Below are positions 1-64,000 of a DNA stretch of 64,000 nt, one piece after another. The stretch is from the NCBI RefSeq assembly GCF_021538615.1, contig NZ_JAJHIZ010000003.1, positions 3,658,001-3,722,000 of the forward strand, given 5' to 3'. The position numbers and the translations under genes were made by a program. The DNA is from Niabella agricola. Lineage in GTDB: Bacteria; Bacteroidota; Bacteroidia; Chitinophagales; Chitinophagaceae. How positions within the stretch are numbered: the first letter of the stretch is position 1; the number at the start of each line of letters is the position of its first letter. The notes beneath the pieces were generated by a model, which did not search any database, had not been told where the DNA came from, and was given only the letters and a program-made list of their open reading frames with translations.

Positions 1-101
1 CCATTAATATAGCCCAGGTATTCCTCCATTTCGTCGTTAGATACCGGGTTGTTGGGGAAATAATGAGCAGTACGGTTAATATAAACGTCGTTCAAATTCA
101 T
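1..101 (-). CDS. darB: DarB-like 3-oxoacyl-ACP synthase III, N-terminal fragment (cut by window edge)
   Basis: The reverse strand from an ATG at 101 encodes 33 residues beginning MNLNDVYINRTAHYFPNN and continuing PVSNDEMEEYLGYING, then leaves the window. This matches the conserved start of the ketosynthase-III-type enzyme that condenses two acyl chains in dialkylresorcinol/flexirubin synthesis (family knowledge). It lies 106 bp downstream of the darA-like gene on the same strand, the usual pairing. The catalytic Cys-His-Asn residues are outside the window, so the enzyme call rests on the N-terminus and the neighbour. Confidence 0.75.
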   Translation of the reverse strand, partial: MNLNDVYINRTAHYFPNNPVSNDEMEEYLGYIN

Positions 102-207
102 AATGTTTTTTAATCATTTATTTTTTATGGGCCCGGCTGCAGAAACACCTTTCAGCTTCCTTGCGTCGCACCCTTCAACTATAGTGCTGTTATTGATCAA
201 TGAGCGA

Positions 208-1125
208 TTAAATCTTTTCCCTCCATTCCACACTTGCGTAATAGTCCATTTGCCGCCGGATCTTCCGTTGGCTGAACGGGCGCACCAGGATCAAATCTAC
301 TAATAAAATAATAGGAGATGCAATCAGCAATGCTACCGCAAGATAATATTTATAGGCTACAAGTATTTTTTTTCTGTTTTGGGGGTGTTTATTAATGATG
401 GCGACCCATTTTTTGAATATTTTCCCGGCTTTGCGCTCAATATACATCAGGGAATATTTGACCACTACCGCTTTTTGGCCAACCAGCTCCGGCTGCAGCC
501 CCTGCCAGTTGCCGGCTTGCAGGAACCGGTTTACAGTAGCTCCAAAAACAGCCGCATGGGCAATATCGTCCTGTGCCACACCGGGCTTGGGGAAAATGCC
601 CCATTTACGGTCTTTTCTGCCCGTACCCAGCCAGTGAAAAATGGTAAAATAACTAAGATGGTTCGGGTGCCGGTCAAACAAAGCAATATTGCCTACCAGT
701 TGGGCACCAGCTTCCTGAAGCAATTTTTTATTCTTTTCCTGGGCATTGATCCACATGTTGCGGCAACCGCAAATGGTTACCAGCGGGGTGCCTTTTATCA
801 ATGCTTTAAACGCCTCATCCTGTAAAATGGAATTAATGGGTATGCTGGGCGACAGGTTCCAGGGTTGCCAGGCCAGGATCACCAGGTCGTATTGCTGCCG
901 GGGTACCGACCAGGGTTCCAGGGCTGTAGGAATTACGTCCACCGACTCCGGTACCGTATCAAAAAAAACAGGAATGCTCCAGGGAAACGAGAACTGGTGG
1001 CGGGTTTTAACCTCCAAAAAATCTACCTGAACACCCTCTGCAAGAAGCGGTTGCAAAAAGGAATCCAGGATCTCCTTGGTTTGCCCGGATTGTGTAAAAT
1101 AAACCGCTAATACATGCTTGCTCAT
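208..1125 (-). CDS. darA: DarA-like dialkylresorcinol biosynthesis protein
   Basis: 305 residues. The N-terminus (MSKHVLAVYFTQSGQTKEI) has the TQSGQT phosphate-binding loop of a flavodoxin-like fold. It is followed by the family-typical FPWSIPVFFDTVPESV and LVILAWQPWNLSPSIPINSIL segments. A hydrophobic stretch near the C-terminus (about residues 260-285) suggests membrane association. DarA works with the ketosynthase DarB to make the dialkylresorcinol part of flexirubin pigments; published work assigns DarA the aromatisation step and databases name it a condensing enzyme. The darB-like gene follows 106 bp downstream and a small secreted protein gene precedes it by 8 bp, so the three probably form an operon. 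Family assignment is strong; the exact reaction here is inferred. Confidence 0.85.
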   Translation of the reverse strand: MSKHVLAVYFTQSGQTKEILDSFLQPLLAEGVQVDFLEVKTRHQFSFPWSIPVFFDTVPESVDVIPTALEPWSVPRQQYDLVILAWQPWNLSPSIPINSILQDEAFKALIKGTPLVTICGCRNMWINAQEKNKKLLQEAGAQLVGNIALFDRHPNHLSYFTIFHWLGTGRKDRKWGIFPKPGVAQDDIAHAAVFGATVNRFLQAGNWQGLQPELVGQKAVVVKYSLMYIERKAGKIFKKWVAIINKHPQNRKKILVAYKYYLAVALLIASPIILLVDLILVRPFSQRKIRRQMDYYASVEWREKI

Positions 1126-1133
1126 ACCTTGAT

Positions 1134-1616
1134 TTATAAAAGGCCCGACAGTGATTTTGATTTCTTGCTGTAACTTTTTACGCTTTGCTGGGTAACAGCG
1201 GGTAGTAACGCAAACTGATCCCGGATCATTTTGCTGTCTTCCGTAATGTTTTTGGAATATCCCAACGATTTGGGGGCGTTTTCCTGGATCATTAAACGGA
1301 GGAAACGGTATTCCGCCTCTTTAGGGTTGGCTTTAATAACCGATTCCAGTTTTTTATGCCCCTGCTTAAAAATGGAAAGTTTTTTGGCAGGCACAGTCAC
1401 CAGCCCTGCTTTCCGCATTTCAAGGGCACCAATAAAAGCCGGGGCTTCCGCAGCCGTGGTATAACCGGCTACCTGGCTGATCTGTGCATCAATGGTCTTT
1501 ACCGAACTGCCGGCCAGCGCAGTATAAAATGCTGCCTTTGATTGCGCCGTAACAGTATTGATGGTCAGGAGCAAAAACCCGATCGTTCCAATAAATGTTA
1601 AAAACCGCTTCGTCAT
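1134..1616 (-). CDS. Small secreted protein of the flexirubin cluster
   Basis: 160 residues from the ATG at 1616. An in-frame upstream extension exists but lacks a sensible signal sequence, whereas this start gives a clean signal peptide (MTKRFLTFIGTIGFLLLTIN, cleavage after the VTAQ-S region). The mature part is small, Lys-rich and probably helical, with no catalytic motif that I recognise. It ends 8 bp before the darA-like gene, and a Bacteroidota -7 box lies just upstream, so it probably leads the dar operon. Secreted proteins of this size are common in flexirubin clusters, but I cannot assign a function. Confidence 0.7.
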   Translation of the reverse strand: MTKRFLTFIGTIGFLLLTINTVTAQSKAAFYTALAGSSVKTIDAQISQVAGYTTAAEAPAFIGALEMRKAGLVTVPAKKLSIFKQGHKKLESVIKANPKEAEYRFLRLMIQENAPKSLGYSKNITEDSKMIRDQFALLPAVTQQSVKSYSKKSKSLSGLL

Positions 1617-1628
1617 AAATAAAGTTTG

Positions 1629-1636
1629 CAAAAGTA
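1629..1636 (-). promoter_or_regulatory. Predicted -7 promoter box of the dar operon
   Basis: On the reverse strand the sequence reads TACTTTTG, an exact match to the Bacteroidota -7 consensus TAnnTTTG, 12 bp before the ATG at 1616. A well-spaced -33 TTTG is not obvious. The predicted transcript would have a very short leader. Confidence 0.5.
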
Positions 1637-1988
1637 ACGGATTATTTGAGAGTATCGGCAGGCTTTTCAAAGGATTTCGTTACCGGTTCGATACTTTCTA
1701 TTTCTGTTTTCTTTTTAAGGATGAAATTAAAGAAACCATAGTTGTTCGGTATATTTTTTAAAATTGTTAAAACCTGAAGTCGCTGGCCTTTTAGAAATTG
1801 ATTTTAAGCAAGTTGACCTCCATGAAACGATTCCGTTTAAATGCAGCCAGGGGAGCATTCGGAATCTGTTTTAAACAGTCTTTTTTAAATTCTTTAATGA
1901 AGCAAGAACCTTCATGATAAGAAAATCTTAAAATCTGCTATTTTTTTTAAACTTATCAAAACATGACTGTTATTATTCAAAAATGAGT
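1637..1988. other. AT-rich spacer between divergent dar and rpsP genes
   Basis: About 350 bp without a credible coding frame. It separates two divergent promoters. It contains A/T runs but no RNA gene, attachment site or clear long inverted repeat that I can see. Confidence 0.6.
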
Positions 1989-1996
1989 TACTTTTG
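1989..1996 (+). promoter_or_regulatory. Predicted -7 box of rpsP
   Basis: TACTTTTG exactly matches TAnnTTTG, about 65 bp upstream of the rpsP ATG. The likely transcription start is near 2000, giving an AT-rich leader of about 60 nt. Confidence 0.5.
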
Positions 1997-2061
1997 GTGC
2001 CCCGTATAAGGTGTATGGGAATTAAATTTTATTGTTTAAAAGCCTTAAATTTCTATTTAAA

Positions 2062-2517
2062 ATGGCAGCTAAGATTAGATTGCAAAGACATGGGTCAAAG
2101 AAAAGACCCTTCTACTTTATCGTAGTAGCGGACGCTAGAAGCCCCCGTGACGGTAAATTCATCCAAAAATTAGGTACGTACAATCCGCTGACCATTCCTG
2201 CTACAATTGAACTGGATCGTCAAAAAGCACTGGAATGGCTGAATAAAGGAGCTACTCCTACTGATACGGTGCGTCGTATTTTAAGTTTTAAAGGTGTGTT
2301 ATACCTGAAACACTTATTACGTGGTGTAAAGCTGGGACTGTTTGATGAAGCAGCTGCGATGCAGAAATTCACCGCCTGGAGTGCAGAGCATGACGAGCAA
2401 ATTAAAAAACGTACTGCAAAAGCGATTGAGGAAAGAAAAGCTAAACGCAGAGTAGCCAGCGCTGCTCCGCGCAGAACCGCTGCTCCCGAAGCAAACGCTG
2501 AAGGCAACGGCGAATAA
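2062..2517 (+). CDS. rpsP: 30S ribosomal protein S16
   Basis: 151 residues starting [19 protein letters not shown], the S16 signature, followed by [22 protein letters not shown]. The ATG at 2062 is preferred over an upstream in-frame start because S16 always begins at the MA(V)KIRL segment. S16 is a primary 16S rRNA-binding protein of the small subunit. The core ends near residue 80. A Lys/Ala-rich C-terminal extension of about 70 residues, longer than the E. coli protein, is normal for Bacteroidota. A strong terminator follows, then rimM, which is its usual neighbour. Confidence 0.97.
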
Positions 2518-2541
2518 TAGTAGAAAAATGATTCTTAAAAT

Positions 2542-2568
2542 AAAAAGCGGCCCTGAGCCGCTTTTTAT
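2542..2568 (+). terminator. Rho-independent terminator after rpsP
   Basis: A perfect 10-bp stem: AAAAAGCGGC at 2542-2551 pairs with GCCGCTTTTT at 2557-2566, with the 5-nt loop CCTGA and a following T-rich tail. It sits 24 bp after the rpsP stop and 24 bp before rimM, so rimM is either read through or has its own promoter. Confidence 0.85.
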
Positions 2569-2591
2569 TTATTCGATAACCACACGTAAAA

Positions 2592-3113
2592 GTGAAACAG
2601 GAAGATTACATCAGCATCGGAAAAATTGCAGGGGTTTATGGCCTCAAAGGAGAAGTGATCCTTCAGCATGCATTGGGCGATACGGCTTTTGACGGTTTAC
2701 AGCAGCTATTTATTAAAGACGCCACAGGAAGTTTTTTGCCCTGGTTTGTAGAGGGCGTGCGCAAAAAGAGCGATGAAGAAGCCTATCTGAAACTGGAAGA
2801 GGTTCAAACGCCCGAAGCTGCAAAGTCGTTGCTGCGGAAAGAAGTATGGTTGAGCGGGGCCGATTTTAAACGGTATGCCAGTAAAAAAGCACCCATCAGT
2901 CTTTTGGGCTATACGGTAAAAGATGGCAAACAGGTACTGGGGGTCATCCAGGAAATTATTGAGCAGCCACACCAGGTGCTTTGCCGTCTTACAATTCGCG
3001 GAAAAGAAGTGCTGATTCCCCTGCATGAAGAAAGCCTGAAAAAAGTGGATCACCAATATAGAAACATCACGGTAAAATTGCCGGATGGGTTGCTGGAGAT
3101 CTACCTGGGTTAA
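2592..3113 (+). CDS. rimM: Ribosome maturation factor RimM
   Basis: 173 residues with the RimM N-terminal motif ISIGKIAGVYGLKGEV and a C-terminal PRC-barrel segment (GYTVKDGKQVLGVIQEII, then VLIPLHEESLKKVD). RimM helps process and assemble the 3' major domain of 16S rRNA near S19. The start is GTG at 2592 (GTG AAA CAG); no ATG lies closer to the conserved motif. The stop overlaps the convergent SGNH gene by 4 bp. Confidence 0.95.
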   Translation: MKQEDYISIGKIAGVYGLKGEVILQHALGDTAFDGLQQLFIKDATGSFLPWFVEGVRKKSDEEAYLKLEEVQTPEAAKSLLRKEVWLSGADFKRYASKKAPISLLGYTVKDGKQVLGVIQEIIEQPHQVLCRLTIRGKEVLIPLHEESLKKVDHQYRNITVKLPDGLLEIYLG

Positions 3114-4846
3114 AAGTTGCTGACCACTTTTGCTAGCCGGGAATAGCCCTCCTCATTGGGATGCAGACCATCTGTAAATAAGGCTTCATTAATTTTTCCG
3201 GAGGGCAGCAGCAGGTATTTGCCGGGGTCGGCAAAAATAAATCCCCTCTTTTTAGCAATCGCCTGCAATTGTTTATTCAGGGATGCAATCCTGGTTTCGG
3301 TATTTCTCCTTGGGAAAATGCCTACAAGCTTAATGTTCGCCTGCGGCTGCCGTTGCCGGATCTGTTTCAGTAAAAACTCCAGACCGGTCACAATATCCGC
3401 ATCCGTACTTCTGCCAATATTATTAGTGCCAATCATCAACACAATATTTTTTGCAGTAAAACCGTCCAGCTCCCCATGATATACCCGCCACAATACATTT
3501 TCAATACGGTCCCAGCCAAAGCCCAGGTTCCGGAAATTGTTCAGGTATTGATTCCAGCTCTTTTCGCCTCTCGCAATATGCGCTTTAGGTTCACCTGCCC
3601 AGTAATGCGTAATGGAGTTGCCGATGATGAGGTTTGCTGATGGCTGCTCCTGGTTTAACTGAAGCACCTGTGCATGTCTTTTTTTCCATTCGTACCCGCC
3701 GGCCTCCCTGCGCTGGCTTACCGGCTTTGTGGTGCCTGCTGTTGCTTCCTGCATTTTCAGCAGGCTGCGCAGCACCGGTTCGTAGGCATCTGCATAGGCC
3801 TGCATGCCCAGGTCGTTGGGATGTACATAATCCACTGTGCCGTCTACCGGAAACCGGATGGAATCCCGCGTAAGGTAGTGCAGGTCTTTGATTCCCTGCT
3901 TTTTCAGATCGGTATAAGCCTTCCATTGCGTGGCATTCAGCCGTTGCCATATCGCTGCCCGGGTGGAATCGGTTTGATCATTAAAATACCCGATATGATC
4001 AGTAAGCAGGATGGGCGCTTTATGACGTTTACGGATGGAGGTTACACCATAAAGGATCCGGTTATATACCTCATCCTGCGAAAGTGCGCCCATATTGGGG
4101 AGACAGTCAAATACATAAGCGGCGGCGTCCTGCTCGTTAATGAGGTCTACCACTGCTTTTTCAAAGGGGCCATTCCCCGAGAATGCAAGGTTGATTACGG
4201 GGTAGTCGAGCTTGCGCGATAAAATATTTGTCCAGCCCATCGCCGGCCGGGATGCACATCCGCCCTGGGCGATGGAGGTGCCATAAATGATCACCGGTTT
4301 TTCTTTCAGCACCGGAATGAATTCAAACCAGGCATCTTCGGGAACGCCTATTTCCATCCATTTGATACTGTTGTAAAGCGGCAGGTATAGCCGGTATTCA
4401 AATCCCTTTTTATGATAGCGACTGGGATAAAGGTGCTGATACTGGTAACGTACTGTATCGGAAAATTCATAGGAGCCCCAGGCCCGTTTCCAGTTGCCCT
4501 CTTCATCAATGGCATACAGATCGACGCCCGAAACACCCGTAGCGGGCATATGGTTCATGGCAAAGGGGCCGGCAACGCTGTAGCGGATCGTGATCTCGGG
4601 GGCATTCGTATAAAAATGAATGCTAAGGCCCGCTGCGTTTTTTGAAAGATTCCAAACGGCCTTGCGCACTCCCTTCTCGGCGCGTTCGGGCAAACGGGTA
4701 AAGGAATGACCGATTTCTTCAGTCCAGCCCTGGTTTTGAATTACAGCGGTTTCCGCAAGCAACGGATTGTACCAGCGGGTTTGGCTCTTCAGACCGGTAA
4801 CAAAAAAGAGCAATAAAAAAGCAATCGCAAAAAGTATCTGTTTCAT
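3110..4846 (-). CDS. Secreted protein with two SGNH/GDSL esterase domains
   Basis: 578 residues. Signal peptide (MKQILFAIAFLLLFFVTGLKSQ), then a beta-sandwich domain with a GVDLY sequence typical of the GxDLY family (about residues 25-180). A first SGNH hydrolase domain (about 184-365) has a candidate nucleophile Ser191 in GTSIAQGG and an Asp339/His342 pair (DYVHP). A second SGNH domain (about 403-578) has Ser411 in GNSITHYW, the Asn block in MIGTNNIG and a C-terminal DGLHPNEEGY Asp/His block. Both domains keep their catalytic blocks, so the protein should be a bifunctional secreted esterase or deacetylase; the substrate is unknown, though acetylated glycans are likely. It converges on rimM with a 4-bp overlap. 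Confidence 0.85.
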   Translation of the reverse strand: MKQILFAIAFLLLFFVTGLKSQTRWYNPLLAETAVIQNQGWTEEIGHSFTRLPERAEKGVRKAVWNLSKNAAGLSIHFYTNAPEITIRYSVAGPFAMNHMPATGVSGVDLYAIDEEGNWKRAWGSYEFSDTVRYQYQHLYPSRYHKKGFEYRLYLPLYNSIKWMEIGVPEDAWFEFIPVLKEKPVIIYGTSIAQGGCASRPAMGWTNILSRKLDYPVINLAFSGNGPFEKAVVDLINEQDAAAYVFDCLPNMGALSQDEVYNRILYGVTSIRKRHKAPILLTDHIGYFNDQTDSTRAAIWQRLNATQWKAYTDLKKQGIKDLHYLTRDSIRFPVDGTVDYVHPNDLGMQAYADAYEPVLRSLLKMQEATAGTTKPVSQRREAGGYEWKKRHAQVLQLNQEQPSANLIIGNSITHYWAGEPKAHIARGEKSWNQYLNNFRNLGFGWDRIENVLWRVYHGELDGFTAKNIVLMIGTNNIGRSTDADIVTGLEFLLKQIRQRQPQANIKLVGIFPRRNTETRIASLNKQLQAIAKKRGFIFADPGKYLLLPSGKINEALFTDGLHPNEEGYSRLAKVVSNF

Positions 4847-4881
4847 GTATGAAAATGAATTCTGGGCAGTAATAAATGATT

Positions 4882-4908
4882 GAATACCATTCTTTTTTAA
4901 TGGTATTC
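4882..4908. repeat. Perfect 10-bp inverted repeat in a divergent promoter region
   Basis: GAATACCATT (4882-4891) and AATGGTATTC (4899-4908) are exact inverse complements around a 7-nt CTTTTTT loop. The repeat lies 36 bp upstream of the SGNH gene and about 90 bp upstream of the DinB-fold gene on the other strand. It may be an operator or an RNA hairpin. Confidence 0.55.
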
Positions 4909-4995
4909 GCCTATAAAGATAAAACCACCCGGCGAAACTAAAAAGTTTGAGTACCTTGTAGCCGGTTTTTTAATGCCTCATTTAAAACAAGCACT

Positions 4996-5463
4996 ATGAA
5001 GAAAACGGATCAGATCGCACAGCATTTGACAGATGTACATTTGGGAAACAACTGGACCAGTGTGGCTATTGCAGATGCGATCAGGGATATTGACTGGAAA
5101 GAAGGATTTGCCACCGTACCTTTTTCGCCCAATACCATCGCCTCAATACTAAATCATATCGCTTACTGGAACGGGATCGTTGCAGAGCGGGGCAGGGGCG
5201 TAAAACCGGTAATTGCAGCGCACAATGGATTTGAGGTACCGGAAGCTACACCGGAACATTGGGAAGCTCTAAAAGAGGAGTTGTTCCGGTCGGCAACAGA
5301 ACTGGCAGCAGTAATCCGCGGGTTTGACGAAGAAAAACTGGATGCACCGGTATTGCCGGAACATTCCAGCGCCTACAAAAATTTCCAGGGGCAGGTGGAA
5401 CATGCCCATTACCATCTGGGGCAGATCGTGATGATCAAAAAATACCTGCGGTCAGTTGATTAA
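4996..5463 (+). CDS. DinB-fold (DfsB/YfiT-like) metal-binding protein
   Basis: 155 residues predicted as a four-helix bundle. His residues of the expected metal site appear in SILNHIAYWNG (about residues 51-60) and HAHYHLGQIVMIKKYL near the C-terminus. Members of this superfamily are thiol-dependent transferases or stress-induced proteins; they are unrelated to DNA polymerase IV despite the name. The gene is monocistronic between a divergent esterase gene and a convergent lipoprotein gene. No specific substrate can be inferred. Confidence 0.8.
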   Translation: MKKTDQIAQHLTDVHLGNNWTSVAIADAIRDIDWKEGFATVPFSPNTIASILNHIAYWNGIVAERGRGVKPVIAAHNGFEVPEATPEHWEALKEELFRSATELAAVIRGFDEEKLDAPVLPEHSSAYKNFQGQVEHAHYHLGQIVMIKKYLRSVD

Positions 5464-5568
5464 AGTTGTCGCAATTGAACCTGGAAACATTACTCAGGAG
5501 GGCAGACATACAAAAGGGCAGTCTCTGTTACAAAAGAAGACCGCCCCTGGAAAAAAGAAAGCAAAAGT

Positions 5569-6483
5569 CTATTTAACAAGCGTTATTTCGGGTAAGCTTG
5601 TGGTTTTCCCTTTTGTTACGGATATATTGTTTACCAGGGTGTCCTTATAACCGTTGGATGCGTCGTAAAGGACACTGTAAGACCCGGTTTTCAGGCCGCG
5701 GATTTTAAAATATCCGTCGCGGTTAGGAAAGGCCGTGGCTGTATCAGTGGCATTATACACTTTTATGAGTGCTCCGGCTGCTGCGGGTTTTACGGCGCCT
5801 TCGATCTGCGCGGCATTCCGGTCGCAAAAAGGTTTCAGAACAGGCAACAGGAAAAAATGGTTTCCTCTGTAGATGATGGATCTGCCCAGGTCAAAATCGA
5901 TCCATACGCCCACTTTGGTACTGTCCTCCTGACGGCTTTCCTGATGCAGGTTCACATACAGGTAGTTGTTTTTCCGGGCGCTTACAATCGTTAAGGGGTA
6001 TTCGATGCTGTCTTTTACCAGGTAACTTTTTTCGCCCAGGGTAAACCGGATTTTTCTGGCAGTACCATTGATGGTTCCCTTTGCAAGTAATGTATCCAAT
6101 CCGTTCCTTAAAGCCAGTACATCATACAATCCCGGATTAAAATTCAATGCCACCCATTTACCATACTGATCCCGGTCCTGGGCAAGAGTGCCGGGTCTTT
6201 TTGAGTCGTTGTCTTCATCCTTGTCTCCGTCGCCGTAATGGTCGTCATTCTGGTGAATGCTGGTATCTATTTTTACTTCAACAGATGCAATATCGATATA
6301 GACGGCGTCAAACCTTCCCGGGGCATCCGTTAGGAATACCGAAAGATTTCTTGATCCTCCGGCAGCGCTGGTATTGTTTTGGGCGTTGTTAGTGGGCTGA
6401 CTGCTGTTTTCAACAGCATTTTTGCTACAGGCGGCAGCAATACAGCCGATAATAAGCAGGGCTGCCGGCAGACTCTTTTGCAT
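5569..6483 (-). CDS. DUF4382 lipoprotein with carboxypeptidase-regulatory-like domain
   Basis: 304 residues. It has a lipoprotein signal (MQKSLPAALLIIGCIAAAC, lipidated Cys about residue 19) and a low-complexity Asn/Ser linker. A DUF4382 domain follows from about residue 46 (LSVFLTDAPGRFDAVYIDIASVEVKID), then an Asp/His-rich insert (NDDHYGDGDKDEDND) that could bind calcium. The last 80 residues (IEGAVKPAAAGALIKVYNATDT, then GYFKIRGLKTGSYSVLYDA) resemble a carboxypeptidase regulatory-like beta-sandwich. It is probably surface or periplasmic; function unknown. Confidence 0.8.
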   Translation of the reverse strand: MQKSLPAALLIIGCIAAACSKNAVENSSQPTNNAQNNTSAAGGSRNLSVFLTDAPGRFDAVYIDIASVEVKIDTSIHQNDDHYGDGDKDEDNDSKRPGTLAQDRDQYGKWVALNFNPGLYDVLALRNGLDTLLAKGTINGTARKIRFTLGEKSYLVKDSIEYPLTIVSARKNNYLYVNLHQESRQEDSTKVGVWIDFDLGRSIIYRGNHFFLLPVLKPFCDRNAAQIEGAVKPAAAGALIKVYNATDTATAFPNRDGYFKIRGLKTGSYSVLYDASNGYKDTLVNNISVTKGKTTSLPEITLVK

Positions 6484-6628
6484 AAGTAAAAATTTAAAGT
6501 GTAAAGTTTAAGAAGCTAATAACGGAGCGGAAAATGAAAAAAAGATGAACAAGCGGCGGTGCGGGCTCCAGGGTAACAACAAACGGGCAAAAATCAGCTG
6601 GTACTACAGATCGGGGGGGGGCTTGTCT

Positions 6629-6636
6629 TAAATTTG
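6629..6636 (+). promoter_or_regulatory. Predicted -7 box immediately before dinB
   Basis: TAAATTTG matches TAnnTTTG. Its last base is only four bases before the GTG at 6640, so transcription would begin at or next to that codon. This argues against the TTG at 6634 as the start, because it lies inside the box. Confidence 0.45.
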
Positions 6637-6639
6637 CAT

Positions 6640-7812
6640 GTGCAAACATCCGGTTCCTATATTGTTCATTTTGACCTGGACTCCTTTTTTGTAGCGGTAG
6701 AGATCCTGCTGGATCCTTCGCTAAAGGGCAAGCCGGTGATCGTAGGCGGCTCGGCTAACCGGGGGGTGGTATCCACCTGTAGCTACGAGGCCCGTAAATA
6801 CGGAGTACATTCTGCAATGCCCATGCAGCGGGCCATGCGGCTTTGTCCGCACGCTGTGGTACTAAGAGGAAATCATGAAAAGTATGGGTACTATTCGAAA
6901 CTGGTTACCGAAATCATTGCCTCAAAAGTGCCCCTGTACCAGAAGGCCTCGATCGACGAGTTTTATTGTGATCTTACGGGTATGGACCGGTTCTTCGGTG
7001 TAAGCCAGTATACGCGCCAGCTGCGTGAATATATTATCAAAGAAACCAGCCTGCCCATTTCCTGTGGATTGTCGTCGGCAAAGTTTATCAGTAAAATGGC
7101 CACCAACGAAGCCAAACCAAACGGCTTTTTAGAAATTCCGCATGGAAAGGAAAAAGATTTTTTGTGGCCGCTGGGTATCGAAAAGATCAATGGAGTGGGT
7201 AAGCAAACCGAACAGCGGCTTCGGAGGCTGGGACTGCATACCATTAAAGATATTGCGCTTACGCCCAAAGATCTCCTGGTGAGCCAGTTGGGAAAATGGG
7301 GTGAAGACCTCTGGCTGAAGTCCCAGGGTATCGGCAGCGGCGAGGTAGAAGGCCGCTGGGATCAGAAAAGCATGAGCCACGAAACTACCTTTCATGAAAA
7401 TCAAACGGACCCTGAGTTCCTGCATAAAAAACTGATCGCGCTTACGGAACGGAATGCTTACGACCTCCGGCAGGATAATAAATTAACGGGCTGCATTACC
7501 GTAAAGATCCGGTACAGCGATTTTGAAACCACCAGCCGGCAGGAGTCGATGGCTTACACGGCCCTGGATGATGCACTGATTGAAAAAGCAAAGGCGATCT
7601 TTGACAAGTTTTACCAGAAGGGGCGTCCGGTGCGGCTTATTGGTGTGCGCTTCAGTCAGCTGGCGGATGACGGCATGCAGATGGACCTGTTCAACCGCCA
7701 GGATGAAAAGCTTAACCTGTACAAAGCAGTAGATGCCATTAAGAACCGCTTTGGTAAGGAAGCGGTTTCCAAAGCCGTTACCCGGAAAGCGCCACCAGCC
7801 GGTAAAAAATGA
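6640..7812 (+). CDS. dinB: DNA polymerase IV
   Basis: About 390 residues, Y-family translesion polymerase. The palm metal ligands are visible in YIVHFDLDSFF and ASIDEFYCDL (Asp108-Glu109 counting from the TTG at 6634), along with STCSYEARKYGVHSAMPM and the helix-hairpin-helix region IEKINGVGKQTEQRL. The sequence QMDLF (about residues 347-351) matches the beta-clamp binding motif QxxLF, with a Lys/Arg-rich tail after it. The start is uncertain: TTG 6634 and GTG 6640 are both in frame and there is no ATG; I chose GTG because of the promoter position. A G8 run lies just upstream (6613-6620). Confidence 0.93.
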   Translation: MQTSGSYIVHFDLDSFFVAVEILLDPSLKGKPVIVGGSANRGVVSTCSYEARKYGVHSAMPMQRAMRLCPHAVVLRGNHEKYGYYSKLVTEIIASKVPLYQKASIDEFYCDLTGMDRFFGVSQYTRQLREYIIKETSLPISCGLSSAKFISKMATNEAKPNGFLEIPHGKEKDFLWPLGIEKINGVGKQTEQRLRRLGLHTIKDIALTPKDLLVSQLGKWGEDLWLKSQGIGSGEVEGRWDQKSMSHETTFHENQTDPEFLHKKLIALTERNAYDLRQDNKLTGCITVKIRYSDFETTSRQESMAYTALDDALIEKAKAIFDKFYQKGRPVRLIGVRFSQLADDGMQMDLFNRQDEKLNLYKAVDAIKNRFGKEAVSKAVTRKAPPAGKK

Positions 7813-7852
7813 TTTTATTTCAGTGATTCTTTTCCTTTTAAGTGCTTTACCC

Positions 7853-7860
7853 TATATTTG
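7853..7860 (+). promoter_or_regulatory. Promoter -7 box of the SRP RNA
   Basis: TATATTTG is an exact TAnnTTTG match ending 5 bases before the first base of the RNA's closing stem at 7866. The spacing supports a start at about 7864-7866. Confidence 0.65.
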
Positions 7861-7865
7861 CCGCC

Positions 7866-7960
7866 GGCAGGTCTCATACGGCCAGCTCCTACTGAATCTC
7901 CCCAGGGTCGGAAGACAGCAAGGATAGGTGGTTGTAGCGGCGCGATGTGAGTAGCCTGCC
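7866..7960 (+). ncRNA. ffs: Bacterial small signal recognition particle RNA (4.5S type)
   Basis: About 95 nt. The terminal stem pairs GGCAGG (7866-7871) with CCTGCC (7955-7960). The conserved apical domain IV is seen as CCAGGGTCGGAAGACAGCAA (7901-7920), carrying the GGTCGGAAG...AGCA core bound by the Ffh M domain. An 8-T run follows at 7961 and acts as a terminator. The RNA partners Ffh in targeting membrane proteins. It lies between dinB and the transaldolase with its own promoter. The fold was judged by eye; exact ends may differ by a few bases. Confidence 0.9.
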
Positions 7961-8087
7961 TTTTTTTTCTCTCCCTAATTTACCTAATTTTACAACTGGT
8001 TTTTAACGGATCTCGATTTTTACGATTGAGATGAACAGCATTCACAGATCGTAAGGAATATTTTTTTTAATATAAAATTAGTTTGTA

Positions 8088-8741
8088 ATGAAATTTTTTA
8101 TTGATACAGCCAATCTCGACCAGATCAGGGAAGCCAATGAACTGGGGATCCTGGATGGGGTAACCACCAATCCCTCACTGATGGCAAAAGAAGGAATTAA
8201 AGGGCACGATGCTATTATGAAGCACTATAAGGATATCTGCGAAATGGTAGATGGCGATATCAGCGCTGAAGTAGTAAGTACCGAATTCAACGATATCATA
8301 GAAGAAGGGAAAAAACTGGCCGCCATTCATCCGAATATCGTGGTAAAAGTACCCATGATCAAGGATGGTGTAAAAGCAATTAAATGGTTTACCGATAACG
8401 GGATAAAAACCAACTGTACGCTGGTATTCAATGCAGGGCAGGCCATCTTATGTGCCAAGGCCGGAGCAAAATATGTATCTCCGTTTGTTGGCCGTATTGA
8501 TGACACGGGCTGGGATGGGGTGCAACTGGTGGAACAGATTGTGCACATCTATAATATCCAGGGACTGAAAACCCAGGTACTGGCGGCTTCCATGCGCAGC
8601 GCCAATCATATCGTTCGTTGTGCTGAAGTGGGGGCACACGTGGTGACCAGCCCGCTGGATGCTATTCTCGGATTGCTGAAGCATCCGCTTACCGACAGCG
8701 GATTGGCGAAATTTTTAGATGATGCAAAGAAGCTTCAATAA
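8088..8741 (+). CDS. fsa: Small transaldolase / fructose-6-phosphate aldolase family
   Basis: 217 residues, the length of the single-domain transaldolase/FSA subfamily. The Schiff-base lysine is Lys87 in NIVVKVPM. Other family motifs are MKFFIDTANLDQIREA, DGVTTNPSL, TNCTLVFNAGQAILCAKAGAKYVSPFVGRIDDTG and the C-terminal LGLLKHPLTDSGLAKFL. It acts in the cytosol in the non-oxidative pentose phosphate pathway or as an aldolase. Sequence alone cannot separate transaldolase from fructose-6-phosphate aldolase activity; in Bacteroidota the transaldolase role is usual. It stands alone after ffs. Confidence 0.92.
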   Translation: MKFFIDTANLDQIREANELGILDGVTTNPSLMAKEGIKGHDAIMKHYKDICEMVDGDISAEVVSTEFNDIIEEGKKLAAIHPNIVVKVPMIKDGVKAIKWFTDNGIKTNCTLVFNAGQAILCAKAGAKYVSPFVGRIDDTGWDGVQLVEQIVHIYNIQGLKTQVLAASMRSANHIVRCAEVGAHVVTSPLDAILGLLKHPLTDSGLAKFLDDAKKLQ

Positions 8742-8766
8742 ATTCGCGAAAAAATAATAGTCGCAA

Positions 8767-10002
8767 TTGAATACCGCTTCCTTTATTGCCCACCGGATTG
8801 CCTTTAATAAACAACGCTCTTTTTCCCGGTTTATTATCCGGTTATCCATAGTGGCTACGGCGATCAGTGTGGCTGTAATGATCATTACACTGGCCTTTGC
8901 CAACGGCTTTCAGCAAAAGGTAAGCGAAAAAGTATTTAGTTTCTGGGGCCATATCCGTATACAGGAGATGGCCCCTTATCAATATGTGGTATCGGAAGAA
9001 ATACCCATCAATGCCAGCCCTGCACTTGTTAACCAGATAAAGGAGAACCCGCAGGTAAGTACAGTGCAGCCTTTTGCCACCCGATATGCAATTATAAAAA
9101 CAAAGGATGACCTGGAAGGGGTACTGGTTAAAGGGGTGGATAGCACCTATAATTTCGGAAACCTGCAATCCTTTATGCAACGCGGTCGCCCGCCCCGTTT
9201 TATTGATTCTACGTATGCCCGGGAGATTATGATTTCCGAATATACTGCCCGGCAGATGAAACTGGATACCGGAAGCCGGGTGCTGATCTATTTCATCCGG
9301 CCGGATAATTCGCTGAGGCCGGACCGTTTGACCGTAACCGGGATTTATAAAACCGGGATCGAGGAGTACGATAAAACTTTTGCCATCGGCGATATCAAAC
9401 TCATCCGCCGGCTCAATGACTGGGAACCGGACCAGATCGGTGGGTACGAGATTTTTTTAAAGGATTATAAAAAAATCGGTGCTGTAACAGATCAGGTGAC
9501 CGCCCTGCCCCAGATGCCAGAAGAATGGGATGCCCAGGATATCAAAAATTTTGCGCCCAATATTTTCGACTGGCTGAATATGCAGGACGTAACCCGTAAT
9601 CTGCTCATTGCGATCATGATCGTTGTGGCCGTGATCAACCTGGTAACCTGCCTGATTATCCTGGTGCTGGAGCGGATGCGGATGATCGGCGTGTTAAAGG
9701 CGGTGGGCGCCACCGACTGGACGGTTCAAAAGATCTTCCTGCAGCACAGTTTGCTGATTACACTAACCGGTATCATCGCCGGAGCGGTGGGCGCGCTGGG
9801 CTTATTGTACGTGCAGGTGAAAACTGGTTTTATCAAGCTGGATGAAACGGCCTATTATCTCAGTCAGGCTGCTGTTAAAATTTCTTTGTGGGAAGTGCTG
9901 GCCATATGCTCCGGAACATTCCTTGTATGCCTGCTGGTACTGATGATTCCCACTTATATTGTTAAAAAAGTACAGGTGGTAAAAGCCATTCATTTCAGGT
10001 AA
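8767..10002 (+). CDS. FtsX/LolC-E-like ABC transporter permease
   Basis: 411 residues. TM1 lies about residues 22-45 (FIIRLSIVATAISVAVMIITLAF), followed by a large periplasmic domain (about 50-270). Three C-terminal membrane segments follow, including LLIAIMIVVAVINLVTCLIILVLERMRMIGVLKAVGAT, the FtsX/MacB signature. This topology belongs to the lipoprotein-releasing (LolC/E) type. The start is TTG at 8767, the usual position for this family (NTASFIAHRIAFNKQRSFSRF). No ATPase partner is adjacent, which is common in Bacteroidota. Confidence 0.88.
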   Translation: MNTASFIAHRIAFNKQRSFSRFIIRLSIVATAISVAVMIITLAFANGFQQKVSEKVFSFWGHIRIQEMAPYQYVVSEEIPINASPALVNQIKENPQVSTVQPFATRYAIIKTKDDLEGVLVKGVDSTYNFGNLQSFMQRGRPPRFIDSTYAREIMISEYTARQMKLDTGSRVLIYFIRPDNSLRPDRLTVTGIYKTGIEEYDKTFAIGDIKLIRRLNDWEPDQIGGYEIFLKDYKKIGAVTDQVTALPQMPEEWDAQDIKNFAPNIFDWLNMQDVTRNLLIAIMIVVAVINLVTCLIILVLERMRMIGVLKAVGATDWTVQKIFLQHSLLITLTGIIAGAVGALGLLYVQVKTGFIKLDETAYYLSQAAVKISLWEVLAICSGTFLVCLLVLMIPTYIVKKVQVVKAIHFR

Positions 10003-10003
10003 C

Positions 10004-10035
10004 AGCTGTCAGTCATCAGCATTCAGCGATCAGCT
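10004..10035. repeat. Degenerate TCAGC heptamer repeat
   Basis: Four or five imperfect 6-7 bp units built on TCAG (GTCAGTC, ATCAGC, ATTCAGC, GATCAGC) lie directly after the permease stop. The following 30 bp continue with a similar GAAGGCT duplication. It is noncoding and part of a repeat style seen in several spacers of this window. Confidence 0.6.
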
Positions 10036-10069
10036 GCAATTCCGAAGGCTGAAGGCTAAATGCCGACTA

Positions 10070-10807
10070 CTATATCAGATGTGCTAATAAAATCCCCGTA
10101 GCCACCGCTGCATTCAATGATTCTGCGGCTCCGATCCGCTCAATCGTAATCTTATGCGTGAGGTAGGCCGCTACATCGGGGCGGATGCCTTTTGATTCGT
10201 TGCCGATGATCAAAATCCCGTTCGCCGCCTCCTGTTTTTGATCCAGGGGCGTTCCGTTAAGCACGGCTCCATAAACCGGAACCCTGTTGTGGCGCTTCAG
10301 CCAGTCAGCAAGGTTTGTATAAACAACGGGGATACGGAACAGGCTGCCCATGGTTGATTGCACCACTTTACTGTTGTAAACATCGGCACAGTCTTCGCTG
10401 CAAACAATCCCCGGCACTCCAAACCAGTCTGCTGTACGGATAATAGTGCCCAGGTTTCCCGGGTCCTGGATCCCGTCCAGCGCCAGTACCAGTTTGGAGG
10501 CATCCAGCCACCCGGTATTTTCATTGTCTTTTTTTTCAATCAACGCCACTGTTTCATTGGGGGTTTTAAGCTGCGAGATCTTCTCCAGCTCAAAATCAGC
10601 CACCGGTACCATTTCCACTTCCGGATGCCGGATCTGGTGCTGCTGCACCCAGGCTTTCAGTGCCCAAACTTTTTTAACAGTGACGCCTGGTGTATTCAGC
10701 GCCTCATCCACTATTTTTGATCCTTCTGCCAGGTAGCAGTTTTCTGTGTCCCTGAATTTTTTTTGGAACAAACTTTGAATATATTTGATTTCAGATTTAC
10801 TAAGCAT
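10070..10807 (-). CDS. SpoU/TrmH-family RNA 2'-O-methyltransferase
   Basis: 245 residues. The N-terminal substrate-binding part begins MLSKSEIKYIQSLFQKKFR. The C-terminal SPOUT knot has motif 1 NLGTIIRTADWFGV, motif 2 ILIIGNESKGI and motif 3 AESLNAAVATGILL, which make the trefoil-knot SAM site. The family methylates 2'-OH groups in rRNA or tRNA; the target nucleotide cannot be told. It is divergent from the TamL-like gene, and their predicted promoters and 5' ends interleave. Confidence 0.9.
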   Translation of the reverse strand: MLSKSEIKYIQSLFQKKFRDTENCYLAEGSKIVDEALNTPGVTVKKVWALKAWVQQHQIRHPEVEMVPVADFELEKISQLKTPNETVALIEKKDNENTGWLDASKLVLALDGIQDPGNLGTIIRTADWFGVPGIVCSEDCADVYNSKVVQSTMGSLFRIPVVYTNLADWLKRHNRVPVYGAVLNGTPLDQKQEAANGILIIGNESKGIRPDVAAYLTHKITIERIGAAESLNAAVATGILLAHLI

Positions 10808-13186
10808 CTTATTGAATATTTAAACCTTTTCATCCTGGTAACATCTTTCAAAAATACATTTCTTCTTTTTGCCTGCGCTTTTACGTTGCTGTTTTTATCT
10901 TCCTGCAATGTTTTTACCATTGTAAAAAAATATCCGGAGGATATGCCCTTTGTTTTTGAAACCCGGGTAAAAGTGGAGGATGCTTTGAGTAAAGAAGAAA
11001 AAGAACGCCTGGAAGCAGGGCTCAATGAACAGTTGGATGATAGCATGCAGTCGCGCAGGGTTGATAAAGTTTTGTGGTCCGTGATCAAGCATCCACCCCG
11101 GCTGGATACCAGCCAGATCAGCAAGTCGATTCAGAATATGCATTATTACCTCAATGCGCAGGGCTATTTCCAGGATTCGATCGGGTATACAATTGATGTA
11201 AAAAAAGTGGAACAGCAGCACCGGGCCTCCATCCAGTTTTTGGTATGGCCCCGGCAGGTTACAAGGATCGATTCGCTGGCATATGCACTCCAAAATGATA
11301 GCCTGCAGAAAGTAACGGAAGCCAACTTAAAGAACGCATTTATTAAAAAAGGCGATCCGTTTGCGCAGGCACCCATATCGGCAGAAATGGATCGCCTGGT
11401 AGAGTTGTACCGCAACAATGGGTATCTCCGGTTTTCGCGCGGTCTTCTTTTTGGATTATGGGACACACTGGATGTGGCGTTGCTGCAATCGTCTCCCGAT
11501 CCACTGGCCCAGGCATTGCAGTTGGAGCGACTGAGGAACCGACGGCTAAATCCCACGGCCAATCTTGAAATCCGTACACGGCCGATCGAGGACAGTGTTG
11601 CCATCCGTAAATATTTTGTAGGAAATTTTGTGGTATATCCCAACAGTAGCGATACCTCCGGCAACAACCGGAATGAAACCGTACTGAATAATGTTACCGT
11701 TATCCAGAACGGGAAGGCATTCAAGCCAAAAATATTTCCGCCCAATATTTATCTCAAAAAGGGAGATCCGTATGATCAGCGGCGTTATATACGAACACTG
11801 AACCGCTTTAACAATATCGGCTCCTGGCGTATGGTTGATATTGCCCAACTGCCGCGGGATCACCAGGATACAGTAGACTTTGCCATTAAGTTGCTGCCCG
11901 CAAAAAAATACAATTTTACCACGAATGTTGAAGGAAGCTTTAGTCAGAGTGTTCTTTCGGGGAACTTTGTGGGCCTGGGGTTTAGTCTGGGGCTGCAAAA
12001 CCGCAACTTTGCCCGGGCCGCCAACCTGATGAGCACCAATGTGAATTACCTGGTGGAGCTCGGGCAATTAACGGCAGGTGATATTATACAAACACAGCAG
12101 TTCAGTGCTACCAATACCATCTCCTATCCCCGTTTTATTTTCCCGGGGATGATGGGATTTAAGAAAAATTTTCGGGGCAATTTCCGTTCGCTGTTTACCC
12201 TGAGTGCTGCCAGTACGGAGCGGCGTTATCTGTTTAATCTTACCTCCTTCAGCAGCGCCTGGGGATATGAATTTGGCTGGCGGGGCCGTGATTACAGCAG
12301 TAATAACCGAACTTTTAACCTTTCGGTGAAGATTCCGAACATCGAATACTCTTACCTGATCCGGCGTGACAGCCTGGACAGGATGATTGCTAAGAATCCC
12401 TCAATTAAGAATTTATTTTCTGATGGACTCGTTACTTCCTCCATCGTAAAATTTATCATGCCCTGGGGTAGTATCAACGGACATAATACGAATGTAATCC
12501 GCGCCAATTTTGAAGAGTCGGGACTGTTAACCGGGATGATCCGGAACGCTCTTTTTGACAAACACCTCTACCGTTTTGTAAAGCTGGATGTGGAATATGC
12601 AAAACTGTATAAATGGACCAAGACATCATTGGTATTACGCGGTTTTGCAGGCGCCGGATATGAACTGGAGTCTACGGCAAATCCCGATAAACGGGCTCAG
12701 ATGCCCTTCTTTAAACAGTATTATAGCGGAGGACCAAACAGCATGCGGGCCTGGCAGCTCAGACGGCTGGGGCCCGGCTCCACCATTAAGAGCTTTGAAG
12801 GGGATTACAGCTTTCCCGATCGCTTTGGAGATATGCAGTTGGAGGCCAACATCGAGTACCGGATACCCCTGTTTAAAATGGGTGGAATTCCCATAAACGG
12901 AGCAGTATTTACAGATGTTGGTAATGTGTGGCTATTAAAAAAAGAAGCAGGTCTGCCGGATGAGATTTTTAAACTGGGCCGTTTGGGCACCGATCTGGCC
13001 GTTGGTTCAGGAGCCGGTGTACGCGTAGATCTTGGCTTTTTTGTGATCCGGCTGGACTATGCATATAAGGTGAAGGATCCCAGCCCTTCCCCCGACCATC
13101 TGTCCTATCGAAATAAATTTTTTGCATATCCCTTCATAAAAGGAAGCCAGCTGCAAATCGGTATCGGGTATCCGTTTATTTTTTAG
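10775..13186 (+). CDS. TamL-like Omp85 outer-membrane lipoprotein
   Basis: About 800 residues. A lipoprotein signal (LLFACAFTLLFLSSC, Cys codon at 10904) is followed by POTRA-like repeats to about residue 360. The C-terminal 16-stranded Omp85 barrel contains YYSGGPNSMRAWQLRRLGPG (the SMRxW motif region) and ends QLQIGIGYPFIF with the expected aromatic terminus. Lipidated TamA relatives in Bacteroidota are called TamL and help outer-membrane protein assembly; the usual partner tamB is not adjacent. The start is unclear. There is no in-frame ATG before the lipobox, only TTG (10763, 10775), ATT (10811) or CTG (10835); CTG would give an ideal 24-residue signal. Confidence 0.85.
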   Translation: MNIFDFRFTKHLIEYLNLFILVTSFKNTFLLFACAFTLLFLSSCNVFTIVKKYPEDMPFVFETRVKVEDALSKEEKERLEAGLNEQLDDSMQSRRVDKVLWSVIKHPPRLDTSQISKSIQNMHYYLNAQGYFQDSIGYTIDVKKVEQQHRASIQFLVWPRQVTRIDSLAYALQNDSLQKVTEANLKNAFIKKGDPFAQAPISAEMDRLVELYRNNGYLRFSRGLLFGLWDTLDVALLQSSPDPLAQALQLERLRNRRLNPTANLEIRTRPIEDSVAIRKYFVGNFVVYPNSSDTSGNNRNETVLNNVTVIQNGKAFKPKIFPPNIYLKKGDPYDQRRYIRTLNRFNNIGSWRMVDIAQLPRDHQDTVDFAIKLLPAKKYNFTTNVEGSFSQSVLSGNFVGLGFSLGLQNRNFARAANLMSTNVNYLVELGQLTAGDIIQTQQFSATNTISYPRFIFPGMMGFKKNFRGNFRSLFTLSAASTERRYLFNLTSFSSAWGYEFGWRGRDYSSNNRTFNLSVKIPNIEYSYLIRRDSLDRMIAKNPSIKNLFSDGLVTSSIVKFIMPWGSINGHNTNVIRANFEESGLLTGMIRNALFDKHLYRFVKLDVEYAKLYKWTKTSLVLRGFAGAGYELESTANPDKRAQMPFFKQYYSGGPNSMRAWQLRRLGPGSTIKSFEGDYSFPDRFGDMQLEANIEYRIPLFKMGGIPINGAVFTDVGNVWLLKKEAGLPDEIFKLGRLGTDLAVGSGAGVRVDLGFFVIRLDYAYKVKDPSPSPDHLSYRNKFFAYPFIKGSQLQIGIGYPFIF
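10780..10787 (+). promoter_or_regulatory. Predicted -7 box for the TamL-like gene
   Basis: TATATTTG matches TAnnTTTG exactly and predicts a start near 10791, inside the 5' end of the divergent methyltransferase gene. If correct, translation must start downstream of the TTG codons at 10763 and 10775. Confidence 0.4.
10849..10856 (-). promoter_or_regulatory. Predicted -7 box for the SpoU methyltransferase
   Basis: The reverse strand reads TATTTTTG, matching TAnnTTTG, about 40 bp upstream of the ATG at 10807. It lies within the signal-peptide region of the divergent TamL-like gene. Confidence 0.4.
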
Positions 13187-13195
13187 AGCATGTGA

Positions 13196-13438
13196 GGAAT
13201 TTGGAAATTTGAAAATATGGGAATATGAAAAATGCGGAAGTGCGGAAATGAAGATCCCGTTCCTGTTCAGTGCTACATATCCTGGTGAAATATCTGGGTC
13301 AGGAATCTGAAAATGAGAAGTCAGAGATCAGATCAGAAATCAGAGGTCAGAACCTGCGCCTTAAATTTGAAACCTTGCCCCGCGGGAATGTAAAATAGTA
13401 AATGTAAAAGTGAGGGAATGTGGGAATTGGAAAATAAA
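13196..13438. repeat. Spacer with several degenerate 7-8 bp tandem repeats
   Basis: The 388-bp gap after the TamL-like gene holds no credible gene. It has three patches of short imperfect repeats. 13196-13253 is built on 8-bp units (GGAATTTG/GAAATATG style). 13315-13352 has 7-bp AGATCAG/AAATCAG units. 13385-13438 has purine-rich GGGAATG/TAAATG units. All three are strand-asymmetric. 13440-13574 shows nothing recognisable. Confidence 0.6.
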
Positions 13439-13574
13439 GACGCCATTACTGCCTGATGATCTTCACCCCAATCGATATATCACAGATAATAGAAAATCGC
13501 CAGCAGGGGAAGCAAGCACAACAAACATAAAAACGGATCCAATCCGTCACGGCGGGCACGCCTTGAACTTTAAA

Positions 13575-14264
13575 CTATTTTTCTCTCATTCCTTCGGTAA
13601 ATGCTTCGATCGTAAGCGCGTTTTCCACCAAGAAATCACCGATGCGGGTACGGCGTAAACTGCTGAGATAAGCTCCGCAGCCCAATGCCTGTCCAAAATC
13701 GTGCGCCAGGCTCCGGATATAGGTGCCGGTAGAGCAAACGACTTTAAAGGCGATCTCGGGCAAATGGGTTGCATCAATTTCAAAGCGGGAAATGGTTACG
13801 GGCCGGGGATCCAGCTTTACATCGATACCCTTTCTTGCCAGTTCATAAACCCGTTTTCCATCTTTTTTAATAGCAGAATGGGCCGGGGGAACCTGTAAAA
13901 TATCGCCGATAAACTGATGGGTGGCAGCTTCCATATCAAAAATGGTAAGCTGATCATAGGCCTTGAAATCCGTTGGCTCGCTTTCCAGGTCATAGGTAGG
14001 TGTTACCGCTCCGATGGTGAAGGTGCCGGTATATTCCTTTTCTTTGGCCATATAGGCATTGATCTGTTTGGTAAATTTCCCGGTACAGATAATGAGCAGG
14101 CCGCTGGCCAGCGGATCCAGTGTGCCGGCATGTCCCACTTTTTTGATCCGGACCAGGTTGCGCACTTTTCGTACAGCATCAAAGGAGGTCCAGTCCAGTG
14201 GTTTGTCGATGAGCAGTACGGCTCCTTCCGCAAAGTCAATGTGCTTTAAATCTTCTTTTTTCAT
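13575..14264 (-). CDS. truB: tRNA pseudouridine-55 synthase TruB
   Basis: 229 residues. The catalytic aspartate is Asp50 in VGHAGTLDPLASGLL. Other TruB motifs are LLIDKPLDWTSFDAV, KEYTGTFTIGAVTPTYDLE, QVPPAHSAIKKDGKRVYELARKG and CSTGTYIRSLAHDFGQALGCGAYLSSLRRTRIG. It makes pseudouridine 55 in the T-loop of tRNAs. The length is that of the short Bacteroidota form lacking the C-terminal PUA domain. Confidence 0.96.
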   Translation of the reverse strand: MKKEDLKHIDFAEGAVLLIDKPLDWTSFDAVRKVRNLVRIKKVGHAGTLDPLASGLLIICTGKFTKQINAYMAKEKEYTGTFTIGAVTPTYDLESEPTDFKAYDQLTIFDMEAATHQFIGDILQVPPAHSAIKKDGKRVYELARKGIDVKLDPRPVTISRFEIDATHLPEIAFKVVCSTGTYIRSLAHDFGQALGCGAYLSSLRRTRIGDFLVENALTIEAFTEGMREK

Positions 14265-14344
14265 CTGCCCGCGAAAATAATATTATATTATTTATTCAAA
14301 TGGTATAAGTACCCTGTTCATCCCGGCATCACAGAAAAGGGGGG

Positions 14345-15133
14345 TTATAGATCAGAATAAGCGGTCGCTTTCAGGAACGTAACATCAATATGAGAAACGT
14401 TTTCTTTATATTCTTCCTGTGTATTCAGCTGTCTCCACGCGGTATCCTTTCCAAAGTTCTTCCAGTTTTGATTGCGGGCCTCCATATTTGCATGGGTGGT
14501 CATATACATAAGGTTGGGCATACGCTTCCCTGCCAGTACTTCACCGTAAAAAACAGCGTTAAAGCCCAGTCGTCTGAAGATGCCGATTTCGCCGCCCTCA
14601 TTGAACATTTTTACCTTGCTGCGGAACCTTTTTTCGGAGCTGCTTTCGTAGCTGCGTAGTTCATACACCCATTGTTCTTTTGGACCTGGCAACCGGGGTG
14701 CCTGCAATACCGGTGCCATGGAAAAGGATTTTAAAAAGATGGTTTCAATGCGGTTATAGATCCCTGCTTTATTGGCACTGTTATTATAATCGGTTGCAGC
14801 CCGTTGATAGTCCCGGTCTGTTTGTAAACGTTCATCCAGCTGCGTCCATTGCTGCAGGTTGTTAAAGGAAACCAGCACATAGATCTTTTTTTCTGTAGCA
14901 GTGTCATTCCCAAGTACCTTAAACACCCCGATCCGCTGCAGTTGCTGCCGGTGGAGTGCCGGCAAAAGGGCCTGCTGCAAATAGGTGTCCAGTTGCTGTT
15001 CCTGTTGGGCACTGGTATAATAAAATACCTGTAACCGGAAATATTCTTTTGGCGATTTAGCGGCCGGTGCTACCGGCCGGCCGGCGACTAACAGGAGCAG
15101 GGGAAGTATCAAAAAGGCAAATGCAGGTTTCAT
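14345..15133 (-). CDS. Secreted NIPSNAP-family protein
   Basis: 262 residues from ATG 15133; an in-frame TTG lies three codons upstream but is not needed. Signal peptide MKPAFAFLILPLLLLVAGRPVAPA. Two NIPSNAP (ferredoxin-like alpha/beta barrel) repeats: the first about residues 32-140, the second starting at WVYELRSYESSSEKRFRSKVKMFN with the typical GEIGIFRRLGFNAVFYGEVLAG. The biochemical role of the family is unclear. It is divergent from mnmE and has its own predicted -7 box. Confidence 0.85.
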   Translation of the reverse strand: MKPAFAFLILPLLLLVAGRPVAPAAKSPKEYFRLQVFYYTSAQQEQQLDTYLQQALLPALHRQQLQRIGVFKVLGNDTATEKKIYVLVSFNNLQQWTQLDERLQTDRDYQRAATDYNNSANKAGIYNRIETIFLKSFSMAPVLQAPRLPGPKEQWVYELRSYESSSEKRFRSKVKMFNEGGEIGIFRRLGFNAVFYGEVLAGKRMPNLMYMTTHANMEARNQNWKNFGKDTAWRQLNTQEEYKENVSHIDVTFLKATAYSDL

Positions 15134-15152
15134 GGAATACAATTGAAGAGCG

Positions 15153-15160
15153 CAAAGTTA
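15153..15160 (-). promoter_or_regulatory. Predicted -7 box of the NIPSNAP gene
   Basis: The reverse strand reads TAACTTTG, an exact TAnnTTTG match, 19 bp before the ATG at 15133. Confidence 0.5.
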
Positions 15161-15206
15161 GTGGATGCGGCCGGTTTTCGCTTCTTTTCATCTGCAGCTG
15201 ATTGCG

Positions 15207-15214
15207 TACTTTTG
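15207..15214 (+). promoter_or_regulatory. Predicted -7 box of mnmE, implying a leaderless mRNA
   Basis: TACTTTTG matches TAnnTTTG and ends just four bases before the A of the mnmE ATG at 15219. With usual Bacteroidota spacing the transcript would start on or beside the start codon. Confidence 0.5.
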
Positions 15215-15218
15215 AAGA

Positions 15219-16613
15219 ATGAACGTGCTTTCTGGTTTTGATGATACAATTGCGGCAATTGCAACCCCTCCCGGGATCGGGGCCATCGGTGTTATACGGC
15301 TCAGTGGTAAAACAGCCTTTTTGGTGGCTGATGCCATCTTTAAGGGGAAAAAGCTGGCGGCACAGTCATCGCATACGGTGCATTTCGGGCATATCATTTC
15401 CCCGGAAGACCAGACAATCATTGATGAAGTGGTGGTAACCCTGTTTCGCGGACCCAAAAGCTATACAGGGGAAGACGTGATCGAGATCAGCGGACATGGT
15501 TCTCCGTATATTCTGCAAAAAATACTGGAGGCGGCCATCACCGCCGGAGCCAGGCTGGCAAAGGCCGGCGAATATACGCAGCGCGCCTTTCTAAATGGAA
15601 AGCTCGATCTGGCGCAGGCGGAAGCCGTAGCGGACCTGATTGCTGCGGATAGCCAGGCTCAACAACAGGCAGCATTACAACAATTGCGTGGCGGTTTTTC
15701 CGGCGACCTGGAGAAATTGCGCGAGCAATTGATCAACTTCGCGGCGCTTATTGAACTGGAACTGGACTTCAGCGATGAGGATGTAGAGTTTGCAGACCGG
15801 GCACAATTCGGGGCGTTAATCACAAATCTCAAATCTCAAGTCTCAAGCCTTTTACAATCCTTCCGTTTAGGTAATGTGATTAAAAATGGAGTAAGCGTAG
15901 CCATCATCGGTAAGCCCAATGCTGGTAAAAGCACCCTGCTCAATGCATTGCTGAATGAAGAACGCGCCATTGTCAGCGACATTGCAGGAACAACCAGAGA
16001 TGCAATTGAAGAAACCCTCAACATCAACGGGGTATTGTTCCGGCTGATCGATACGGCCGGTATCCGCGAGCATACAACCGACCAGATCGAGAGCATTGGT
16101 ATTGAGCGTAGCCGGAAAAACGCCGAAAAAGCCAACCTCATCCTGCACCTGGTGGATGTAACCGATCCGGATACTTCCGTGATCGAATGGCTGAAGCCCT
16201 TTGCCGGAAAAACAATTGACGTGTTGAATAAGACGGACCAGGCATCCGGCACCCAATCTCAAATCTCAAATCTCAAGCCTCAAATCTCAAGTCTCAAATC
16301 CCAAATCGCCATCAGTGCTAAAAAAAACACCGGCATCGAAGCGCTGAAGCAGTTGATGTATGAACGTGCCGTAGGCGAAACCATTCATACTGAAAATACC
16401 ATCGTAACCAATGCCCGGCATTTTGATGCCCTTTCCAAAATGATGGAAAGCCTGGAAGCCATCGAGTCCGGCATGCGTGCAGGGTTAACTGGCGACCTGC
16501 TTTCCATTGACATTCGTCGTACCTTACACTATCTTGGCGCGATCACGGGCCAGGTAGAAGTGGATCGCGATATCCTGGGAACGATATTCGGTAAGTTTTG
16601 CATTGGAAAGTAG
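15219..16613 (+). CDS. mnmE: tRNA uridine-5-carboxymethylaminomethyl modification GTPase MnmE
   Basis: 464 residues, full length. The N-terminal tetrahydrofolate-binding domain begins DTIAAIATPPGIGAIGVIRLSG. The G domain carries G1 GKPNAGKST (231-239), G3 DTAG (278-281), G4 NKTD (337-340) and G5 SAK (366-368). The C-terminus ends FGKFCIGK with the catalytic-site Cys. With MnmG it modifies U34 of several tRNAs. Two stretches (residues about 202-212 and 346-363) are encoded by CTCAAAT-type heptamer repeats. The last six codons, including the TAG stop, form the left copy of a 21-bp direct repeat that marks an integrated island. Confidence 0.97.
   Translation: MNVLSGFDDTIAAIATPPGIGAIGVIRLSGKTAFLVADAIFKGKKLAAQSSHTVHFGHIISPEDQTIIDEVVVTLFRGPKSYTGEDVIEISGHGSPYILQKILEAAITAGARLAKAGEYTQRAFLNGKLDLAQAEAVADLIAADSQAQQQAALQQLRGGFSGDLEKLREQLINFAALIELELDFSDEDVEFADRAQFGALITNLKSQVSSLLQSFRLGNVIKNGVSVAIIGKPNAGKSTLLNALLNEERAIVSDIAGTTRDAIEETLNINGVLFRLIDTAGIREHTTDQIESIGIERSRKNAEKANLILHLVDVTDPDTSVIEWLKPFAGKTIDVLNKTDQASGTQSQISNLKPQISSLKSQIAISAKKNTGIEALKQLMYERAVGETIHTENTIVTNARHFDALSKMMESLEAIESGMRAGLTGDLLSIDIRRTLHYLGAITGQVEVDRDILGTIFGKFCIGK
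15824..15847 (+). repeat. In-frame heptamer repeat, first mnmE copy
   Basis: Three 7-bp units (ATCTCAA, ATCTCAA, GTCTCAA) encode TNLKSQVSS at about residues 202-210, in the linker helix before the G domain. The seven-base period cycles all three frames, so the peptide repeats every seven residues and stays open. Confidence 0.75.
16254..16308 (+). repeat. In-frame heptamer repeat, second mnmE copy
   Basis: Seven units of the same 7-bp word with single-base drift (ATCTCAA, GCCTCAA, GTCTCAA, ATCCCAA) encode SQISNLKPQISSLKSQIA between the G4 NKTD and G5 SAK motifs. The host region is a variable surface loop in MnmE, which explains tolerance. Confidence 0.8.
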
Positions 16614-16616
16614 CGG
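16596..16616 (+). repeat. Left attachment site (attL) within the mnmE 3' end
   Basis: This 21-bp sequence encodes the last residues F-C-I-G-K and the TAG stop of mnmE. It is identical to 46108-46128. Because the repeat carries the whole end of the gene, integration leaves MnmE intact. Confidence 0.85.
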
Positions 16617-16730
16617 GGTTATTTCAGTTGACGCAGCTTTGCTTAAATTTTATAACTATTTAAAATGCAAGATGTTGCATAGTTGGATTTACTACATTTT
16701 ACCACTCTTTATGGATGTGTTGTACCTTTT

Positions 16731-16765
16731 CCCAAAAGTTCATTGAACAAAAAGGGTATTTTGGG
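16731..16765. promoter_or_regulatory. Nested inverted repeat upstream of the island HTH gene
   Basis: CCCAAAA (16731-16737) pairs with TTTTGGG (16759-16765). Inside it is the palindrome GTTCA-T-TGAAC (16738-16748). The position, 86 bp before the HTH start and about 115 bp inside the attachment site, suits an operator or recombinase/excisionase arm site. The rest of 16617-16850 shows no gene. Confidence 0.5.
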
Positions 16766-16850
16766 AAGGTTGGGTAGAGGATGGCAGCCATAGGCAATTC
16801 CAGTCATTCACTTAGCGATTTACCGTGGATTGCCTTAAAAACAAGGTAAA

Positions 16851-17255
16851 ATGAGTACGAACATCCGCGTTAAAAAGATCTGCCAGCAGTGCAAACAGCC
16901 GTTTATTGCACAAAAAACTGTCACGAAATTTTGCTCTCTTAAGTGCGCCAGCCGCAATTATAAAAAGCGCCAGAAAGAGCAAAAGGTTACAAAAACGATT
17001 CTCGCAACCAATCAACAGGCAATGGAGCAGTCGCAGGCTGCCGCGTCTGCCGTTCAGCAAACGCCTGCAAAGGGCCGATTGCACATGGAGTGGCTCAGCG
17101 TTCATGATGTGTCACAACTGCTCGGTATCGCCGAAAGAACGCTTTTCAGGCAGATCAAAGATCCCGCCTTTCCAAAACTCAAAATCGGTAGAAGGCTGCT
17201 GTTTAGCAAACAGCAGGTCCTGGATTATTTCATCAGTAAAAGTGAAGGGCTATGA
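16851..17255 (+). CDS. Zinc-ribbon plus HTH (excisionase-like) DNA-binding protein
   Basis: 134 residues. The N-terminal region (about 10-40) has CQQCKQPF and CSLKCASRNYKKRQ, a CxxC...CxxxC zinc-ribbon-like motif. A Gln/Ala-rich linker follows. The C-terminal helix-turn-helix (about 82-130) reads WLSVHDVSQLLGIAERTLFRQIK then IGRRLLFSKQQVLDYFIS, typical of excisionase/MerR-type proteins in Bacteroidota mobile elements. It overlaps the integrase fragment by 4 bp (ATGA), so the two were translationally coupled. It probably controlled or assisted integration and excision. Confidence 0.8.
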   Translation: MSTNIRVKKICQQCKQPFIAQKTVTKFCSLKCASRNYKKRQKEQKVTKTILATNQQAMEQSQAAASAVQQTPAKGRLHMEWLSVHDVSQLLGIAERTLFRQIKDPAFPKLKIGRRLLFSKQQVLDYFISKSEGL

Positions 17256-17542
17256 GGGGAACGTTAAGAAAAAAATTACTGAAATCCGGCAAATACAGTC
17301 TGTTTATTGACTATTTCCCACCGGTCTGGAACCCGGGAAAGCAAATTTACACACGGCGTGAGTTCCTGGGCCTGTATTTGTACAAAGATGCTGTTACATC
17401 TCTTGAAAAAAGGGAGAATAAGCTGTACTGTGTTGTAAGAAGGCTGACGATAAAAAACCAGGGCCTGCCAGTGGAAAGCCGTATTTATGTAAATACATCC
17501 TTCAAGCAAAATTATAAAAATAGAGGGAATCTAGGTAAATAA
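17252..17542 (+). pseudogene. Truncated tyrosine recombinase (integrase N-terminus)
   Basis: 96 residues. The first 50 (RGTLRKKLLKSGKYSLFIDY, then FPPVWNPGKQIYTRREFLGLYLY) match the arm-binding N-terminus of Bacteroidota phage-type integrases. From about residue 55 the sequence departs from the family, and the core-binding and catalytic (R-H-R-Y) domains are absent. Full-length relatives are about 400 residues. The next gene starts only 90 bp downstream, so roughly 300 codons are missing, most simply by a deletion joining the integrase to the PUL. The short C-terminal tail after the break has no recognisable origin. Confidence 0.75.
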
Positions 17543-17631
17543 ACATAGGAGATACTTCAACTTTTAATGGTGATGTTCACCCGATCTGTTTCTTCTATCT
17601 GTCTCTGTTACAGAAAAATTACTTTGTCGTA

Positions 17632-19551
17632 ATGAATTCAAATTTTCATCATTCCCTGACACGTCGCCGGTTTATTAGAAACGGAACACTGGCCGGCGCC
17701 TGCCTGATGATGCCTGCCGGATGGACTGCTGCTGCTAATGACACGCTGGGTCTGATTGAAAAAGAAGCCACCGCATTACTGGAAGTCTGGGGCAGTACAC
17801 TTCTACGATACCAGGTAAACCGGCCGGGGGATCCGGGATTGCACGGAGGATTGCTTTGTCCTGCTTGCGGAACGATTCACGGGCGAAGCGGGGATGCAAT
17901 TTTCCCTCTACTGCTGCTAGCAAAAAAAACAAAAGATAAGCGATACAGCGAAGCCGCCTACCAGCTTTATGACTGGATGGAAGCGGCGGTCAGTACTCCG
18001 GACGGCGCCTGGCTGAATGAAGTGAATGTGTCGGACTGGAAAGGTACTACCGTATTTGCGGCTATTGCGTTGGCAGAAACCATCAGGCATTGTTCTGATA
18101 TTATTGACCCCGTACGTTTAGCTTCCTGGAAAAAGCGGCTGGAAAAGGCAGGCAGTTATTTATATGATCAGTTCAATATTCTCACCGGTAATATCAATTA
18201 CCCGGTGAGTTGTTGTTATGCGTTGCAATTGATTGGATCACTTTTGAATGAAAACCGGTTTCAGCAAAAAGCAGCCGCCCTTATAAAAGAATGTAAAAGA
18301 TATTTTACACCCAATGACCAACTGCTTTTTGGAGAAGGAAGACCGGTACCTGAGGTTTCGCCGAAAGGCTGCTATTCCATTGATCTGGGTTATAACGTGG
18401 AAGAGTCGCTGCCGGCGCTTGTATTGTATGCAAAGATGACTGAAGATAGCGAACTGGCGAAACAGCTTGCCCGGTCCCTGGAGCAACACCTGGAGTTTAT
18501 GCTGCCCGATGGCGGTTGGGACAACAGCTGGGGAACCCGTAATTTCAAATGGACCTACTGGGGCAGCCGGACCAGCGACGGTTGTGCACCTACCTATCTG
18601 TTTATGGCTGATGAAAATCCTTCTTTTCTTACAGCCTGCCTTCAGAACCTGAAGCTGATGAAAAGCTGTACCCATAGTGGATTACTTTATGGTGGGCCGC
18701 ATAACTATACGCATCATATATTGCCCTGTATTCACCATACTTTTACCCATAGCAAGTCACTGGCTACCCTTCTGGCAAAGCCACAGTTATGGCCCGTGAA
18801 ACGTTCCGGGACGCCGCTGGCGCGGCAAAAGCCCTACGGGATTAGGTATTTTAAAGATGTTGATACATGTTTGGTCTCTTTTGACCAATGGGTGGCAACA
18901 CTCACGGCCTATGATCAGGAATATAATTTTACGGGAGGACATGCCACCGGTGGTGCACTCACTATGTTATGGCACCCGCTGTCTGGTCCGCTGCTCACTG
19001 CCAGTATGGGCCGGTATCAGATGGTGGAAGCCTTCAATATGCAAAGGGATGACGATCCGGATTCCATTTGCCTGACGCCACGGTTTGAGGTTTCCTCTAA
19101 TGGAAAGACCTATTCCAATATTTATGATAAAACAGCAACGATCACTGCTGACTCAAACGCGAAGTATTGCCGGTTAAAGTCTGAGTCCGGTTTAACCGAT
19201 GAGCTTCAGCAACCGCTGGTTGCAGCTTCGAAATCTCCGGTGGTTATTGAACACACATTCCGTAACAGCCAGGTTTTTATTGATGCAGCCTGCACACCGG
19301 CTGGTAACGACCATTCGCCCGTCTTTTTCCTGCCGCTTATCTGCCTGCCGGAAGACCAAGTGCGCTTTACTAGTGACAGCAAGGTGGAAATCCAAAAGAA
19401 GACCTGTATTATAAAGCTGGAGACTGATCAACTTTTTGAAAAAACAGATCCAACGGAAAGGCGGTTTAACCATGTCCCCGGCCTGATGGCGTTACCGCTA
19501 CGCATTCACGCAAGAACGATTCATTTATCCCTGTCGATTCAAAAGTCATGA
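17632..19551 (+). CDS. Tat-exported alpha/alpha-barrel protein, putative glycan-active enzyme
   Basis: 639 residues. The N-terminus TRRRFIRNGTLAGACLMMP is a twin-arginine signal. The middle (about residues 40-420) looks like a helical (alpha/alpha) toroid with aromatic and His patches such as DGGWDNSWGTRNFKWTYWG and CTHSGLLYGGPHNYTHH. The C-terminal 200 residues look beta-rich. This architecture is seen in polysaccharide lyases and six-hairpin glycosidases, but I cannot place it in a named family. It is the first gene of the PUL and overlaps the next by 4 bp. Confidence 0.65.
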   Translation: MNSNFHHSLTRRRFIRNGTLAGACLMMPAGWTAAANDTLGLIEKEATALLEVWGSTLLRYQVNRPGDPGLHGGLLCPACGTIHGRSGDAIFPLLLLAKKTKDKRYSEAAYQLYDWMEAAVSTPDGAWLNEVNVSDWKGTTVFAAIALAETIRHCSDIIDPVRLASWKKRLEKAGSYLYDQFNILTGNINYPVSCCYALQLIGSLLNENRFQQKAAALIKECKRYFTPNDQLLFGEGRPVPEVSPKGCYSIDLGYNVEESLPALVLYAKMTEDSELAKQLARSLEQHLEFMLPDGGWDNSWGTRNFKWTYWGSRTSDGCAPTYLFMADENPSFLTACLQNLKLMKSCTHSGLLYGGPHNYTHHILPCIHHTFTHSKSLATLLAKPQLWPVKRSGTPLARQKPYGIRYFKDVDTCLVSFDQWVATLTAYDQEYNFTGGHATGGALTMLWHPLSGPLLTASMGRYQMVEAFNMQRDDDPDSICLTPRFEVSSNGKTYSNIYDKTATITADSNAKYCRLKSESGLTDELQQPLVAASKSPVVIEHTFRNSQVFIDAACTPAGNDHSPVFFLPLICLPEDQVRFTSDSKVEIQKKTCIIKLETDQLFEKTDPTERRFNHVPGLMALPLRIHARTIHLSLSIQKS

Positions 19552-20963
19552 AATGTTTTTTAAATAGAAACCCTTTTGCTTATGTATTGCTACTAGGCCT
19601 GTTATCTTTGTCTAGCTATGCAGTCGCTCAGCAATTGTCCGAGACTAGCGACCGGTGGACGTTTGCGAACTTCGGATCCTTTTCAGAAGGAAAGATGAGC
19701 TGGACGAGAGACACAGCTACATTGCAAACCCGGAACACCCGGCATTGTTACTTTGAATCAGATAAATTCAGCTACTGCTGGCAGCCACAGGAATTTCCCT
19801 ATGATGAATGCTCTCGTTCCTCTGTTGAAGTGACAATTACAACGCTTAATATGGGCACGGCGGGGATTATGATGCGGGCAGACACTTCAGCAGGAGCCGC
19901 TAATGTACACTTGGAGGTAAACACATCCGGAGAGGTGCTGTTATTCAGCCGGGCGGAAAAAGATCAGTCAACTTCTTATAAACGTTTGGGCAAACAATCG
20001 TTGCCGGTCACACTTCGGTTAACCCGTAATGGAAATGCATTCACGGGTGCATTCAAGAGTGCTGATGGCAAGAGGCAATGGCTGGATTCGGGCACCGTCT
20101 TTTCCAGGATCGGTGCTCACCAGCTAATTGGTTTTTATGGCTGCTCCGGCAGTGAGTCGGAAAGGCCTTCAGACGCGGCTGTCGGTCCATTGATGAGCGC
20201 CAGGTTCACAGACTGGCAGTCGGACTATACAGAAAATTTTATTTCCCCGGAACAGCATTTTAAGTATCCGGATGCGATCAGCAAGGAAATATTAGCCAGT
20301 GAAAATTTTGATGACGGCAGCCTTAGTAATCCTCCGGAACGACCTTTTAACCCGTTATGGAAAGGAATTGAATATGCCTATCTGCCCTATGACACAGCAG
20401 GAGGCAGATATTGGGCAAAAAGCGGGAGCGGCTTTTATACAATAGGCGACGATCAATGGGGTGACTATGAACTATCGCTGGCCTTTGCGGCACAGGAGAA
20501 GCATCAAAACTTCGGAAATCTTGAATTCAGGCTGCGCTACTGTACTTCGGTGTTATACCCGCAGATGGACCAGTATTTTTCGGTTGTCATAAAAGAGGGT
20601 AATCGTTTTTCTTTTGAAAAACATCGTGCCGGGAATATACAGCTAGTAAAATCTCTTCAGGTGGATGAACTGAATGACGGCCGCTTTCATCATCTGAAAG
20701 TGCAATTGCTGGACCAGAGCTACCAGGTCTTTATCGATGGCAGGTTACTGGCAGCAGGAAAAGATACCTTGCAGCCGATCACCATGGGAAAGGTCGCTTT
20801 TCAATTTCAAAACGCCGCTGTAAAACTTGATGATGTTATCGTGCGGTCGATACCAGATCCTGTTAACGGAGTGATGGACAATTTATTACAAAATTATTTT
20901 TCCAGACCTATACCGGAATATTTAAAAAAATATGGAATATCGCATTTACCTTCCCTGCGCTAA
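19548..20963 (+). CDS. Secreted protein with two LamG/DUF1080-like domains
   Basis: 471 residues with a signal peptide (FAYVLLLGLLSLSSYAVAQ). It appears to have two concanavalin-like jelly-roll halves: about residues 30-225 (DRWTFANFGSFSEGKMSW, then GIMMRADTSAG) and about 245-435 (SENFDDGSL, then GDYELSLAFAAQEKHQNFGNLEFRLRY and HHLKVQLLDQSYQVFIDGRLL). The second half resembles the 3-keto-disaccharide hydrolase/DUF1080 fold, which also serves as a plain carbohydrate-binding module. The start overlaps the previous gene (ATGA) and the end overlaps the next by 32 bp. Binding versus catalysis cannot be decided. Confidence 0.65.
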   Translation: MKCFLNRNPFAYVLLLGLLSLSSYAVAQQLSETSDRWTFANFGSFSEGKMSWTRDTATLQTRNTRHCYFESDKFSYCWQPQEFPYDECSRSSVEVTITTLNMGTAGIMMRADTSAGAANVHLEVNTSGEVLLFSRAEKDQSTSYKRLGKQSLPVTLRLTRNGNAFTGAFKSADGKRQWLDSGTVFSRIGAHQLIGFYGCSGSESERPSDAAVGPLMSARFTDWQSDYTENFISPEQHFKYPDAISKEILASENFDDGSLSNPPERPFNPLWKGIEYAYLPYDTAGGRYWAKSGSGFYTIGDDQWGDYELSLAFAAQEKHQNFGNLEFRLRYCTSVLYPQMDQYFSVVIKEGNRFSFEKHRAGNIQLVKSLQVDELNDGRFHHLKVQLLDQSYQVFIDGRLLAAGKDTLQPITMGKVAFQFQNAAVKLDDVIVRSIPDPVNGVMDNLLQNYFSRPIPEYLKKYGISHLPSLR

Positions 20964-23301
20964 AAAGAGATCCCTTCGAATAGTATTGACAGCGTTTTTT
21001 ATTTTAAGTCTTTTACAATTGCGGGCACAAACTTCCATAGGGAGCCTTCATGTATTCCATATTACCAATGCATACGCGCGACCCGGGGAGACAATATTAA
21101 TTGTTGGTGCGGGGTTCGACAAATTGCTCAAGGCCAGCCTGGCCAGGATCCCTGAACAGCAACCTGATTTTTCCAATCCTCGGTTTGTGTACGCACCACA
21201 GCCGGACAGGTCAAATCAACAGGAAGATCGCGTAATTACAGAGTACCCGTCGCTGCAATTTTATCCTGCAACCATGTGGCAGGCAAATAATCAGTCGGTC
21301 AAAATTGTGGTTCCACAACGATTAAAGGCAGGGATATATTTATTGCGGCTCACGGACCAGGACGGTAAAAACTCTTTTTATTTGCTGAACCAGCCCCGGG
21401 TCCAGTGGATCATGACCAGAGAAGGCGCGTCTGTGGTCGCTGGAAGTATATTGAGATTACAGGGAAGAAACCTTGCCTGTAACCCGAAGAATGGCCGGGT
21501 TCTTTTAAAAAATAAGCAGCAGACCATTATGATTCCCGTGGATTCGGTCTATGATGCTTATTCGATCAGGTGTAGAGTGCCGGACGCGGTACCGCCCGGT
21601 CAGTATGAGTTGTATTATCATAATGGCAATGGAAATAATCTTGCCTGGAGCAAACCGCTTGTAGTACATGTAGAGAAAAGATCGGAACCCCGCTGGTTGC
21701 AGCATAGAATAAATGTAAAGGATTTCGGGGCTGTTGGAGACGGGCTACATGATGAAACGGCTGCCTTCCGGGATGCGCTGGACGCGATTGGGAAAAAAGG
21801 CGGCGGAACGCTCTTTGTACCGGATGGGCGCTATCAACTCACCGGGGAGTTGATCCTGGATCCCAATACCCTGATCGAAGGTGCATCTGCGGCCCGGACG
21901 CAGCTTTTCTGGAACCCGCTTAACTGGCCGGTCAACCAGATGCCCGTAAGCCTGATCAGCGGCACTCATGATTTTGGATTGAAAGATTTGAATATATGGG
22001 CGACGCGCGCCTGGGGCGTTATCTTGTCAACCGGGCCGGTGGAGGAACAGGGTAATATCCTGCTGGAAAATCTTATTGTGCGTCAATCCGGTGCCGTAAG
22101 CGGTGGTATGTATATGGTAAAGGCCAACCGGGACCAGATGGAAAAGGAATTCAACAGCCGCTGGAACCGGACCGGGCTGGTATTGCACGGACATCTGCAG
22201 ATCCGCAACTGCGACTTTAATATCGCAGGTATGTACACTTTTTCCGATGCATCGGGATGGATCCGGAACAGTAAATTTACCCGCTTTGGAACCGGGATCA
22301 ATCAGCCTTATATGGCGATCCATCCCAAAGGCTTGATCTTCGAAGATTGTTTTAAAACGGCTGATGGCTATGGTTATGCAGCTACAATAGATGAGAGTAC
22401 CAACCTGTACGAGGCAAGAAATCACATACCCTACGATTATACCAACGACCGGGAATGTATGACACTCGACGGCGGCGGTGGCGCCTATACCGGAACCATT
22501 GCGGGCATCCGGTCACGGACCTGCTGGCTGCCACCGGAAGCAAAGACTACCAACTGGACACCGGATAAATGGAAAGGCGGCGGTGTCTTTATTCTTTCCG
22601 GTAAGGGTGCAGGTCAGTTTCGCAGAATTGCCGGTCATGGTAAGGATACGATCCTGCTGGATACTCCTTTCGAGATCAACCCGGACAGCAGTTCCATTAT
22701 CAGCATCACTACGGTGAGGACCAATTTATATTTTATCAATAACCGGGTAGAGGATGCCGGCGCATACCAGTTTTACGGGTCGGCTCAGGATTGTGTCATT
22801 GATGGCCTGGAAATGAAACGGAGCGGTGGTATCGTCAGCAGGGGGTCCTCCCTGTATGGAGGGCGGCAGCCAAACTGGTATATTGAAGTACTAAATTGCC
22901 GGCTAACAGAAGGAAATTATAGCCATTGGTATGGTATTGATGACCGTGGGCACTCCGGGTACCAGAAGATTGAGGTCATCGGTACGGGAGGCCCGGGAAT
23001 GAACAGGGGAACACTCGTCCGCGGTAATCAACTGGACGACTTTTCCTACATTACTACTGCCCCTGGCCGTGACCCGGAATCGATTGTAGACCTGGTCATC
23101 GAAGGTAATCACTTTAAAAAAGCGAAGATGGCCATTGAGATGGGGGGCGACGGCATCAGTACAAAGCATGCTTTGATCCACAACAACATTTATAAGTCCG
23201 TTGAAAAGCGACTACATACTCATTCAAATACGCTTTTAAAATCGGTGCTGGTAACAGAAACTGCGGAACCCGGCAAGAAAAACGAAAATACTTCACCCTG
23301 A
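20932..23301 (+). CDS. Secreted pectate-lyase-superfamily beta-helix enzyme with IPT-like N-terminal domains
   Basis: 789 residues. Signal peptide about residues 13-33 (SLRIVLTAFFILSLLQLRAQ). Two immunoglobulin-like IPT/TIG-type domains follow (about 35-250; ARPGETILIVGAGF and VVAGSILRLQGRNL). The remainder is a right-handed parallel beta-helix starting at INVKDFGAVGDGLHDETAAFRDAL, the Pfam pectate lyase superfamily signature shared by lyases, GH28/GH55 relatives and tailspikes. No single catalytic residue can be named by eye. It probably cleaves the target polysaccharide at the cell surface or in the periplasm. Confidence 0.8.
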   Translation: MEYRIYLPCAKKRSLRIVLTAFFILSLLQLRAQTSIGSLHVFHITNAYARPGETILIVGAGFDKLLKASLARIPEQQPDFSNPRFVYAPQPDRSNQQEDRVITEYPSLQFYPATMWQANNQSVKIVVPQRLKAGIYLLRLTDQDGKNSFYLLNQPRVQWIMTREGASVVAGSILRLQGRNLACNPKNGRVLLKNKQQTIMIPVDSVYDAYSIRCRVPDAVPPGQYELYYHNGNGNNLAWSKPLVVHVEKRSEPRWLQHRINVKDFGAVGDGLHDETAAFRDALDAIGKKGGGTLFVPDGRYQLTGELILDPNTLIEGASAARTQLFWNPLNWPVNQMPVSLISGTHDFGLKDLNIWATRAWGVILSTGPVEEQGNILLENLIVRQSGAVSGGMYMVKANRDQMEKEFNSRWNRTGLVLHGHLQIRNCDFNIAGMYTFSDASGWIRNSKFTRFGTGINQPYMAIHPKGLIFEDCFKTADGYGYAATIDESTNLYEARNHIPYDYTNDRECMTLDGGGGAYTGTIAGIRSRTCWLPPEAKTTNWTPDKWKGGGVFILSGKGAGQFRRIAGHGKDTILLDTPFEINPDSSSIISITTVRTNLYFINNRVEDAGAYQFYGSAQDCVIDGLEMKRSGGIVSRGSSLYGGRQPNWYIEVLNCRLTEGNYSHWYGIDDRGHSGYQKIEVIGTGGPGMNRGTLVRGNQLDDFSYITTAPGRDPESIVDLVIEGNHFKKAKMAIEMGGDGISTKHALIHNNIYKSVEKRLHTHSNTLLKSVLVTETAEPGKKNENTSP

Positions 23302-23342
23302 TACTGCCTAAAAACTGTCTAATAATAAAATAAACAACATTT

Positions 23343-26300
23343 ATGAGGAAGCTTTCTTTTAAATGGATTGTTTTGCGATTGCTCGTGCTTTGTCTTTGTT
23401 GCAGCAGCCAATATATCAAGGCGCAGAATGAACAAATATCCATTAAAAATAACAAGATCAGCCTGGCGGATGTGTTCAAGGCCATTAAAGCACAAACAGG
23501 GCTTACCGTGTTTTACAATAACCAGCAGCTGAATGATAAAGAGACGGTCAGCGTGGATTTTTCCAAAACGCCGCTCCGCAAGGTGCTTGCTTATATTTTG
23601 AAAGACAAAAGTTCCCTGGATTGGGTGATCAATGACCGGTATATCATTTTACGCAAAAAAACAACGGCTGCTCTTCCTGCAACGCCAACCCAACCATCTC
23701 TTGCGGTTACAGCCGAAGGGATTGTGCTTGACGAAGAGGGTAACCCGGTTTCAGGAACAACTATCACTATTAAAGGATCCGGTAAGGCCGTTTCTACAGA
23801 CGCTTCGGGTAAATTTAGCATCGAAGTTCCCGGCTTGCCGGCCGTATTAATGGTGAACCATGTAGCGTATGAGTCGGTTACAGTCAGTTATAAGGGGCAG
23901 CCGGTTACGATCCGAATGGTTAAAAAAGTGTCGGACCTGAATGATGTAGTTGTTATTGGTTATGGCGCTTCCCGAAAGAAAGACCTCACCGGTGCGGTTG
24001 GAAAAGCGAATGTAGAAGATATGCAAAAGGCACCGGTCCCTTCCTTTGACCAGGCATTAGCCGGGCGCATTGCAGGGGTAGCGGTGGTACCGCGCGACGG
24101 ACAGCCGGGCGCGGCATCACAGATCGTCATAAGGGGAAGCTCTGTAACTCAGGATGCATCGCCCTTATTTGTCGTTGACGGATTTCCTATTGAGAATATG
24201 GATATCAATTCGATCAATCCGGATGATATAGCCTCTTTTGAAGTGTTGAAAGATGCATCTTCTATTGCCATCTATGGCGCGCGCGGCGCTAACGGGGTGA
24301 TCATGATTACGACCAAAAGAGGCAAGGTTGGTCGTACGCAGGTAACATATAATTATTCCATCGGGGTGCAGCGGACCCGTAAGCAGATCCCGATGATGGA
24401 ACCTTATGAGTTTGTCCGGTTGCAGCTGGAAATGGATAGTATCCGGAGTACACCTGCAAGTCCTGTAAAAAGCAATCATGATCTTTACCTGGGACAGATC
24501 GATTCGCTTACGGGAATCAGGCCCCGTGATCTGGATTATTACCGGAATGTGGAAGGTTACAACTGGCAGGATCTGCTGCTTCGCGACGGTATTTCTCAAA
24601 AGCATGCCATAAACATTACGGGAGGCACAGACCAGCTCCGTTATGTAGTGAGCGGGTCATATTACGATCAGCAGGGTGTGATCATTAACACCGGACTGAA
24701 ACGTTATGAAGGAAAGTTTTCTCTTGATCACAGGATCAACCAACATTTCAGATACGGGCTTTCCGGCGGCTATTCCAATTCAACCGGATATGGAACCATA
24801 CCGGCGGCCAGCTTCAATGGCGGCGTTGTCCAGGCCATGTGGCAGTACCGGCCGGTTTCAGGGATCGGCAGCGAAGACCTGCTGAATGCCGTTATGGATA
24901 GCCTGGCTATTGAAGATTTTCTGAATGGCAATGCGTCCAATTTAGGTAATAACGTTGTCAACCCCCTGGCACAGGCGCAAAATGAATATCGAAAAAACAT
25001 AAACGGAACAGGCACAGTTAATGCATTTTTAGAGTACCAGTTCCTGAAAAACTTTACGTTCCGTATTTCGGGCGGCTATAACAGCACCAATGCCACATCG
25101 GAATTCTTTTACAATTCCAGCACGCAGCAGGGGAACCTTTACCGCAATATCTTTGGCGCCATCGCCAATACCAGCGGCATCAATGGCGGGATCAATACCC
25201 AGTCAAACCGCAATTATTTAAATGAAAATATCCTCACCTACCGGGGAAAGATCGGCAAGGACCACACCTTTAATGTGGTCGGCGGATTTACTTATCAATA
25301 TGCGCGCAATGATGGCAACGGATATCGTACAATCAATATTCCGCAATCCGCAGAATACCTGGGAATAAAAAGCGTTGGAGCCGGAACACCCAACCAGGTG
25401 TACAGCGGTGGGTCTCTATGGCAGCTCTACTCCTGGCTCGGAAGGATCAATTATACATTTAAGCAACGGTACCTGCTTACAGGAACCGGCAGGCTGGACG
25501 GATCCTCGAAATTTGCCAAGGGCAATCAATGGGGATTTTTCCCCAGTGGCGCAGCTGCCTGGCGGTTCAGTGAAGAGCCGTTTTTGAAAGGTAGCCTGCT
25601 CAGTGACGGAAAGCTCAGGGTCAGCTACGGAAGCGTGGGCAATAACAAGGTGGGCGATTTCAGTTATATGACCGGTCTGGCCGGGGCGGGGCAGTTCGGG
25701 TATCCTTTTAACAACCAGTACATCAGGGGTTCGGTACCGTTTTTCAACGGCAATCCGGCGCTGACCTGGGAAACCAGCACCCAGCTGGACCTGGGGCTGG
25801 AGCTGGGTTTTTTCAAAGACCGGATTGCATTCGAGGCCGATTATTATAAACGAAAGACAGGGAATTTTTTGCTATTAGTTGACCTTCCTTACCTTTCAGG
25901 TTATAGCGCAACAGCAAAACCTCAACAATATCAGAATACAGGAGTGGTATTTAATGAAGGCCTGGAGCTAACCCTCAACACGATCAATATCCGGAACAAA
26001 AATTTCAGATGGACGAGCAATTTTAATATCAGTTTTAACAAGAGTAAAATCGGATCTTTTTATAACGGCCTGGATGTGATTGAAACGGGATTAAATTTGC
26101 CCGGCGGAAGTTCAACAACAGCATGGATTGCTAAAGTGGGCGAGTCAATCTCCCAGTTTTATGGTTATGTCTGGGACGGGGTGTACCAATACAGTGATTT
26201 TAATAAACAGGCTAATGGTAAATACGTACTAAAAAATGGCATTCCCACTTATTCGGCCAATGTGCAACCGGGCGATGCCAAGTATAAAGATATCAATCAT

Positions 26301-26960
26301 GATGGGGTCGTTTCCACCAGTGATCAAACGGTACTCGGCACTCCGCTTCCAAAACACAGCGGCGGTTTCTCCAACAATTTAAGTTATAAAAGTTTTTCAT
26401 TAAATATCTTTTTCCAATGGAGTTATGGAAACCAGGTGCTCAATGCCAATCGGATGGTTTTTGCAACAACGGGAGGCTATTTCCTGAACGGCAATCAGTA
26501 TGCCGAGTACGCCAACCGGTGGACACCCGATAACCCGACGAATGAATACCCGAGAGCATTATATAACACCCGCAGTGATATCACCAACAGTCCGCCAAAA
26601 GTAACATCCCGGCTGATTGAAGACGCGTCTTTTTTGCGCTTAAAAACAGTTTCTTTTGGATATGATTTACCCCGGCAGCTGCTGAAGAAGATGGGCTTCA
26701 GCGCCTTAAGGGTCAACCTGGCTGCACAGAACCTGCTGACCCTGACTTCTTATTCCGGTGTTGATCCGGAAGTATCCACTTTCAGGGTACAGAATGCTGC
26801 CAATGCACCGTTTTTATCGGGTGGGGGAACGGTATCAGGAGGAACCGGGTTTACGTTCATACAGCCCAGCAGCAGTTATACCGCGCTTTCGGGGGGGCTG
26901 GATTATACCGCGTACCCGCAGGCCGTCACCGTAACTTTCGGCATAACTGCAACTTTTTAA
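23343..26960 (+). CDS. SusC-like TonB-dependent transporter with STN signalling domain
   Basis: 1205 residues. After the signal peptide comes an STN domain (about 33-87; LADVFKAIKAQTGLTVFYNN), then a carboxypeptidase-regulatory-like domain (about 118-195; GIVLDEEGNPVSGTTITIKG). The plug starts at VVVIGYGASRKKDLTGAV and includes VRIRG-like QIVIRGSSV and ANGVIMITTKRG; a 22-strand barrel fills the rest. It imports oligosaccharides with the SusD lipoprotein encoded next. The STN domain marks a receptor that signals to a FecR anti-sigma factor, and such a pair (sigma/FecR) lies 12 kb downstream in the same locus. Confidence 0.95.
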   Translation: MRKLSFKWIVLRLLVLCLCCSSQYIKAQNEQISIKNNKISLADVFKAIKAQTGLTVFYNNQQLNDKETVSVDFSKTPLRKVLAYILKDKSSLDWVINDRYIILRKKTTAALPATPTQPSLAVTAEGIVLDEEGNPVSGTTITIKGSGKAVSTDASGKFSIEVPGLPAVLMVNHVAYESVTVSYKGQPVTIRMVKKVSDLNDVVVIGYGASRKKDLTGAVGKANVEDMQKAPVPSFDQALAGRIAGVAVVPRDGQPGAASQIVIRGSSVTQDASPLFVVDGFPIENMDINSINPDDIASFEVLKDASSIAIYGARGANGVIMITTKRGKVGRTQVTYNYSIGVQRTRKQIPMMEPYEFVRLQLEMDSIRSTPASPVKSNHDLYLGQIDSLTGIRPRDLDYYRNVEGYNWQDLLLRDGISQKHAINITGGTDQLRYVVSGSYYDQQGVIINTGLKRYEGKFSLDHRINQHFRYGLSGGYSNSTGYGTIPAASFNGGVVQAMWQYRPVSGIGSEDLLNAVMDSLAIEDFLNGNASNLGNNVVNPLAQAQNEYRKNINGTGTVNAFLEYQFLKNFTFRISGGYNSTNATSEFFYNSSTQQGNLYRNIFGAIANTSGINGGINTQSNRNYLNENILTYRGKIGKDHTFNVVGGFTYQYARNDGNGYRTINIPQSAEYLGIKSVGAGTPNQVYSGGSLWQLYSWLGRINYTFKQRYLLTGTGRLDGSSKFAKGNQWGFFPSGAAAWRFSEEPFLKGSLLSDGKLRVSYGSVGNNKVGDFSYMTGLAGAGQFGYPFNNQYIRGSVPFFNGNPALTWETSTQLDLGLELGFFKDRIAFEADYYKRKTGNFLLLVDLPYLSGYSATAKPQQYQNTGVVFNEGLELTLNTINIRNKNFRWTSNFNISFNKSKIGSFYNGLDVIETGLNLPGGSSTTAWIAKVGESISQFYGYVWDGVYQYSDFNKQANGKYVLKNGIPTYSANVQPGDAKYKDINHDGVVSTSDQTVLGTPLPKHSGGFSNNLSYKSFSLNIFFQWSYGNQVLNANRMVFATTGGYFLNGNQYAEYANRWTPDNPTNEYPRALYNTRSDITNSPPKVTSRLIEDASFLRLKTVSFGYDLPRQLLKKMGFSALRVNLAAQNLLTLTSYSGVDPEVSTFRVQNAANAPFLSGGGTVSGGTGFTFIQPSSSYTALSGGLDYTAYPQAVTVTFGITATF

Positions 26961-26981
26961 GATCCATAATACTGCATTCAT

Positions 26982-28862
26982 ATGAAACGATTTAAATTAT
27001 TTGTTTTGCTATCGGCACTAACTTTATTTACCGCCTGCGATGTTTCGCTTGACCCGACCACCTTCCGGGGGCTGGAGTTTACGACCGAAGCGCAGCTGGA
27101 TGAACAGGTGGCCGGTATGTACAACCAGCTTTCCCAGGACCAGTTATTTGCACAGGGACTCTGGGGGTATTTCGTGGCCGGTAATGATGAAGGGTTCCGC
27201 AGTGGGATTGGTGCTTCGGTGGTATTGCCGGAGGCGTATAATATTCCCGCAGACAATACCAACGTCTGGCTTTTCTGGCGCTGCCTTTACAAAGGAATTG
27301 AAAACGCCAACATCATTATGTCTGTGGCGAATGTGCCGGTAATGGATGAAACCAAGCGGGCACGCGTCAAAGGAGCAGCCCGTTTTTTGAGGGCGTATTA
27401 TTATTATTTGCTTGTCAATCATTTTGGCGATGTGCCCCTGAAGATACAGACTTCAGAATCGCTTGGCACCAATTTTCAGTTGCCCAGAGATCCGCAAAAG
27501 AAAGTTTATGATTTTATCGTTAGCGAATTAAAAGAGGCGGAACCACTGCTTCCGGGCATCCAGCAGGCCATGACCACCACCGTTGTGACGAAATCCGCTG
27601 TACAGGCGCTGCTGGTGAGGGTATATCTGAAAATGGCAGGGTATCCGCTGAATGACGCCTCTAAATACGAAGACGCCCTGTTTTGGTCCAAAAAACTCAT
27701 TGATAGTCACATTCATGGATTGAACCAGGATTACAGCAAGCTTTTTATCAACAATATGCAAAATAACGTGCAGGATAATAATACGCTTGAAGGTATCTGG
27801 GATGCAGCCTTTCTGTCGAAGTCCAATAGCTCTGGCGCCTACGCAAATACGGCGTACCTGGTTACCCAGCGGCTGGGCGCCCTGAATGGCATTTATTGCC
27901 CTGATGCGTCTGCTACGGGAGTCATCGGTTACTCTCCCGCAACTTACCGCGTTTTTCCGAAATTGTTCAAATTATACGCGCCTGGAGACCAGCGCAGGGA
28001 CTGGAATATAGGGACTTATTCCTATAAAAATACGACCAATACCCGCTATCCTTATTTGCAGGTGAACTTTACGGGCGGTGGAGGAAGCGGGGCAAGTGCA
28101 ACGGCATTTACCGGCCCTTCCGGTGAAATTACGAAGATTGTCATTGATAACCCGGGAACCGGTTATATTACGGCACCCGACATCAGTTTTACTTCCTATA
28201 ATAACAGTTCGGTTGCCCTACCGGCTGTTCCGCAGCAGACAGTAACCGATCCGGCAAAAATGGCGGCTGCCACGGCAACTGTTTCAGGGGGGCAGGTAAT
28301 ATCGGTTACGGTAACCAAGGGTGGTCAGGGATACCCTACCATCTACGACCAGCCAGTTGCCAAATGGAGGCGGGAATATGAGCTGAACCTGCCCCCGGTG
28401 CGCTCCCAGAACAATACCTCTTCCAACTTTCCTATTTTAAGATATGCCGATGTATTGTTAATGGCCGCGGAAGCAGATCTGAAAACACACGGCGCACCTA
28501 CCAGCTTCGGTATCGAATGCTTTAACCAGGTAAGAAGAAGGGCTTTCCGATACAATCCTGCCACGCCCAACGCTGCGATCGATGTCAGCACTTTTACCAT
28601 ACAGGACCTTATGGATGAGCGGGCAAGAGAGCTTTGTTTTGAAGGGCAGCGATATAATGACCTGATTCGCTGGGGACAAATGACCCAGGCTATGCAGGCG
28701 GTACAAACCGATAATACGGCCAATGCACCGATAGTCTATTTAACTGCAGTGAATTACGCAGCGGCCAACTTTTTATCGAACCCTCAAAAATATGCATTGC
28801 TGCCAATCCCCGAAGGAGAGCGCAGGCTGGATAAAGCGCTTACCCAAAATGAGGGATGGTAA
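26982..28862 (+). CDS. SusD/RagB-family glycan-binding lipoprotein with insertion
   Basis: 626 residues. Lipoprotein signal MKRFKLFVLLSALTLFTAC (Cys19). TPR-rich SusD N-terminal half (ARFLRAYYYYLLVNHFGDVPL) and RagB C-terminal motif (FPILRYADVLLMAAEADL, then LMDERARELCFEGQRYNDLIRWG). Residues about 360-450 hold a Gly/Ser/Thr-rich insertion with two GxGYxxxP-type repeats (NPGTGYITAPDI and KGGQGYPTIYD) not present in the minimal fold. It starts 21 bp after susC and caps that transporter on the outer membrane. Confidence 0.93.
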   Translation: MKRFKLFVLLSALTLFTACDVSLDPTTFRGLEFTTEAQLDEQVAGMYNQLSQDQLFAQGLWGYFVAGNDEGFRSGIGASVVLPEAYNIPADNTNVWLFWRCLYKGIENANIIMSVANVPVMDETKRARVKGAARFLRAYYYYLLVNHFGDVPLKIQTSESLGTNFQLPRDPQKKVYDFIVSELKEAEPLLPGIQQAMTTTVVTKSAVQALLVRVYLKMAGYPLNDASKYEDALFWSKKLIDSHIHGLNQDYSKLFINNMQNNVQDNNTLEGIWDAAFLSKSNSSGAYANTAYLVTQRLGALNGIYCPDASATGVIGYSPATYRVFPKLFKLYAPGDQRRDWNIGTYSYKNTTNTRYPYLQVNFTGGGGSGASATAFTGPSGEITKIVIDNPGTGYITAPDISFTSYNNSSVALPAVPQQTVTDPAKMAAATATVSGGQVISVTVTKGGQGYPTIYDQPVAKWRREYELNLPPVRSQNNTSSNFPILRYADVLLMAAEADLKTHGAPTSFGIECFNQVRRRAFRYNPATPNAAIDVSTFTIQDLMDERARELCFEGQRYNDLIRWGQMTQAMQAVQTDNTANAPIVYLTAVNYAAANFLSNPQKYALLPIPEGERRLDKALTQNEGW

Positions 28863-28889
28863 ATTGATAATTATAACAACTGAATAACT

Positions 28890-29918
28890 ATGACAACGAA
28901 AAATATTTACTTTTTTAGCTCCCTGGCTTTGCTGATAGCCTGCGCCGCCTGCCAGAAGGAGCGTACTGCCGGAGTTCCTGAAAATTTTAGTGTGGAAACG
29001 GCTGATTTTCAATATAAAGTTGGGGATACTGTTGCTTTTAATTTAATCGGCAACCCGGACATGATCGTGTTTTATTCGGGTGAACCGGGAAAACAATATG
29101 AGAACAGGGACCGGGTAAGTGAAAAGGGTATCGCAAAAATGATCTTTCAGCTTTCCATGCAGCAGGGAGTACCGCTTACCGAAGTGAGTCCTGATTCACT
29201 ACAATTATTCGTCTCGGACCAGCTTGATGACTATAATGCTGCGGCTGTTCAAAAGGCGTCCTGGACCAATATTACCAGCCGTAATACCAAATGGCCTCCT
29301 AATTTAGGCACCGGTTTTACGACCAGTGATTCGATCGATCTCACTGACTTTAATGATGCCGACAAGGTAACGATCGCACTCCGTGTAAAAAACAATGGTA
29401 GTGTAAACTACAGCCAGCGTAAATGGGTCATGCAGAACCTGACGATCACCAACCGGCTGAATGATGGTACCGTAACGCCGGTGATCGCTAACTTCAATGA
29501 TGCAGGATGGGTACAGGTTAGTCTTGGTAACCAATCCCATCCCGGAACTGCGGACAACGGGCATATCGGCTATAATGTATGGAACGTCGGCGGCTGGAAC
29601 CAGTCTGCCAGCAGTGCTGTTTATAATGACCAGGGCATCCAGATCCGTAATGCTTACCCGTTGACCTTTGATCCCGGTCCGGATGTAAATAATGAGGCTA
29701 ATGATGACTGGCTGATCAGCTCGCCGGTTGATTTAAAGAAAGTGAAGCGAGATGCAGCCGCAGCTGTCATCAAAAATATAGTAAATACGCCGTTGCAGTC
29801 CTATAGTTACATTTATCGGGCGCCGGGAACCTATACGGCCAGCTTTGTCGGGATCAATGCGGCCGGCGACCAGTCTAATGAAGCCGTGCGGCAGGTAACA
29901 ATTACCGTAGTGCCATAA
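28890..29918 (+). CDS. DUF5017 surface glycan-binding-like lipoprotein
   Basis: 342 residues. Lipoprotein signal ending CAAC (Cys21). The DUF5017 hallmark is seen as VGDTVAFNLIGNPDMIVFYSGEPGKQYENRDR (about residues 46-77). The rest is beta-sandwich-like and ends with a PKD-like strand (GTYTASFVGINAAGDQSNEAVRQVTITV). It occupies the third position of the susCD operon, where surface glycan-binding proteins are usually encoded. The ligand is unknown. Confidence 0.8.
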   Translation: MTTKNIYFFSSLALLIACAACQKERTAGVPENFSVETADFQYKVGDTVAFNLIGNPDMIVFYSGEPGKQYENRDRVSEKGIAKMIFQLSMQQGVPLTEVSPDSLQLFVSDQLDDYNAAAVQKASWTNITSRNTKWPPNLGTGFTTSDSIDLTDFNDADKVTIALRVKNNGSVNYSQRKWVMQNLTITNRLNDGTVTPVIANFNDAGWVQVSLGNQSHPGTADNGHIGYNVWNVGGWNQSASSAVYNDQGIQIRNAYPLTFDPGPDVNNEANDDWLISSPVDLKKVKRDAAAAVIKNIVNTPLQSYSYIYRAPGTYTASFVGINAAGDQSNEAVRQVTITVVP

Positions 29919-29928
29919 CTTCTTTCAA

Positions 29929-31881
29929 ATGCGCAGGATCTTTTTATACTGGCTCCTCTCCATTATCTTTATTGCCGGCTGGCCGGCACGGTTACAGGCG
30001 CAGGCCGCTCCCGGGGAAGTACGGTCTCGTTTTACCGAACAGGCTGCCAGCACAACACGTCCTGAAGGCTGGATATTGGAATTTCTGCAAAGACAGCGCA
30101 GCGGCCTGACCGGACATCCTGAAGTACTGTCTTATCCTTTTAACAGCTGTCTGTGGGCGGGCACAATACAAAGGGACAATGAGCAGCATGGCGACAACTG
30201 GTGGCGGTATGAGCAAACCGCTTATTATACGGACGGGCTGCTCCGGCTGGGCTATCTACTTAATGATACGGCAATGATCCATAAAGCCTGGCAGGGTATT
30301 CGCCATACCCTGGATCATCCGCAGGCCAACGGACGTTTAGGGCCTTCGATGTTTGCGAGTCAATGGCCCATAGCTGTTTTTTTCAGGGTATTGCAGGCAG
30401 CTTATAATGTCAGCCGGGACCCTGCGATTATCGCAGCGCTGCACCGCCATTATCTGAGTTATCAACCCGATGAAATCGGGGATCACAAAAGAGCGGTCGT
30501 CAACATAGAAGGCATGTTGTGGACTTTTGAAAAGACCGGAGACTCCGCCCTTTTATCGCTGGCGGAAAAAGCCTGGTCGATCGGAGGTTTTGAGCTCAAC
30601 CTGCAACGGTGCCTGGATCAGGACAGCACGATTTTGCACGGGGTGACGTATATGGAAATGGCGAAGCTGCCGGCTTTGCTGTATTGCTATACCGGTAAAA
30701 AAATCTATTTACAAGCAGCGATGAGCGCTGTGGATAAACTGGACCGCTATCATCTGCTGCCGGATGGAGTGCCCAGCTCTAACGAATTTTTGGCCGGTAA
30801 AAACCCTATTACCAGCCATGAGACCTGCGATATTTCAGATTACACCTGGACGCTGGGTTACCTGCTGATGATCACAGGGGAGGCGCGCTGGGCAGATAAA
30901 ATAGAACGGGCCGCCTTTAATGCTGGGCCAGGAGCGGTTTCAAAGGATTTTAAAACCCTGCAGTATTTTTCCAGTGTCAACCAGTTTATTGCCACGGGTA
31001 CCTCCAACCACAATGTGCATGCGTTTGGAACGGGCTGGATGGCCTACTGGCCCTGTCATGAAACAGAGTGTTGTGCGGGGAACGTGCACCGGTTCATGCC
31101 CAATTATGCGATCCGGATGTGGATGAAAAATAACGGAGGTGGTCCTGTTGCAACGCTGTATGGCCCCTCGTCTTTTGATTTTACCTATAAAGATGTTCAG
31201 GGGCATATCCGGGAAACGACGCAATATCCTTTTTCGGAGAAGGTTCTTTTTACTTTTACGTTATCAAAACCGGTACAGATGCCGTTTACCTTTAGAATTC
31301 CCGGATGGTGCCGGCAACCTGTGCTATACATAAACGGCAAACGCTCCGCTGAACAACTCAAAAGGGGCTCTTTTATTACCTTGCATAGAAGATTTCAAAA
31401 TAAAGATAAGGTAGAGCTGATCCTGCCGATGACGGCCGGGCTGGCTGACTGGACCGGCGCGGGCATCATCATCAATCGAGGGCCTCTTTTATTCTCTTTT
31501 CCCATTCCCGAAAAAGTAACTGCAGACACGGCTGCTTATCCGGAATTGAACGGTAAAAGATCTGCAGATCCCCGTTTTCCGGCACTGGATATCCGGCCAG
31601 CGGGTAATTGGGCTTATGGATTGGACAAAGCTGAAGCACTGCGAACGTTAAAGGTTATTAAGAAAGATACAACTGGGTATCCCTTTGATCCCGGTAATAC
31701 CCCTGTTGTGATCCGGGTACCTGCTCATTTTATATATAACTGGAAGCTGCTGCAGAACCGGTTTACGACAGATGCTCCAAAGCAGGGCCTTCGGAACTCA
31801 GACAGTACAGCGAGGTTGCTGGAATTGGTTCCCTACGGTACTACAAGATTGCGGTTGACTGTATTTCCTATTATTCATTAA
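29929..31881 (+). CDS. GH127-like (DUF1680) putative beta-L-arabinofuranosidase
   Basis: 650 residues with a signal peptide (FLYWLLSIIFIAGWPARLQAQ). The catalytic (alpha/alpha)6 barrel contains the family motif HETECCAGN: Glu380 with Cys381/Cys382 corresponds to the zinc-thiolate/nucleophile area known from GH127/GH146. Further matches are WWRYEQTAYYTDGLLRLGYLL and a C-terminal beta-sandwich with FRIPGWCRQPVLYINGK. It starts 10 bp after the DUF5017 gene. Other glycosidase activities also occur in this family, so arabinofuranosidase is the likely but unproven function. Confidence 0.83.
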   Translation: MRRIFLYWLLSIIFIAGWPARLQAQAAPGEVRSRFTEQAASTTRPEGWILEFLQRQRSGLTGHPEVLSYPFNSCLWAGTIQRDNEQHGDNWWRYEQTAYYTDGLLRLGYLLNDTAMIHKAWQGIRHTLDHPQANGRLGPSMFASQWPIAVFFRVLQAAYNVSRDPAIIAALHRHYLSYQPDEIGDHKRAVVNIEGMLWTFEKTGDSALLSLAEKAWSIGGFELNLQRCLDQDSTILHGVTYMEMAKLPALLYCYTGKKIYLQAAMSAVDKLDRYHLLPDGVPSSNEFLAGKNPITSHETCDISDYTWTLGYLLMITGEARWADKIERAAFNAGPGAVSKDFKTLQYFSSVNQFIATGTSNHNVHAFGTGWMAYWPCHETECCAGNVHRFMPNYAIRMWMKNNGGGPVATLYGPSSFDFTYKDVQGHIRETTQYPFSEKVLFTFTLSKPVQMPFTFRIPGWCRQPVLYINGKRSAEQLKRGSFITLHRRFQNKDKVELILPMTAGLADWTGAGIIINRGPLLFSFPIPEKVTADTAAYPELNGKRSADPRFPALDIRPAGNWAYGLDKAEALRTLKVIKKDTTGYPFDPGNTPVVIRVPAHFIYNWKLLQNRFTTDAPKQGLRNSDSTARLLELVPYGTTRLRLTVFPIIH

Positions 31882-31896
31882 TAAAGTCCTTTTACA

Positions 31897-34131
31897 ATGA
31901 CGATCACAAGCATTTCAGTATTAGAAACGACAGCGGGCACCACAGCCAATGAACTTTGCACGTTGCTGGGATACTATGCCCCCGGCGATGGCGGAGGCGG
32001 AGATTTTTACTGGGAACCCACCAACACCAGCGGCGATAACCGTGGTACCATTATCGTAGTAGCCGGGCAAGGCAGATGGCTGCGTGCAGACACGAATCTC
32101 TTTAACGTAAAGTGGTTTGGCGCAAAAGGCGATGCTTCACATGATGATACCACCGCCGTACAGAAATGTATAGACACCGCTGCCAGTGGCAGAATTATTT
32201 ATTTTCCCAAAGGCAATTATAAAATTACGGCGCAGCTCAATCTTAAAACAGGACAAACATATACCGGAGAACAGGGTGACTATGGCATTGTAGATTCTCC
32301 AACACCTACTATTCTCGATTTCACCTCTGCAACAGGCCATATTCATTGTCTTAGTTTTGATGCCACCATTGGCGCCACCGGCCCTAGTATCAGGAACCTT
32401 ACGCTCAACTGTGGCGAAGCGCTCACCGGCATCCGCTACTATAGCACCAACTATTCCAACTGCTATCGCCCCACGCTGCAGAACGTAGATATACTACTCA
32501 AAGAAATTGCTGACCCTGCACAGGCCTGTATCTGGTGGGATCCCGTGTACCTTGGCACCATTGACCGCTGCTTGCTTCGCGGTGGCAGAATAGGCATAAA
32601 GCTGATCGGATGTTTTATGAACAGGATCATCAATGTTACCACGCAACAGGGTATTTATAATAATGGTAATCCGCCAGTAGCCGCTATATACACCCGGCAG
32701 ATCCGCGCAGGTAAAACAGGTTCGTTTATAGGGGGGCGCAACCTCATCGAAACATCTGAACCGCTGATCATCTCTCCCGATGTCAACAGCGTAATGATCG
32801 ATACCGATGGCGGACTCGTCATCCGGGATACCGCGCTGGAAGTGAACAATGGCAGCAATACCGGTGCTGCGGCCAAAGCCCTGATATGGATGCATAAGGA
32901 CGGCACACAATCGCCTTTCAGATCGGATCTGTTGCTGGAAAGAGGCACTGTTTTTAATACCAACGCCAGCTCCGGCACTAACAACGGCCGGGCTAAGTAT
33001 GGCATCCTCGTGGAAGCCGGTATCTTTACCAGGATCGTGGCAAGGGGTGTTGCCTTCAAAGATAATCCGATTGTAATCACCAATGCTGCTACTACTGGTT
33101 TGGCAACGTCCGGCACTGACTTTCAGCGGGTCGATGCGCAGGGCAGCGATTTTAGCGCTGCGGCCTATACGGAGTACAGTGGCTGGAAACCCGCCACCAC
33201 TTATATTACCGGGCAAAGAATACAAAATGGGTTGAACGTTTATATAGTTACTACCGCTGGCACTTCCAATACCGGTATCGGTCCTATTGGTACTGGTACC
33301 AACATTACAGATGGTACCGTAGTATGGGATTTTGAAAAAGAGAATACCGGCCCTTTTCCGTTAAAAAGATACAGGGAAACAAATAACGATGTATATATTG
33401 TGGGCGATGCCAGAGGGGTAAAAGATAACCAGTTTATTAACGCCAACGGTTCTACGGAAAGGCTCGGTGGCGCCTGGGGGTTTTTTAAAGCCACCATTGA
33501 TCCCGGCAGTATCAGCGATAATCAGTCGTCCTTAAAGCTGCGGTACGACAATGCCCCGCCCTACGCCACTCCCATGAAAGCTACGGTAATATTGCGCCGG
33601 CTGGCAGCAGGAACTTCGGCAGGCCGGTTCACCATGCAGTGCTCAACTAACGGCGGTTCGAATCTACTGGGGAGATGGGACTTTTCCAATATCCCGCTGA
33701 ACGAAGACAGGCAGTATACAGTAACCGGCTTTGCCGTACCTTCCTCTATGCCGGTAGCCGATTTCTCGGCCTGGTTCAGGGATAATGCCAATCAGCCGTT
33801 ATGGGATAACATCGCCGTAAGATCGGTACGTGTGGAAAAAGCGCTGAGCTATTCAAATGCCGTTTCTATCAGCGGCGACAGTACAACAGCTACTATAACC
33901 GCCGCCGATTTTTGCAGTACCGACACTACGGTGATCAGCGCCGCCAATTTTCTACTGCCGGCAACTGCCATTATTTCATTTGGCACGCCGTTAGTCACGG
34001 CAGGGCCGCTAACACTTGATCCCGGCACACCTTACATTACCGCCAGAACCAACACCGGGTTTACGGTAAACCTGAGAACTGCACCGGGCGCTGGCAACAG
34101 CATCACTATCCCGTATACGGTGATCTACTGA
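31897..34131 (+). CDS. Pectate-lyase-superfamily beta-helix protein of tailspike type, no signal peptide
   Basis: 744 residues. The N-terminus MTITSISVLETTAGTTANEL has no export signal. The beta-helix begins at FNVKWFGAKGDASHDDTTAVQKCIDTA. A module with GWKPATTYITGQRIQNG, then VYIVTTAGTSNTGIGPIG and TDGTVVWDF (about residues 428-485) is of a type common in phage tail fibres. The C-terminus is a Thr/Ser/Gly-rich beta region. Such proteins occur as phage tailspikes and as orphan depolymerases. It sits 15 bp after the GH127-like gene and runs with the operon, yet its export is unexplained. Function is inferred from fold only. Confidence 0.7.
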   Translation: MTITSISVLETTAGTTANELCTLLGYYAPGDGGGGDFYWEPTNTSGDNRGTIIVVAGQGRWLRADTNLFNVKWFGAKGDASHDDTTAVQKCIDTAASGRIIYFPKGNYKITAQLNLKTGQTYTGEQGDYGIVDSPTPTILDFTSATGHIHCLSFDATIGATGPSIRNLTLNCGEALTGIRYYSTNYSNCYRPTLQNVDILLKEIADPAQACIWWDPVYLGTIDRCLLRGGRIGIKLIGCFMNRIINVTTQQGIYNNGNPPVAAIYTRQIRAGKTGSFIGGRNLIETSEPLIISPDVNSVMIDTDGGLVIRDTALEVNNGSNTGAAAKALIWMHKDGTQSPFRSDLLLERGTVFNTNASSGTNNGRAKYGILVEAGIFTRIVARGVAFKDNPIVITNAATTGLATSGTDFQRVDAQGSDFSAAAYTEYSGWKPATTYITGQRIQNGLNVYIVTTAGTSNTGIGPIGTGTNITDGTVVWDFEKENTGPFPLKRYRETNNDVYIVGDARGVKDNQFINANGSTERLGGAWGFFKATIDPGSISDNQSSLKLRYDNAPPYATPMKATVILRRLAAGTSAGRFTMQCSTNGGSNLLGRWDFSNIPLNEDRQYTVTGFAVPSSMPVADFSAWFRDNANQPLWDNIAVRSVRVEKALSYSNAVSISGDSTTATITAADFCSTDTTVISAANFLLPATAIISFGTPLVTAGPLTLDPGTPYITARTNTGFTVNLRTAPGAGNSITIPYTVIY

Positions 34132-34264
34132 AGTAATATTTCGCGAACTCGATAAACGAACAATTGAATGTTACTAATAGCGACCAGCCGGTACCGGAAA
34201 AAGCTTTCCGGGAAATAGGAAGATTAGTTCACCCATCCAAAGGTGTTTTGCTGTCTGTAAAATA
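34132..34264 (+). other. Spacer with a possible gene-end remnant
   Basis: The longest gap within the first part of the PUL operon. An open frame without a start codon runs about 40 codons to a TAA just before the next ATG (contains EQLNVTNSDQPVPEKAFREI and LVHPSKGVLLSVK). It reads like the C-terminus of a lost gene, but I cannot identify it and it may be chance. Confidence 0.3.
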
Positions 34265-35680
34265 ATGACTGTTGCCATATTCTCAAAAAATGGATTGTGT
34301 GCCATCTTATTGTTGGTCGGTCTATTGCTGCATTCCGGTGTGATCGGGCAAGCGCCTGCATATGATGCTGAAAAACAGTATCAGTACCCTGCCGATCCTA
34401 AAGTAAGGGAGCGGATCACAAAATGGCAGGAGCTCAAGTTCGGCCTGTTCATGCATTGGGGGCCTTACAGCCAGTGGGATGTTGTTGAGTCCTGGTCCAT
34501 CTGCCCGGAGGACTGGGCTTGGAACCAAAGAACCGGGCCTTATGCTGCGGATTACTTCCGGTACAAAAAGGCCTACGAAGCGTTGCCTGCAACATTCAAC
34601 CCAACCCGTTTCGAACCCCGGAAATGGGCGCTCGCGGCCAGGTCTGCGGGAATGCGTTATATGATCTTTACAACCAAACATCATGATGGTTTCTGCATGT
34701 ACGATTCAAAGCTGACCGGTTATAAGGTTACCGATTCCTCTGTTCCTTTTTCCCGGACGCAACATCCGGATATTACCCGTTCGTTGTTTGATGCCTTTCG
34801 AGACCAGCAATTTATGGTGGGCGCCTATTTTTCCAAGCCGGACTGGCATTCTGATGATTATTGGTGGTCGTACTTTCCTCCCAAAGACCGTTCAGAAAAT
34901 TATGATCGCAAAAAATATGCTGATCGCTGGAACCGGTTTATACAATACACTAACAACCAGATTCAGGAACTTATGACAGGGTATGGCCCAATAAGTATCT
35001 TATGGCTCGATGGCAACTGGGCGAATATGGACATAGGCCCGGCCGTTACATCGGCACGAGTACATCAGCCCGGTTTGATTGTAGTAGACCGGCATGGTCT
35101 TCCGAAATACGTCAACTATCTGACACCCGAGCAAAAAGTGCCAAATCACTATATCCCTGTTCCCTGGGAGACCTGTATGACCATGGGTACTTCGTGGTCT
35201 TATAAAAAACAGGAACAATATAAAAGCGCGCGGCAACTGGTACAGCTACTGATCGATGTTGTTGCAAAGAATGGAAATCTTTTGCTCAATATAGGACCAG
35301 GGCCGGATGGCGACTGGCACTCCGAAGCTTACGATCGATTGGAAAAAATAGGGAAATGGATGCAGATCAATGGGGAGGCCATCTATGGTACGCATCCGCT
35401 GGCGCCTTATCGAAAGGGCAAATGGGCATTTACACAAAAAGGAGCGGACCGGTTTGCACTATACCTGCCCGACAGCACGGAAAACACGCTGCCCGCAGTG
35501 ATTGCTACTGACGACTGGCCGGTAGAAAAGAACGCCCTGCGTCACATCCGCCTTTTGGGGTATCCGCATCAGTTGGATATCCGGAATCAATCCGGTAAAC
35601 AGGTAGTGCAACTTTCTGATGCAGTGCGGTCCTCATTGGCAAACCGGCCTGCCTGGGTTTTTAAAATACATCTTAAATAA
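34265..35680 (+). CDS. GH29 alpha-L-fucosidase
   Basis: 471 residues with a signal peptide (LCAILLLVGLLLHSGVIGQA). The GH29 barrel has WQELKFGLFMHWGPYS, the FTTKHHDGFCMYDSK His pair (139-140), YFSKPDWHS and the nucleophile Asp249 in ISILWLDGNW. KNGNLLLNIGPGPDGDW and a C-terminal beta-sandwich follow. It releases terminal alpha-L-fucose in the periplasm. The general acid in GH29 is not conserved in sequence and cannot be pinpointed here. Confidence 0.93.
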   Translation: MTVAIFSKNGLCAILLLVGLLLHSGVIGQAPAYDAEKQYQYPADPKVRERITKWQELKFGLFMHWGPYSQWDVVESWSICPEDWAWNQRTGPYAADYFRYKKAYEALPATFNPTRFEPRKWALAARSAGMRYMIFTTKHHDGFCMYDSKLTGYKVTDSSVPFSRTQHPDITRSLFDAFRDQQFMVGAYFSKPDWHSDDYWWSYFPPKDRSENYDRKKYADRWNRFIQYTNNQIQELMTGYGPISILWLDGNWANMDIGPAVTSARVHQPGLIVVDRHGLPKYVNYLTPEQKVPNHYIPVPWETCMTMGTSWSYKKQEQYKSARQLVQLLIDVVAKNGNLLLNIGPGPDGDWHSEAYDRLEKIGKWMQINGEAIYGTHPLAPYRKGKWAFTQKGADRFALYLPDSTENTLPAVIATDDWPVEKNALRHIRLLGYPHQLDIRNQSGKQVVQLSDAVRSSLANRPAWVFKIHLK

Positions 35681-35692
35681 GAATATACGGTT

Positions 35693-36943
35693 ATGAGACG
35701 ATGGAAGCTTTTCGTTTTGATTTGTTCGTTGGGATATGTACAGGGACATGCACAACAGGATCCGCAGGATGCGCTGGAGGCATGCAGGCCGCGTATGGGA
35801 TTACCGCACTTCTTTGCAAAACTTGAAAAAGGTGGTCCTGTAACCATTGCATACCTGGGGGGTAGTATTACTGCTGCATCGGGCGGCTGGAGGGACCAGT
35901 CCGCAGATTGGTTTCAAAAAGTGTTTACCAAAGCGCAGATCCACCAGATCAATGCAGGAGTAGGAGGAACAGGCTCTTCCCTGGGCGTTTTCCGTCTTCA
36001 AAAAGATGTGCTGACATTCAAACCAGATTTGGTTTTTGTTGAGTTCGCTGTAAATGACGGAGGACCCTATATTCATCAAACGATGGAGGGGATTGTACGA
36101 AAAATATGGAAAGACAACCTGGCTACGGATATTTGCTTTGTTTATACACTCGCGGAAAGCATGCTGCCTACACTGAATCAGGGCCACCTGGTTCCATCAA
36201 TGCTTGCGATGGAGCACATTGCACAGCATTACGGAATACCATCTGTGCAGATGGGGCTAAAAGTATTATCCTTATTAAAAGATCATCAAATCATTTTTCA
36301 GGGAAAGCAGGGCGAGGCAGTACCGGCGTTTTCGGGCGATGGCGTGCATCCTCATACGCAAACCGGTCACCGGATTTATACGGAAGCGCTGATTCAGGCC
36401 ATGCAGCAAATAAAAGGGATCACTCAATTACCTGCCCGAAATCTTAAAAAACCCTATACAACCGATAATTGGGAAGACGCAGTCATGGTTTCGGCTGATC
36501 AGTTGTTGCAGACAGGGAAATGGACGAATATTACTCAAACCACAGATAGCCTGGGCGCTGCATGGAAACAACGGTTCCCGCACCTGCTTAGGGCAGACAG
36601 CGCGGGCGCTGAGATCCGGGTTTCATTTAAGGGCAGGCTTGCAGGCCTTTATGACCTGGTGGGTCCCGGTTGTGGCCAGTATGCGATTAACATAGACAAT
36701 GATACCAGTTTTTTGATGCCCCGGTTTGACCGGCATGCCACATACTACCGTTCTCACTATTTCCTGTTACCGGAACTGCCTTCCGGTTCCCATCAAATCA
36801 CATTTAAAGTATCGGAACAGCTTTTGGATAAACAACGGATCCTGGGAGCCAAAGCTCCCCGCAAACCGGGTCTGGAAGCGAATTTTAAACAACATGCCTG
36901 TTTTGCGGGATATCTGTTGCTCTTGGGAACACTTAGCAAATAA
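35693..36943 (+). CDS. Secreted SGNH-family esterase
   Basis: 416 residues, signal peptide MRRWKLFVLICSLGYVQGHAQQ. The SGNH blocks are GGSITAASGGW (Ser nucleophile), the GVGGTGSSLG glycine block, VEFAVNDGG (Asn) and the C-terminal SGDGVHPHTQTGH Asp/His pair. A C-terminal beta-sandwich (about 245-416) completes it. A likely acetyl- or other acyl-esterase acting on the glycan before hydrolysis. It begins 12 bp after the fucosidase and is followed after 4 bp by the FAD oxidoreductase. Confidence 0.85.
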   Translation: MRRWKLFVLICSLGYVQGHAQQDPQDALEACRPRMGLPHFFAKLEKGGPVTIAYLGGSITAASGGWRDQSADWFQKVFTKAQIHQINAGVGGTGSSLGVFRLQKDVLTFKPDLVFVEFAVNDGGPYIHQTMEGIVRKIWKDNLATDICFVYTLAESMLPTLNQGHLVPSMLAMEHIAQHYGIPSVQMGLKVLSLLKDHQIIFQGKQGEAVPAFSGDGVHPHTQTGHRIYTEALIQAMQQIKGITQLPARNLKKPYTTDNWEDAVMVSADQLLQTGKWTNITQTTDSLGAAWKQRFPHLLRADSAGAEIRVSFKGRLAGLYDLVGPGCGQYAINIDNDTSFLMPRFDRHATYYRSHYFLLPELPSGSHQITFKVSEQLLDKQRILGAKAPRKPGLEANFKQHACFAGYLLLLGTLSK

Positions 36944-36947
36944 ATGT

Positions 36948-38948
36948 ATGAATAGAAAAAGAAATAGTAAGGGGTACTGGGCATCTTTAATTTTTTTACT
37001 TTACCTGTTAATAACCGTAACCGGTGCCGCTCAATCTATATATCGTGCTGATATTTGCATTTACGGAGCCACTTCTGCAGGAATTATAGCGGCTTATACA
37101 GCCAAAAAGCTGGGCCGGTCTGTGATCCTGGTCACACCGGGCACCCATTTGGGGGGATTGAGTTCCGGGGGGTTGGGCTACACAGATATTGGCAATAAAT
37201 ATGTTGTGTCAGGGCTTGCACTGGACTTTTACCGGAGAACCGGCAAGGCTTATGGCAAATTTGAATCCTGGATCTTTGAACCCCATGTCGCGCTCAATGT
37301 CTTCCGTCAATATTTGCGAGAAGCACAGATAGAAGTGTTGACGGATTACAGGCTGGACACGGTGGACAAACGTCAGGGCGCGATTAACAGCATCTGGATC
37401 AGTAATTCAAAGAATGAGCGATCCCGCATTGATGCAGATGTATTTATCGATTGCAGCTATGAGGGCGATCTCATGGCAAAAGCAGGGGTTTCATATACGG
37501 TGGGCCGGGAGTCCGGTGGTACCTACAATGAACAATACAATGGAGTGCAGATCCGTGCCGGTAACCAGTTTCCGAATGGTATTGACCCTTACCGGGTACC
37601 AGGCGATCCTTCCAGCGGACTGCTTTGGGGAATCAGCCCTGAGCCTGTGAGGAGAATCGGAAGCGGAGACAGGAAGGTGCAGGCTTATAATTACAGGATC
37701 TGCCTGAGCAATGATCCTGCCAACCAGGTACCTATAACACGCCCGCCTGGCTATGATTCCAGCCGGTACGAACTGGCTCTAAGGATCATCAACAAACTGC
37801 CCGGTGTTACAGCCCGTAAACTTTTGAAGTTCGATGCAATGCCCAATCATAAAGTGGACATCAACAATAATGGTGGTTTTTCAACGGACATGATCGGTGC
37901 TAACTGGGCCTACCCGGACGCGAACTGGCAGGAGCGCAGGAAAATAGAAAAGGAGCATGAATGGTATAACAAAGGGCTCCTGTATTTTTTGGGCCATGAT
38001 CTGAGAGTACCGGATTCCATTCGTCATTTTATGCTGCAATGGGGCTATCCAAAGGATGAATATACGGATAATGGGCACTGGAGCCCGCAATTGTATATCA
38101 GGGAAGCCCGGAGAATGATCGGAGCGTATATAATGACTGAAGCCAATTGTACCGGGGAGCAGGTTGTTGCAGATGGTATTGGAATGGCCGCTTATGGTAT
38201 GGATTCGCACAATACGGACCGGCATGTGATTGATGGAATGGTAAAAAATGAAGGTGATGTGCAGATCAGGGTTCCCGCACCCTACCCGATTGCCTACCGC
38301 TCGATCGTACCGAGGCGTGAGGAGTGCACGAATTTGCTGGTGCCGGTTTGCCTGTCCGCCAGTCATATTGCTTATGGATCGATCCGTATGGAACCGGTAT
38401 TTATGGTACTGGGCCAGTCGGCAGCAACAGCTGCAGTAATGGCCGCAAATAGCCGGATTGCTGTTCAGAACATTAACATAAAAAAATTACAGGAAATGCT
38501 GCGCGACAATCCTTTTGCCGATGGCCGTACTCCTGATATGGTTATCGACGATGAGGACAGCGCTTTTGTGAGTAAAAAGGGAATATGGACCTTTCATAAA
38601 GGAGACGGGTATAAAATCGGTTATAGCATTTGCGATACTACAGGAGACGCAGCGATTGTCTACTATCCGCAGATCCCGGTTGCAGGTAGCTATCATTGTT
38701 ACATTTATGTTACTCCCCATGTTCAGGAAGCGGCGGATCAATTCCGGGTCGGGCTGCGCAATGGTAAGGATATGCATATGGTAATGGTGAATAAAAAAGA
38801 GATCAACGTTTCAGGGCAAACCAGCGGGGAGTGGGTCCCGCTGGGAAAATACCTGCTGAAAAAAGGCAGGAAATTTTCCGTGCGGCTATCACCTGATGGA
38901 AGAGCAAAGATGGCAGCAGATGCTGTCTTGCTGGTGGCTGATCATTAG
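36948..38948 (+). CDS. Secreted FAD-dependent oxidoreductase with golvesin-like C-terminal domain
   Basis: 666 residues from ATG 36948; a longer in-frame extension would overlap the esterase gene by more than 200 bp and is unlikely. A signal or anchor segment (YWASLIFLLYLLITVTGAA) precedes a Rossmann FAD site (ADICIYGATSAGIIAAYTAKKLG) with GGLSSGGLGYTDIG, typical of the FAD_oxidored family. The last 130 residues (IDDEDSAFVSKKGIW, then YYPQIPVAGSYHCYIYV and DAVLLV) match a golvesin/xanthan-lyase-type carbohydrate-binding sandwich. It may oxidise sugar residues in the periplasm; the substrate is unknown. Confidence 0.82.
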   Translation: MNRKRNSKGYWASLIFLLYLLITVTGAAQSIYRADICIYGATSAGIIAAYTAKKLGRSVILVTPGTHLGGLSSGGLGYTDIGNKYVVSGLALDFYRRTGKAYGKFESWIFEPHVALNVFRQYLREAQIEVLTDYRLDTVDKRQGAINSIWISNSKNERSRIDADVFIDCSYEGDLMAKAGVSYTVGRESGGTYNEQYNGVQIRAGNQFPNGIDPYRVPGDPSSGLLWGISPEPVRRIGSGDRKVQAYNYRICLSNDPANQVPITRPPGYDSSRYELALRIINKLPGVTARKLLKFDAMPNHKVDINNNGGFSTDMIGANWAYPDANWQERRKIEKEHEWYNKGLLYFLGHDLRVPDSIRHFMLQWGYPKDEYTDNGHWSPQLYIREARRMIGAYIMTEANCTGEQVVADGIGMAAYGMDSHNTDRHVIDGMVKNEGDVQIRVPAPYPIAYRSIVPRREECTNLLVPVCLSASHIAYGSIRMEPVFMVLGQSAATAAVMAANSRIAVQNINIKKLQEMLRDNPFADGRTPDMVIDDEDSAFVSKKGIWTFHKGDGYKIGYSICDTTGDAAIVYYPQIPVAGSYHCYIYVTPHVQEAADQFRVGLRNGKDMHMVMVNKKEINVSGQTSGEWVPLGKYLLKKGRKFSVRLSPDGRAKMAADAVLLVADH

Positions 38949-39061
38949 AGAAGATGGTAAATGAAAAATCAAATATCTTTGATCAATCAATAGCTTGCAG
39001 AAAGGGTTCCTGGCAGGGTGACGATTGTAAGATATACGGGAGTATAAATATATATTCTGAG

Positions 39062-39604
39062 ATGCAACATCAAGATGATACTTTTTGGGAAGAGGCGTTG
39101 GCCCAGGGTAACAGGGAGGCATATGCTGTCTTGTTTAAAAAGTATTACAGGATGCTGGTGCTTGAGGCATTTTATTATCTGAAAGACGAGATGGAAGCTG
39201 AAGACCTGGTACAGTCGATCTTCATTGAGATCTGGAACAAACAACTCTACCGGAACATAAAAGTGTCGTTAAAGTCCTATCTGCATACTTCTGTGCGCAA
39301 CCGGTCATTCGGTTTGCTGGAAAAGAAAAAGACAGCCAAAAAAAGACTGGATGCCTATACATACCACCTGGAGCAGGTAACTAGTGACGACCGGATCGGA
39401 AGAAAGGAGTCTGAAAAAATCGTCCGGGAAACCCTGGAAGAACTTTCCCTGCAAAGATCAAAAGCATTTACGCTGGTTTACCTGGAAGATAAGCGATACA
39501 GCGAAGCTGCGCTGGAAATGGGCATCAGTGTCAACTCCTTAAAAACACATCTGAAGCTAGCCGTTAAGTCTCTTCAGCAAAAATTTAGTAAGGCCCGCAA
39601 ATGA
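39062..39604 (+). CDS. ECF-type RNA polymerase sigma-70 factor
   Basis: 180 residues from ATG 39062; the in-frame upstream extension lacks homology. Region 2 reads YAVLFKKYYRMLVLEAFYYLKDEMEAEDLVQSIFIEIWNK; region 4 is an HTH (EDKRYSEAALEMGISVNSLKTHLKLAVKSLQQKF). With the FecR protein encoded 94 bp downstream and the STN-bearing SusC it forms a cell-surface signalling switch that should activate the PUL when the glycan is imported. Confidence 0.93.
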   Translation: MQHQDDTFWEEALAQGNREAYAVLFKKYYRMLVLEAFYYLKDEMEAEDLVQSIFIEIWNKQLYRNIKVSLKSYLHTSVRNRSFGLLEKKKTAKKRLDAYTYHLEQVTSDDRIGRKESEKIVRETLEELSLQRSKAFTLVYLEDKRYSEAALEMGISVNSLKTHLKLAVKSLQQKFSKARK

Positions 39605-39698
39605 AGGATGTATTCTTAAAAGCATATTCCCTGCAAGGGAAGGAAACTATTGCCGCGGAATCACCCTTTTTTATAAAAAAACTGTCTTATAAACAGGT

Positions 39699-40820
39699 AT
39701 GGATAAACGTGAGGAACATATTCAATCTTTGATCTTCGAAAAGCTGGCAGGTGTCATTAGCGAGCAGGATAATGTGTTCCTTGATGAATTATTGCGGACA
39801 GATCCGCAGGTGCAGCAGATGTGGACAGATATTGTTCAAACCACAGCACCTGCAAAGTTGCGGGAAATAAGCACGGAGGAGCGCTGGAAGCAGCTTCGTG
39901 GTCGGCTGAAAAATAATAAACGGAATACAGCCATTGTCTATTTGAAATGGATGAGTGCAGCCGCAGCAATTTTGATTGCAGGATGGTTTGTATTTCATAA
40001 TAGCCCCGGCAAGCCAAAAGGACCGGCGGCGGTGGCAGGCGTAGATGTTCCAAAAAATAAAGTGCAGCTTACTTTAGCAGATGGAAGTGTGATCAGCCTG
40101 GATTCGGCGAACAGTTATTACCAGGCCAGTAATCTTTCCCTGAATACGGAAGGTAATAAAGTCAGTCTTGATCCGTCAGATTCCTCCCTGGTGCGATGGG
40201 CAACGCTCAAAGTGCCCGTGGGGAAAGACTACAAGGTTGTTTTGGATGATGGTACGGAAGTTTGGCTGAACGCGGTTTCCAGCTTAAAATTTCCTTACCG
40301 GTTCTCAGGCAACATCCGGGAGGTTTACCTGGAAGGTGAAGCGTATTTCAGCGTCACTAAAAACCCTGACCGGCCTTTTATTGTACATAACGGACAGACG
40401 GCGGTCAGGGTATTGGGAACCCGCTTTAACGTAGAGGCCTACGTTCCTGAAAAGATCACAACAGCGCTGGTGGAAGGAGCTGTTTTAATGGAATATGGGG
40501 GCTCGTCCGTTAAATTGAGCCCGGGGTATAAGGTGTCATTGCAACAAGGGCAATTAGTAAAATCGACTTTTGATGCAAACGAAATGCTCGCATGGATGCA
40601 CGGGGTCGCCTATTTCAGGGAGAGCCGCCTTGAGGACATTGCTGCACTATTAAGCCGTTTTTACGAGGTGCAGATCGTTTTTGATAATCCTTCATTAAAG
40701 AACGAGCGATTCAGCGGTGCGGTCAATAAATCGGAACCGCTGGCTGTTTTTTTGAAAAATATCGAAATAGCTTCCGGCGTACAAGCCAGGGAGATCAACG
40801 GGCAACTGCATCTCCGCTAA
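39699..40820 (+). CDS. FecR-family anti-sigma factor
   Basis: 373 residues. A cytoplasmic sigma-binding segment (1-78) precedes one membrane helix (about 80-100, AAAAILIAGWFVFH). The FecR periplasmic domain (about 150-245) carries VPVGKDYKVVLDDGTEVWLNAVSSLKFPYRF and EVYLEGEAYFSVTKNPDRPFIVHNG. A C-terminal STN-like segment (ESRLEDIAALLSRFYEVQIVFDN) follows. It receives the signal from the SusC STN domain and controls the adjacent sigma factor. Confidence 0.93.
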   Translation: MDKREEHIQSLIFEKLAGVISEQDNVFLDELLRTDPQVQQMWTDIVQTTAPAKLREISTEERWKQLRGRLKNNKRNTAIVYLKWMSAAAAILIAGWFVFHNSPGKPKGPAAVAGVDVPKNKVQLTLADGSVISLDSANSYYQASNLSLNTEGNKVSLDPSDSSLVRWATLKVPVGKDYKVVLDDGTEVWLNAVSSLKFPYRFSGNIREVYLEGEAYFSVTKNPDRPFIVHNGQTAVRVLGTRFNVEAYVPEKITTALVEGAVLMEYGGSSVKLSPGYKVSLQQGQLVKSTFDANEMLAWMHGVAYFRESRLEDIAALLSRFYEVQIVFDNPSLKNERFSGAVNKSEPLAVFLKNIEIASGVQAREINGQLHLR

Positions 40821-40867
40821 TGGAAGCGCCATTTTGGAATCATCATCATTTTCTAAAACCACTTGTA

Positions 40868-42385
40868 ATGAAGAGAATCGTTTCATTTGGGGGTGGCATG
40901 CTATGCACGCTGTTATCGTTTTTATGCAGGGCTGCCATTCATCCGAACAGCCTGTTTGCCGACCACATGGTATTACAACAGCAGGTACCGGTGCCGCTGT
41001 GGGGAACGGGTACCGACGGACAAAAGGTAACCGTCTCTTTTAACGGGCAGCAGCAGGTTACTATTGTACAGAACGGGTGCTGGAGGGTAACCCTGAGTCC
41101 GCTGACTGCGGGCGGTCCTTTTACAATGACGATCAGTGCCGATACGGTCATTACCATCGGGGATGTACTGGTAGGAGAAGTATGGATCTGTTCCGGGCAA
41201 TCCAACATGGACCGGAGGCTCAAACCAATGCCTCCCCAAAAGCCTATTGTTCGCTGGGAGGAGGAAGTGCAGGCGGCACGATATCCTGAGATCCGTCAAT
41301 TCTTTGTACCGCATTCTGCTGTAACGGAGGAGCCCAAAGAGGATTGTAATGGAAAGTGGACGGTCTGCTCTCCTCAATCGGTAATGGAATATTCGGCGAT
41401 CGGTTATTTCTTTGCCCGGGATCTTTATAAGACAATTAAGGTTCCCTTAGGATTTATTTATACGGCCTGGGGCGGAACGCCTGCTGAAAGATGGGTGAGC
41501 CGGGAGGTGTTAAAATCAGATACGGCGCTTTCCGGGCTGGTAACGGCCTATTACGAAGCGATGAAACGATATCCCGGGCAACTGGAAGCCTATAAGGCAA
41601 AGGAGCCTGACCTGCTCCAACAATGGAGCAGAGATTCTTTAAAGGCTGTAACGAAAGGCGCTCCTTTACCGCCCAAACCGCGTCCCCCGTTTAATCTTCA
41701 AAAAGAAGGCGACTGCGGCGGTCTGTATAATATTATGGTGGCTCCTTTAACTCCTTACGCAATAAAAGGGGTTTGTTGGTACCAGGGGGAATCGAATAGT
41801 GCCAGGGCCTGGCAATACCCGGCTTTGTTAACTGCATTGATCAATAGCTGGCGGCAAAAATGGAACGAGGGGAATTTCCCGTTCCTGATTGTTCAGATCG
41901 CTCCTTATAAAGATATGAGTCCGGAAATCAGGGAGGCGCAGCTGCAGGTTTCTCAAAAACTGCCGAACACAGCCTTAATTGTTACGACGGATTGTGGAGA
42001 TAGCGCAGACATTCATCCGACATTTAAGCAACCCGTAGGAGCCCGGCTGGCGCTGGCAGCGCGGGCCGTTGCCTATCACGAACCGATCACTTATTCAGGG
42101 CCGGTCTATAAGCGTTTTAAGATCATGGGGGATAAAATAATACTTTACTTTGAACATGCCCGGCAACTGGAGAGCAAAGGAGGTCCTTTGAAAGGATTTA
42201 CGATTGCAGGCCCGGATCATCAGTTTGTAACTGCCAAGGCAATTATCAAGGGCAGTTCCGTTGAGGTGACCAGCAGTGAGGTGCCGCATCCCGTGGCCGC
42301 ACGTTATGGCTGGTCCAATGTTCCCGATGTTAATTTATACAATGAGGCCGGTCTTCCTGCTTCACCGTTTCGTACCGGTCAATAA
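40868..42385 (+). CDS. Sialate O-acetylesterase-family (SASA) enzyme
   Basis: 505 residues from ATG 40868, which gives a signal peptide (MKRIVSFGGGMLCTLLSFLCRA). Family motifs: NSLFADHMVLQQQVPVPLWG, VWICSGQSNMDR (catalytic Ser), IYTAWGGTPAERW, CWYQGESNSARAWQYP and the C-terminal TTDCGDSADIHPTFKQPVGARLALAA (Asp/His). In environmental Bacteroidota such enzymes remove acetyl groups from plant glycans as well as sialic acids. No sialidase is present here, so plant-glycan deacetylation is more likely. Confidence 0.88.
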   Translation: MKRIVSFGGGMLCTLLSFLCRAAIHPNSLFADHMVLQQQVPVPLWGTGTDGQKVTVSFNGQQQVTIVQNGCWRVTLSPLTAGGPFTMTISADTVITIGDVLVGEVWICSGQSNMDRRLKPMPPQKPIVRWEEEVQAARYPEIRQFFVPHSAVTEEPKEDCNGKWTVCSPQSVMEYSAIGYFFARDLYKTIKVPLGFIYTAWGGTPAERWVSREVLKSDTALSGLVTAYYEAMKRYPGQLEAYKAKEPDLLQQWSRDSLKAVTKGAPLPPKPRPPFNLQKEGDCGGLYNIMVAPLTPYAIKGVCWYQGESNSARAWQYPALLTALINSWRQKWNEGNFPFLIVQIAPYKDMSPEIREAQLQVSQKLPNTALIVTTDCGDSADIHPTFKQPVGARLALAARAVAYHEPITYSGPVYKRFKIMGDKIILYFEHARQLESKGGPLKGFTIAGPDHQFVTAKAIIKGSSVEVTSSEVPHPVAARYGWSNVPDVNLYNEAGLPASPFRTGQ

Positions 42386-42396
42386 CCCGGGTTACT

Positions 42397-42891
42397 ATGA
42401 ATAGAAAAGAAGCGATAAAAGGATTATTTTTTTCAGCAACCCTGCTTTATTTGCCGGGGTGTTTACCTGCAGATACCAAAGAAAAGGAGCTTTTCAGCCG
42501 GCAGGAATCCGGCCTGCTGCTGCAGGTTATCGAAACCATTCTTCCGGTTCGGCCCGCTTCCGTTAAAGAGCTGTCTGTTTTTATAGAGAAAACAGTGAGC
42601 GATTGCTACAGCCCGGAACAACAAAACAATTTTAAAAAAGGGCTCGCAGCTTTCCGGGATTATGTTAAATCTGCTTCTGGAAATATATTTGAGCGGCTTC
42701 CCCATCCGGAAAAATTAAAGGTACTGACAGCTGCTGCCGGCAGCAATGTACAAAGTGTAAACAAAACGCTTGCAACCATAAAAACGCTCGCAATTGAGGG
42801 GTATAGAACCAGTAAATATTTTATGACCAGCGTGATGCCTTATGAATTAGTGCCGGGGCATTTTTATGGTTGTGTGGCCAGTCACAACTGA
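42397..42891 (+). CDS. Gluconate 2-dehydrogenase subunit 3-family lipoprotein
   Basis: 164 residues. The N-terminus MNRKEAIKGLFFSATLLYLPGC has a lipobox Cys at residue 22 and a weak twin-arginine-like RK motif. The body (about 30-160) matches the small gluconate-dehydrogenase subunit (LLLQVIETILPV, then AFRDYVKSASG and a C-terminal YEGYRTSKYF-like region). Such subunits escort a GMC flavoprotein across the membrane; the GMC gene starts 6 bp downstream, so they form one complex. Confidence 0.85.
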   Translation: MNRKEAIKGLFFSATLLYLPGCLPADTKEKELFSRQESGLLLQVIETILPVRPASVKELSVFIEKTVSDCYSPEQQNNFKKGLAAFRDYVKSASGNIFERLPHPEKLKVLTAAAGSNVQSVNKTLATIKTLAIEGYRTSKYFMTSVMPYELVPGHFYGCVASHN

Positions 42892-42897
42892 TTTGCA

Positions 42898-44586
42898 ATG
42901 AAAGAAAATTATCAATATGATGCGATTGTCATCGGTTCAGGTATCAGCGGCGGCTGGGCGGCCAAAGAGCTTTCTGAAAAAGGGCTCAAAACGCTGGTGC
43001 TGGAGCGCGGTAGGGATGTGCAGCACGTCAGGGATTATCCTACCACAAACCTCGAACCCTGGGAGTTGGAACACCGAGGAGCATTGACTTATGAGGAACT
43101 TAAAGAAAATCCTGTTGTAAGCAAATGTTATGCTTTTAAGGAGGATGCCAAACATTTCTTTGCCGGCGACAAGGAGCATCCCTATCACCAGGAGCAACCC
43201 TTCGACTGGATCCGCGGGTATCAGCTCGGTGGCAAATCACTGATCTGGGCCCGCCAGACCCAACGCTGGAGTAACTTTGATTTCGAAGGCCCGCTACGCG
43301 ACCGGTTTGCGGTGGACTGGCCCATCCGATATGAAGACCTGGCGCCCTGGTACAGCTACGTGGAAAAATTTGCCGGTATTTCCGGAAACAGAGATGGCCT
43401 CGCAACACTACCGGATGGTGATTTCTTGCCACCGATGGAAATGAGTTGCGTGGAAAAGCATTTTCAAAAGGTAGTATCAAAAAAATATAAAGACCGGCAT
43501 GTGATCATCGGACGCTGTGCGCATATTACGGAAGCGCAGCCGGTGCATCTTCAGCAGGGAAGAGTGAATTGTCAGTACCGGAATCTGTGCCGGAGGGGAT
43601 GCCTTTTCGGCGGTTATTTCAGCAGCAATGCGGCTACGCTTCCGTGGGCATTAAAAACCGGCAATCTTTCCATCAGGACCCAAAGTATTGTGGAGTCGAT
43701 TCTTTATGATACTAAAACTGGCAGGTCCACCGGCGTCCGGGTGATTGATGCGGTCACTAATGCCGCAACAGAGTATTTTGCACGAATTATCTTTGTCAAT
43801 GCTAGTACACTGGCTACCAATCAGATTTTACTGAACTCAAAGAGCAGCCGTTTTCCGCAGGGATTGGGTAATGATAACGGGCTTTTAGGAAAGTATCTAG
43901 CGTTTCACAATTACCGGGGCAAAGCCGAAGCTACTTACAACGGGTTACTTCAATATACCACCAACGGCAGGCGACCAAATGGCGCTTACATCCCAAGATT
44001 CCGGAACGTACACCGGCAGGAAACCGGTTTTCTGAGAGGGTACGCGGTAGCATTAGGAGGCTGGCGGCCGCTTGTTGAGCCGCAGGGGTGGGGCGGAGAG
44101 CTCCGGCAGACATTAGAGCATCCCAAAGAAGCTGTCTGGAAAATAAGCGCGGGTATGATGGGCGAAACCATTCCTAAAGAAAGTAATTATGTAAGCCTGC
44201 ATGCTGATGAGAAAGATCAATGGGGTATCCCGTTATTAAAGATCCATGTACAGTACGACGATAACGATGAAAAAATGCTTAGGGATTATTTTGAGCAAAT
44301 GAAGGAAATGTTTGACGAGGCGGGATTCTCGGATATCACAGTAACCGACACCCGGCAGGCACCTGGGTTGGACATTCACGAAATGGGAGGAGTGCGTATG
44401 GGTAATGATCCTGCTACCTCTTTGTTGAACCGGTATAACCAGCTGCATACCTGCAAGAATGTTTTTGTAACCGACGGCGCCTGTATGACCTCCACCGGTA
44501 CACAAAACCCATCATTAACTTATATGGCGCTTACAGCGCGGGCCTGTGATTATGTGATACGCGCTATGAAAAATGGAAGCCTATGA
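42898..44586 (+). CDS. GMC-family FAD oxidoreductase (sugar dehydrogenase large subunit)
   Basis: 562 residues. Dinucleotide-binding motif YDAIVIGSGISGGWAAKELSEKG at the N-terminus and the GMC_oxred_C block DIHEMGGVRMGNDPATSLLNRYNQLH, then VFVTDGACMTSTGTQNPSLTYMALTARA. A Cys cluster (CQYRNLCRRGCLFGG, about 221-235) also occurs in glucoside-3-dehydrogenase-type members. No signal peptide, in line with co-export with the subunit-3 lipoprotein. It likely oxidises a sugar hydroxyl, with electrons passed to an unknown acceptor. The stop overlaps the GH2 start by 4 bp. Confidence 0.88.
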   Translation: MKENYQYDAIVIGSGISGGWAAKELSEKGLKTLVLERGRDVQHVRDYPTTNLEPWELEHRGALTYEELKENPVVSKCYAFKEDAKHFFAGDKEHPYHQEQPFDWIRGYQLGGKSLIWARQTQRWSNFDFEGPLRDRFAVDWPIRYEDLAPWYSYVEKFAGISGNRDGLATLPDGDFLPPMEMSCVEKHFQKVVSKKYKDRHVIIGRCAHITEAQPVHLQQGRVNCQYRNLCRRGCLFGGYFSSNAATLPWALKTGNLSIRTQSIVESILYDTKTGRSTGVRVIDAVTNAATEYFARIIFVNASTLATNQILLNSKSSRFPQGLGNDNGLLGKYLAFHNYRGKAEATYNGLLQYTTNGRRPNGAYIPRFRNVHRQETGFLRGYAVALGGWRPLVEPQGWGGELRQTLEHPKEAVWKISAGMMGETIPKESNYVSLHADEKDQWGIPLLKIHVQYDDNDEKMLRDYFEQMKEMFDEAGFSDITVTDTRQAPGLDIHEMGGVRMGNDPATSLLNRYNQLHTCKNVFVTDGACMTSTGTQNPSLTYMALTARACDYVIRAMKNGSL

Positions 44587-45420
44587 TCAGCAAAAGTTCC
44601 TGCTTATTGATTTTGCTCACCCTAATGCGGTTGTTTACGGCAGCGCAACCGGATCAATTGCAGGTTGGAAAACATCTATTCGATGATCAATGGCACTTTA
44701 TATCGGACGATATTCCGCATGCCGGAAACCGGGGCTTTGCAGATGATCAATGGCGCGTGTTGGATCTTCCACATGACTGGAGCATCGAAGCAGTGCCGGA
44801 ACACTCCCTGCCGGGCGGCGGCGCCGATGGTTTCTTTCCTGCTGGTGTCGGCTGGTACCGGAAACATTTTATGGTTCCCGCTTCCATTAAAGCTAAAAGC
44901 GCTTTAATCTATTTTGAGGGAGTATATATGAATGCGGAAGTATTTATCAACGGGCATTCATTGGGATGAAGCTTTTAATGGCTGGAGGGAGCCAAAGAAT
45001 CCCTATGGGTGTGGATATTATTTTGACTCTTGCTGGAAAAGGGATCTGCAATCGATGATCTTGCGAGATTGTGATCACCTTTCTGTTCTTATCTGGAGCA
45101 TCGGCAATGAAATTTATGAAAGAAAAAAACCGGAAGCGGTGCAAATTGCCGCAGCCATGGTTAAGGCAATACACGTTATCGACAGCACCCGGCCTGTTAC
45201 TTCTGCCGTAACAACCTGGGACAAAGACTGGGAAATTTTTGATCCGCTTTTTGCGGTTCACGACATTGCAGGATATAATTACCAGGGCGAACCTGCCAGC
45301 GGGCATGGCAAAGCCGAGCTGTTCCCCTGGCATGGAGCGTACTGTGGTGACATCGATCTCACAGGCTGGCGGAATCCAATATCGTATTGCCGAAACCTGC
45401 TTTGGAATAATACCATTCTA
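44583..45420 (+). pseudogene. Deleted GH2 beta-galactosidase remnant
   Basis: The N-terminal part (44583-44957) encodes a signal peptide and the GH2 jelly-roll (DDQWRVLDLPHDWSIE, then GVGWYRKHFMVPASIK). It ends at VFINGHSLG and is followed at once, in another frame, by catalytic-barrel sequence DEAFNGWREPKNPY and LIWSIGNEIYERK (acid/base Glu). After AGYNYQ the sequence jumps to GEPASG and FPWHGAYCGDIDLTGWRNPISY, so the nucleophile region is missing too. The match stops at about LLWNN (45410), where an opposite-strand HTH gene begins. At least two internal deletions and a lost C-terminus make it non-functional. It was the last gene of the operon (4-bp overlap with GMC). Confidence 0.85.
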
Positions 45421-45604
45421 TCTCATTTTCAGCAACATAAACCTTTCTTCCTTTTTTCAAGGTCATGATTTTACTTTTGTTTACTAATTTATCAAAGTTA
45501 GACCGGCAAATTCTTCCTTCCACCATAAAATCCTTTACAGTAATGTAAGATGATGCTGTCTGTTTGCTTTTCGCTTCTGAAGACTTGAGTTCTAGAAGTA
45601 ACAA
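45359..45604 (-). CDS. Excisionase-like HTH protein, 3' end altered
   Basis: 81 residues from TTG 45604 (no ATG in frame upstream; the open frame extends further back). The HTH reads SYITVKDFMVEGRICRSNFDKLVNKSKIMTLKKGRKVYVAENEIEWYYSK, typical of small excisionase/MerR-like proteins of Bacteroidota elements. The last 15 residues (after YYSK) are antisense translation of the GH2 remnant, so the original end was replaced by the deletion junction. A perfect palindrome lies 32 bp upstream. It probably belonged to the element's integration or control module. Confidence 0.6.
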   Translation of the reverse strand: MLLLELKSSEAKSKQTASSYITVKDFMVEGRICRSNFDKLVNKSKIMTLKKGRKVYVAENEIEWYYSKAGFGNTILDSASL

Positions 45605-45635
45605 ACTTTCATCCAGAGCATTTTGACACTGGTCT

Positions 45636-45654
45636 ATTGTTCCAATGGAACAAT
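45636..45654. promoter_or_regulatory. 19-bp perfect palindrome, probable operator
   Basis: ATTGTTCCA (45636-45644) and TGGAACAAT (45646-45654) are exact inverse complements around one A. It lies just upstream of the HTH gene on the minus strand, which suggests autoregulation or an excisionase site. Confidence 0.55.
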
Positions 45655-46107
45655 GATCGTTGCCTGCACGTTTTTTTCCATAAACAATATCATTTCAAAT
45701 TTTAAAAGATGCTGGCCCGAAGAGGAACTTTTATTCCGATTTGCCTGTTGGTGAAAGCGTTGGCTATTCATATACTAGTAAGGCAAACCACTTGCAATTA
45801 CCGAGGTATTCTCGGCAGTTCCATTTTTCATTTAGGAATGGTAAAAGGTTTCAATTAATTCTTTATTAACGCATCATTCTATTAATGATTTCTTTAAAAA
45901 ATATAGAAATGTGGAACCGATTTTTTCTTGAATAGAATGCCTGTTTTTTTTATCTTGCAGGTTATGCCTGAAGGGGGTAATTATAGTAAGTTCTTGTAAA
46001 ATGGAGTAACGTCATCTTGCTTTTCTTTCCTATTTCTCTCTAAAGAAAAGTACGCTTCCTTTTTGTACCTCGTCTTTTCAAACCCACTGCTAATGGGGGT
46101 TTGTACT
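45655..46107. other. Gene-poor right end of the island
   Basis: About 450 bp before the right attachment site. A start-less open frame at 45684-45869 (contains RNFYSDLPVGESVGYSYTSK and a basic, aromatic end) could be a gene remnant. Toward the attachment site GTAC words flanked by A/T runs recur (AAAAGTAC, TTTTTGTAC, GTACTTTTT), and CAAACCC...GGGTTTG (46079-46103) forms a hairpin. These may be integrase arm sites. Confidence 0.4.
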
Positions 46108-46128
46108 TTTTGCATTGGAAAGTAGCGG
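46108..46128 (+). repeat. Right attachment site (attR)
   Basis: Identical over 21 bp to 16596-16616 at the end of mnmE. It marks the island boundary; katG follows 264 bp downstream on the chromosome side. Confidence 0.85.
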
Positions 46129-46320
46129 CAAGGGCTATACCAGTAGTGTTGCCTGGTTAATCAAGTGCTGTTTTGCCTTTATAATAATAGAACAACAATA
46201 TGGTTGCCGGAATCTTAAGGCTGCATTGTTTTTTCTCAATTTTCTCCAGTCTGTTATTCTCTATAAGTTTCATCTATGGATCTATAAATTTAATCAATTA
46301 TATTTATAATATTAAAGTCA

Positions 46321-46328
46321 TAAGTTTG
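46321..46328 (+). promoter_or_regulatory. Predicted -7 box of katG
   Basis: TAAGTTTG matches TAnnTTTG, about 63 bp before the katG ATG, in an AT-rich spacer. Confidence 0.5.
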
Positions 46329-46391
46329 TTAAGATGTTTGCAGGACCAGACCCCTGCAAAGCAAAAATCTGTCAACAGCAAAAAATATTAA

Positions 46392-48671
<2,280 letters not shown>

Positions 48672-48700
48672 TAAGGATCATTGTTGTTATGGTGTTAAGG

Positions 48701-48728
48701 AGGCTGTCTCAAAAAAACGAGACAGCCT
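48701..48728 (+). terminator. Terminator hairpin after katG
   Basis: A 10-bp perfect stem (AGGCTGTCTC 48701-48710, GAGACAGCCT 48719-48728) around an A-rich 8-nt loop, followed by CTTTGG. It lies 29 bp after the katG stop. The remaining spacer to 48946 has no gene. Confidence 0.7.
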
Positions 48729-48916
48729 CTTTGGTATAGCGGTGCGGCTTGAGTTTTCGGATACGCAATTTTTCCGTTTTTAAAAGTCATTTGAAACAAG
48801 TTCTGATAAAAGAACCGGCAGCACCTGGAGTATTTTCACCAATAAACGCGCTTAATTGTAACAGACAGAAATGGCATTTTTATATAAAAATTTAAATATA
48901 AAAGAACAAATACCAG

Positions 48917-48924
48917 TAAATTTG
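48917..48924 (+). promoter_or_regulatory. Predicted -7 box before the small protein/TonB receptor pair
   Basis: TAAATTTG matches TAnnTTTG, 22 bp before the ATG at 48947. Confidence 0.45.
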
Positions 48925-48946
48925 ATTAGCGATAAAACCGAGTCCT

Positions 48947-49213
48947 ATGTTTGAAAAGTTGATTCCCAAAGAGGCGATAGAGCAGTATCATATTATACAG
49001 GCAGAGGAAGACCGCAGTATTCATTGGAAAGCGCACCTGGGTTATGCTGTACGGCTGGGTAATGAATTTAAGAGCAAGACAACCGTTACATTTAATACCA
49101 CTGAGGGGCCCCAGTCTGTAGAAACAACTGTATGGTCGCTTACTGAAAATCATATTTCGTTAAAAGGAGGTGTCCTGATCCCGTTGAACAGTATCATTGA
49201 TGTTCATTTTTAA
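48947..49213 (+). CDS. Small conserved hypothetical protein
   Basis: 88 residues (MFEKLIPKEAIEQYHIIQAE, ending LIPLNSIIDVHF). Mixed alpha then beta, no signal peptide, no recognised motif. It has its own predicted promoter and ends 49 bp before the TonB-dependent receptor start, so the two may be co-transcribed. I do not recognise the family. Confidence 0.6.
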   Translation: MFEKLIPKEAIEQYHIIQAEEDRSIHWKAHLGYAVRLGNEFKSKTTVTFNTTEGPQSVETTVWSLTENHISLKGGVLIPLNSIIDVHF

Positions 49214-49262
49214 GCCAGGAAATCCGGCTTCCCGGCAACTGCAAAATCAGGAAATCAGGAGG

Positions 49263-51434
49263 ATGTGTCGTTTGATTTTTTGTTTGCTGATCGCCTGCAC
49301 TTTTTGCACAGCTTTGCCAGCACAGATAAAACTTACCCTCAAATTTAATAACCGGACCGATCAGACCACCGTTTGGGGTGTTACCGTTACGGTAAACGGG
49401 AAACTAATCGCTGCGGCCGACAGTACTGGCAGGATTCAATTAACCTTGCCCCGTGGCAACAGCAGCTTTTCTTTCTCCGCCGTGGGGTATGAACGGGCTG
49501 TGCTGTTCCTGCCAATCAAAAAAGACACGCTGATTAATGTTTCACTCATTGCTATAAGCAAAGCCATGGATGAGGTGGTGGTGGTGGCTACCACCCGGAA
49601 CAACCAGTCCATTGAAAATGCGCCTATAAAAGTAGAAGTGTTAGGGAGGGAAGAAATGAATGAGGAAAACGGTATCCGGCCCGCCAATATCGCCAGTATT
49701 TTAGGGGATGTCAGCGGCGTGCAGATCCAGCAGACCAGTGCCACATCGGGTAATTCCAATGTGCGCATTCAGGGGTTGGATGGACGCTACACCCAGATCC
49801 TTCGGGATGGAATGCCCCTGTATGATGGTTTTAGCAGTGGGTTTGGCATCCTTACCATTCCGCCGCTGGATCTGCAGCAGATCGAACTGGTAAAGGGATC
49901 GGCCTCCACCTTATATGGTGGTGGCGCCATTGGCGGATTGGTCAATATGATTTCAAAACGCCCAACTGCGGCGCAGGAAGGTATTATTACGCTGAACCAG
50001 ACCACCCTGAAAGAAACCGACGCCAATGCCTATTTATCGAAACGGTATAAAGGATTTGGGTATACGCTTTTTGGAGGGTATATCCACCAGGCCCCGGTGG
50101 ACGTAAATCAAGATGGTTTTTCGGATGTTCCGAAACTGAATAGTTATAATATACATCCGCGTTTGTTTTTCTATCCAAAAAATACCACCATTATCCTTGG
50201 GTACAACGGGAACGTGAATAATACAAAGGGCGGGGATATACAGGTGTTAAAAGGAAGCCCTGATAGGGTGCACCAGTATTTTGAGCAGAATAATACGACA
50301 CGTCATACCGGCGAACTGGTGGTGGAGCACCATTTTAACAGTGGCAAAAGCCTGTATTTTAAAAATACGGTAAGTGATTATAGCAATCATTTTACAGATG
50401 CTCAGCTGACCTATAAAGGCAACCAGCTGAGCTACTACAGTGAATTATCTACGCTGATCCCCTACAACAGTAAGAACAGTTTTGTGGGCGGGGTAAACCT
50501 AACCGGCGACCAGTTTAAGGCAACGCATCAGAATCAGTTTATCCCGATTGCTTCGCTGAACAATCAGACCATCGGGGCCTTTGCGCAAAATACATGGGCC
50601 ATCAAAGATCTGGCTACATTGGAACTGGGTCTGAGGGATGACTATCACAAAAAATATGGGAATTTCTTTTTACCAAGGCTGGCCTTTTTCAACCGGTTTA
50701 ATGAGCATTGGGCCACCCGCCTGGGAGTAGGCTGGGGATATAAAGTGCCGAATCCGTTTACGCCCTGGTACATAGATTATACTCCGGATAAAATTGCTGA
50801 CTTACCAGCCGATATCACTCCTGAGAAATCGGTAGGGTATAATGCGGAAGTAAATTACAAGCTGGACTGGGAGGGTGGAAACAGCCTGTTTATTAACCAG
50901 GCTGTTTTTCTGACACAGATCAAAGATCCGATTTACGGAACCATTAATCCCGATGGAATCCTGTTATACCAGAATGGGAATAAAAAGGTACTCAGCCGTG
51001 GGTTCGATACCTATATAAAGGCCAGGCTGGATGAATGGGAACTGTATGCAGGGTATACCTATACCGTGGTCACCCGCAACTATCTTTCCCAAAATCAATT
51101 TATGCCTTTAACTCCCAGGAACCGGGCTTCTTTTGTATTGGCGCGGGATTTTGAGAAGGCCGGTTTGATGACAGGGCTTGAGGGCTCGTATAACGGAAGC
51201 CAGAAGCGGCTGGACGGATCCGGCACGCCGGGCTATATGTTTATGGCAGCGGTAATTCAAAAGCATCTGGGAGATCATATGATTGTTGTATTGAATTGCG
51301 AAAACCTGCTAAATTATAAACAAAGCAATGTGGAAGATTTGTATACCGGTTCTGTAACCGATCCTCAATTCAAACCGCTATGGGCGCCTATTGACGGAAG
51401 GGCCGTTAACTTATCGCTCCGTTTTAAACTGTAA
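49263..51434 (+). CDS. TonB-dependent outer-membrane receptor
   Basis: 723 residues from ATG 49263; an earlier in-frame ATG (49197) would overlap the small gene and place the signal peptide internally. Signal peptide MCRLIFCLLIACTFCTALPAQ, a carboxypeptidase-regulatory-like domain (about 25-105), a plug (ENAPIKVEVLGREEMNE, NVRIQGLDGRYTQILRDGMPLY, STLYGGGAIGGLVNMISKRP) and a barrel ending in NLSLRFKL. It is of the siderophore/metal/vitamin type, not a SusC. No neighbour identifies the ligand. Confidence 0.92.
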   Translation: MCRLIFCLLIACTFCTALPAQIKLTLKFNNRTDQTTVWGVTVTVNGKLIAAADSTGRIQLTLPRGNSSFSFSAVGYERAVLFLPIKKDTLINVSLIAISKAMDEVVVVATTRNNQSIENAPIKVEVLGREEMNEENGIRPANIASILGDVSGVQIQQTSATSGNSNVRIQGLDGRYTQILRDGMPLYDGFSSGFGILTIPPLDLQQIELVKGSASTLYGGGAIGGLVNMISKRPTAAQEGIITLNQTTLKETDANAYLSKRYKGFGYTLFGGYIHQAPVDVNQDGFSDVPKLNSYNIHPRLFFYPKNTTIILGYNGNVNNTKGGDIQVLKGSPDRVHQYFEQNNTTRHTGELVVEHHFNSGKSLYFKNTVSDYSNHFTDAQLTYKGNQLSYYSELSTLIPYNSKNSFVGGVNLTGDQFKATHQNQFIPIASLNNQTIGAFAQNTWAIKDLATLELGLRDDYHKKYGNFFLPRLAFFNRFNEHWATRLGVGWGYKVPNPFTPWYIDYTPDKIADLPADITPEKSVGYNAEVNYKLDWEGGNSLFINQAVFLTQIKDPIYGTINPDGILLYQNGNKKVLSRGFDTYIKARLDEWELYAGYTYTVVTRNYLSQNQFMPLTPRNRASFVLARDFEKAGLMTGLEGSYNGSQKRLDGSGTPGYMFMAAVIQKHLGDHMIVVLNCENLLNYKQSNVEDLYTGSVTDPQFKPLWAPIDGRAVNLSLRFKL

Positions 51435-51561
51435 GTATGAAACCGGTATAATTAATATGTTCATTTTTCAAGGGTATGAAAATTTTAATCATCAAAGGCA
51501 GCATCCGATCATTTAAACCCAGTCCGAACGGCATTCAGCCGGGCGGCATAAAAATTTATAG

Positions 51562-52344
51562 ATGAAAAAAATTATATTTCTAGGCCTGTGTTTTAGTTTG
51601 TCCTTTTCCCTGCTGGCTCAGCAGGATTCTACCGGATCAGTTGTCGATTCCGCCCATATACGGCCTCTGCAATTGCCGGCCTCGGGCAGCCCCGTACGGT
51701 TAAAACAATTTATCGCACCCGCGGCCCTGATCGCATTTGGCGGCTTGGCAGATGGTACAAACCTGTTCAAGGGGTTGAACCAGACAACAAAAAATGAAAT
51801 AGTGGAAGACCATCCCGCTTTTGGAACGCATATCGACAACATGCTGGAATACACGCCCGGACTTGCGGTTTTTGCGCTGCGGGGGCTGGGGATAAAAGGA
51901 AAAAATACGTTGGGGCATGAAGCCATCCTGTATGCCATGTCCCTGGGTATTAATGCGGCATTGGTAACACCTTTAAAACATTTGACCAATGTAGAGCGCC
52001 CCGATGGCAGCAATCATCTATCCTTTCCTTCCGGGCATACTTCAACGGCATTTGCCTCTGCCGAGTTTCTGAGAAGAGAGTATAAAGATATATCCCCCTG
52101 GTATGGCATTGGCGGTTATGCCGTAGCTGCTGCTACGGGTGTATTGCGGATGTTCAACAACCGGCATTGGTTGGGCGATGTGGTAGCGGGCGCAGGATTT
52201 GGTATTGCTTCTACCAACCTGGCGTATCTCTGTTACAATAAATTGCACATTGGTCAGAAAAAAGACGGGCAGGGCAATACCACGTATTTTTATCCCGCTG
52301 TTTCGGGCAGGTCGTACGGATTGGGCCTCGTAAAAAATTTTTAG
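51562..52344 (+). CDS. PAP2-superfamily phosphatase
   Basis: 260 residues. Signal peptide MKKIIFLGLCFSLSFSLLAQ. The three PAP2 motifs are seen: KHLTNVERPDG (KxxxxxxRP), FPSGHTSTA (PSGH) and NNRHWLGDVVAG (RxxxxxHxxxD form). Several membrane segments lie between. It probably removes phosphate from lipid phosphates such as undecaprenyl pyrophosphate or phosphatidic acid on the outer face of the inner membrane. The exact substrate is open. Confidence 0.88.
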   Translation: MKKIIFLGLCFSLSFSLLAQQDSTGSVVDSAHIRPLQLPASGSPVRLKQFIAPAALIAFGGLADGTNLFKGLNQTTKNEIVEDHPAFGTHIDNMLEYTPGLAVFALRGLGIKGKNTLGHEAILYAMSLGINAALVTPLKHLTNVERPDGSNHLSFPSGHTSTAFASAEFLRREYKDISPWYGIGGYAVAAATGVLRMFNNRHWLGDVVAGAGFGIASTNLAYLCYNKLHIGQKKDGQGNTTYFYPAVSGRSYGLGLVKNF

Positions 52345-52376
52345 TAATTCATTTTGCTGACGGCCCCCGCTGTTTT

Positions 52377-52397
52377 TGCGGTTAAGTTTCAACCGCA
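52377..52397. repeat. 7-bp hairpin after the PAP2 gene
   Basis: TGCGGTT (52377-52383) pairs with AACCGCA (52391-52397). There is no T-run, so it is a weak terminator candidate or part of an interspersed ACCGCAA-type repeat. Confidence 0.35.
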
Positions 52398-52528
52398 ATG
52401 ACTGCAATGTATCCGCGACGTCACGATGAGCGCGGGATTAATCGTAAATTTCTTGTCTCTTTTCGTTTTGAAAAAATACACCAGATGTTATGCCTTCATA
52501 ATCGGATTTATTTCAATAATTTCACCCT

Positions 52529-53491
52529 ATGGCAATCGGAAGAAAACGGGCACAGGGAAAAACAGTAGATAACACGGGACTGAACACTGCTGTAACTGCG
52601 AAATATGCCCGTTTTATTAATAAGGATGGTACCGTCAATGTGATTAACCGGTCGGGTTCGGTATTTGATAAATACAGCATTTACAATTTTCTGATCAACC
52701 TGAAGGGCTGGAAATTCGGGCTGCTCATTATCGGGTTTTATACGGTCATCAATCTTTTATTTGCTATTGTATACTACCTGTTTTGTATTCCACATCTCCA
52801 GGGGCTGGTAAAAGGAACGCCCCTTGAAACATTCGAAGAAGCCTATTTCTTTTCCTCGCAAACGCTTACTACGGTGGGATACGGTCGCATCAGTCCTATC
52901 GGGTTCATTACCAATACAATTGCATCTATTGAGGCCCTGGTGGGTATCCTTACCCTGGCCATCATTACGGGGTTGCTGTATGGCCGGTTTGTAAAACCCC
53001 GGGCCTATATCCGGTTTAGTAAACATGCCATCATTGCGCCCTTCAGGGAGGGAAAGGCTATTATGTTCCGGCTGGCGCCCATAAAAAATGCGACGCTTAG
53101 TGAAGTGTCAATACAGGTTACCGTAAGCATGCTGGTGGACGAAAACGGACAGGACGGTTACCGGTATTTTTCCCTGCCGCTGCAGTTCAATACGATCAAC
53201 TCGCTGCATATTTCGTGGACCGTGGTGCATCCCATCAATGAAGATAGCCCTGTGTACAATATGACCATGACGGAACTGGAACAGGCCGATTTCGAAATGA
53301 TGATTTATTTAAAAGCTTTTGATGAAGATTTTTCCAACACCGTTATTGCACGTACCAGTTATACCTACAATGAGCTGGTGAATGGCGCAAAATTTATTCC
53401 GGTGTACCACGAGTCACCGGAAGGAAGGGGTACTATCGTAGAATTGTCAAAATTGCACGATTACCGGCATCATCCCGAAGCCGCGATCTGA
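52529..53491 (+). CDS. KirBac-type inward-rectifier potassium channel
   Basis: 320 residues. An amphipathic slide helix precedes TM1 (about 63-86, GLLIIGFYTVINLLFAIVYYL). The pore loop carries the selectivity filter TVGYG (115-119) and TM2 lies about 129-152. The C-terminal half is an immunoglobulin-like cytoplasmic domain (YIRFSKHAIIAPF, then GYRYFSLPLQFNTINSLHISWTVVHPI), the Kir hallmark. It conducts potassium at the inner membrane; gating ligand unknown. Confidence 0.93.
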   Translation: MAIGRKRAQGKTVDNTGLNTAVTAKYARFINKDGTVNVINRSGSVFDKYSIYNFLINLKGWKFGLLIIGFYTVINLLFAIVYYLFCIPHLQGLVKGTPLETFEEAYFFSSQTLTTVGYGRISPIGFITNTIASIEALVGILTLAIITGLLYGRFVKPRAYIRFSKHAIIAPFREGKAIMFRLAPIKNATLSEVSIQVTVSMLVDENGQDGYRYFSLPLQFNTINSLHISWTVVHPINEDSPVYNMTMTELEQADFEMMIYLKAFDEDFSNTVIARTSYTYNELVNGAKFIPVYHESPEGRGTIVELSKLHDYRHHPEAAI

Positions 53492-53510
53492 GGATTTGAG
53501 TGCATTTCTT

Positions 53511-53518
53511 TACATTTG
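53511..53518 (+). promoter_or_regulatory. Predicted -7 box before the small membrane protein
   Basis: TACATTTG matches TAnnTTTG. Usual spacing puts the transcript start at about 53522, three bases before the TTG at 53525. This supports that codon as start and an almost leaderless mRNA. Confidence 0.45.
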
Positions 53519-53524
53519 CGTGGT

Positions 53525-53857
53525 TTGAAAATACAGCACCATATCATCCTGTATAGTTTGCTGGCGGCGGGTATCCTGTTGTTCAGCCTGCCCGTGCTAA
53601 GGCCGGCATGCAAACGGATGCAGCACCAGGTGGGTGTGGCAGCTGGTAAACACCAGGCCCCTGCAGGCGATATGGAAACGCCGGCTTCCTGCGGTGCGGC
53701 GGGTATTGCGATTGAACCGGTTGCAACGGAATATGCGTTGCAGCCTGTGGCGTTGATCATTAAGAAAAGCTATCCGGCGGCAAAGACCCGCTTTCCTCCA
53801 GATCCCTTTCCTGAATGTATCGACGCCCCTCCGCGTGTTGAATCTGCTGCGATGTAG
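53525..53857 (+). CDS. Small exported or membrane-anchored hypothetical protein
   Basis: 110 residues from TTG 53525. The N-terminus MKIQHHIILYSLLAAGILLFSLPVL forms a signal or anchor, then a His/Pro/Cys-containing region (ACKRMQHQVG, TPASCGAAG) and a basic tail. No family recognised. It lies 61 bp before the TlpA-like gene and may be co-transcribed with it. An upstream TTG (53516) lies inside the predicted promoter box and is unlikely. Confidence 0.55.
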   Translation: MKIQHHIILYSLLAAGILLFSLPVLRPACKRMQHQVGVAAGKHQAPAGDMETPASCGAAGIAIEPVATEYALQPVALIIKKSYPAAKTRFPPDPFPECIDAPPRVESAAM

Positions 53858-53918
53858 CCTATTGCTAATAAACGGACAGGATGCCAATGGATTTTAATTT
53901 AACAATCAAAAAAAATCA

Positions 53919-54491
53919 ATGAAACTGAATACAATTATACTGATGATCAGTTTGGGTATGAGTGCCCTTACAGCCTGTAAAAACCAAGGAAAGCAGGATA
54001 CAGCTGACAGCACCGCGCCTGTAGCTACAGACACGGCTGCGGTTGCACCCAATGTGGAAGCGAATACAGCACCGGCAACACCCGCGGTATCGATGATGCC
54101 GGCATTTAAAATGTCGGACGAACGGGGGCAGCCTGTAACCCTCGAATCTCTGAAAGGGAAAAAAGTGGTGTTCAATATCTGGGCCTCCTGGTGTCCTCCT
54201 TGCCGTGCGGAGATGCCTTCTATTCAGAACCTTTATAAGAAACTGGATAAGAAAAAGGTGGCCTTTGTATTGTTGTCGGTAGATGAGAACAGGGAAGACG
54301 CTGCCACATTTAAAAAGAAACAGAATTTAAATATGCCGGTATTTTTTCCCGCCGAAAATCTTCCGCTCTTATTCAATGTGCAGGCCATTCCTTCTACTTT
54401 TATCTTTAATGAAAAAGGAGAGTTGATCAAAAAAATGGAGGGCATGGATGATTACGACAAGCAGGAGTACGTAGATCTGCTGAAAGGCTAG
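53919..54491 (+). CDS. TlpA-like thioredoxin-fold lipoprotein
   Basis: 190 residues. Lipoprotein signal ending LTAC (Cys20), a Thr/Ala/Pro-rich linker (to about 60), then a thioredoxin domain with active site WASWCPPC (Cys92, Cys95), VLLSVDENRED and the cis-Pro AIPSTFIF. It is probably a periplasmic disulfide reductase on the inner or outer membrane. A long-stem terminator follows. Confidence 0.92.
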   Translation: MKLNTIILMISLGMSALTACKNQGKQDTADSTAPVATDTAAVAPNVEANTAPATPAVSMMPAFKMSDERGQPVTLESLKGKKVVFNIWASWCPPCRAEMPSIQNLYKKLDKKKVAFVLLSVDENREDAATFKKKQNLNMPVFFPAENLPLLFNVQAIPSTFIFNEKGELIKKMEGMDDYDKQEYVDLLKG

Positions 54492-54509
54492 GTTTCCGGT
54501 TAATCAGTT

Positions 54510-54558
54510 AACGGGTTAACAGGGGGCTTAATAAAACAATGTTCCTTGTTAACCCGTT
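54510..54558. terminator. Bidirectional terminator with 12-bp stem
   Basis: AACGGGTTAACA (54510-54521) and TGTTAACCCGTT (54547-54558) are exact inverse complements; a T-rich stretch follows on the plus side. It separates the TlpA gene from the convergent beta-lactamase-like gene. The left arm is itself part of a degenerate 8-bp repeat (GGTTAATC, AGTTAACG, GGTTAACA). Confidence 0.6.
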
Positions 54559-54639
54559 TGCTTTTAAGCATATTCTAATAGTAAAAAGCCTTCGTTCAAA
54601 ATCTCCCAGGTCTTCTTGTTCCCCGGCAGGTGTTAATAA

Positions 54640-55770
54640 TTATTTCACCATCCCGTTATAAAGTAAATTGATCGCATCATATAACAGCCCCACTACTGAT
54701 TTCTTGTACTGCGTCAGGCAGCCATTGGTGATTACCACAAAGCCAAACTTTTTTTCCGGGTGAAAAAACATGCTGCTGTACAGGCCATAGGCATCGCCGG
54801 TATGGCCCACCATTTTTTCGCCGTCTATTAAATTTTCGGTAGACCAAAGTGCAAGGCCGTAATTCTCCTTGTCGGACAGTTTGGTTTGCATAGTCCTGCT
54901 ACTGGCTTCGCTGATGATCCGCACATTATTGAAAACGCCGTAGTTCATATGCATCATCATATATTTGGCAAGGTCCAGCGCCGAAATTTTCATGCCCCCG
55001 GTAGGTGAAAATATGGGTGTGTTGTACCCTCTCGTGTAGTTGGCCAGCTTTGCCCTGGTCGATGCATAGGCTGCAGGAGCTGCTTCAAATGTTTTTGTAG
55101 AGTCGTTGTATTCATAAAGCGGTATCAGGCGGTTGCGGTCCAGCGAATCCACATTGTACCCTCCGTATAGATGCAGTGGGGCCAGGATATGATTTTTTAC
55201 ATACTGGTCAAATTGCTCCCCGGAGAATTTTTCAAGAATGCTTCCGGCCAGGTTAAAATTCAGGTTGCAGTATTGGTAACCTTCCCCGGGTTTGTAATCA
55301 TTATAGCATTGTGCCCAGTTGGGGTTTTTATCCGGGTTGATGGCATCCAGGGTAAAGTACCCGTTTTTATCGTTGATGCTGGATGTGTGGGAGAGGATCA
55401 TTTTCAGGGTGATCGGTACATCCGGGTATTTGGGATTGTTAACCTTAAAGCCAACCAAGGTGCTTACTGCATCATCCAGGCTCAGCTTGCCGGCCTCCAC
55501 CAGTTGCAGTAGGGAAGTGGCGGTAAAGGACTTGGAAATAGACGCAATACGGAAGATGTCAGTGTTCTGAATAATGGTTTTATCGTCCTTATTTTTATAT
55601 CCAAAGGATCTGTTGTAGATAATCTTATTGTTTTTTACTACAGCGATAGACATGCCAATGGCCTGGTATTGCTGCATCAGTTTCAGGAGGTCATTTTCAA
55701 TCGAACCCTGTGCCCTTGCGTTCCCCGGCAATAGACCGGTCAGGAGCAATATAAAAAGGAAATGTTTCAT
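54640..55770 (-). CDS. Serine beta-lactamase-like hydrolase
   Basis: 376 residues from ATG 55770, which places a signal peptide (MKHFLFILLLTGLLPGNARA) at the N-terminus; the in-frame upstream extension lacks one. Class C beta-lactamase/DD-peptidase fold with the nucleophile motif SISK (Ser77-Lys80), YCN in GYQYCNLNFNLAG and HTG in VGHTGDAYGL. Such proteins are esterases or peptidases as often as beta-lactamases. Confidence 0.9.
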   Translation of the reverse strand: MKHFLFILLLTGLLPGNARAQGSIENDLLKLMQQYQAIGMSIAVVKNNKIIYNRSFGYKNKDDKTIIQNTDIFRIASISKSFTATSLLQLVEAGKLSLDDAVSTLVGFKVNNPKYPDVPITLKMILSHTSSINDKNGYFTLDAINPDKNPNWAQCYNDYKPGEGYQYCNLNFNLAGSILEKFSGEQFDQYVKNHILAPLHLYGGYNVDSLDRNRLIPLYEYNDSTKTFEAAPAAYASTRAKLANYTRGYNTPIFSPTGGMKISALDLAKYMMMHMNYGVFNNVRIISEASSRTMQTKLSDKENYGLALWSTENLIDGEKMVGHTGDAYGLYSSMFFHPEKKFGFVVITNGCLTQYKKSVVGLLYDAINLLYNGMVK

Positions 55771-56018
55771 CGCTGCTCTGTGGTTTTTGGAAGAAAGATA
55801 CAATGAAAGGTAAAAATGGTCAAACTTATTGTATAACTTTGAGAGGGAAGATAACATGTTTGCCCTAATGTGGTGCGTGAAGACACACGTCACAACTGGT
55901 CGCTCTGATTCGCAAAGGCGCGCATCAGAATATGTTATACACGGTTGATAGAATCGGTGACCATTGATAGCGGAATGTCTTTTAAAAATTCATCTTTTAA
56001 CGGTTAAACCTGAATACC

Positions 56019-56582
56019 ATGACTACAACATTATTGGAAGAGCGCCTGAAAAACTGGTGGCTATTGCTTGTTTCCGGGATCCTGTTTGTATTACTGGCCT
56101 TGTATATTTTTAGTCAGCCTCTGGCTTCCTATGTGGCGCTGTCTGTCTTATTTGCATCTACTTTCATAGTGGCCGGTGCTTTTGAGATCCTTTATGCGGT
56201 CAGCAGCCGCAAGCACGACCAAGGCTGGGGCTGGTCGCTATTTGGTGGAATTGTAGATCTGCTGTTTGGCATCTTCCTCCTTTCTTCGCCGATGCTGACG
56301 ATGGCCGCGCTGCCCACGTATATAGGCATTGTGATCCTGTTCCGGTCCCTGCTGGGCGTGTTTTATGCGTTTAGTTTAAAGAAAGCGGTGGTAAAAGGCT
56401 GGGGTGGTGTGCTGTTTATGGCCATCATGGGTATGCTCTTTGCATTGTTGATGATCGGCAATCCGGTCTTCGGCGGACTCACGATCATTATTTACACCGC
56501 GGTTTCTTTCTTAATGCTGGGTATCGTTCAGATCGTTCTTTCAATGCGGTTGCGGAAGCTGAAAAAACGGTTGGAGTCTTAA
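56019..56582 (+). CDS. HdeD-family membrane protein (DUF308)
   Basis: 187 residues with six predicted membrane helices in DUF308 pairs (WWLLLVSGILFVLLALYIF, then VALSVLFASTFIVAGAFEIL, LFGGIVDLLFGIFLLSSP and so on) and a basic C-terminus. HdeD is an acid-resistance membrane protein in E. coli; the role in Bacteroidota is not known. It stands alone. Confidence 0.88.
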   Translation: MTTTLLEERLKNWWLLLVSGILFVLLALYIFSQPLASYVALSVLFASTFIVAGAFEILYAVSSRKHDQGWGWSLFGGIVDLLFGIFLLSSPMLTMAALPTYIGIVILFRSLLGVFYAFSLKKAVVKGWGGVLFMAIMGMLFALLMIGNPVFGGLTIIIYTAVSFLMLGIVQIVLSMRLRKLKKRLES

Positions 56583-56885
56583 ATCGCCATCAATCTTGTT
56601 TCAAAGTCATTGGCAGAAAGAATTTGTTTTTGAGTAGGTATTATCCATTCCAGACTGTGATATTGCTTAAAAGGCCGTCTGCAAAGCGGCAAAAGAATCC
56701 CCATGCATTGGGAGAAACGAAAGGGCGGTGGTGAAACCCAGGACAAGGTCAAATAATCAGGGGAATGCACCCGGGGAGGCACTAGGCCTGGAATACCTAT
56801 TTGCGGTCCCCGCCAAAGATTGAAAAAGGCCCTTCACATAGGCACTGCGCGACAGCTTTTCACCGGGTAAAAATTTTGCGCTACA
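56583..56885. other. Spacer between HdeD-like and cardiolipin synthase genes
   Basis: About 300 bp. A short minus-strand open frame (56579-56782, ends QKQILSANDFETRLMAI) could be a remnant, but it shows no recognisable domain. Nothing else stands out. Confidence 0.4.
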
Positions 56886-58346
56886 CTACAACAGCGGAGA
56901 CAATAGCCGGCAGGTTTTTTCAAACAGCTGTATGTATAAGGGCCGGTTCAGCCATTGTTCAGCATCGATCTGTTCCGCGTCCAGCAGGTCATTTTCAAAG
57001 GCCCTGGCCAGTTGTTCTGCAATAGTGGTATCGTATACCAGTGCATTCACTTCAAAATTCAGATCAAAGCTGCGATGATCCATATTCGCCGTGCCCACCA
57101 TGGCCAGGTTACGGTCCGACACCAGGGTTTTGGCATGCACAAATCCCTTTTTGTAACGATAGATCTCTACTCCTGCCTTTAGCAACGTGGCATAGTAGGA
57201 ATTGGCCGCAGTATTTACGAGCAATGAATCGGAGATGCCCGGTACCAGGATCCGGATTCGGATGCCGCTGTAAGCCGCCACGACCAGGGCTTCCATAATG
57301 CTTTCGCCCGGGATGAAATAAGGAGTGGTGACCAGCAGCTCTTTTTTAGCCAGACCAATGGCGCGCAGGATCGCATAAAGGATCGTTGGGTTATCGGAAT
57401 CCGGACCGCTGGCAGCAGTTTGTACCAGCGTATGTTCTTTTTGAAGAAGTGAATGCGCGGGCGGAAAAAATTGTTCATTCACCGTAAGCCGGTCGCCGGC
57501 ACAAAAATTCCAGTCGGCCAGGAAGAGGTATTGCAGGTAATACACACCAGGGCCCTGGATCATCAGGTGGGTATCCCGCCAATAGAGTTTGTTATTGAAT
57601 TCCGGCTTGTTCCAGTATTTGTTGCTGATATTAATGCCGCCCACAAATGCCGTGCGACCATCAATAATAATGATCTTCCGGTGGTTTCGGTAATTAAGCC
57701 GGTTGGCCAGTGCAATAAAAATGATCTTGTGAAAAGGGAAGGCCTTCACACCGGCGCTACGCAGGCGTTTGACCAGTTTTCTTCTAATGGAATGGCTGCC
57801 AAAATCATCATAGATAAAGCGGACCTCTACCCCTTGCTGTGCTTTTTCAATCAGCAGGTCGGCAATGGCATTTCCGGTTTCGTCGTTCTCGTAAATATAA
57901 TATTCGATGTGGATGTGATGGGTGGCCGCGCGCAATTGTTCCAGTACCCGGGGAAATTTCTGCTCGCCATTCAGCAGCAATTCTACGTGGTTATGCCCGG
58001 TTAACGGACTGCCTTCCTTTAAAAGATAATGAAACAGGCGGTCGTTATTAGCCACCAACACTTTGCCCTGGTCGTATGCTTCCAGAGAAATAGTCTGTAT
58101 CCGGTCATTCAGCGATCGTTCCATCGCTTCATTCATGATTAATTTTTTGGAATAGAGTTTCCTGCGCCGGTAATTGATACCAAAAGAAAAATAGGTGAAC
58201 ATACCGATCACTGGCAGAAAGATGATCAACAGCAGGTAGGCTAGCGTTTTTGTAGAGCTGCGCGTATCATAGATCACCCGCATGCAAACCAGAATCACCA
58301 GGATCACATACAGTACTTCGGCAAAAAGAAGCCAGCTCCAGTTCAT
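56886..58346 (-). CDS. cls: Cardiolipin synthase (PLD family)
   Basis: 486 residues. Two N-terminal membrane helices (WLLFAEVLYVILVILVCMRV and LAYLLLIIFLPVIGMFTYFSF) and two phospholipase-D HKD motifs: HRKIIIIDGRTAFVGGIN (first) and HAKTLVSDRNLAMVGTANMDHRSF (second). It makes cardiolipin from two phosphatidylglycerol molecules at the inner membrane. Length and layout are those of bacterial ClsA-type enzymes. Confidence 0.95.
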   Translation of the reverse strand: MNWSWLLFAEVLYVILVILVCMRVIYDTRSSTKTLAYLLLIIFLPVIGMFTYFSFGINYRRRKLYSKKLIMNEAMERSLNDRIQTISLEAYDQGKVLVANNDRLFHYLLKEGSPLTGHNHVELLLNGEQKFPRVLEQLRAATHHIHIEYYIYENDETGNAIADLLIEKAQQGVEVRFIYDDFGSHSIRRKLVKRLRSAGVKAFPFHKIIFIALANRLNYRNHRKIIIIDGRTAFVGGINISNKYWNKPEFNNKLYWRDTHLMIQGPGVYYLQYLFLADWNFCAGDRLTVNEQFFPPAHSLLQKEHTLVQTAASGPDSDNPTILYAILRAIGLAKKELLVTTPYFIPGESIMEALVVAAYSGIRIRILVPGISDSLLVNTAANSYYATLLKAGVEIYRYKKGFVHAKTLVSDRNLAMVGTANMDHRSFDLNFEVNALVYDTTIAEQLARAFENDLLDAEQIDAEQWLNRPLYIQLFEKTCRLLSPLL

Positions 58347-58736
58347 ACTGTAAGTTAGCGTATGGAACTTAAAATAACCAATGTAAAATATTAAATGTAA
58401 AAGGAATGATACCGCTGTTGCTTCGAGATCGTTCTAACGGAATTGAAGACGGAATATGTCAATAGTGAATGGTTAATAGTCAAGCCGACGTCTATGCAGG
58501 AAATGGAATCGTTCAAAAGTAATATTGATTGGGTATCTCTGCTTCTCTCAGCCCCATCGGGGCCCAAGACCGATAGTTCCATAAATCGATGGTAGATTAA
58601 GCCGCATAGCGGCGATCTGTTTTACCCGGAAAAGACCGGTAGCAAAGCGCCTGATAGATCATGTAGTAACGCAGCTGAAGCGATCTGCCCAAGTGCTCAT
58701 CAGCAGTACCATCGGCATAATAATCTACGGGGAAAA
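58347..58736. repeat. Spacer with REP-like double hairpin
   Basis: 390 bp without genes. 58551-58563 (GCCCCATCGGGGC) and 58601-58613 (GCCGCATAGCGGC) are two perfect short hairpins 37 bp apart; this pair resembles an interspersed repeat common between genes in Bacteroidota (family knowledge, not checked). 58380-58490 is AT-rich, with small repeats of AATAGTGAA/AATAGTCAA type. Confidence 0.5.
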
Positions 58737-59747
58737 TCAGTTGCCGTTAAAAATATCCTTCAACAGCGAATAAGACCGTAACTTCTTTTTCTGGTCAAAT
58801 ACCTGCGAAATAACCATCAGTTCCTGTATCCCCGTCTGCTCGATAAAGTCGGTCAACTCCTCCTTTACCTTTTCCTTACTTCCAAAAAACGCATTGGACA
58901 GCATATGCATTACCCCGTATTTCTGTTCCGGTGTCCAGAGCTTTTCCAGTTCCTCATGTGTAATGGGCGGTTGCAGCGGGGCGCGACTATTGGTGAAAAT
59001 GCCCAGGAACATACGGTAAAGAGAAGTAGACAGTGCGGCAGCTTCAGCGGTGCTGCCGGCAACAATCACGTTTACACAGGCCATGGCGTAGGGCTTGCTG
59101 AGCACTGCGGAAGGTTTAAAGCGACTCTGATAGATCTCCATGGCCTGCATTAGCTGGGCGGGGGCAAAGTGTGCGGCAAAGGCATAAGGCAGGCCCATTT
59201 CCGCGGCCAGGTAGGCGCTGTCGGTACTGGATCCCAGCACCCAAAGCGGGATGTTCACACCTTCGCCTGGCAGGGCTCGTACCTTAGCATGACTGTTCTC
59301 TTTACTGAAGTATTGTTGCAGGGTTTCGATATTGCTTTTAAAATCATAGGGAATATTTACCGGTGCCTGGCGGATGGTCATGGCCGTAAGGGCATCAGTG
59401 CCAGGCGCCCTTCCCAGCCCTAGGTCAATCCGGCTGGGATATAAAATACCAAGGGTGCCAAACTGCTCGGCAATGATCAGTGGTGAGTGGTTGGGCAGCA
59501 TAATACCGCCCGATCCTACCCGGATGGTTTGGGTACCGCCGGCCACATATCCAATAAGGATGGAAGTAGCAGCGCTGGCCACGCTTTCCATATTATGGTG
59601 CTCGGAAAACCAGTACCGGGTATAACCCAGCTGTTCGGCATGCCGGGCACTTTCCAGGCTGCGTTCAAAGGTTTGTTGTAAGGTATCGCCCTGGCAAACG
59701 GTAGCCAGGTCCAGGATGGAATACCTGATGTTTTGTAAACGGCTCAT
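58737..59747 (-). CDS. Luciferase-like (LLM class) flavin-dependent monooxygenase
   Basis: 336 residues. TIM-barrel luciferase-like signature: YSILDLATVCQGDTLQQTFERSLESARHAEQLGYTRYWFSEHHNMES near the N-terminus, GSGGIMLPNHSPLIIAEQFGTL and RIDLGLGRAPGTD. These are typical of the YhbW/MsnO8-type subgroup. It uses reduced flavin and oxygen; the substrate is unknown. Confidence 0.92.
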   Translation of the reverse strand: MSRLQNIRYSILDLATVCQGDTLQQTFERSLESARHAEQLGYTRYWFSEHHNMESVASAATSILIGYVAGGTQTIRVGSGGIMLPNHSPLIIAEQFGTLGILYPSRIDLGLGRAPGTDALTAMTIRQAPVNIPYDFKSNIETLQQYFSKENSHAKVRALPGEGVNIPLWVLGSSTDSAYLAAEMGLPYAFAAHFAPAQLMQAMEIYQSRFKPSAVLSKPYAMACVNVIVAGSTAEAAALSTSLYRMFLGIFTNSRAPLQPPITHEELEKLWTPEQKYGVMHMLSNAFFGSKEKVKEELTDFIEQTGIQELMVISQVFDQKKKLRSYSLLKDIFNGN

Positions 59748-60140
59748 ATTTCCGGTTTTACTGTTGGCCGGACGTTCCGGGGAACAGGCAAGTAAAAGAA
59801 CAGTTCAGGAAGAAAAAAGTTGTATGGCCACTGAGACTCAGGAACACAGGGGCTTAATTTTTGTTTTAATCCCTCAGGTAAAGCAACTATGTCCCAGTCT
59901 TGCTGTCCCCAAAGCAGCATTGGCAATAACAGCCGCTTTATGTAGCTGCAAGTAATAGCTACCATTGCCAACTGTTTAACCAATTGTAAATTAATAATTT
60001 AATAAGGCTTTTGCAAATAACCATAACAACGCACACCATCCAAAATGGCCGTTGGCTATCATGTTGCCGGTTCTATCTTGTAACCGTAAAGCCGGTTATT
60101 AAAACTACCTTGCATATGGCGATTTTGTTTGACGAACAAT
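59748..60140. other. Non-coding region upstream of the MFS gene
   Basis: About 390 bp with no credible gene. It includes A/T-rich stretches and the promoter area of the divergent monooxygenase. The operator candidate at 60141 is listed separately. Confidence 0.5.
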
Positions 60141-60161
60141 AATGTGTACTAAATACACATT
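60141..60161. promoter_or_regulatory. Palindromic operator candidate of the MFS transporter gene
   Basis: AATGTGTA (60141-60148) and TACACATT (60154-60161) are exact inverse complements with the 5-nt spacer CTAAA. It lies 30 bp upstream of the transporter ATG, which suits repression by a dimeric regulator (MarR, TetR or HxlR type). No regulator gene is adjacent. Confidence 0.55.
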
Positions 60162-60190
60162 TTATTAATAAACGATCTTTATTTAAAGCG

Positions 60191-61420
60191 ATGAATAAAA
60201 AATTATTTCCCCTGGCCCTTGGCGGACTGGGTATCGGAACAACAGAATTTGTGATCATGGGACTGCTGCCGGATGTCGCGCAGTCGCTGGGTGTGAATAT
60301 ACCGGTGGCCGGATACCTTATCTCCGCCTATGCGTTGGGTGTGGTCATCGGGGCACCGTTGCTGGTAGCTTTATCAGCCAAATATCCACCCAAGCGGATC
60401 CTCATCGGGCTCATGGTCCTGTTTACGTTGTTTAACGGACTGTCTGCTTTAATGCCCGGATTTTACAGTCTGTTCTTTGCCAGGTTCTTTTCAGGCTTAC
60501 CCCATGGTGCGTTCTTTGGGGTGGGAGCCATCGTGGCTTCGCGGCTGGCGCAGGAAGGCAAACAGGCAAGGGCCATTGCTATGATGTTCACCGGTCTTAC
60601 CGTAGCCAACCTGGCCATGGTGCCGTTGGTTACTTTTATCGGGCATCAGTTCAACTGGCGACTGGCTTTTGGAATGGTTTCCTTTATTGGTGCGCTCACT
60701 ATTTTGTTCCTGCACCTGTGGCTACCGGCCATGCCCAGCATGAAAACGACCGGACTGCGGGAGGAACTGCAATTTTTTAAGACCAAAAAATCCTGGCTCA
60801 TCATAGCCATTACCGGTATCGGTTTCGGCGGGTTATTTGCCTGGTTCAGTTATATCGCCCCACTCATGACTCATATATCCGGGTTTAGTGAAAGTTCCAT
60901 TTCCTATATCATGGTGCTGGCCGGCGGAGGCATGGTGGTGGGTAACCTGGTAGGCGGTTATATGGCGGACCAGATGAAACCCATTAAGGCGGCGGCGATC
61001 CTTTTTTCGCTGATGGTGGCCGCGCTCATTGCCGTGTTCTTTTTCTCCGGCAACCAGCCCGTATCCCTGGCGCTCACTTTTATCTGCGGTGCGCTTTCCA
61101 TGGCCGTGGGTACGCCGGTAAATGTGCTCATGCTGCGTTCGGCAAAGAAATCAGAGATGATGGCGGCGGCGATCATGCAGGCGGCTTTCAATGTGGCCAA
61201 TTCATTGGGTGCCTACTTTGGTGGGATCCCGTTAAAACATGGTTTTGGATACCAGTATCCCTCGCTGGTAGGTGCGGTAATGGCCTTTGCCGGTCTGGGG
61301 CTTTGTGTGTTGTTTATCCGGCGCTACCAGCAGGAGCGGGCTGTTAACAAAATGCCCGTAACCGCAGCTGCCACCACCCGCATCATTGCTCCAGAAAGCC
61401 GCGAAGCGACTTACCCATAA
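60191..61420 (+). CDS. Major facilitator superfamily transporter (AraJ/YdhP-like efflux)
   Basis: 409 residues with 12 predicted helices. N-terminal LALGGLGIGTTEFVIMGLLPDVAQSLGV is the signature of the AraJ/YdhP drug-sugar efflux branch; the loop 2-3 motif reads ALSAKYPPKRILIG and FFSGLPHGAFFGVGAIVASRLA follows. Probable proton-driven exporter of small molecules. The 3' end overlaps the convergent SRPBCC gene by 38 bp. Confidence 0.92.
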   Translation: MNKKLFPLALGGLGIGTTEFVIMGLLPDVAQSLGVNIPVAGYLISAYALGVVIGAPLLVALSAKYPPKRILIGLMVLFTLFNGLSALMPGFYSLFFARFFSGLPHGAFFGVGAIVASRLAQEGKQARAIAMMFTGLTVANLAMVPLVTFIGHQFNWRLAFGMVSFIGALTILFLHLWLPAMPSMKTTGLREELQFFKTKKSWLIIAITGIGFGGLFAWFSYIAPLMTHISGFSESSISYIMVLAGGGMVVGNLVGGYMADQMKPIKAAAILFSLMVAALIAVFFFSGNQPVSLALTFICGALSMAVGTPVNVLMLRSAKKSEMMAAAIMQAAFNVANSLGAYFGGIPLKHGFGYQYPSLVGAVMAFAGLGLCVLFIRRYQQERAVNKMPVTAAATTRIIAPESREATYP

Positions 61421-61808
61421 TTTCCGTCCAGCCTTTTTCGTAATTTTCCTTTGCAAAGGCCGGACCCCCATCCGCCAGCTGCTCAAGCCCCGTGTGGGTA
61501 AGCACTACGCGGGTCTGATCGCCTTCCGGGAACAGTTCCCAGGTCAGCAGGGATTCACCTTTACTTTGCTCGGGGTGCGTCCAGGTATGCTGGAATTGTT
61601 GCAGGGGAACGATCTCGGTAATGGCACAGCGGTGCAGAAATTCCTTTTTCTCACCCTCATAAAATTCAAAGGTACTGCCCACTTCATGCCGGAAATCGGG
61701 AATGTCAAAATACCATTGTTTCATCTGTTCCTTATCCGTAAGCGCCAGCCAGACTTTTTCAACCGGCGCGTTGTAGGTTTCTTCATGTGTTACGGTTTGC
61801 GGTTCCAT
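61383..61808 (-). CDS. SRPBCC/AHSA1-domain protein
   Basis: 141 residues from ATG 61808; a long in-frame upstream extension is low-complexity and not homologous. AHSA1 fold: TYNAPVEKVWLALTDKEQMKQWYFDIPDF, then FHRCAITEIVPLQQFQHTW-type and LTWELFPEGDQTRVVLTHTGLE with the C-terminal GWTEIMGKSLRGFLE helix. Members bind small hydrophobic ligands or relate to activator of Hsp90; the specific role is unknown. Convergent overlap with the MFS gene. Confidence 0.9.
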   Translation of the reverse strand: MEPQTVTHEETYNAPVEKVWLALTDKEQMKQWYFDIPDFRHEVGSTFEFYEGEKKEFLHRCAITEIVPLQQFQHTWTHPEQSKGESLLTWELFPEGDQTRVVLTHTGLEQLADGGPAFAKENYEKGWTEIMGKSLRGFLEQ

Positions 61809-61859
61809 TTTTTTTATAAAGTTAGTACGAATCCGGCAAATGCCCCAGACAAGCGAAAT

Positions 61860-62135
61860 GGTGGTTGAGTCCGGTTTACCGGGATGATTTTTTTGGCGTG
61901 TCCCTGGCCTTCCATCGCACCAGAACTGCGCACGGCCGGGGCCGGGCAACGGCGAAGCCCTCATGAGCACCATTAAAAACAAATAAAAAAATGGTGAATA
62001 AATTCGCTCGCACTCCGCCGCAGGCCCACCGCACAGGGCTTCAGCGGGGTATCCGCTGCCATCCGTCAAGCGGGCTTCCCGTTCTTTAACCCGGTTTGGT
62101 CCCTGCATGTCACGCTGAGCCTTCGACAACACCAA
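61860..62135. repeat. GC-rich interspersed-repeat-like spacer
   Basis: A 341-bp non-coding gap (61809-62149). 61888-61965 (GGCGTGTCCCTGG, then CGGGGCCGGGC and GAAGCCCT) and 62105-62130 (CATGTCACGCTGAGCCTTCG) resemble interspersed intergenic repeats often seen in Bacteroidota genomes. The base composition is richer in GC than the flanks. No gene is credible. Confidence 0.45.
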
Positions 62136-62149
62136 CAGGAATGGCGATA

Positions 62150-62677
62150 TTATTGCTGTCTTGAGTAATGTAGCAGGACTGCGCCACAGGCAAATGCTTT
62201 ACACTCTACAAGTTTTAGGGTTAGTTCATTTTTTAGGGGATTGAAGGTTTGTTGCCCGTTTCCTAATGCAGCAGGGTTTGCCAGTACATAATATTCATCA
62301 ATTAAATCATGTTGTATTAATGATGCTGCAAATGAATCGCCACCATATACAATAATGTCTTTCCCCACTATGTTTTTCAAGGCTTTTATTGCCGGCGCCA
62401 GATCGCCGTTTATAATGATTGTATTGTTCCACTTGCTTTCTTTGAGTGTATTTGAAAAAATGGCATTTGGAACTTTTGCAATCCGTTTTCCAAGTTGATA
62501 CTCACTGTCATTAGGGTTATTTGCTACTTCGGTCCAATAGGGAATAAAGCCTTCCCCGGTTTTTCTGCCGTGCAAAATGCAGTCCACATGCGTGAGATTG
62601 TCAATACTAAAATCCGACATCCCGCTGTCCCATTTACCGTCGAGTAAAATATTCATTTGTAATTTTAGCTTTCTCAT
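62150..62677 (-). CDS. RibD-C/dihydrofolate-reductase-like protein
   Basis: 175 residues. The RibD C-terminal/DHFR-like fold is shown by MRKLKLQMNILLDGKW at the N-terminus, DCILHGRKTGEGFIPYW, IVYGGDSFAASLIQHDLIDEYYVLANPAALGNGQQTF and LKLVECKAFACGAVLLHY at the C-terminus. Small NADPH-dependent reductases of unknown substrate have this architecture. It has a predicted -7 box and a perfect palindrome directly upstream. Confidence 0.88.
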   Translation of the reverse strand: MRKLKLQMNILLDGKWDSGMSDFSIDNLTHVDCILHGRKTGEGFIPYWTEVANNPNDSEYQLGKRIAKVPNAIFSNTLKESKWNNTIIINGDLAPAIKALKNIVGKDIIVYGGDSFAASLIQHDLIDEYYVLANPAALGNGQQTFNPLKNELTLKLVECKAFACGAVLLHYSRQQ

Positions 62678-62691
62678 TCTATTATTTTTTA

Positions 62692-62699
62692 CAAAAGTA
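62692..62699 (-). promoter_or_regulatory. Predicted -7 box of the RibD-C-like gene
   Basis: The reverse strand reads TACTTTTG, an exact TAnnTTTG match, 15 bp before the ATG at 62677. Confidence 0.5.
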
Positions 62700-62707
62700 A
62701 TTTGGTT

Positions 62708-62728
62708 GTCCTGCTTACAAAGCAGGAC
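62708..62728. promoter_or_regulatory. Perfect 9-bp palindrome over the -33 region of the RibD-C-like gene
   Basis: GTCCTGCTT (62708-62716) and AAGCAGGAC (62720-62728) are exact inverse complements with an ACA loop. It lies just upstream of the -7 box, where bound repressor or activator would control transcription. Confidence 0.6.
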
Positions 62729-62907
62729 ATTGTGACATCGTAGAGGCTATTTTGCGGCAGATCTCATCCGCCGGCGATGTTGAACCATTGGTGATAGTGC
62801 TCACGCTACTCAGGGCCAAAGTTGTTGGTTGTAGCATAATGCCGTATCGATCACTCCGCGATGGCAGGGCGAAGATGATCGTTCTTCTTTAGGCATAGCC
62901 AATCAAT

Positions 62908-64000
62908 CTACAACAACGCCCGCAGATCCTCCTTGGTATTGGCTTCCGCTGCGGGCTTGTCCTCGCGCCAGCGCAGGATGCGGGGAAAGCGCAGGGCCAC
63001 GCCGGATTTATGCCGTTTGCTTTCCTGTATGCCTTCAAAAGCGATCTCAAAAACCAGTTGGGGTTGCACACTTCTTACAGGACCGAATTTTTCGATAGTA
63101 TGGGTTTTGACCCAGCGGTCGAGCCGCAGGATCTCCTTATCTGTAAGACCGGAATACGCTTTTGTAAACGGCACCAGCTGGTCGCCGTCCCAAACGGCAA
63201 ACGTATAGTCCGTAAACAGGTTGGACCTTCTGCCGGAGCCGCTTTGTGCATAAATCAGCACCGCATCCACGGTCATCGGGGCGGTTTTCCATTTCCACCA
63301 GTTGCCCCGGCGCCGGCCCGTTTCATATACGCTGCTGATCCGCTTAATCATGATGCCTTCACAAAAGAAATCCCTTGCCCGGGCGCGGAACTGCGCGGCT
63401 GCTTCCCAGTTGTCAAATTTCAATAAGTGAGATAACTGTAAGACGGAATTAACCGACGGCAGCGCCAGCAGGCTGGTGAGCAACAGTCTGCGTTCTTCCA
63501 GTGTTTTGCTGCGGATGTCTTCGCCATTGTATTCCAGCAGGTCATAGCAGATCATGATCAGCGGCACTTCGGTAAGGTGCTTTGTTGTGAGTTTTTTGCG
63601 ACCGATACGGGTTTGCATTTGGACAAAGGGAAGCACCTGTCCGTCCTTCCAGGGAATAACCTCCCCATCGATCACCGTTCCGTTAGGTAACAATTCTTTC
63701 AGCCGGTCAAATTCCGGGAACTTATCAGTAACCAGTTCCTCGCCCCGGCTCCATACAAAAACCTGGTGGTTGCGGACGATGATCTGCCCGCGGATGCCAT
63801 CGAATTTCTTTTCGAGATACCAGTCGGTGATCGGCCCCAGGCTTTCTTCCGGCGGCCCTTCCAGCGGATACGCCAGGAAAAAGGGATAGGGCAGGTAGGC
63901 TTTATGTTCTGTGCTCTGTTCGCCAAAAAGCGATTCCAGGGTTTCGGTTGCGGGATCCCATTTACCCATGAGCCGGTGGGCGATGGCTTTTTCATCCTGA
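62908..64000 (-). CDS. ATP-dependent DNA ligase, C-terminal part (start beyond window)
   Basis: At least 363 residues; the reading frame stays open to the right edge (QDEKAIAHRLMGKWDP at the visible start), so the N-terminal domain is cut off. The adenylation lysine motif is EKKFDGIRGQ; further nucleotidyltransferase motifs are VIDGEVIPW, MICYDLLEYNGEDIR, CEGIMIKR and WWKWKTAPMTVDAVLIYAQ. The OB-fold ends with LRFPRILRWREDKP. It seals nicks and is usually found in a repair cluster with an associated exonuclease and helicase; those would lie outside the window. Confidence 0.92.
   Translation of the reverse strand, partial: QDEKAIAHRLMGKWDPATETLESLFGEQSTEHKAYLPYPFFLAYPLEGPPEESLGPITDWYLEKKFDGIRGQIIVRNHQVFVWSRGEELVTDKFPEFDRLKELLPNGTVIDGEVIPWKDGQVLPFVQMQTRIGRKKLTTKHLTEVPLIMICYDLLEYNGEDIRSKTLEERRLLLTSLLALPSVNSVLQLSHLLKFDNWEAAAQFRARARDFFCEGIMIKRISSVYETGRRRGNWWKWKTAPMTVDAVLIYAQSGSGRRSNLFTDYTFAVWDGDQLVPFTKAYSGLTDKEILRLDRWVKTHTIEKFGPVRSVQPQLVFEIAFEGIQESKRHKSGVALRFPRILRWREDKPAAEANTKEDLRALL

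Follow-up and report, generated by a model that had tools for sequence, protein, structure and literature searches.

A predicted polysaccharide-utilisation locus at the 3' end of mnmE in Niabella agricola, probably the att-bounded remnant of an integrative element

In Niabella agricola, a 29.5-kb block dominated by a predicted polysaccharide-utilisation locus (PUL) sits between mnmE and katG, and the locus raises the question of how a whole glycan-digestion operon came to lie at the end of a housekeeping gene. The window analysed here is a stretch of 64,000 nucleotides that contains both genes and the block between them. An initial annotation, made from the letters alone, had proposed that an integrase delivered the PUL to the mnmE 3' end. 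This core idea is well supported by the ends of a related element in Niabella aurantiaca, by the closest congeners that lack the PUL, and by the foreign appearance of the PUL itself.

The block is bracketed by a perfect 21-bp direct repeat, TTTTGCATTGGAAAGTAGCGG, and its left copy contains the last codons of mnmE (FCIGK-stop). Both copies reported in the initial annotation are present, and they are the sole matches in a genome-wide scan that allowed up to three mismatches. Two more direct repeats in the window, both exact and both within the PUL, measure 22 bp (17933/39486) and 21 bp (31886/41115), so the length of the repeat is by itself non-diagnostic. Position and comparative evidence, rather than repeat length, decide the matter.

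Between the repeat copies lie, in order, a helix-turn-helix (HTH) gene, an integrase stump, the PUL, a broken GH2 gene, and an AT-rich right end (Table 1). The HTH and integrase genes noted earlier inside the left copy are borne out by PF12728 and PF17293, although the HTH protein scores below the model cutoff for TIGR01764. Nucleotide alignment of the stump to an intact integrase gene stops at 17428, near codon 59, and a search of the N. agricola genome found no second intact integrase of the same family. Because its integrase is cut, the island should not mobilise itself now. A further HTH gene had been proposed inside the right copy; the sole candidate, a minus-strand ORF at 45359-45694, gave no Pfam match at a threshold of E 0.01 and one weak match among the ORFs of the fetched loci (E 0.0016), and it was rejected.

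Table 1. Features of the mnmE-proximal island and its borders, in window coordinates.
Feature	Position	Strand	Evidence
mnmE (trmE/thdF), target gene	15219..16613	+	Pfam MnmE_helical, TrmE_N
Left repeat copy (attL-like)	16596..16616	+	exact 21-bp repeat
Left element end, non-coding	16617..16850	+	81% to N. aurantiaca element left end
HTH/excisionase-like DNA-binding protein	16851..17255	+	PF12728; 87% identity to N. aurantiaca
Truncated tyrosine integrase, 96-aa ORF	17252..17542	+	arm-binding domain PF17293
PUL protein P1, predicted protein	17632..19551	+	no Pfam/NCBIfam/PDB match
PUL protein P2	19548..20963	+	40% identity to protein of related G115 PUL
Pectate-lyase-like protein	20932..23301	+	PF12708; 51% to G115 PUL
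SusC-like TonB-dependent transporter	23343..26960	+	Plug, CarbopepD_reg_2, STN; 65% to G115
SusD-like glycan-binding lipoprotein	26982..28862	+	PF07980, PF14322; 64% to G115
DUF5017 protein	28890..29918	+	PF16409
GH127 beta-L-arabinofuranosidase-like	29929..31881	+	PF07944, PF20736; PDB 5mqo, 4qjy
Second pectate-lyase-like protein	31897..34131	+	PF12708; PDB 6c72
GH29 alpha-L-fucosidase	34265..35680	+	PF01120
GDSL esterase	35693..36943	+	PF13472
FAD-dependent oxidoreductase with golvesin domain (start uncertain)	36726..38948	+	PF12831, PF25275
ECF-type sigma factor	38954..39604	+	PF04542, PF08281
FecR-type anti-sigma factor	39699..40820	+	PF04773, PF16344
SASA carbohydrate esterase	40820..42385	+	PF03629
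Gluconate 2-dehydrogenase subunit 3-like	42397..42891	+	PF13618
GMC oxidoreductase	42898..44586	+	PF05199, PF00732
GH2 gene split into two short ORFs	44583..45468	+	PF02837, PF02836 partial
Right element end	45916..46107	+	77% to N. aurantiaca element right end
Right repeat copy (attR-like)	46108..46128	+	reads FCIGK-stop again

The interior is a PUL in that SusC and SusD genes are adjacent and accompanied by carbohydrate-active enzymes, and every PUL gene lies on the plus strand, as the initial annotation had described. The N-terminus of the second pectate-lyase-like protein resembles a particle-associated glycoside hydrolase. The two GH2 ORFs correspond to the N-terminal domain and part of the TIM barrel, and this broken gene is a sign that the cargo has decayed along its right edge. 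GC content gives no compositional signal, with 0.483 in the PUL against 0.465 and 0.474 in the flanks. No relaxase or Tra genes were detected in the window by Pfam search, and 12 element proteins from N. aurantiaca used as tblastn queries gave zero matches to it. The equipment that defines an autonomous ICE (intact integrase, relaxase, and T4SS) is thus lacking from the island. Because transfer genes left no trace in the window, the case for an ICE origin rests on its two ends.

Those ends have a close counterpart. N. aurantiaca (G010) carries a 76-kb ICE-like element at the same mnmE site; its left end aligns with the window over 851 columns that include the adjacent HTH gene, and its right end over 210 columns that extend into the repeat. 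The element encodes an intact integrase of 377 aa together with relaxase, NikA/MobC-like, coupling, TraG, TraJ, TraM, and DUF4138 families, the last of which we take to be TraN-type; matches to the NCBIfam MobB and MobC models fall below their cutoffs. Its cargo comprises two PUL-type clusters with two SusD proteins, as well as GH115, GH88, GH28, polysaccharide lyase, SASA, and sensor/regulator domains. The traG frame is interrupted in the draft assembly, so the element is unproven as functional.

Short motifs near the ends may represent arm sites for the integrase. A candidate site, TTGTACCT, lies at 16720-16727 in the left end, and further candidates lie at 46063-46070 and 46101-46108 in the right end; similar motifs recur close to both ends in the window and in N. 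aurantiaca. Of 16 left ends scanned, 10 have a GTACAA motif at a distance of 161-165 bases from the start of the core. The sites are kept as candidates only, since the sequences share ancestry and the motif is absent from the right ends in G242 and G342.

The use of mnmE extends well past Niabella. In a position-blind search, mnmE lies directly upstream of integrase relatives in 23 of 30 loci, which were fetched from 50 integrase matches and include the query's own locus, and a second collection gives 26 of 34. The integrases next to mnmE that the initial annotation had suggested looking for in other Bacteroidota do exist. In the second collection, the longer matches (L093-L120, at least 31% identity) all bear Bacteroidota names; the other six are short fragments, three of them from other phyla. 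Downstream of mnmE, at least 40 of the 394 family genomes have a second mnmE-end motif; the reversed motif, used as a control, gave 15 matches across 94 genomes. Of the same-strand motif pairs, 39 were fetched; in 38 of them the mnmE end supplies the first copy, and 18 of the 39 enclose an intact integrase of the same family. Second copies elsewhere are often imperfect, with 14 to 18 of 18 core bases common, and opposite-strand pairs within 100 kb also occur (four seen by eye, in G299, G124, G339, and G409). Judged from sequence, a large integrase family uses mnmE as its docking site across Bacteroidota. Among the literature matches listed, judged from titles and the beginnings of abstracts, no mnmE-targeting Bacteroidota element was found.

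PUL cargo is in the minority among these elements. SusC and SusD occur in three of 41 elements examined, namely the window, the N. aurantiaca element, and G255. The 41 are made up of the window, the N. aurantiaca element, and the 39 fetched pairs, for 24 of which the sequence was read as far as the second copy. In G255, from another genus, a SusC/SusD-GH16 PUL fills the space from mnmE to the second motif copy. The initial annotation called a PUL precisely bounded by att sites in a housekeeping gene unusual; the integrase family that uses mnmE is widespread. The PUL itself looks foreign to Niabella: the best congener match found for its SusD is 40% identical, against 64% in G115, a member of another genus. 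Eleven PUL proteins recur in G115 in a partly different order, and the 60 kb read around them contain neither mnmE nor an integrase of the mnmE-element type.

The two congeners closest to N. agricola, G005 and G009, have katG after mnmE and lack the PUL, as expected for an acquired island. However, the sequence at 46129 does not directly follow a single repeat copy in either. Instead, about 1.7 kb (G005) and 1.5 kb (G009) follow mnmE; these two stretches do not match each other, and they do not match the window until near katG, where homology resumes at about 46252. An exact empty site was found neither in a search of 16 congeners with 46090-46420 as the probe nor between mnmE and katG in G005 and G009, and 46129-46251 has no match in the 16 congeners. 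The initial annotation had held that PUL-less relatives with a different sequence downstream of mnmE would speak against an insertion, and these two genomes partly touch that point. We take their unmatched stretches to reflect sequence turnover at a site where insertions are frequent.

Most probably the island is a CIME: an ICE that carried a PUL would have entered by its own tyrosine integrase, and its remnant is still bounded by att sites. It retains both attL and attR and has lost its integration and transfer genes, and the homology of both ends to the N. aurantiaca element suggests descent from an ICE or IME. In the proposed sequence of events, a PUL-bearing element would have integrated by recombination between attP and the last mnmE codons, leaving the MnmE C-terminus intact. 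Later deletions would have taken most of the integrase gene, all transfer genes, and most of the GH2 gene, stranding the PUL. The predicted role of the PUL is the uptake and breakdown of a pectin-like glycan that bears arabinose and fucose, with regulation by a sigma/anti-sigma system. Renewed movement would be expected only on the arrival of an integrase or a tandem ICE with the same specificity.

A counterpoint to the CIME reading is that the nearest relative of the PUL, in G115, lies outside any mnmE element. This fits an unlikely alternative in which the PUL was never element cargo; an mnmE element would already have integrated and decayed by the time the PUL arrived through homologous or illegitimate recombination. 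The two inner junctions, in the integrase gene at 17428 and in the GH2 gene near 45416, do resemble illegitimate joins, but a single deletion per side accounts for them as well. The later-arrival account also leaves aside that PUL-type clusters are cargo of the congener element at the same site and that the G255 PUL occupies the equivalent space.

It is highly improbable that the island is an ordinary chromosomal PUL beside a chance repeat. The other exact repeats, the similar GC of the flanks, and the missing empty site would suit coincidence, but the second copy encodes the same FCIGK-stop, second motifs recur past mnmE across the family, and the match of both ends to an ICE-like element largely refutes it. 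An SGI1-family trmE island that moved into Bacteroidota is equally hard to credit. Its target is the end of the same gene, as PMC9035990 describes, yet the annotated genes between the ends, beyond the HTH gene and integrase stump, are PUL-type or unknown. The Mob proteins of the N. aurantiaca relative match Bacteroidota models, if below cutoff, and the names borne by the longer integrase matches also point away from SGI1.

A broader reading, to which we give even chances, extends the CIME interpretation to the site as a whole. The mnmE 3' end would dock a family of integrative elements that spans Bacteroidota, has a putative integrase clade of its own, and is independent of SGI1; ICEs, mobilisable elements, and CIMEs would swap cargo and stack in tandem, and a decayed att-bounded PUL could be re-mobilised by the next arrival. 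As part of the same evenly balanced reading, the exchanged cargo would be whole glycan-digestion loci in Niabella, whereas in Niastella and in a further genus of the family it would be type I restriction and HEPN or SIR2 genes.

The island is not a one-genome rarity, as the integrase family that uses mnmE spans Bacteroidota. It points to a likely physical route for whole glycan-digestion operons into environmental Bacteroidota; the ends are defined, a related integrase is intact, and there is a single conserved landing site. PUL-type cargo could be spotted in any genome by reading downstream of mnmE, and two phyla would have come to use the mnmE end as a dock.

Known CIMEs are mainly streptococcal. 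The available portion of PMC5704250 defines them as cis-mobilizable elements, and the island resembles that description in keeping attL and attR, in having lost integration and transfer genes, and in having relatives with tandem neighbours at the site. It differs in its Bacteroidota host, mnmE site, and PUL cargo, and its cis-mobilisation is only putative. SGI1-related islands occupy the trmE/mnmE 3' end of gammaproteobacteria, where tandem arrays are reported (PMC9035990 and PMC2297512, as excerpted). The N. agricola island is inserted at the same end of the gene, in another phylum and with other cargo. A Pfam search found no conjugation or mobilisation family among its annotated ORFs, and its N. 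aurantiaca relative has Mob/Tra proteins of Bacteroidota type. Bacteroidota ICEs at tRNA genes, such as ICECleSHZ29 (PMC12561888), likewise show direct repeats that are short and exact where they meet the 3' end of a gene, but with a tRNA target and resistance cargo. Mobile elements of gut Bacteroidetes include 47 PULs with SusC and SusD (PMC6907783) and a porphyran PUL (PMC5849685), according to the excerpts available. The island resembles these in carrying its PUL as integrative-element cargo, and it stands apart from what the same excerpts describe in its mnmE target, its Niabella host, and its decayed carrier.

The perfect 21-bp direct repeat of the initial annotation, TTTTGCATTGGAAAGTAGCGG, is present as two exact copies, the left of which spans the final codons and stop of mnmE. 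A whole-genome search of 6,259,918 bases found no third place for TTTTGCATTGGAAAGTAGCGG with up to 3 mismatches allowed. Repeat length alone is no proof, because the polysaccharide-utilisation locus (PUL) itself contains two further exact repeats, 22 and 21 bp long. The mnmE open reading frame also holds two clusters of AATCTCAA-type repeats.

The HTH gene and integrase stump described just inside the left copy are both found, the stump being a 96-aa ORF, and the PUL in between is one-directional as claimed. The HTH gene placed inside the right copy is unsupported by the evidence on right-end ORFs. Predicted PUL content comprises SusC, SusD, DUF5017, GH127, GH29, two pectin-lyase-like proteins, GDSL and SASA esterases, a sigma factor, FecR, and several oxidoreductases; a GH2 gene is split into two short ORFs. 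For proteins P1 and P2, at the left edge of the PUL, Pfam and NCBIfam searches gave no family, and P1 also lacks a PDB match. The start of P1 resembles a twin-arginine signal, and the protein possibly represents a new carbohydrate-active family.

Features of the island and its left flank (window coordinates)
Feature	Position	Domain or remark
mnmE	15219-16613	Pfam TrmE_N + MnmE_helical
AATCTCAA-type clusters	15818-15846; 16255-16311	within mnmE
TTTTGCATTGGAAAGTAGCGG, left copy	16596-16616
TTTTGCATTGGAAAGTAGCGG, right copy	46108-46128
HTH gene	16851-17255
96-aa ORF	17252-17542	integrase arm-binding domain
PUL genes	17632-45468	all + strand
P1	17632-19551	639 aa
Second pectate-lyase-like protein	31897-34131	N-terminus similar to particle-associated glycoside hydrolase (6c72)
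22-bp exact repeat	17933-17954; 39486-39507	P1; sigma-factor gene; coding sequence at both
21-bp exact repeat	31886-31906; 41115-41135	start of second pectate-lyase-like gene; within SASA esterase gene

Niabella aurantiaca DSM 17617 (genome G010) carries a 76-kb element at the same site. Its post-mnmE sequence aligns with the window at 81% identity over 851 columns, which take in the left non-coding end, the HTH gene, and ~59 integrase codons. The alignment ends at window position 17428, and the N. aurantiaca gene continues to a full 377-aa tyrosine recombinase. A second mnmE-end copy lies 76 kb on. The sequence leading up to it matches window 45916-46123 at 77% identity, and directly after it come another left-end fragment, which is a tandem remnant, and then katG. 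Between the copies are relaxase, NikA/MobC-like, coupling protein, TraG, TraJ, TraM, and DUF4138 families; matches to the NCBIfam models MobB and MobC fall short of cutoff, and traG has an interrupted reading frame in this draft assembly. A further block encodes two SusD proteins, GH115, GH88, GH28, polysaccharide lyases, SASA, and sigma/FecR, together with sensor and regulator domains. With Mob/Tra families and a SusD/GH block between its copies, this is therefore an ICE-like (integrative conjugative) element with PUL cargo, and it shares both its ends and its site with the window's island.

The window's genome is a Niabella, and its genus group offers 16 others for comparison, N. aurantiaca among them; the closest by MnmE are G009 (93%) and G005 (92%). 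Their mnmE-katG gaps measure ~1.5 and ~1.7 kb, respectively, and the PUL is absent from both intervals. The single repeat copy predicted to run straight into 46129 was not found. The two intervals are unlike each other and the window, except for the mnmE end and the last 170-190 bp into katG. Window 46090-46420, used as a probe, matched 9 of the 16 congeners; no match extends left of 46252, so 46129-46251 is private to the window's genome relative to these congeners. We infer that the absence of an exact empty site reflects turnover at a busy insertion site.

The PUL looks foreign to the genus by sequence comparison. Scoring 41 to 74 first-look candidates in each genome gave 40% as the best match to the window SusD within the genus, and 6 of 16 congeners have any match at E 1e-50. 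Of 394 genomes of the family, Chitinophagaceae, the window's own included, seven have at least one match reaching E 1e-120; here the number of first-look candidates scored was three in most of the genomes listed. Apart from the window itself, the best match is at 64%, in G115 from another genus (group g100), where 11 PUL proteins recur at 40-65% in partly changed order; the second pectate-lyase-like protein finds only a 135-residue fragment match there. In 60 kb read around the G115 PUL, neither an integrase of the mnmE-element type nor MnmE was matched. G242 is also a member of g100, and its mnmE integrase shares 73% identity with the N. aurantiaca enzyme.

Searches for mnmE-adjacent integrases in other Bacteroidota, as the initial annotation proposed, were productive. 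A position-blind search matched 46/294 genomes at E 1e-30, and mnmE lies directly upstream in 23 of 30 loci fetched from 50 matches (the query's own among them). The seven exceptions are L166, with an mnmE-end motif beside a contig edge; L191, which starts at a contig edge; L184, L187, and L189, behind or between motif copies by coordinates; and L176 and L180, with neither motif nor contig-edge situation. In a GTDB-based collection, mnmE is directly upstream in 26 of 34 loci, N. aurantiaca itself counted; the remainder are L104 (contig edge, motif there), L113, and the six short-match loci L121-L126. The 26 loci carry names of Chitinophagaceae type at 55-80% identity and, at 31-36%, names from Flavobacteriaceae and elsewhere in Bacteroidota. 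Horizontal movement of the mnmE integrases fits, since the N. aurantiaca integrase is 73% identical to those of G242 and Niastella sp. OAS944 (G342), both of other genera, while that of congener G006 is 34% identical.

A degenerate MnmE C-terminus pattern is present in 368/394 family genomes, and a second copy lies downstream of mnmE in at least 40 of the 394 (G010 and the window counted). The pattern search was repeated on another 94 genomes, picked by eye for having at least two same-strand matches; the reversed pattern, as a control, gave 15 matches in those 94, and four opposite-strand pairs within 100 kb were noted by eye. From all same-strand pairs, a subset of 39, up to ~38 kb apart, was fetched. 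The first copy is the mnmE end in 38 (G395 is the exception), and an intact same-strand integrase of one family lies downstream of mnmE in 18 and is absent in the other 21. At loci with both copies available, 14 to 18 of the 18 core bases agree; many pairs are thus inexact, whereas the window's is perfect. Motif arrays reach four copies in G181 and six in G404. The latter (L071, 1103-19185 in mnmE orientation) packs six copies, beginning with the mnmE end itself, into ~18 kb, and no integrase of this family was detected in it. In G034 (L042, 9990-10211, mnmE orientation), the last 74 MnmE residues are repeated ~8.7 kb behind mnmE, and this is a longer displaced gene end.

Cargo varies. G242 has relaxase, NikA, and primase-type domains, type I restriction families, and a weak SIR2-domain match; G342 has a relaxase and a HEPN-domain protein. 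SusC and SusD lie between copies in only 3 of 41 cases (the 39 fetched pairs, of which 24 were read to the second copy and the rest for ~20 kb, plus G010 and the window), the third being G255. There (L065, 1573-18332), a SusC/SusD PUL with two GH16 fills the space from mnmE to a second motif copy with 16/18 core bases, and no integrase of the mnmE family was detected at the locus. The layout of the window's island thereby recurs in G255.

On the best reading, an ICE-type element bearing the PUL would have integrated through its attP and the mnmE end, giving back the MnmE C-terminus, and would afterwards have lost int, the transfer genes, and most of the GH2 gene. By the definition in PMC5704250, the island would then be a cis-mobilizable element (CIME). 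The motif TTGTACCT, present near each end of the island, is suggested as a candidate arm site and no more. No other intact integrase of the mnmE family was found in the window's genome, so the island should be immobile unless another element arrives.

PMC9035990 and PMC2297512 describe the trmE/mnmE 3' end as a hot spot in gammaproteobacteria, tandem arrays included, and PMC6907783 and PMC5849685 already report PULs on mobile elements in gut Bacteroidetes. Among the literature matches listed, no mnmE-targeting element family of Bacteroidota was found. The island is of a kind already known, and what appears new is that this site, phylum, integrase family, and cargo occur together.
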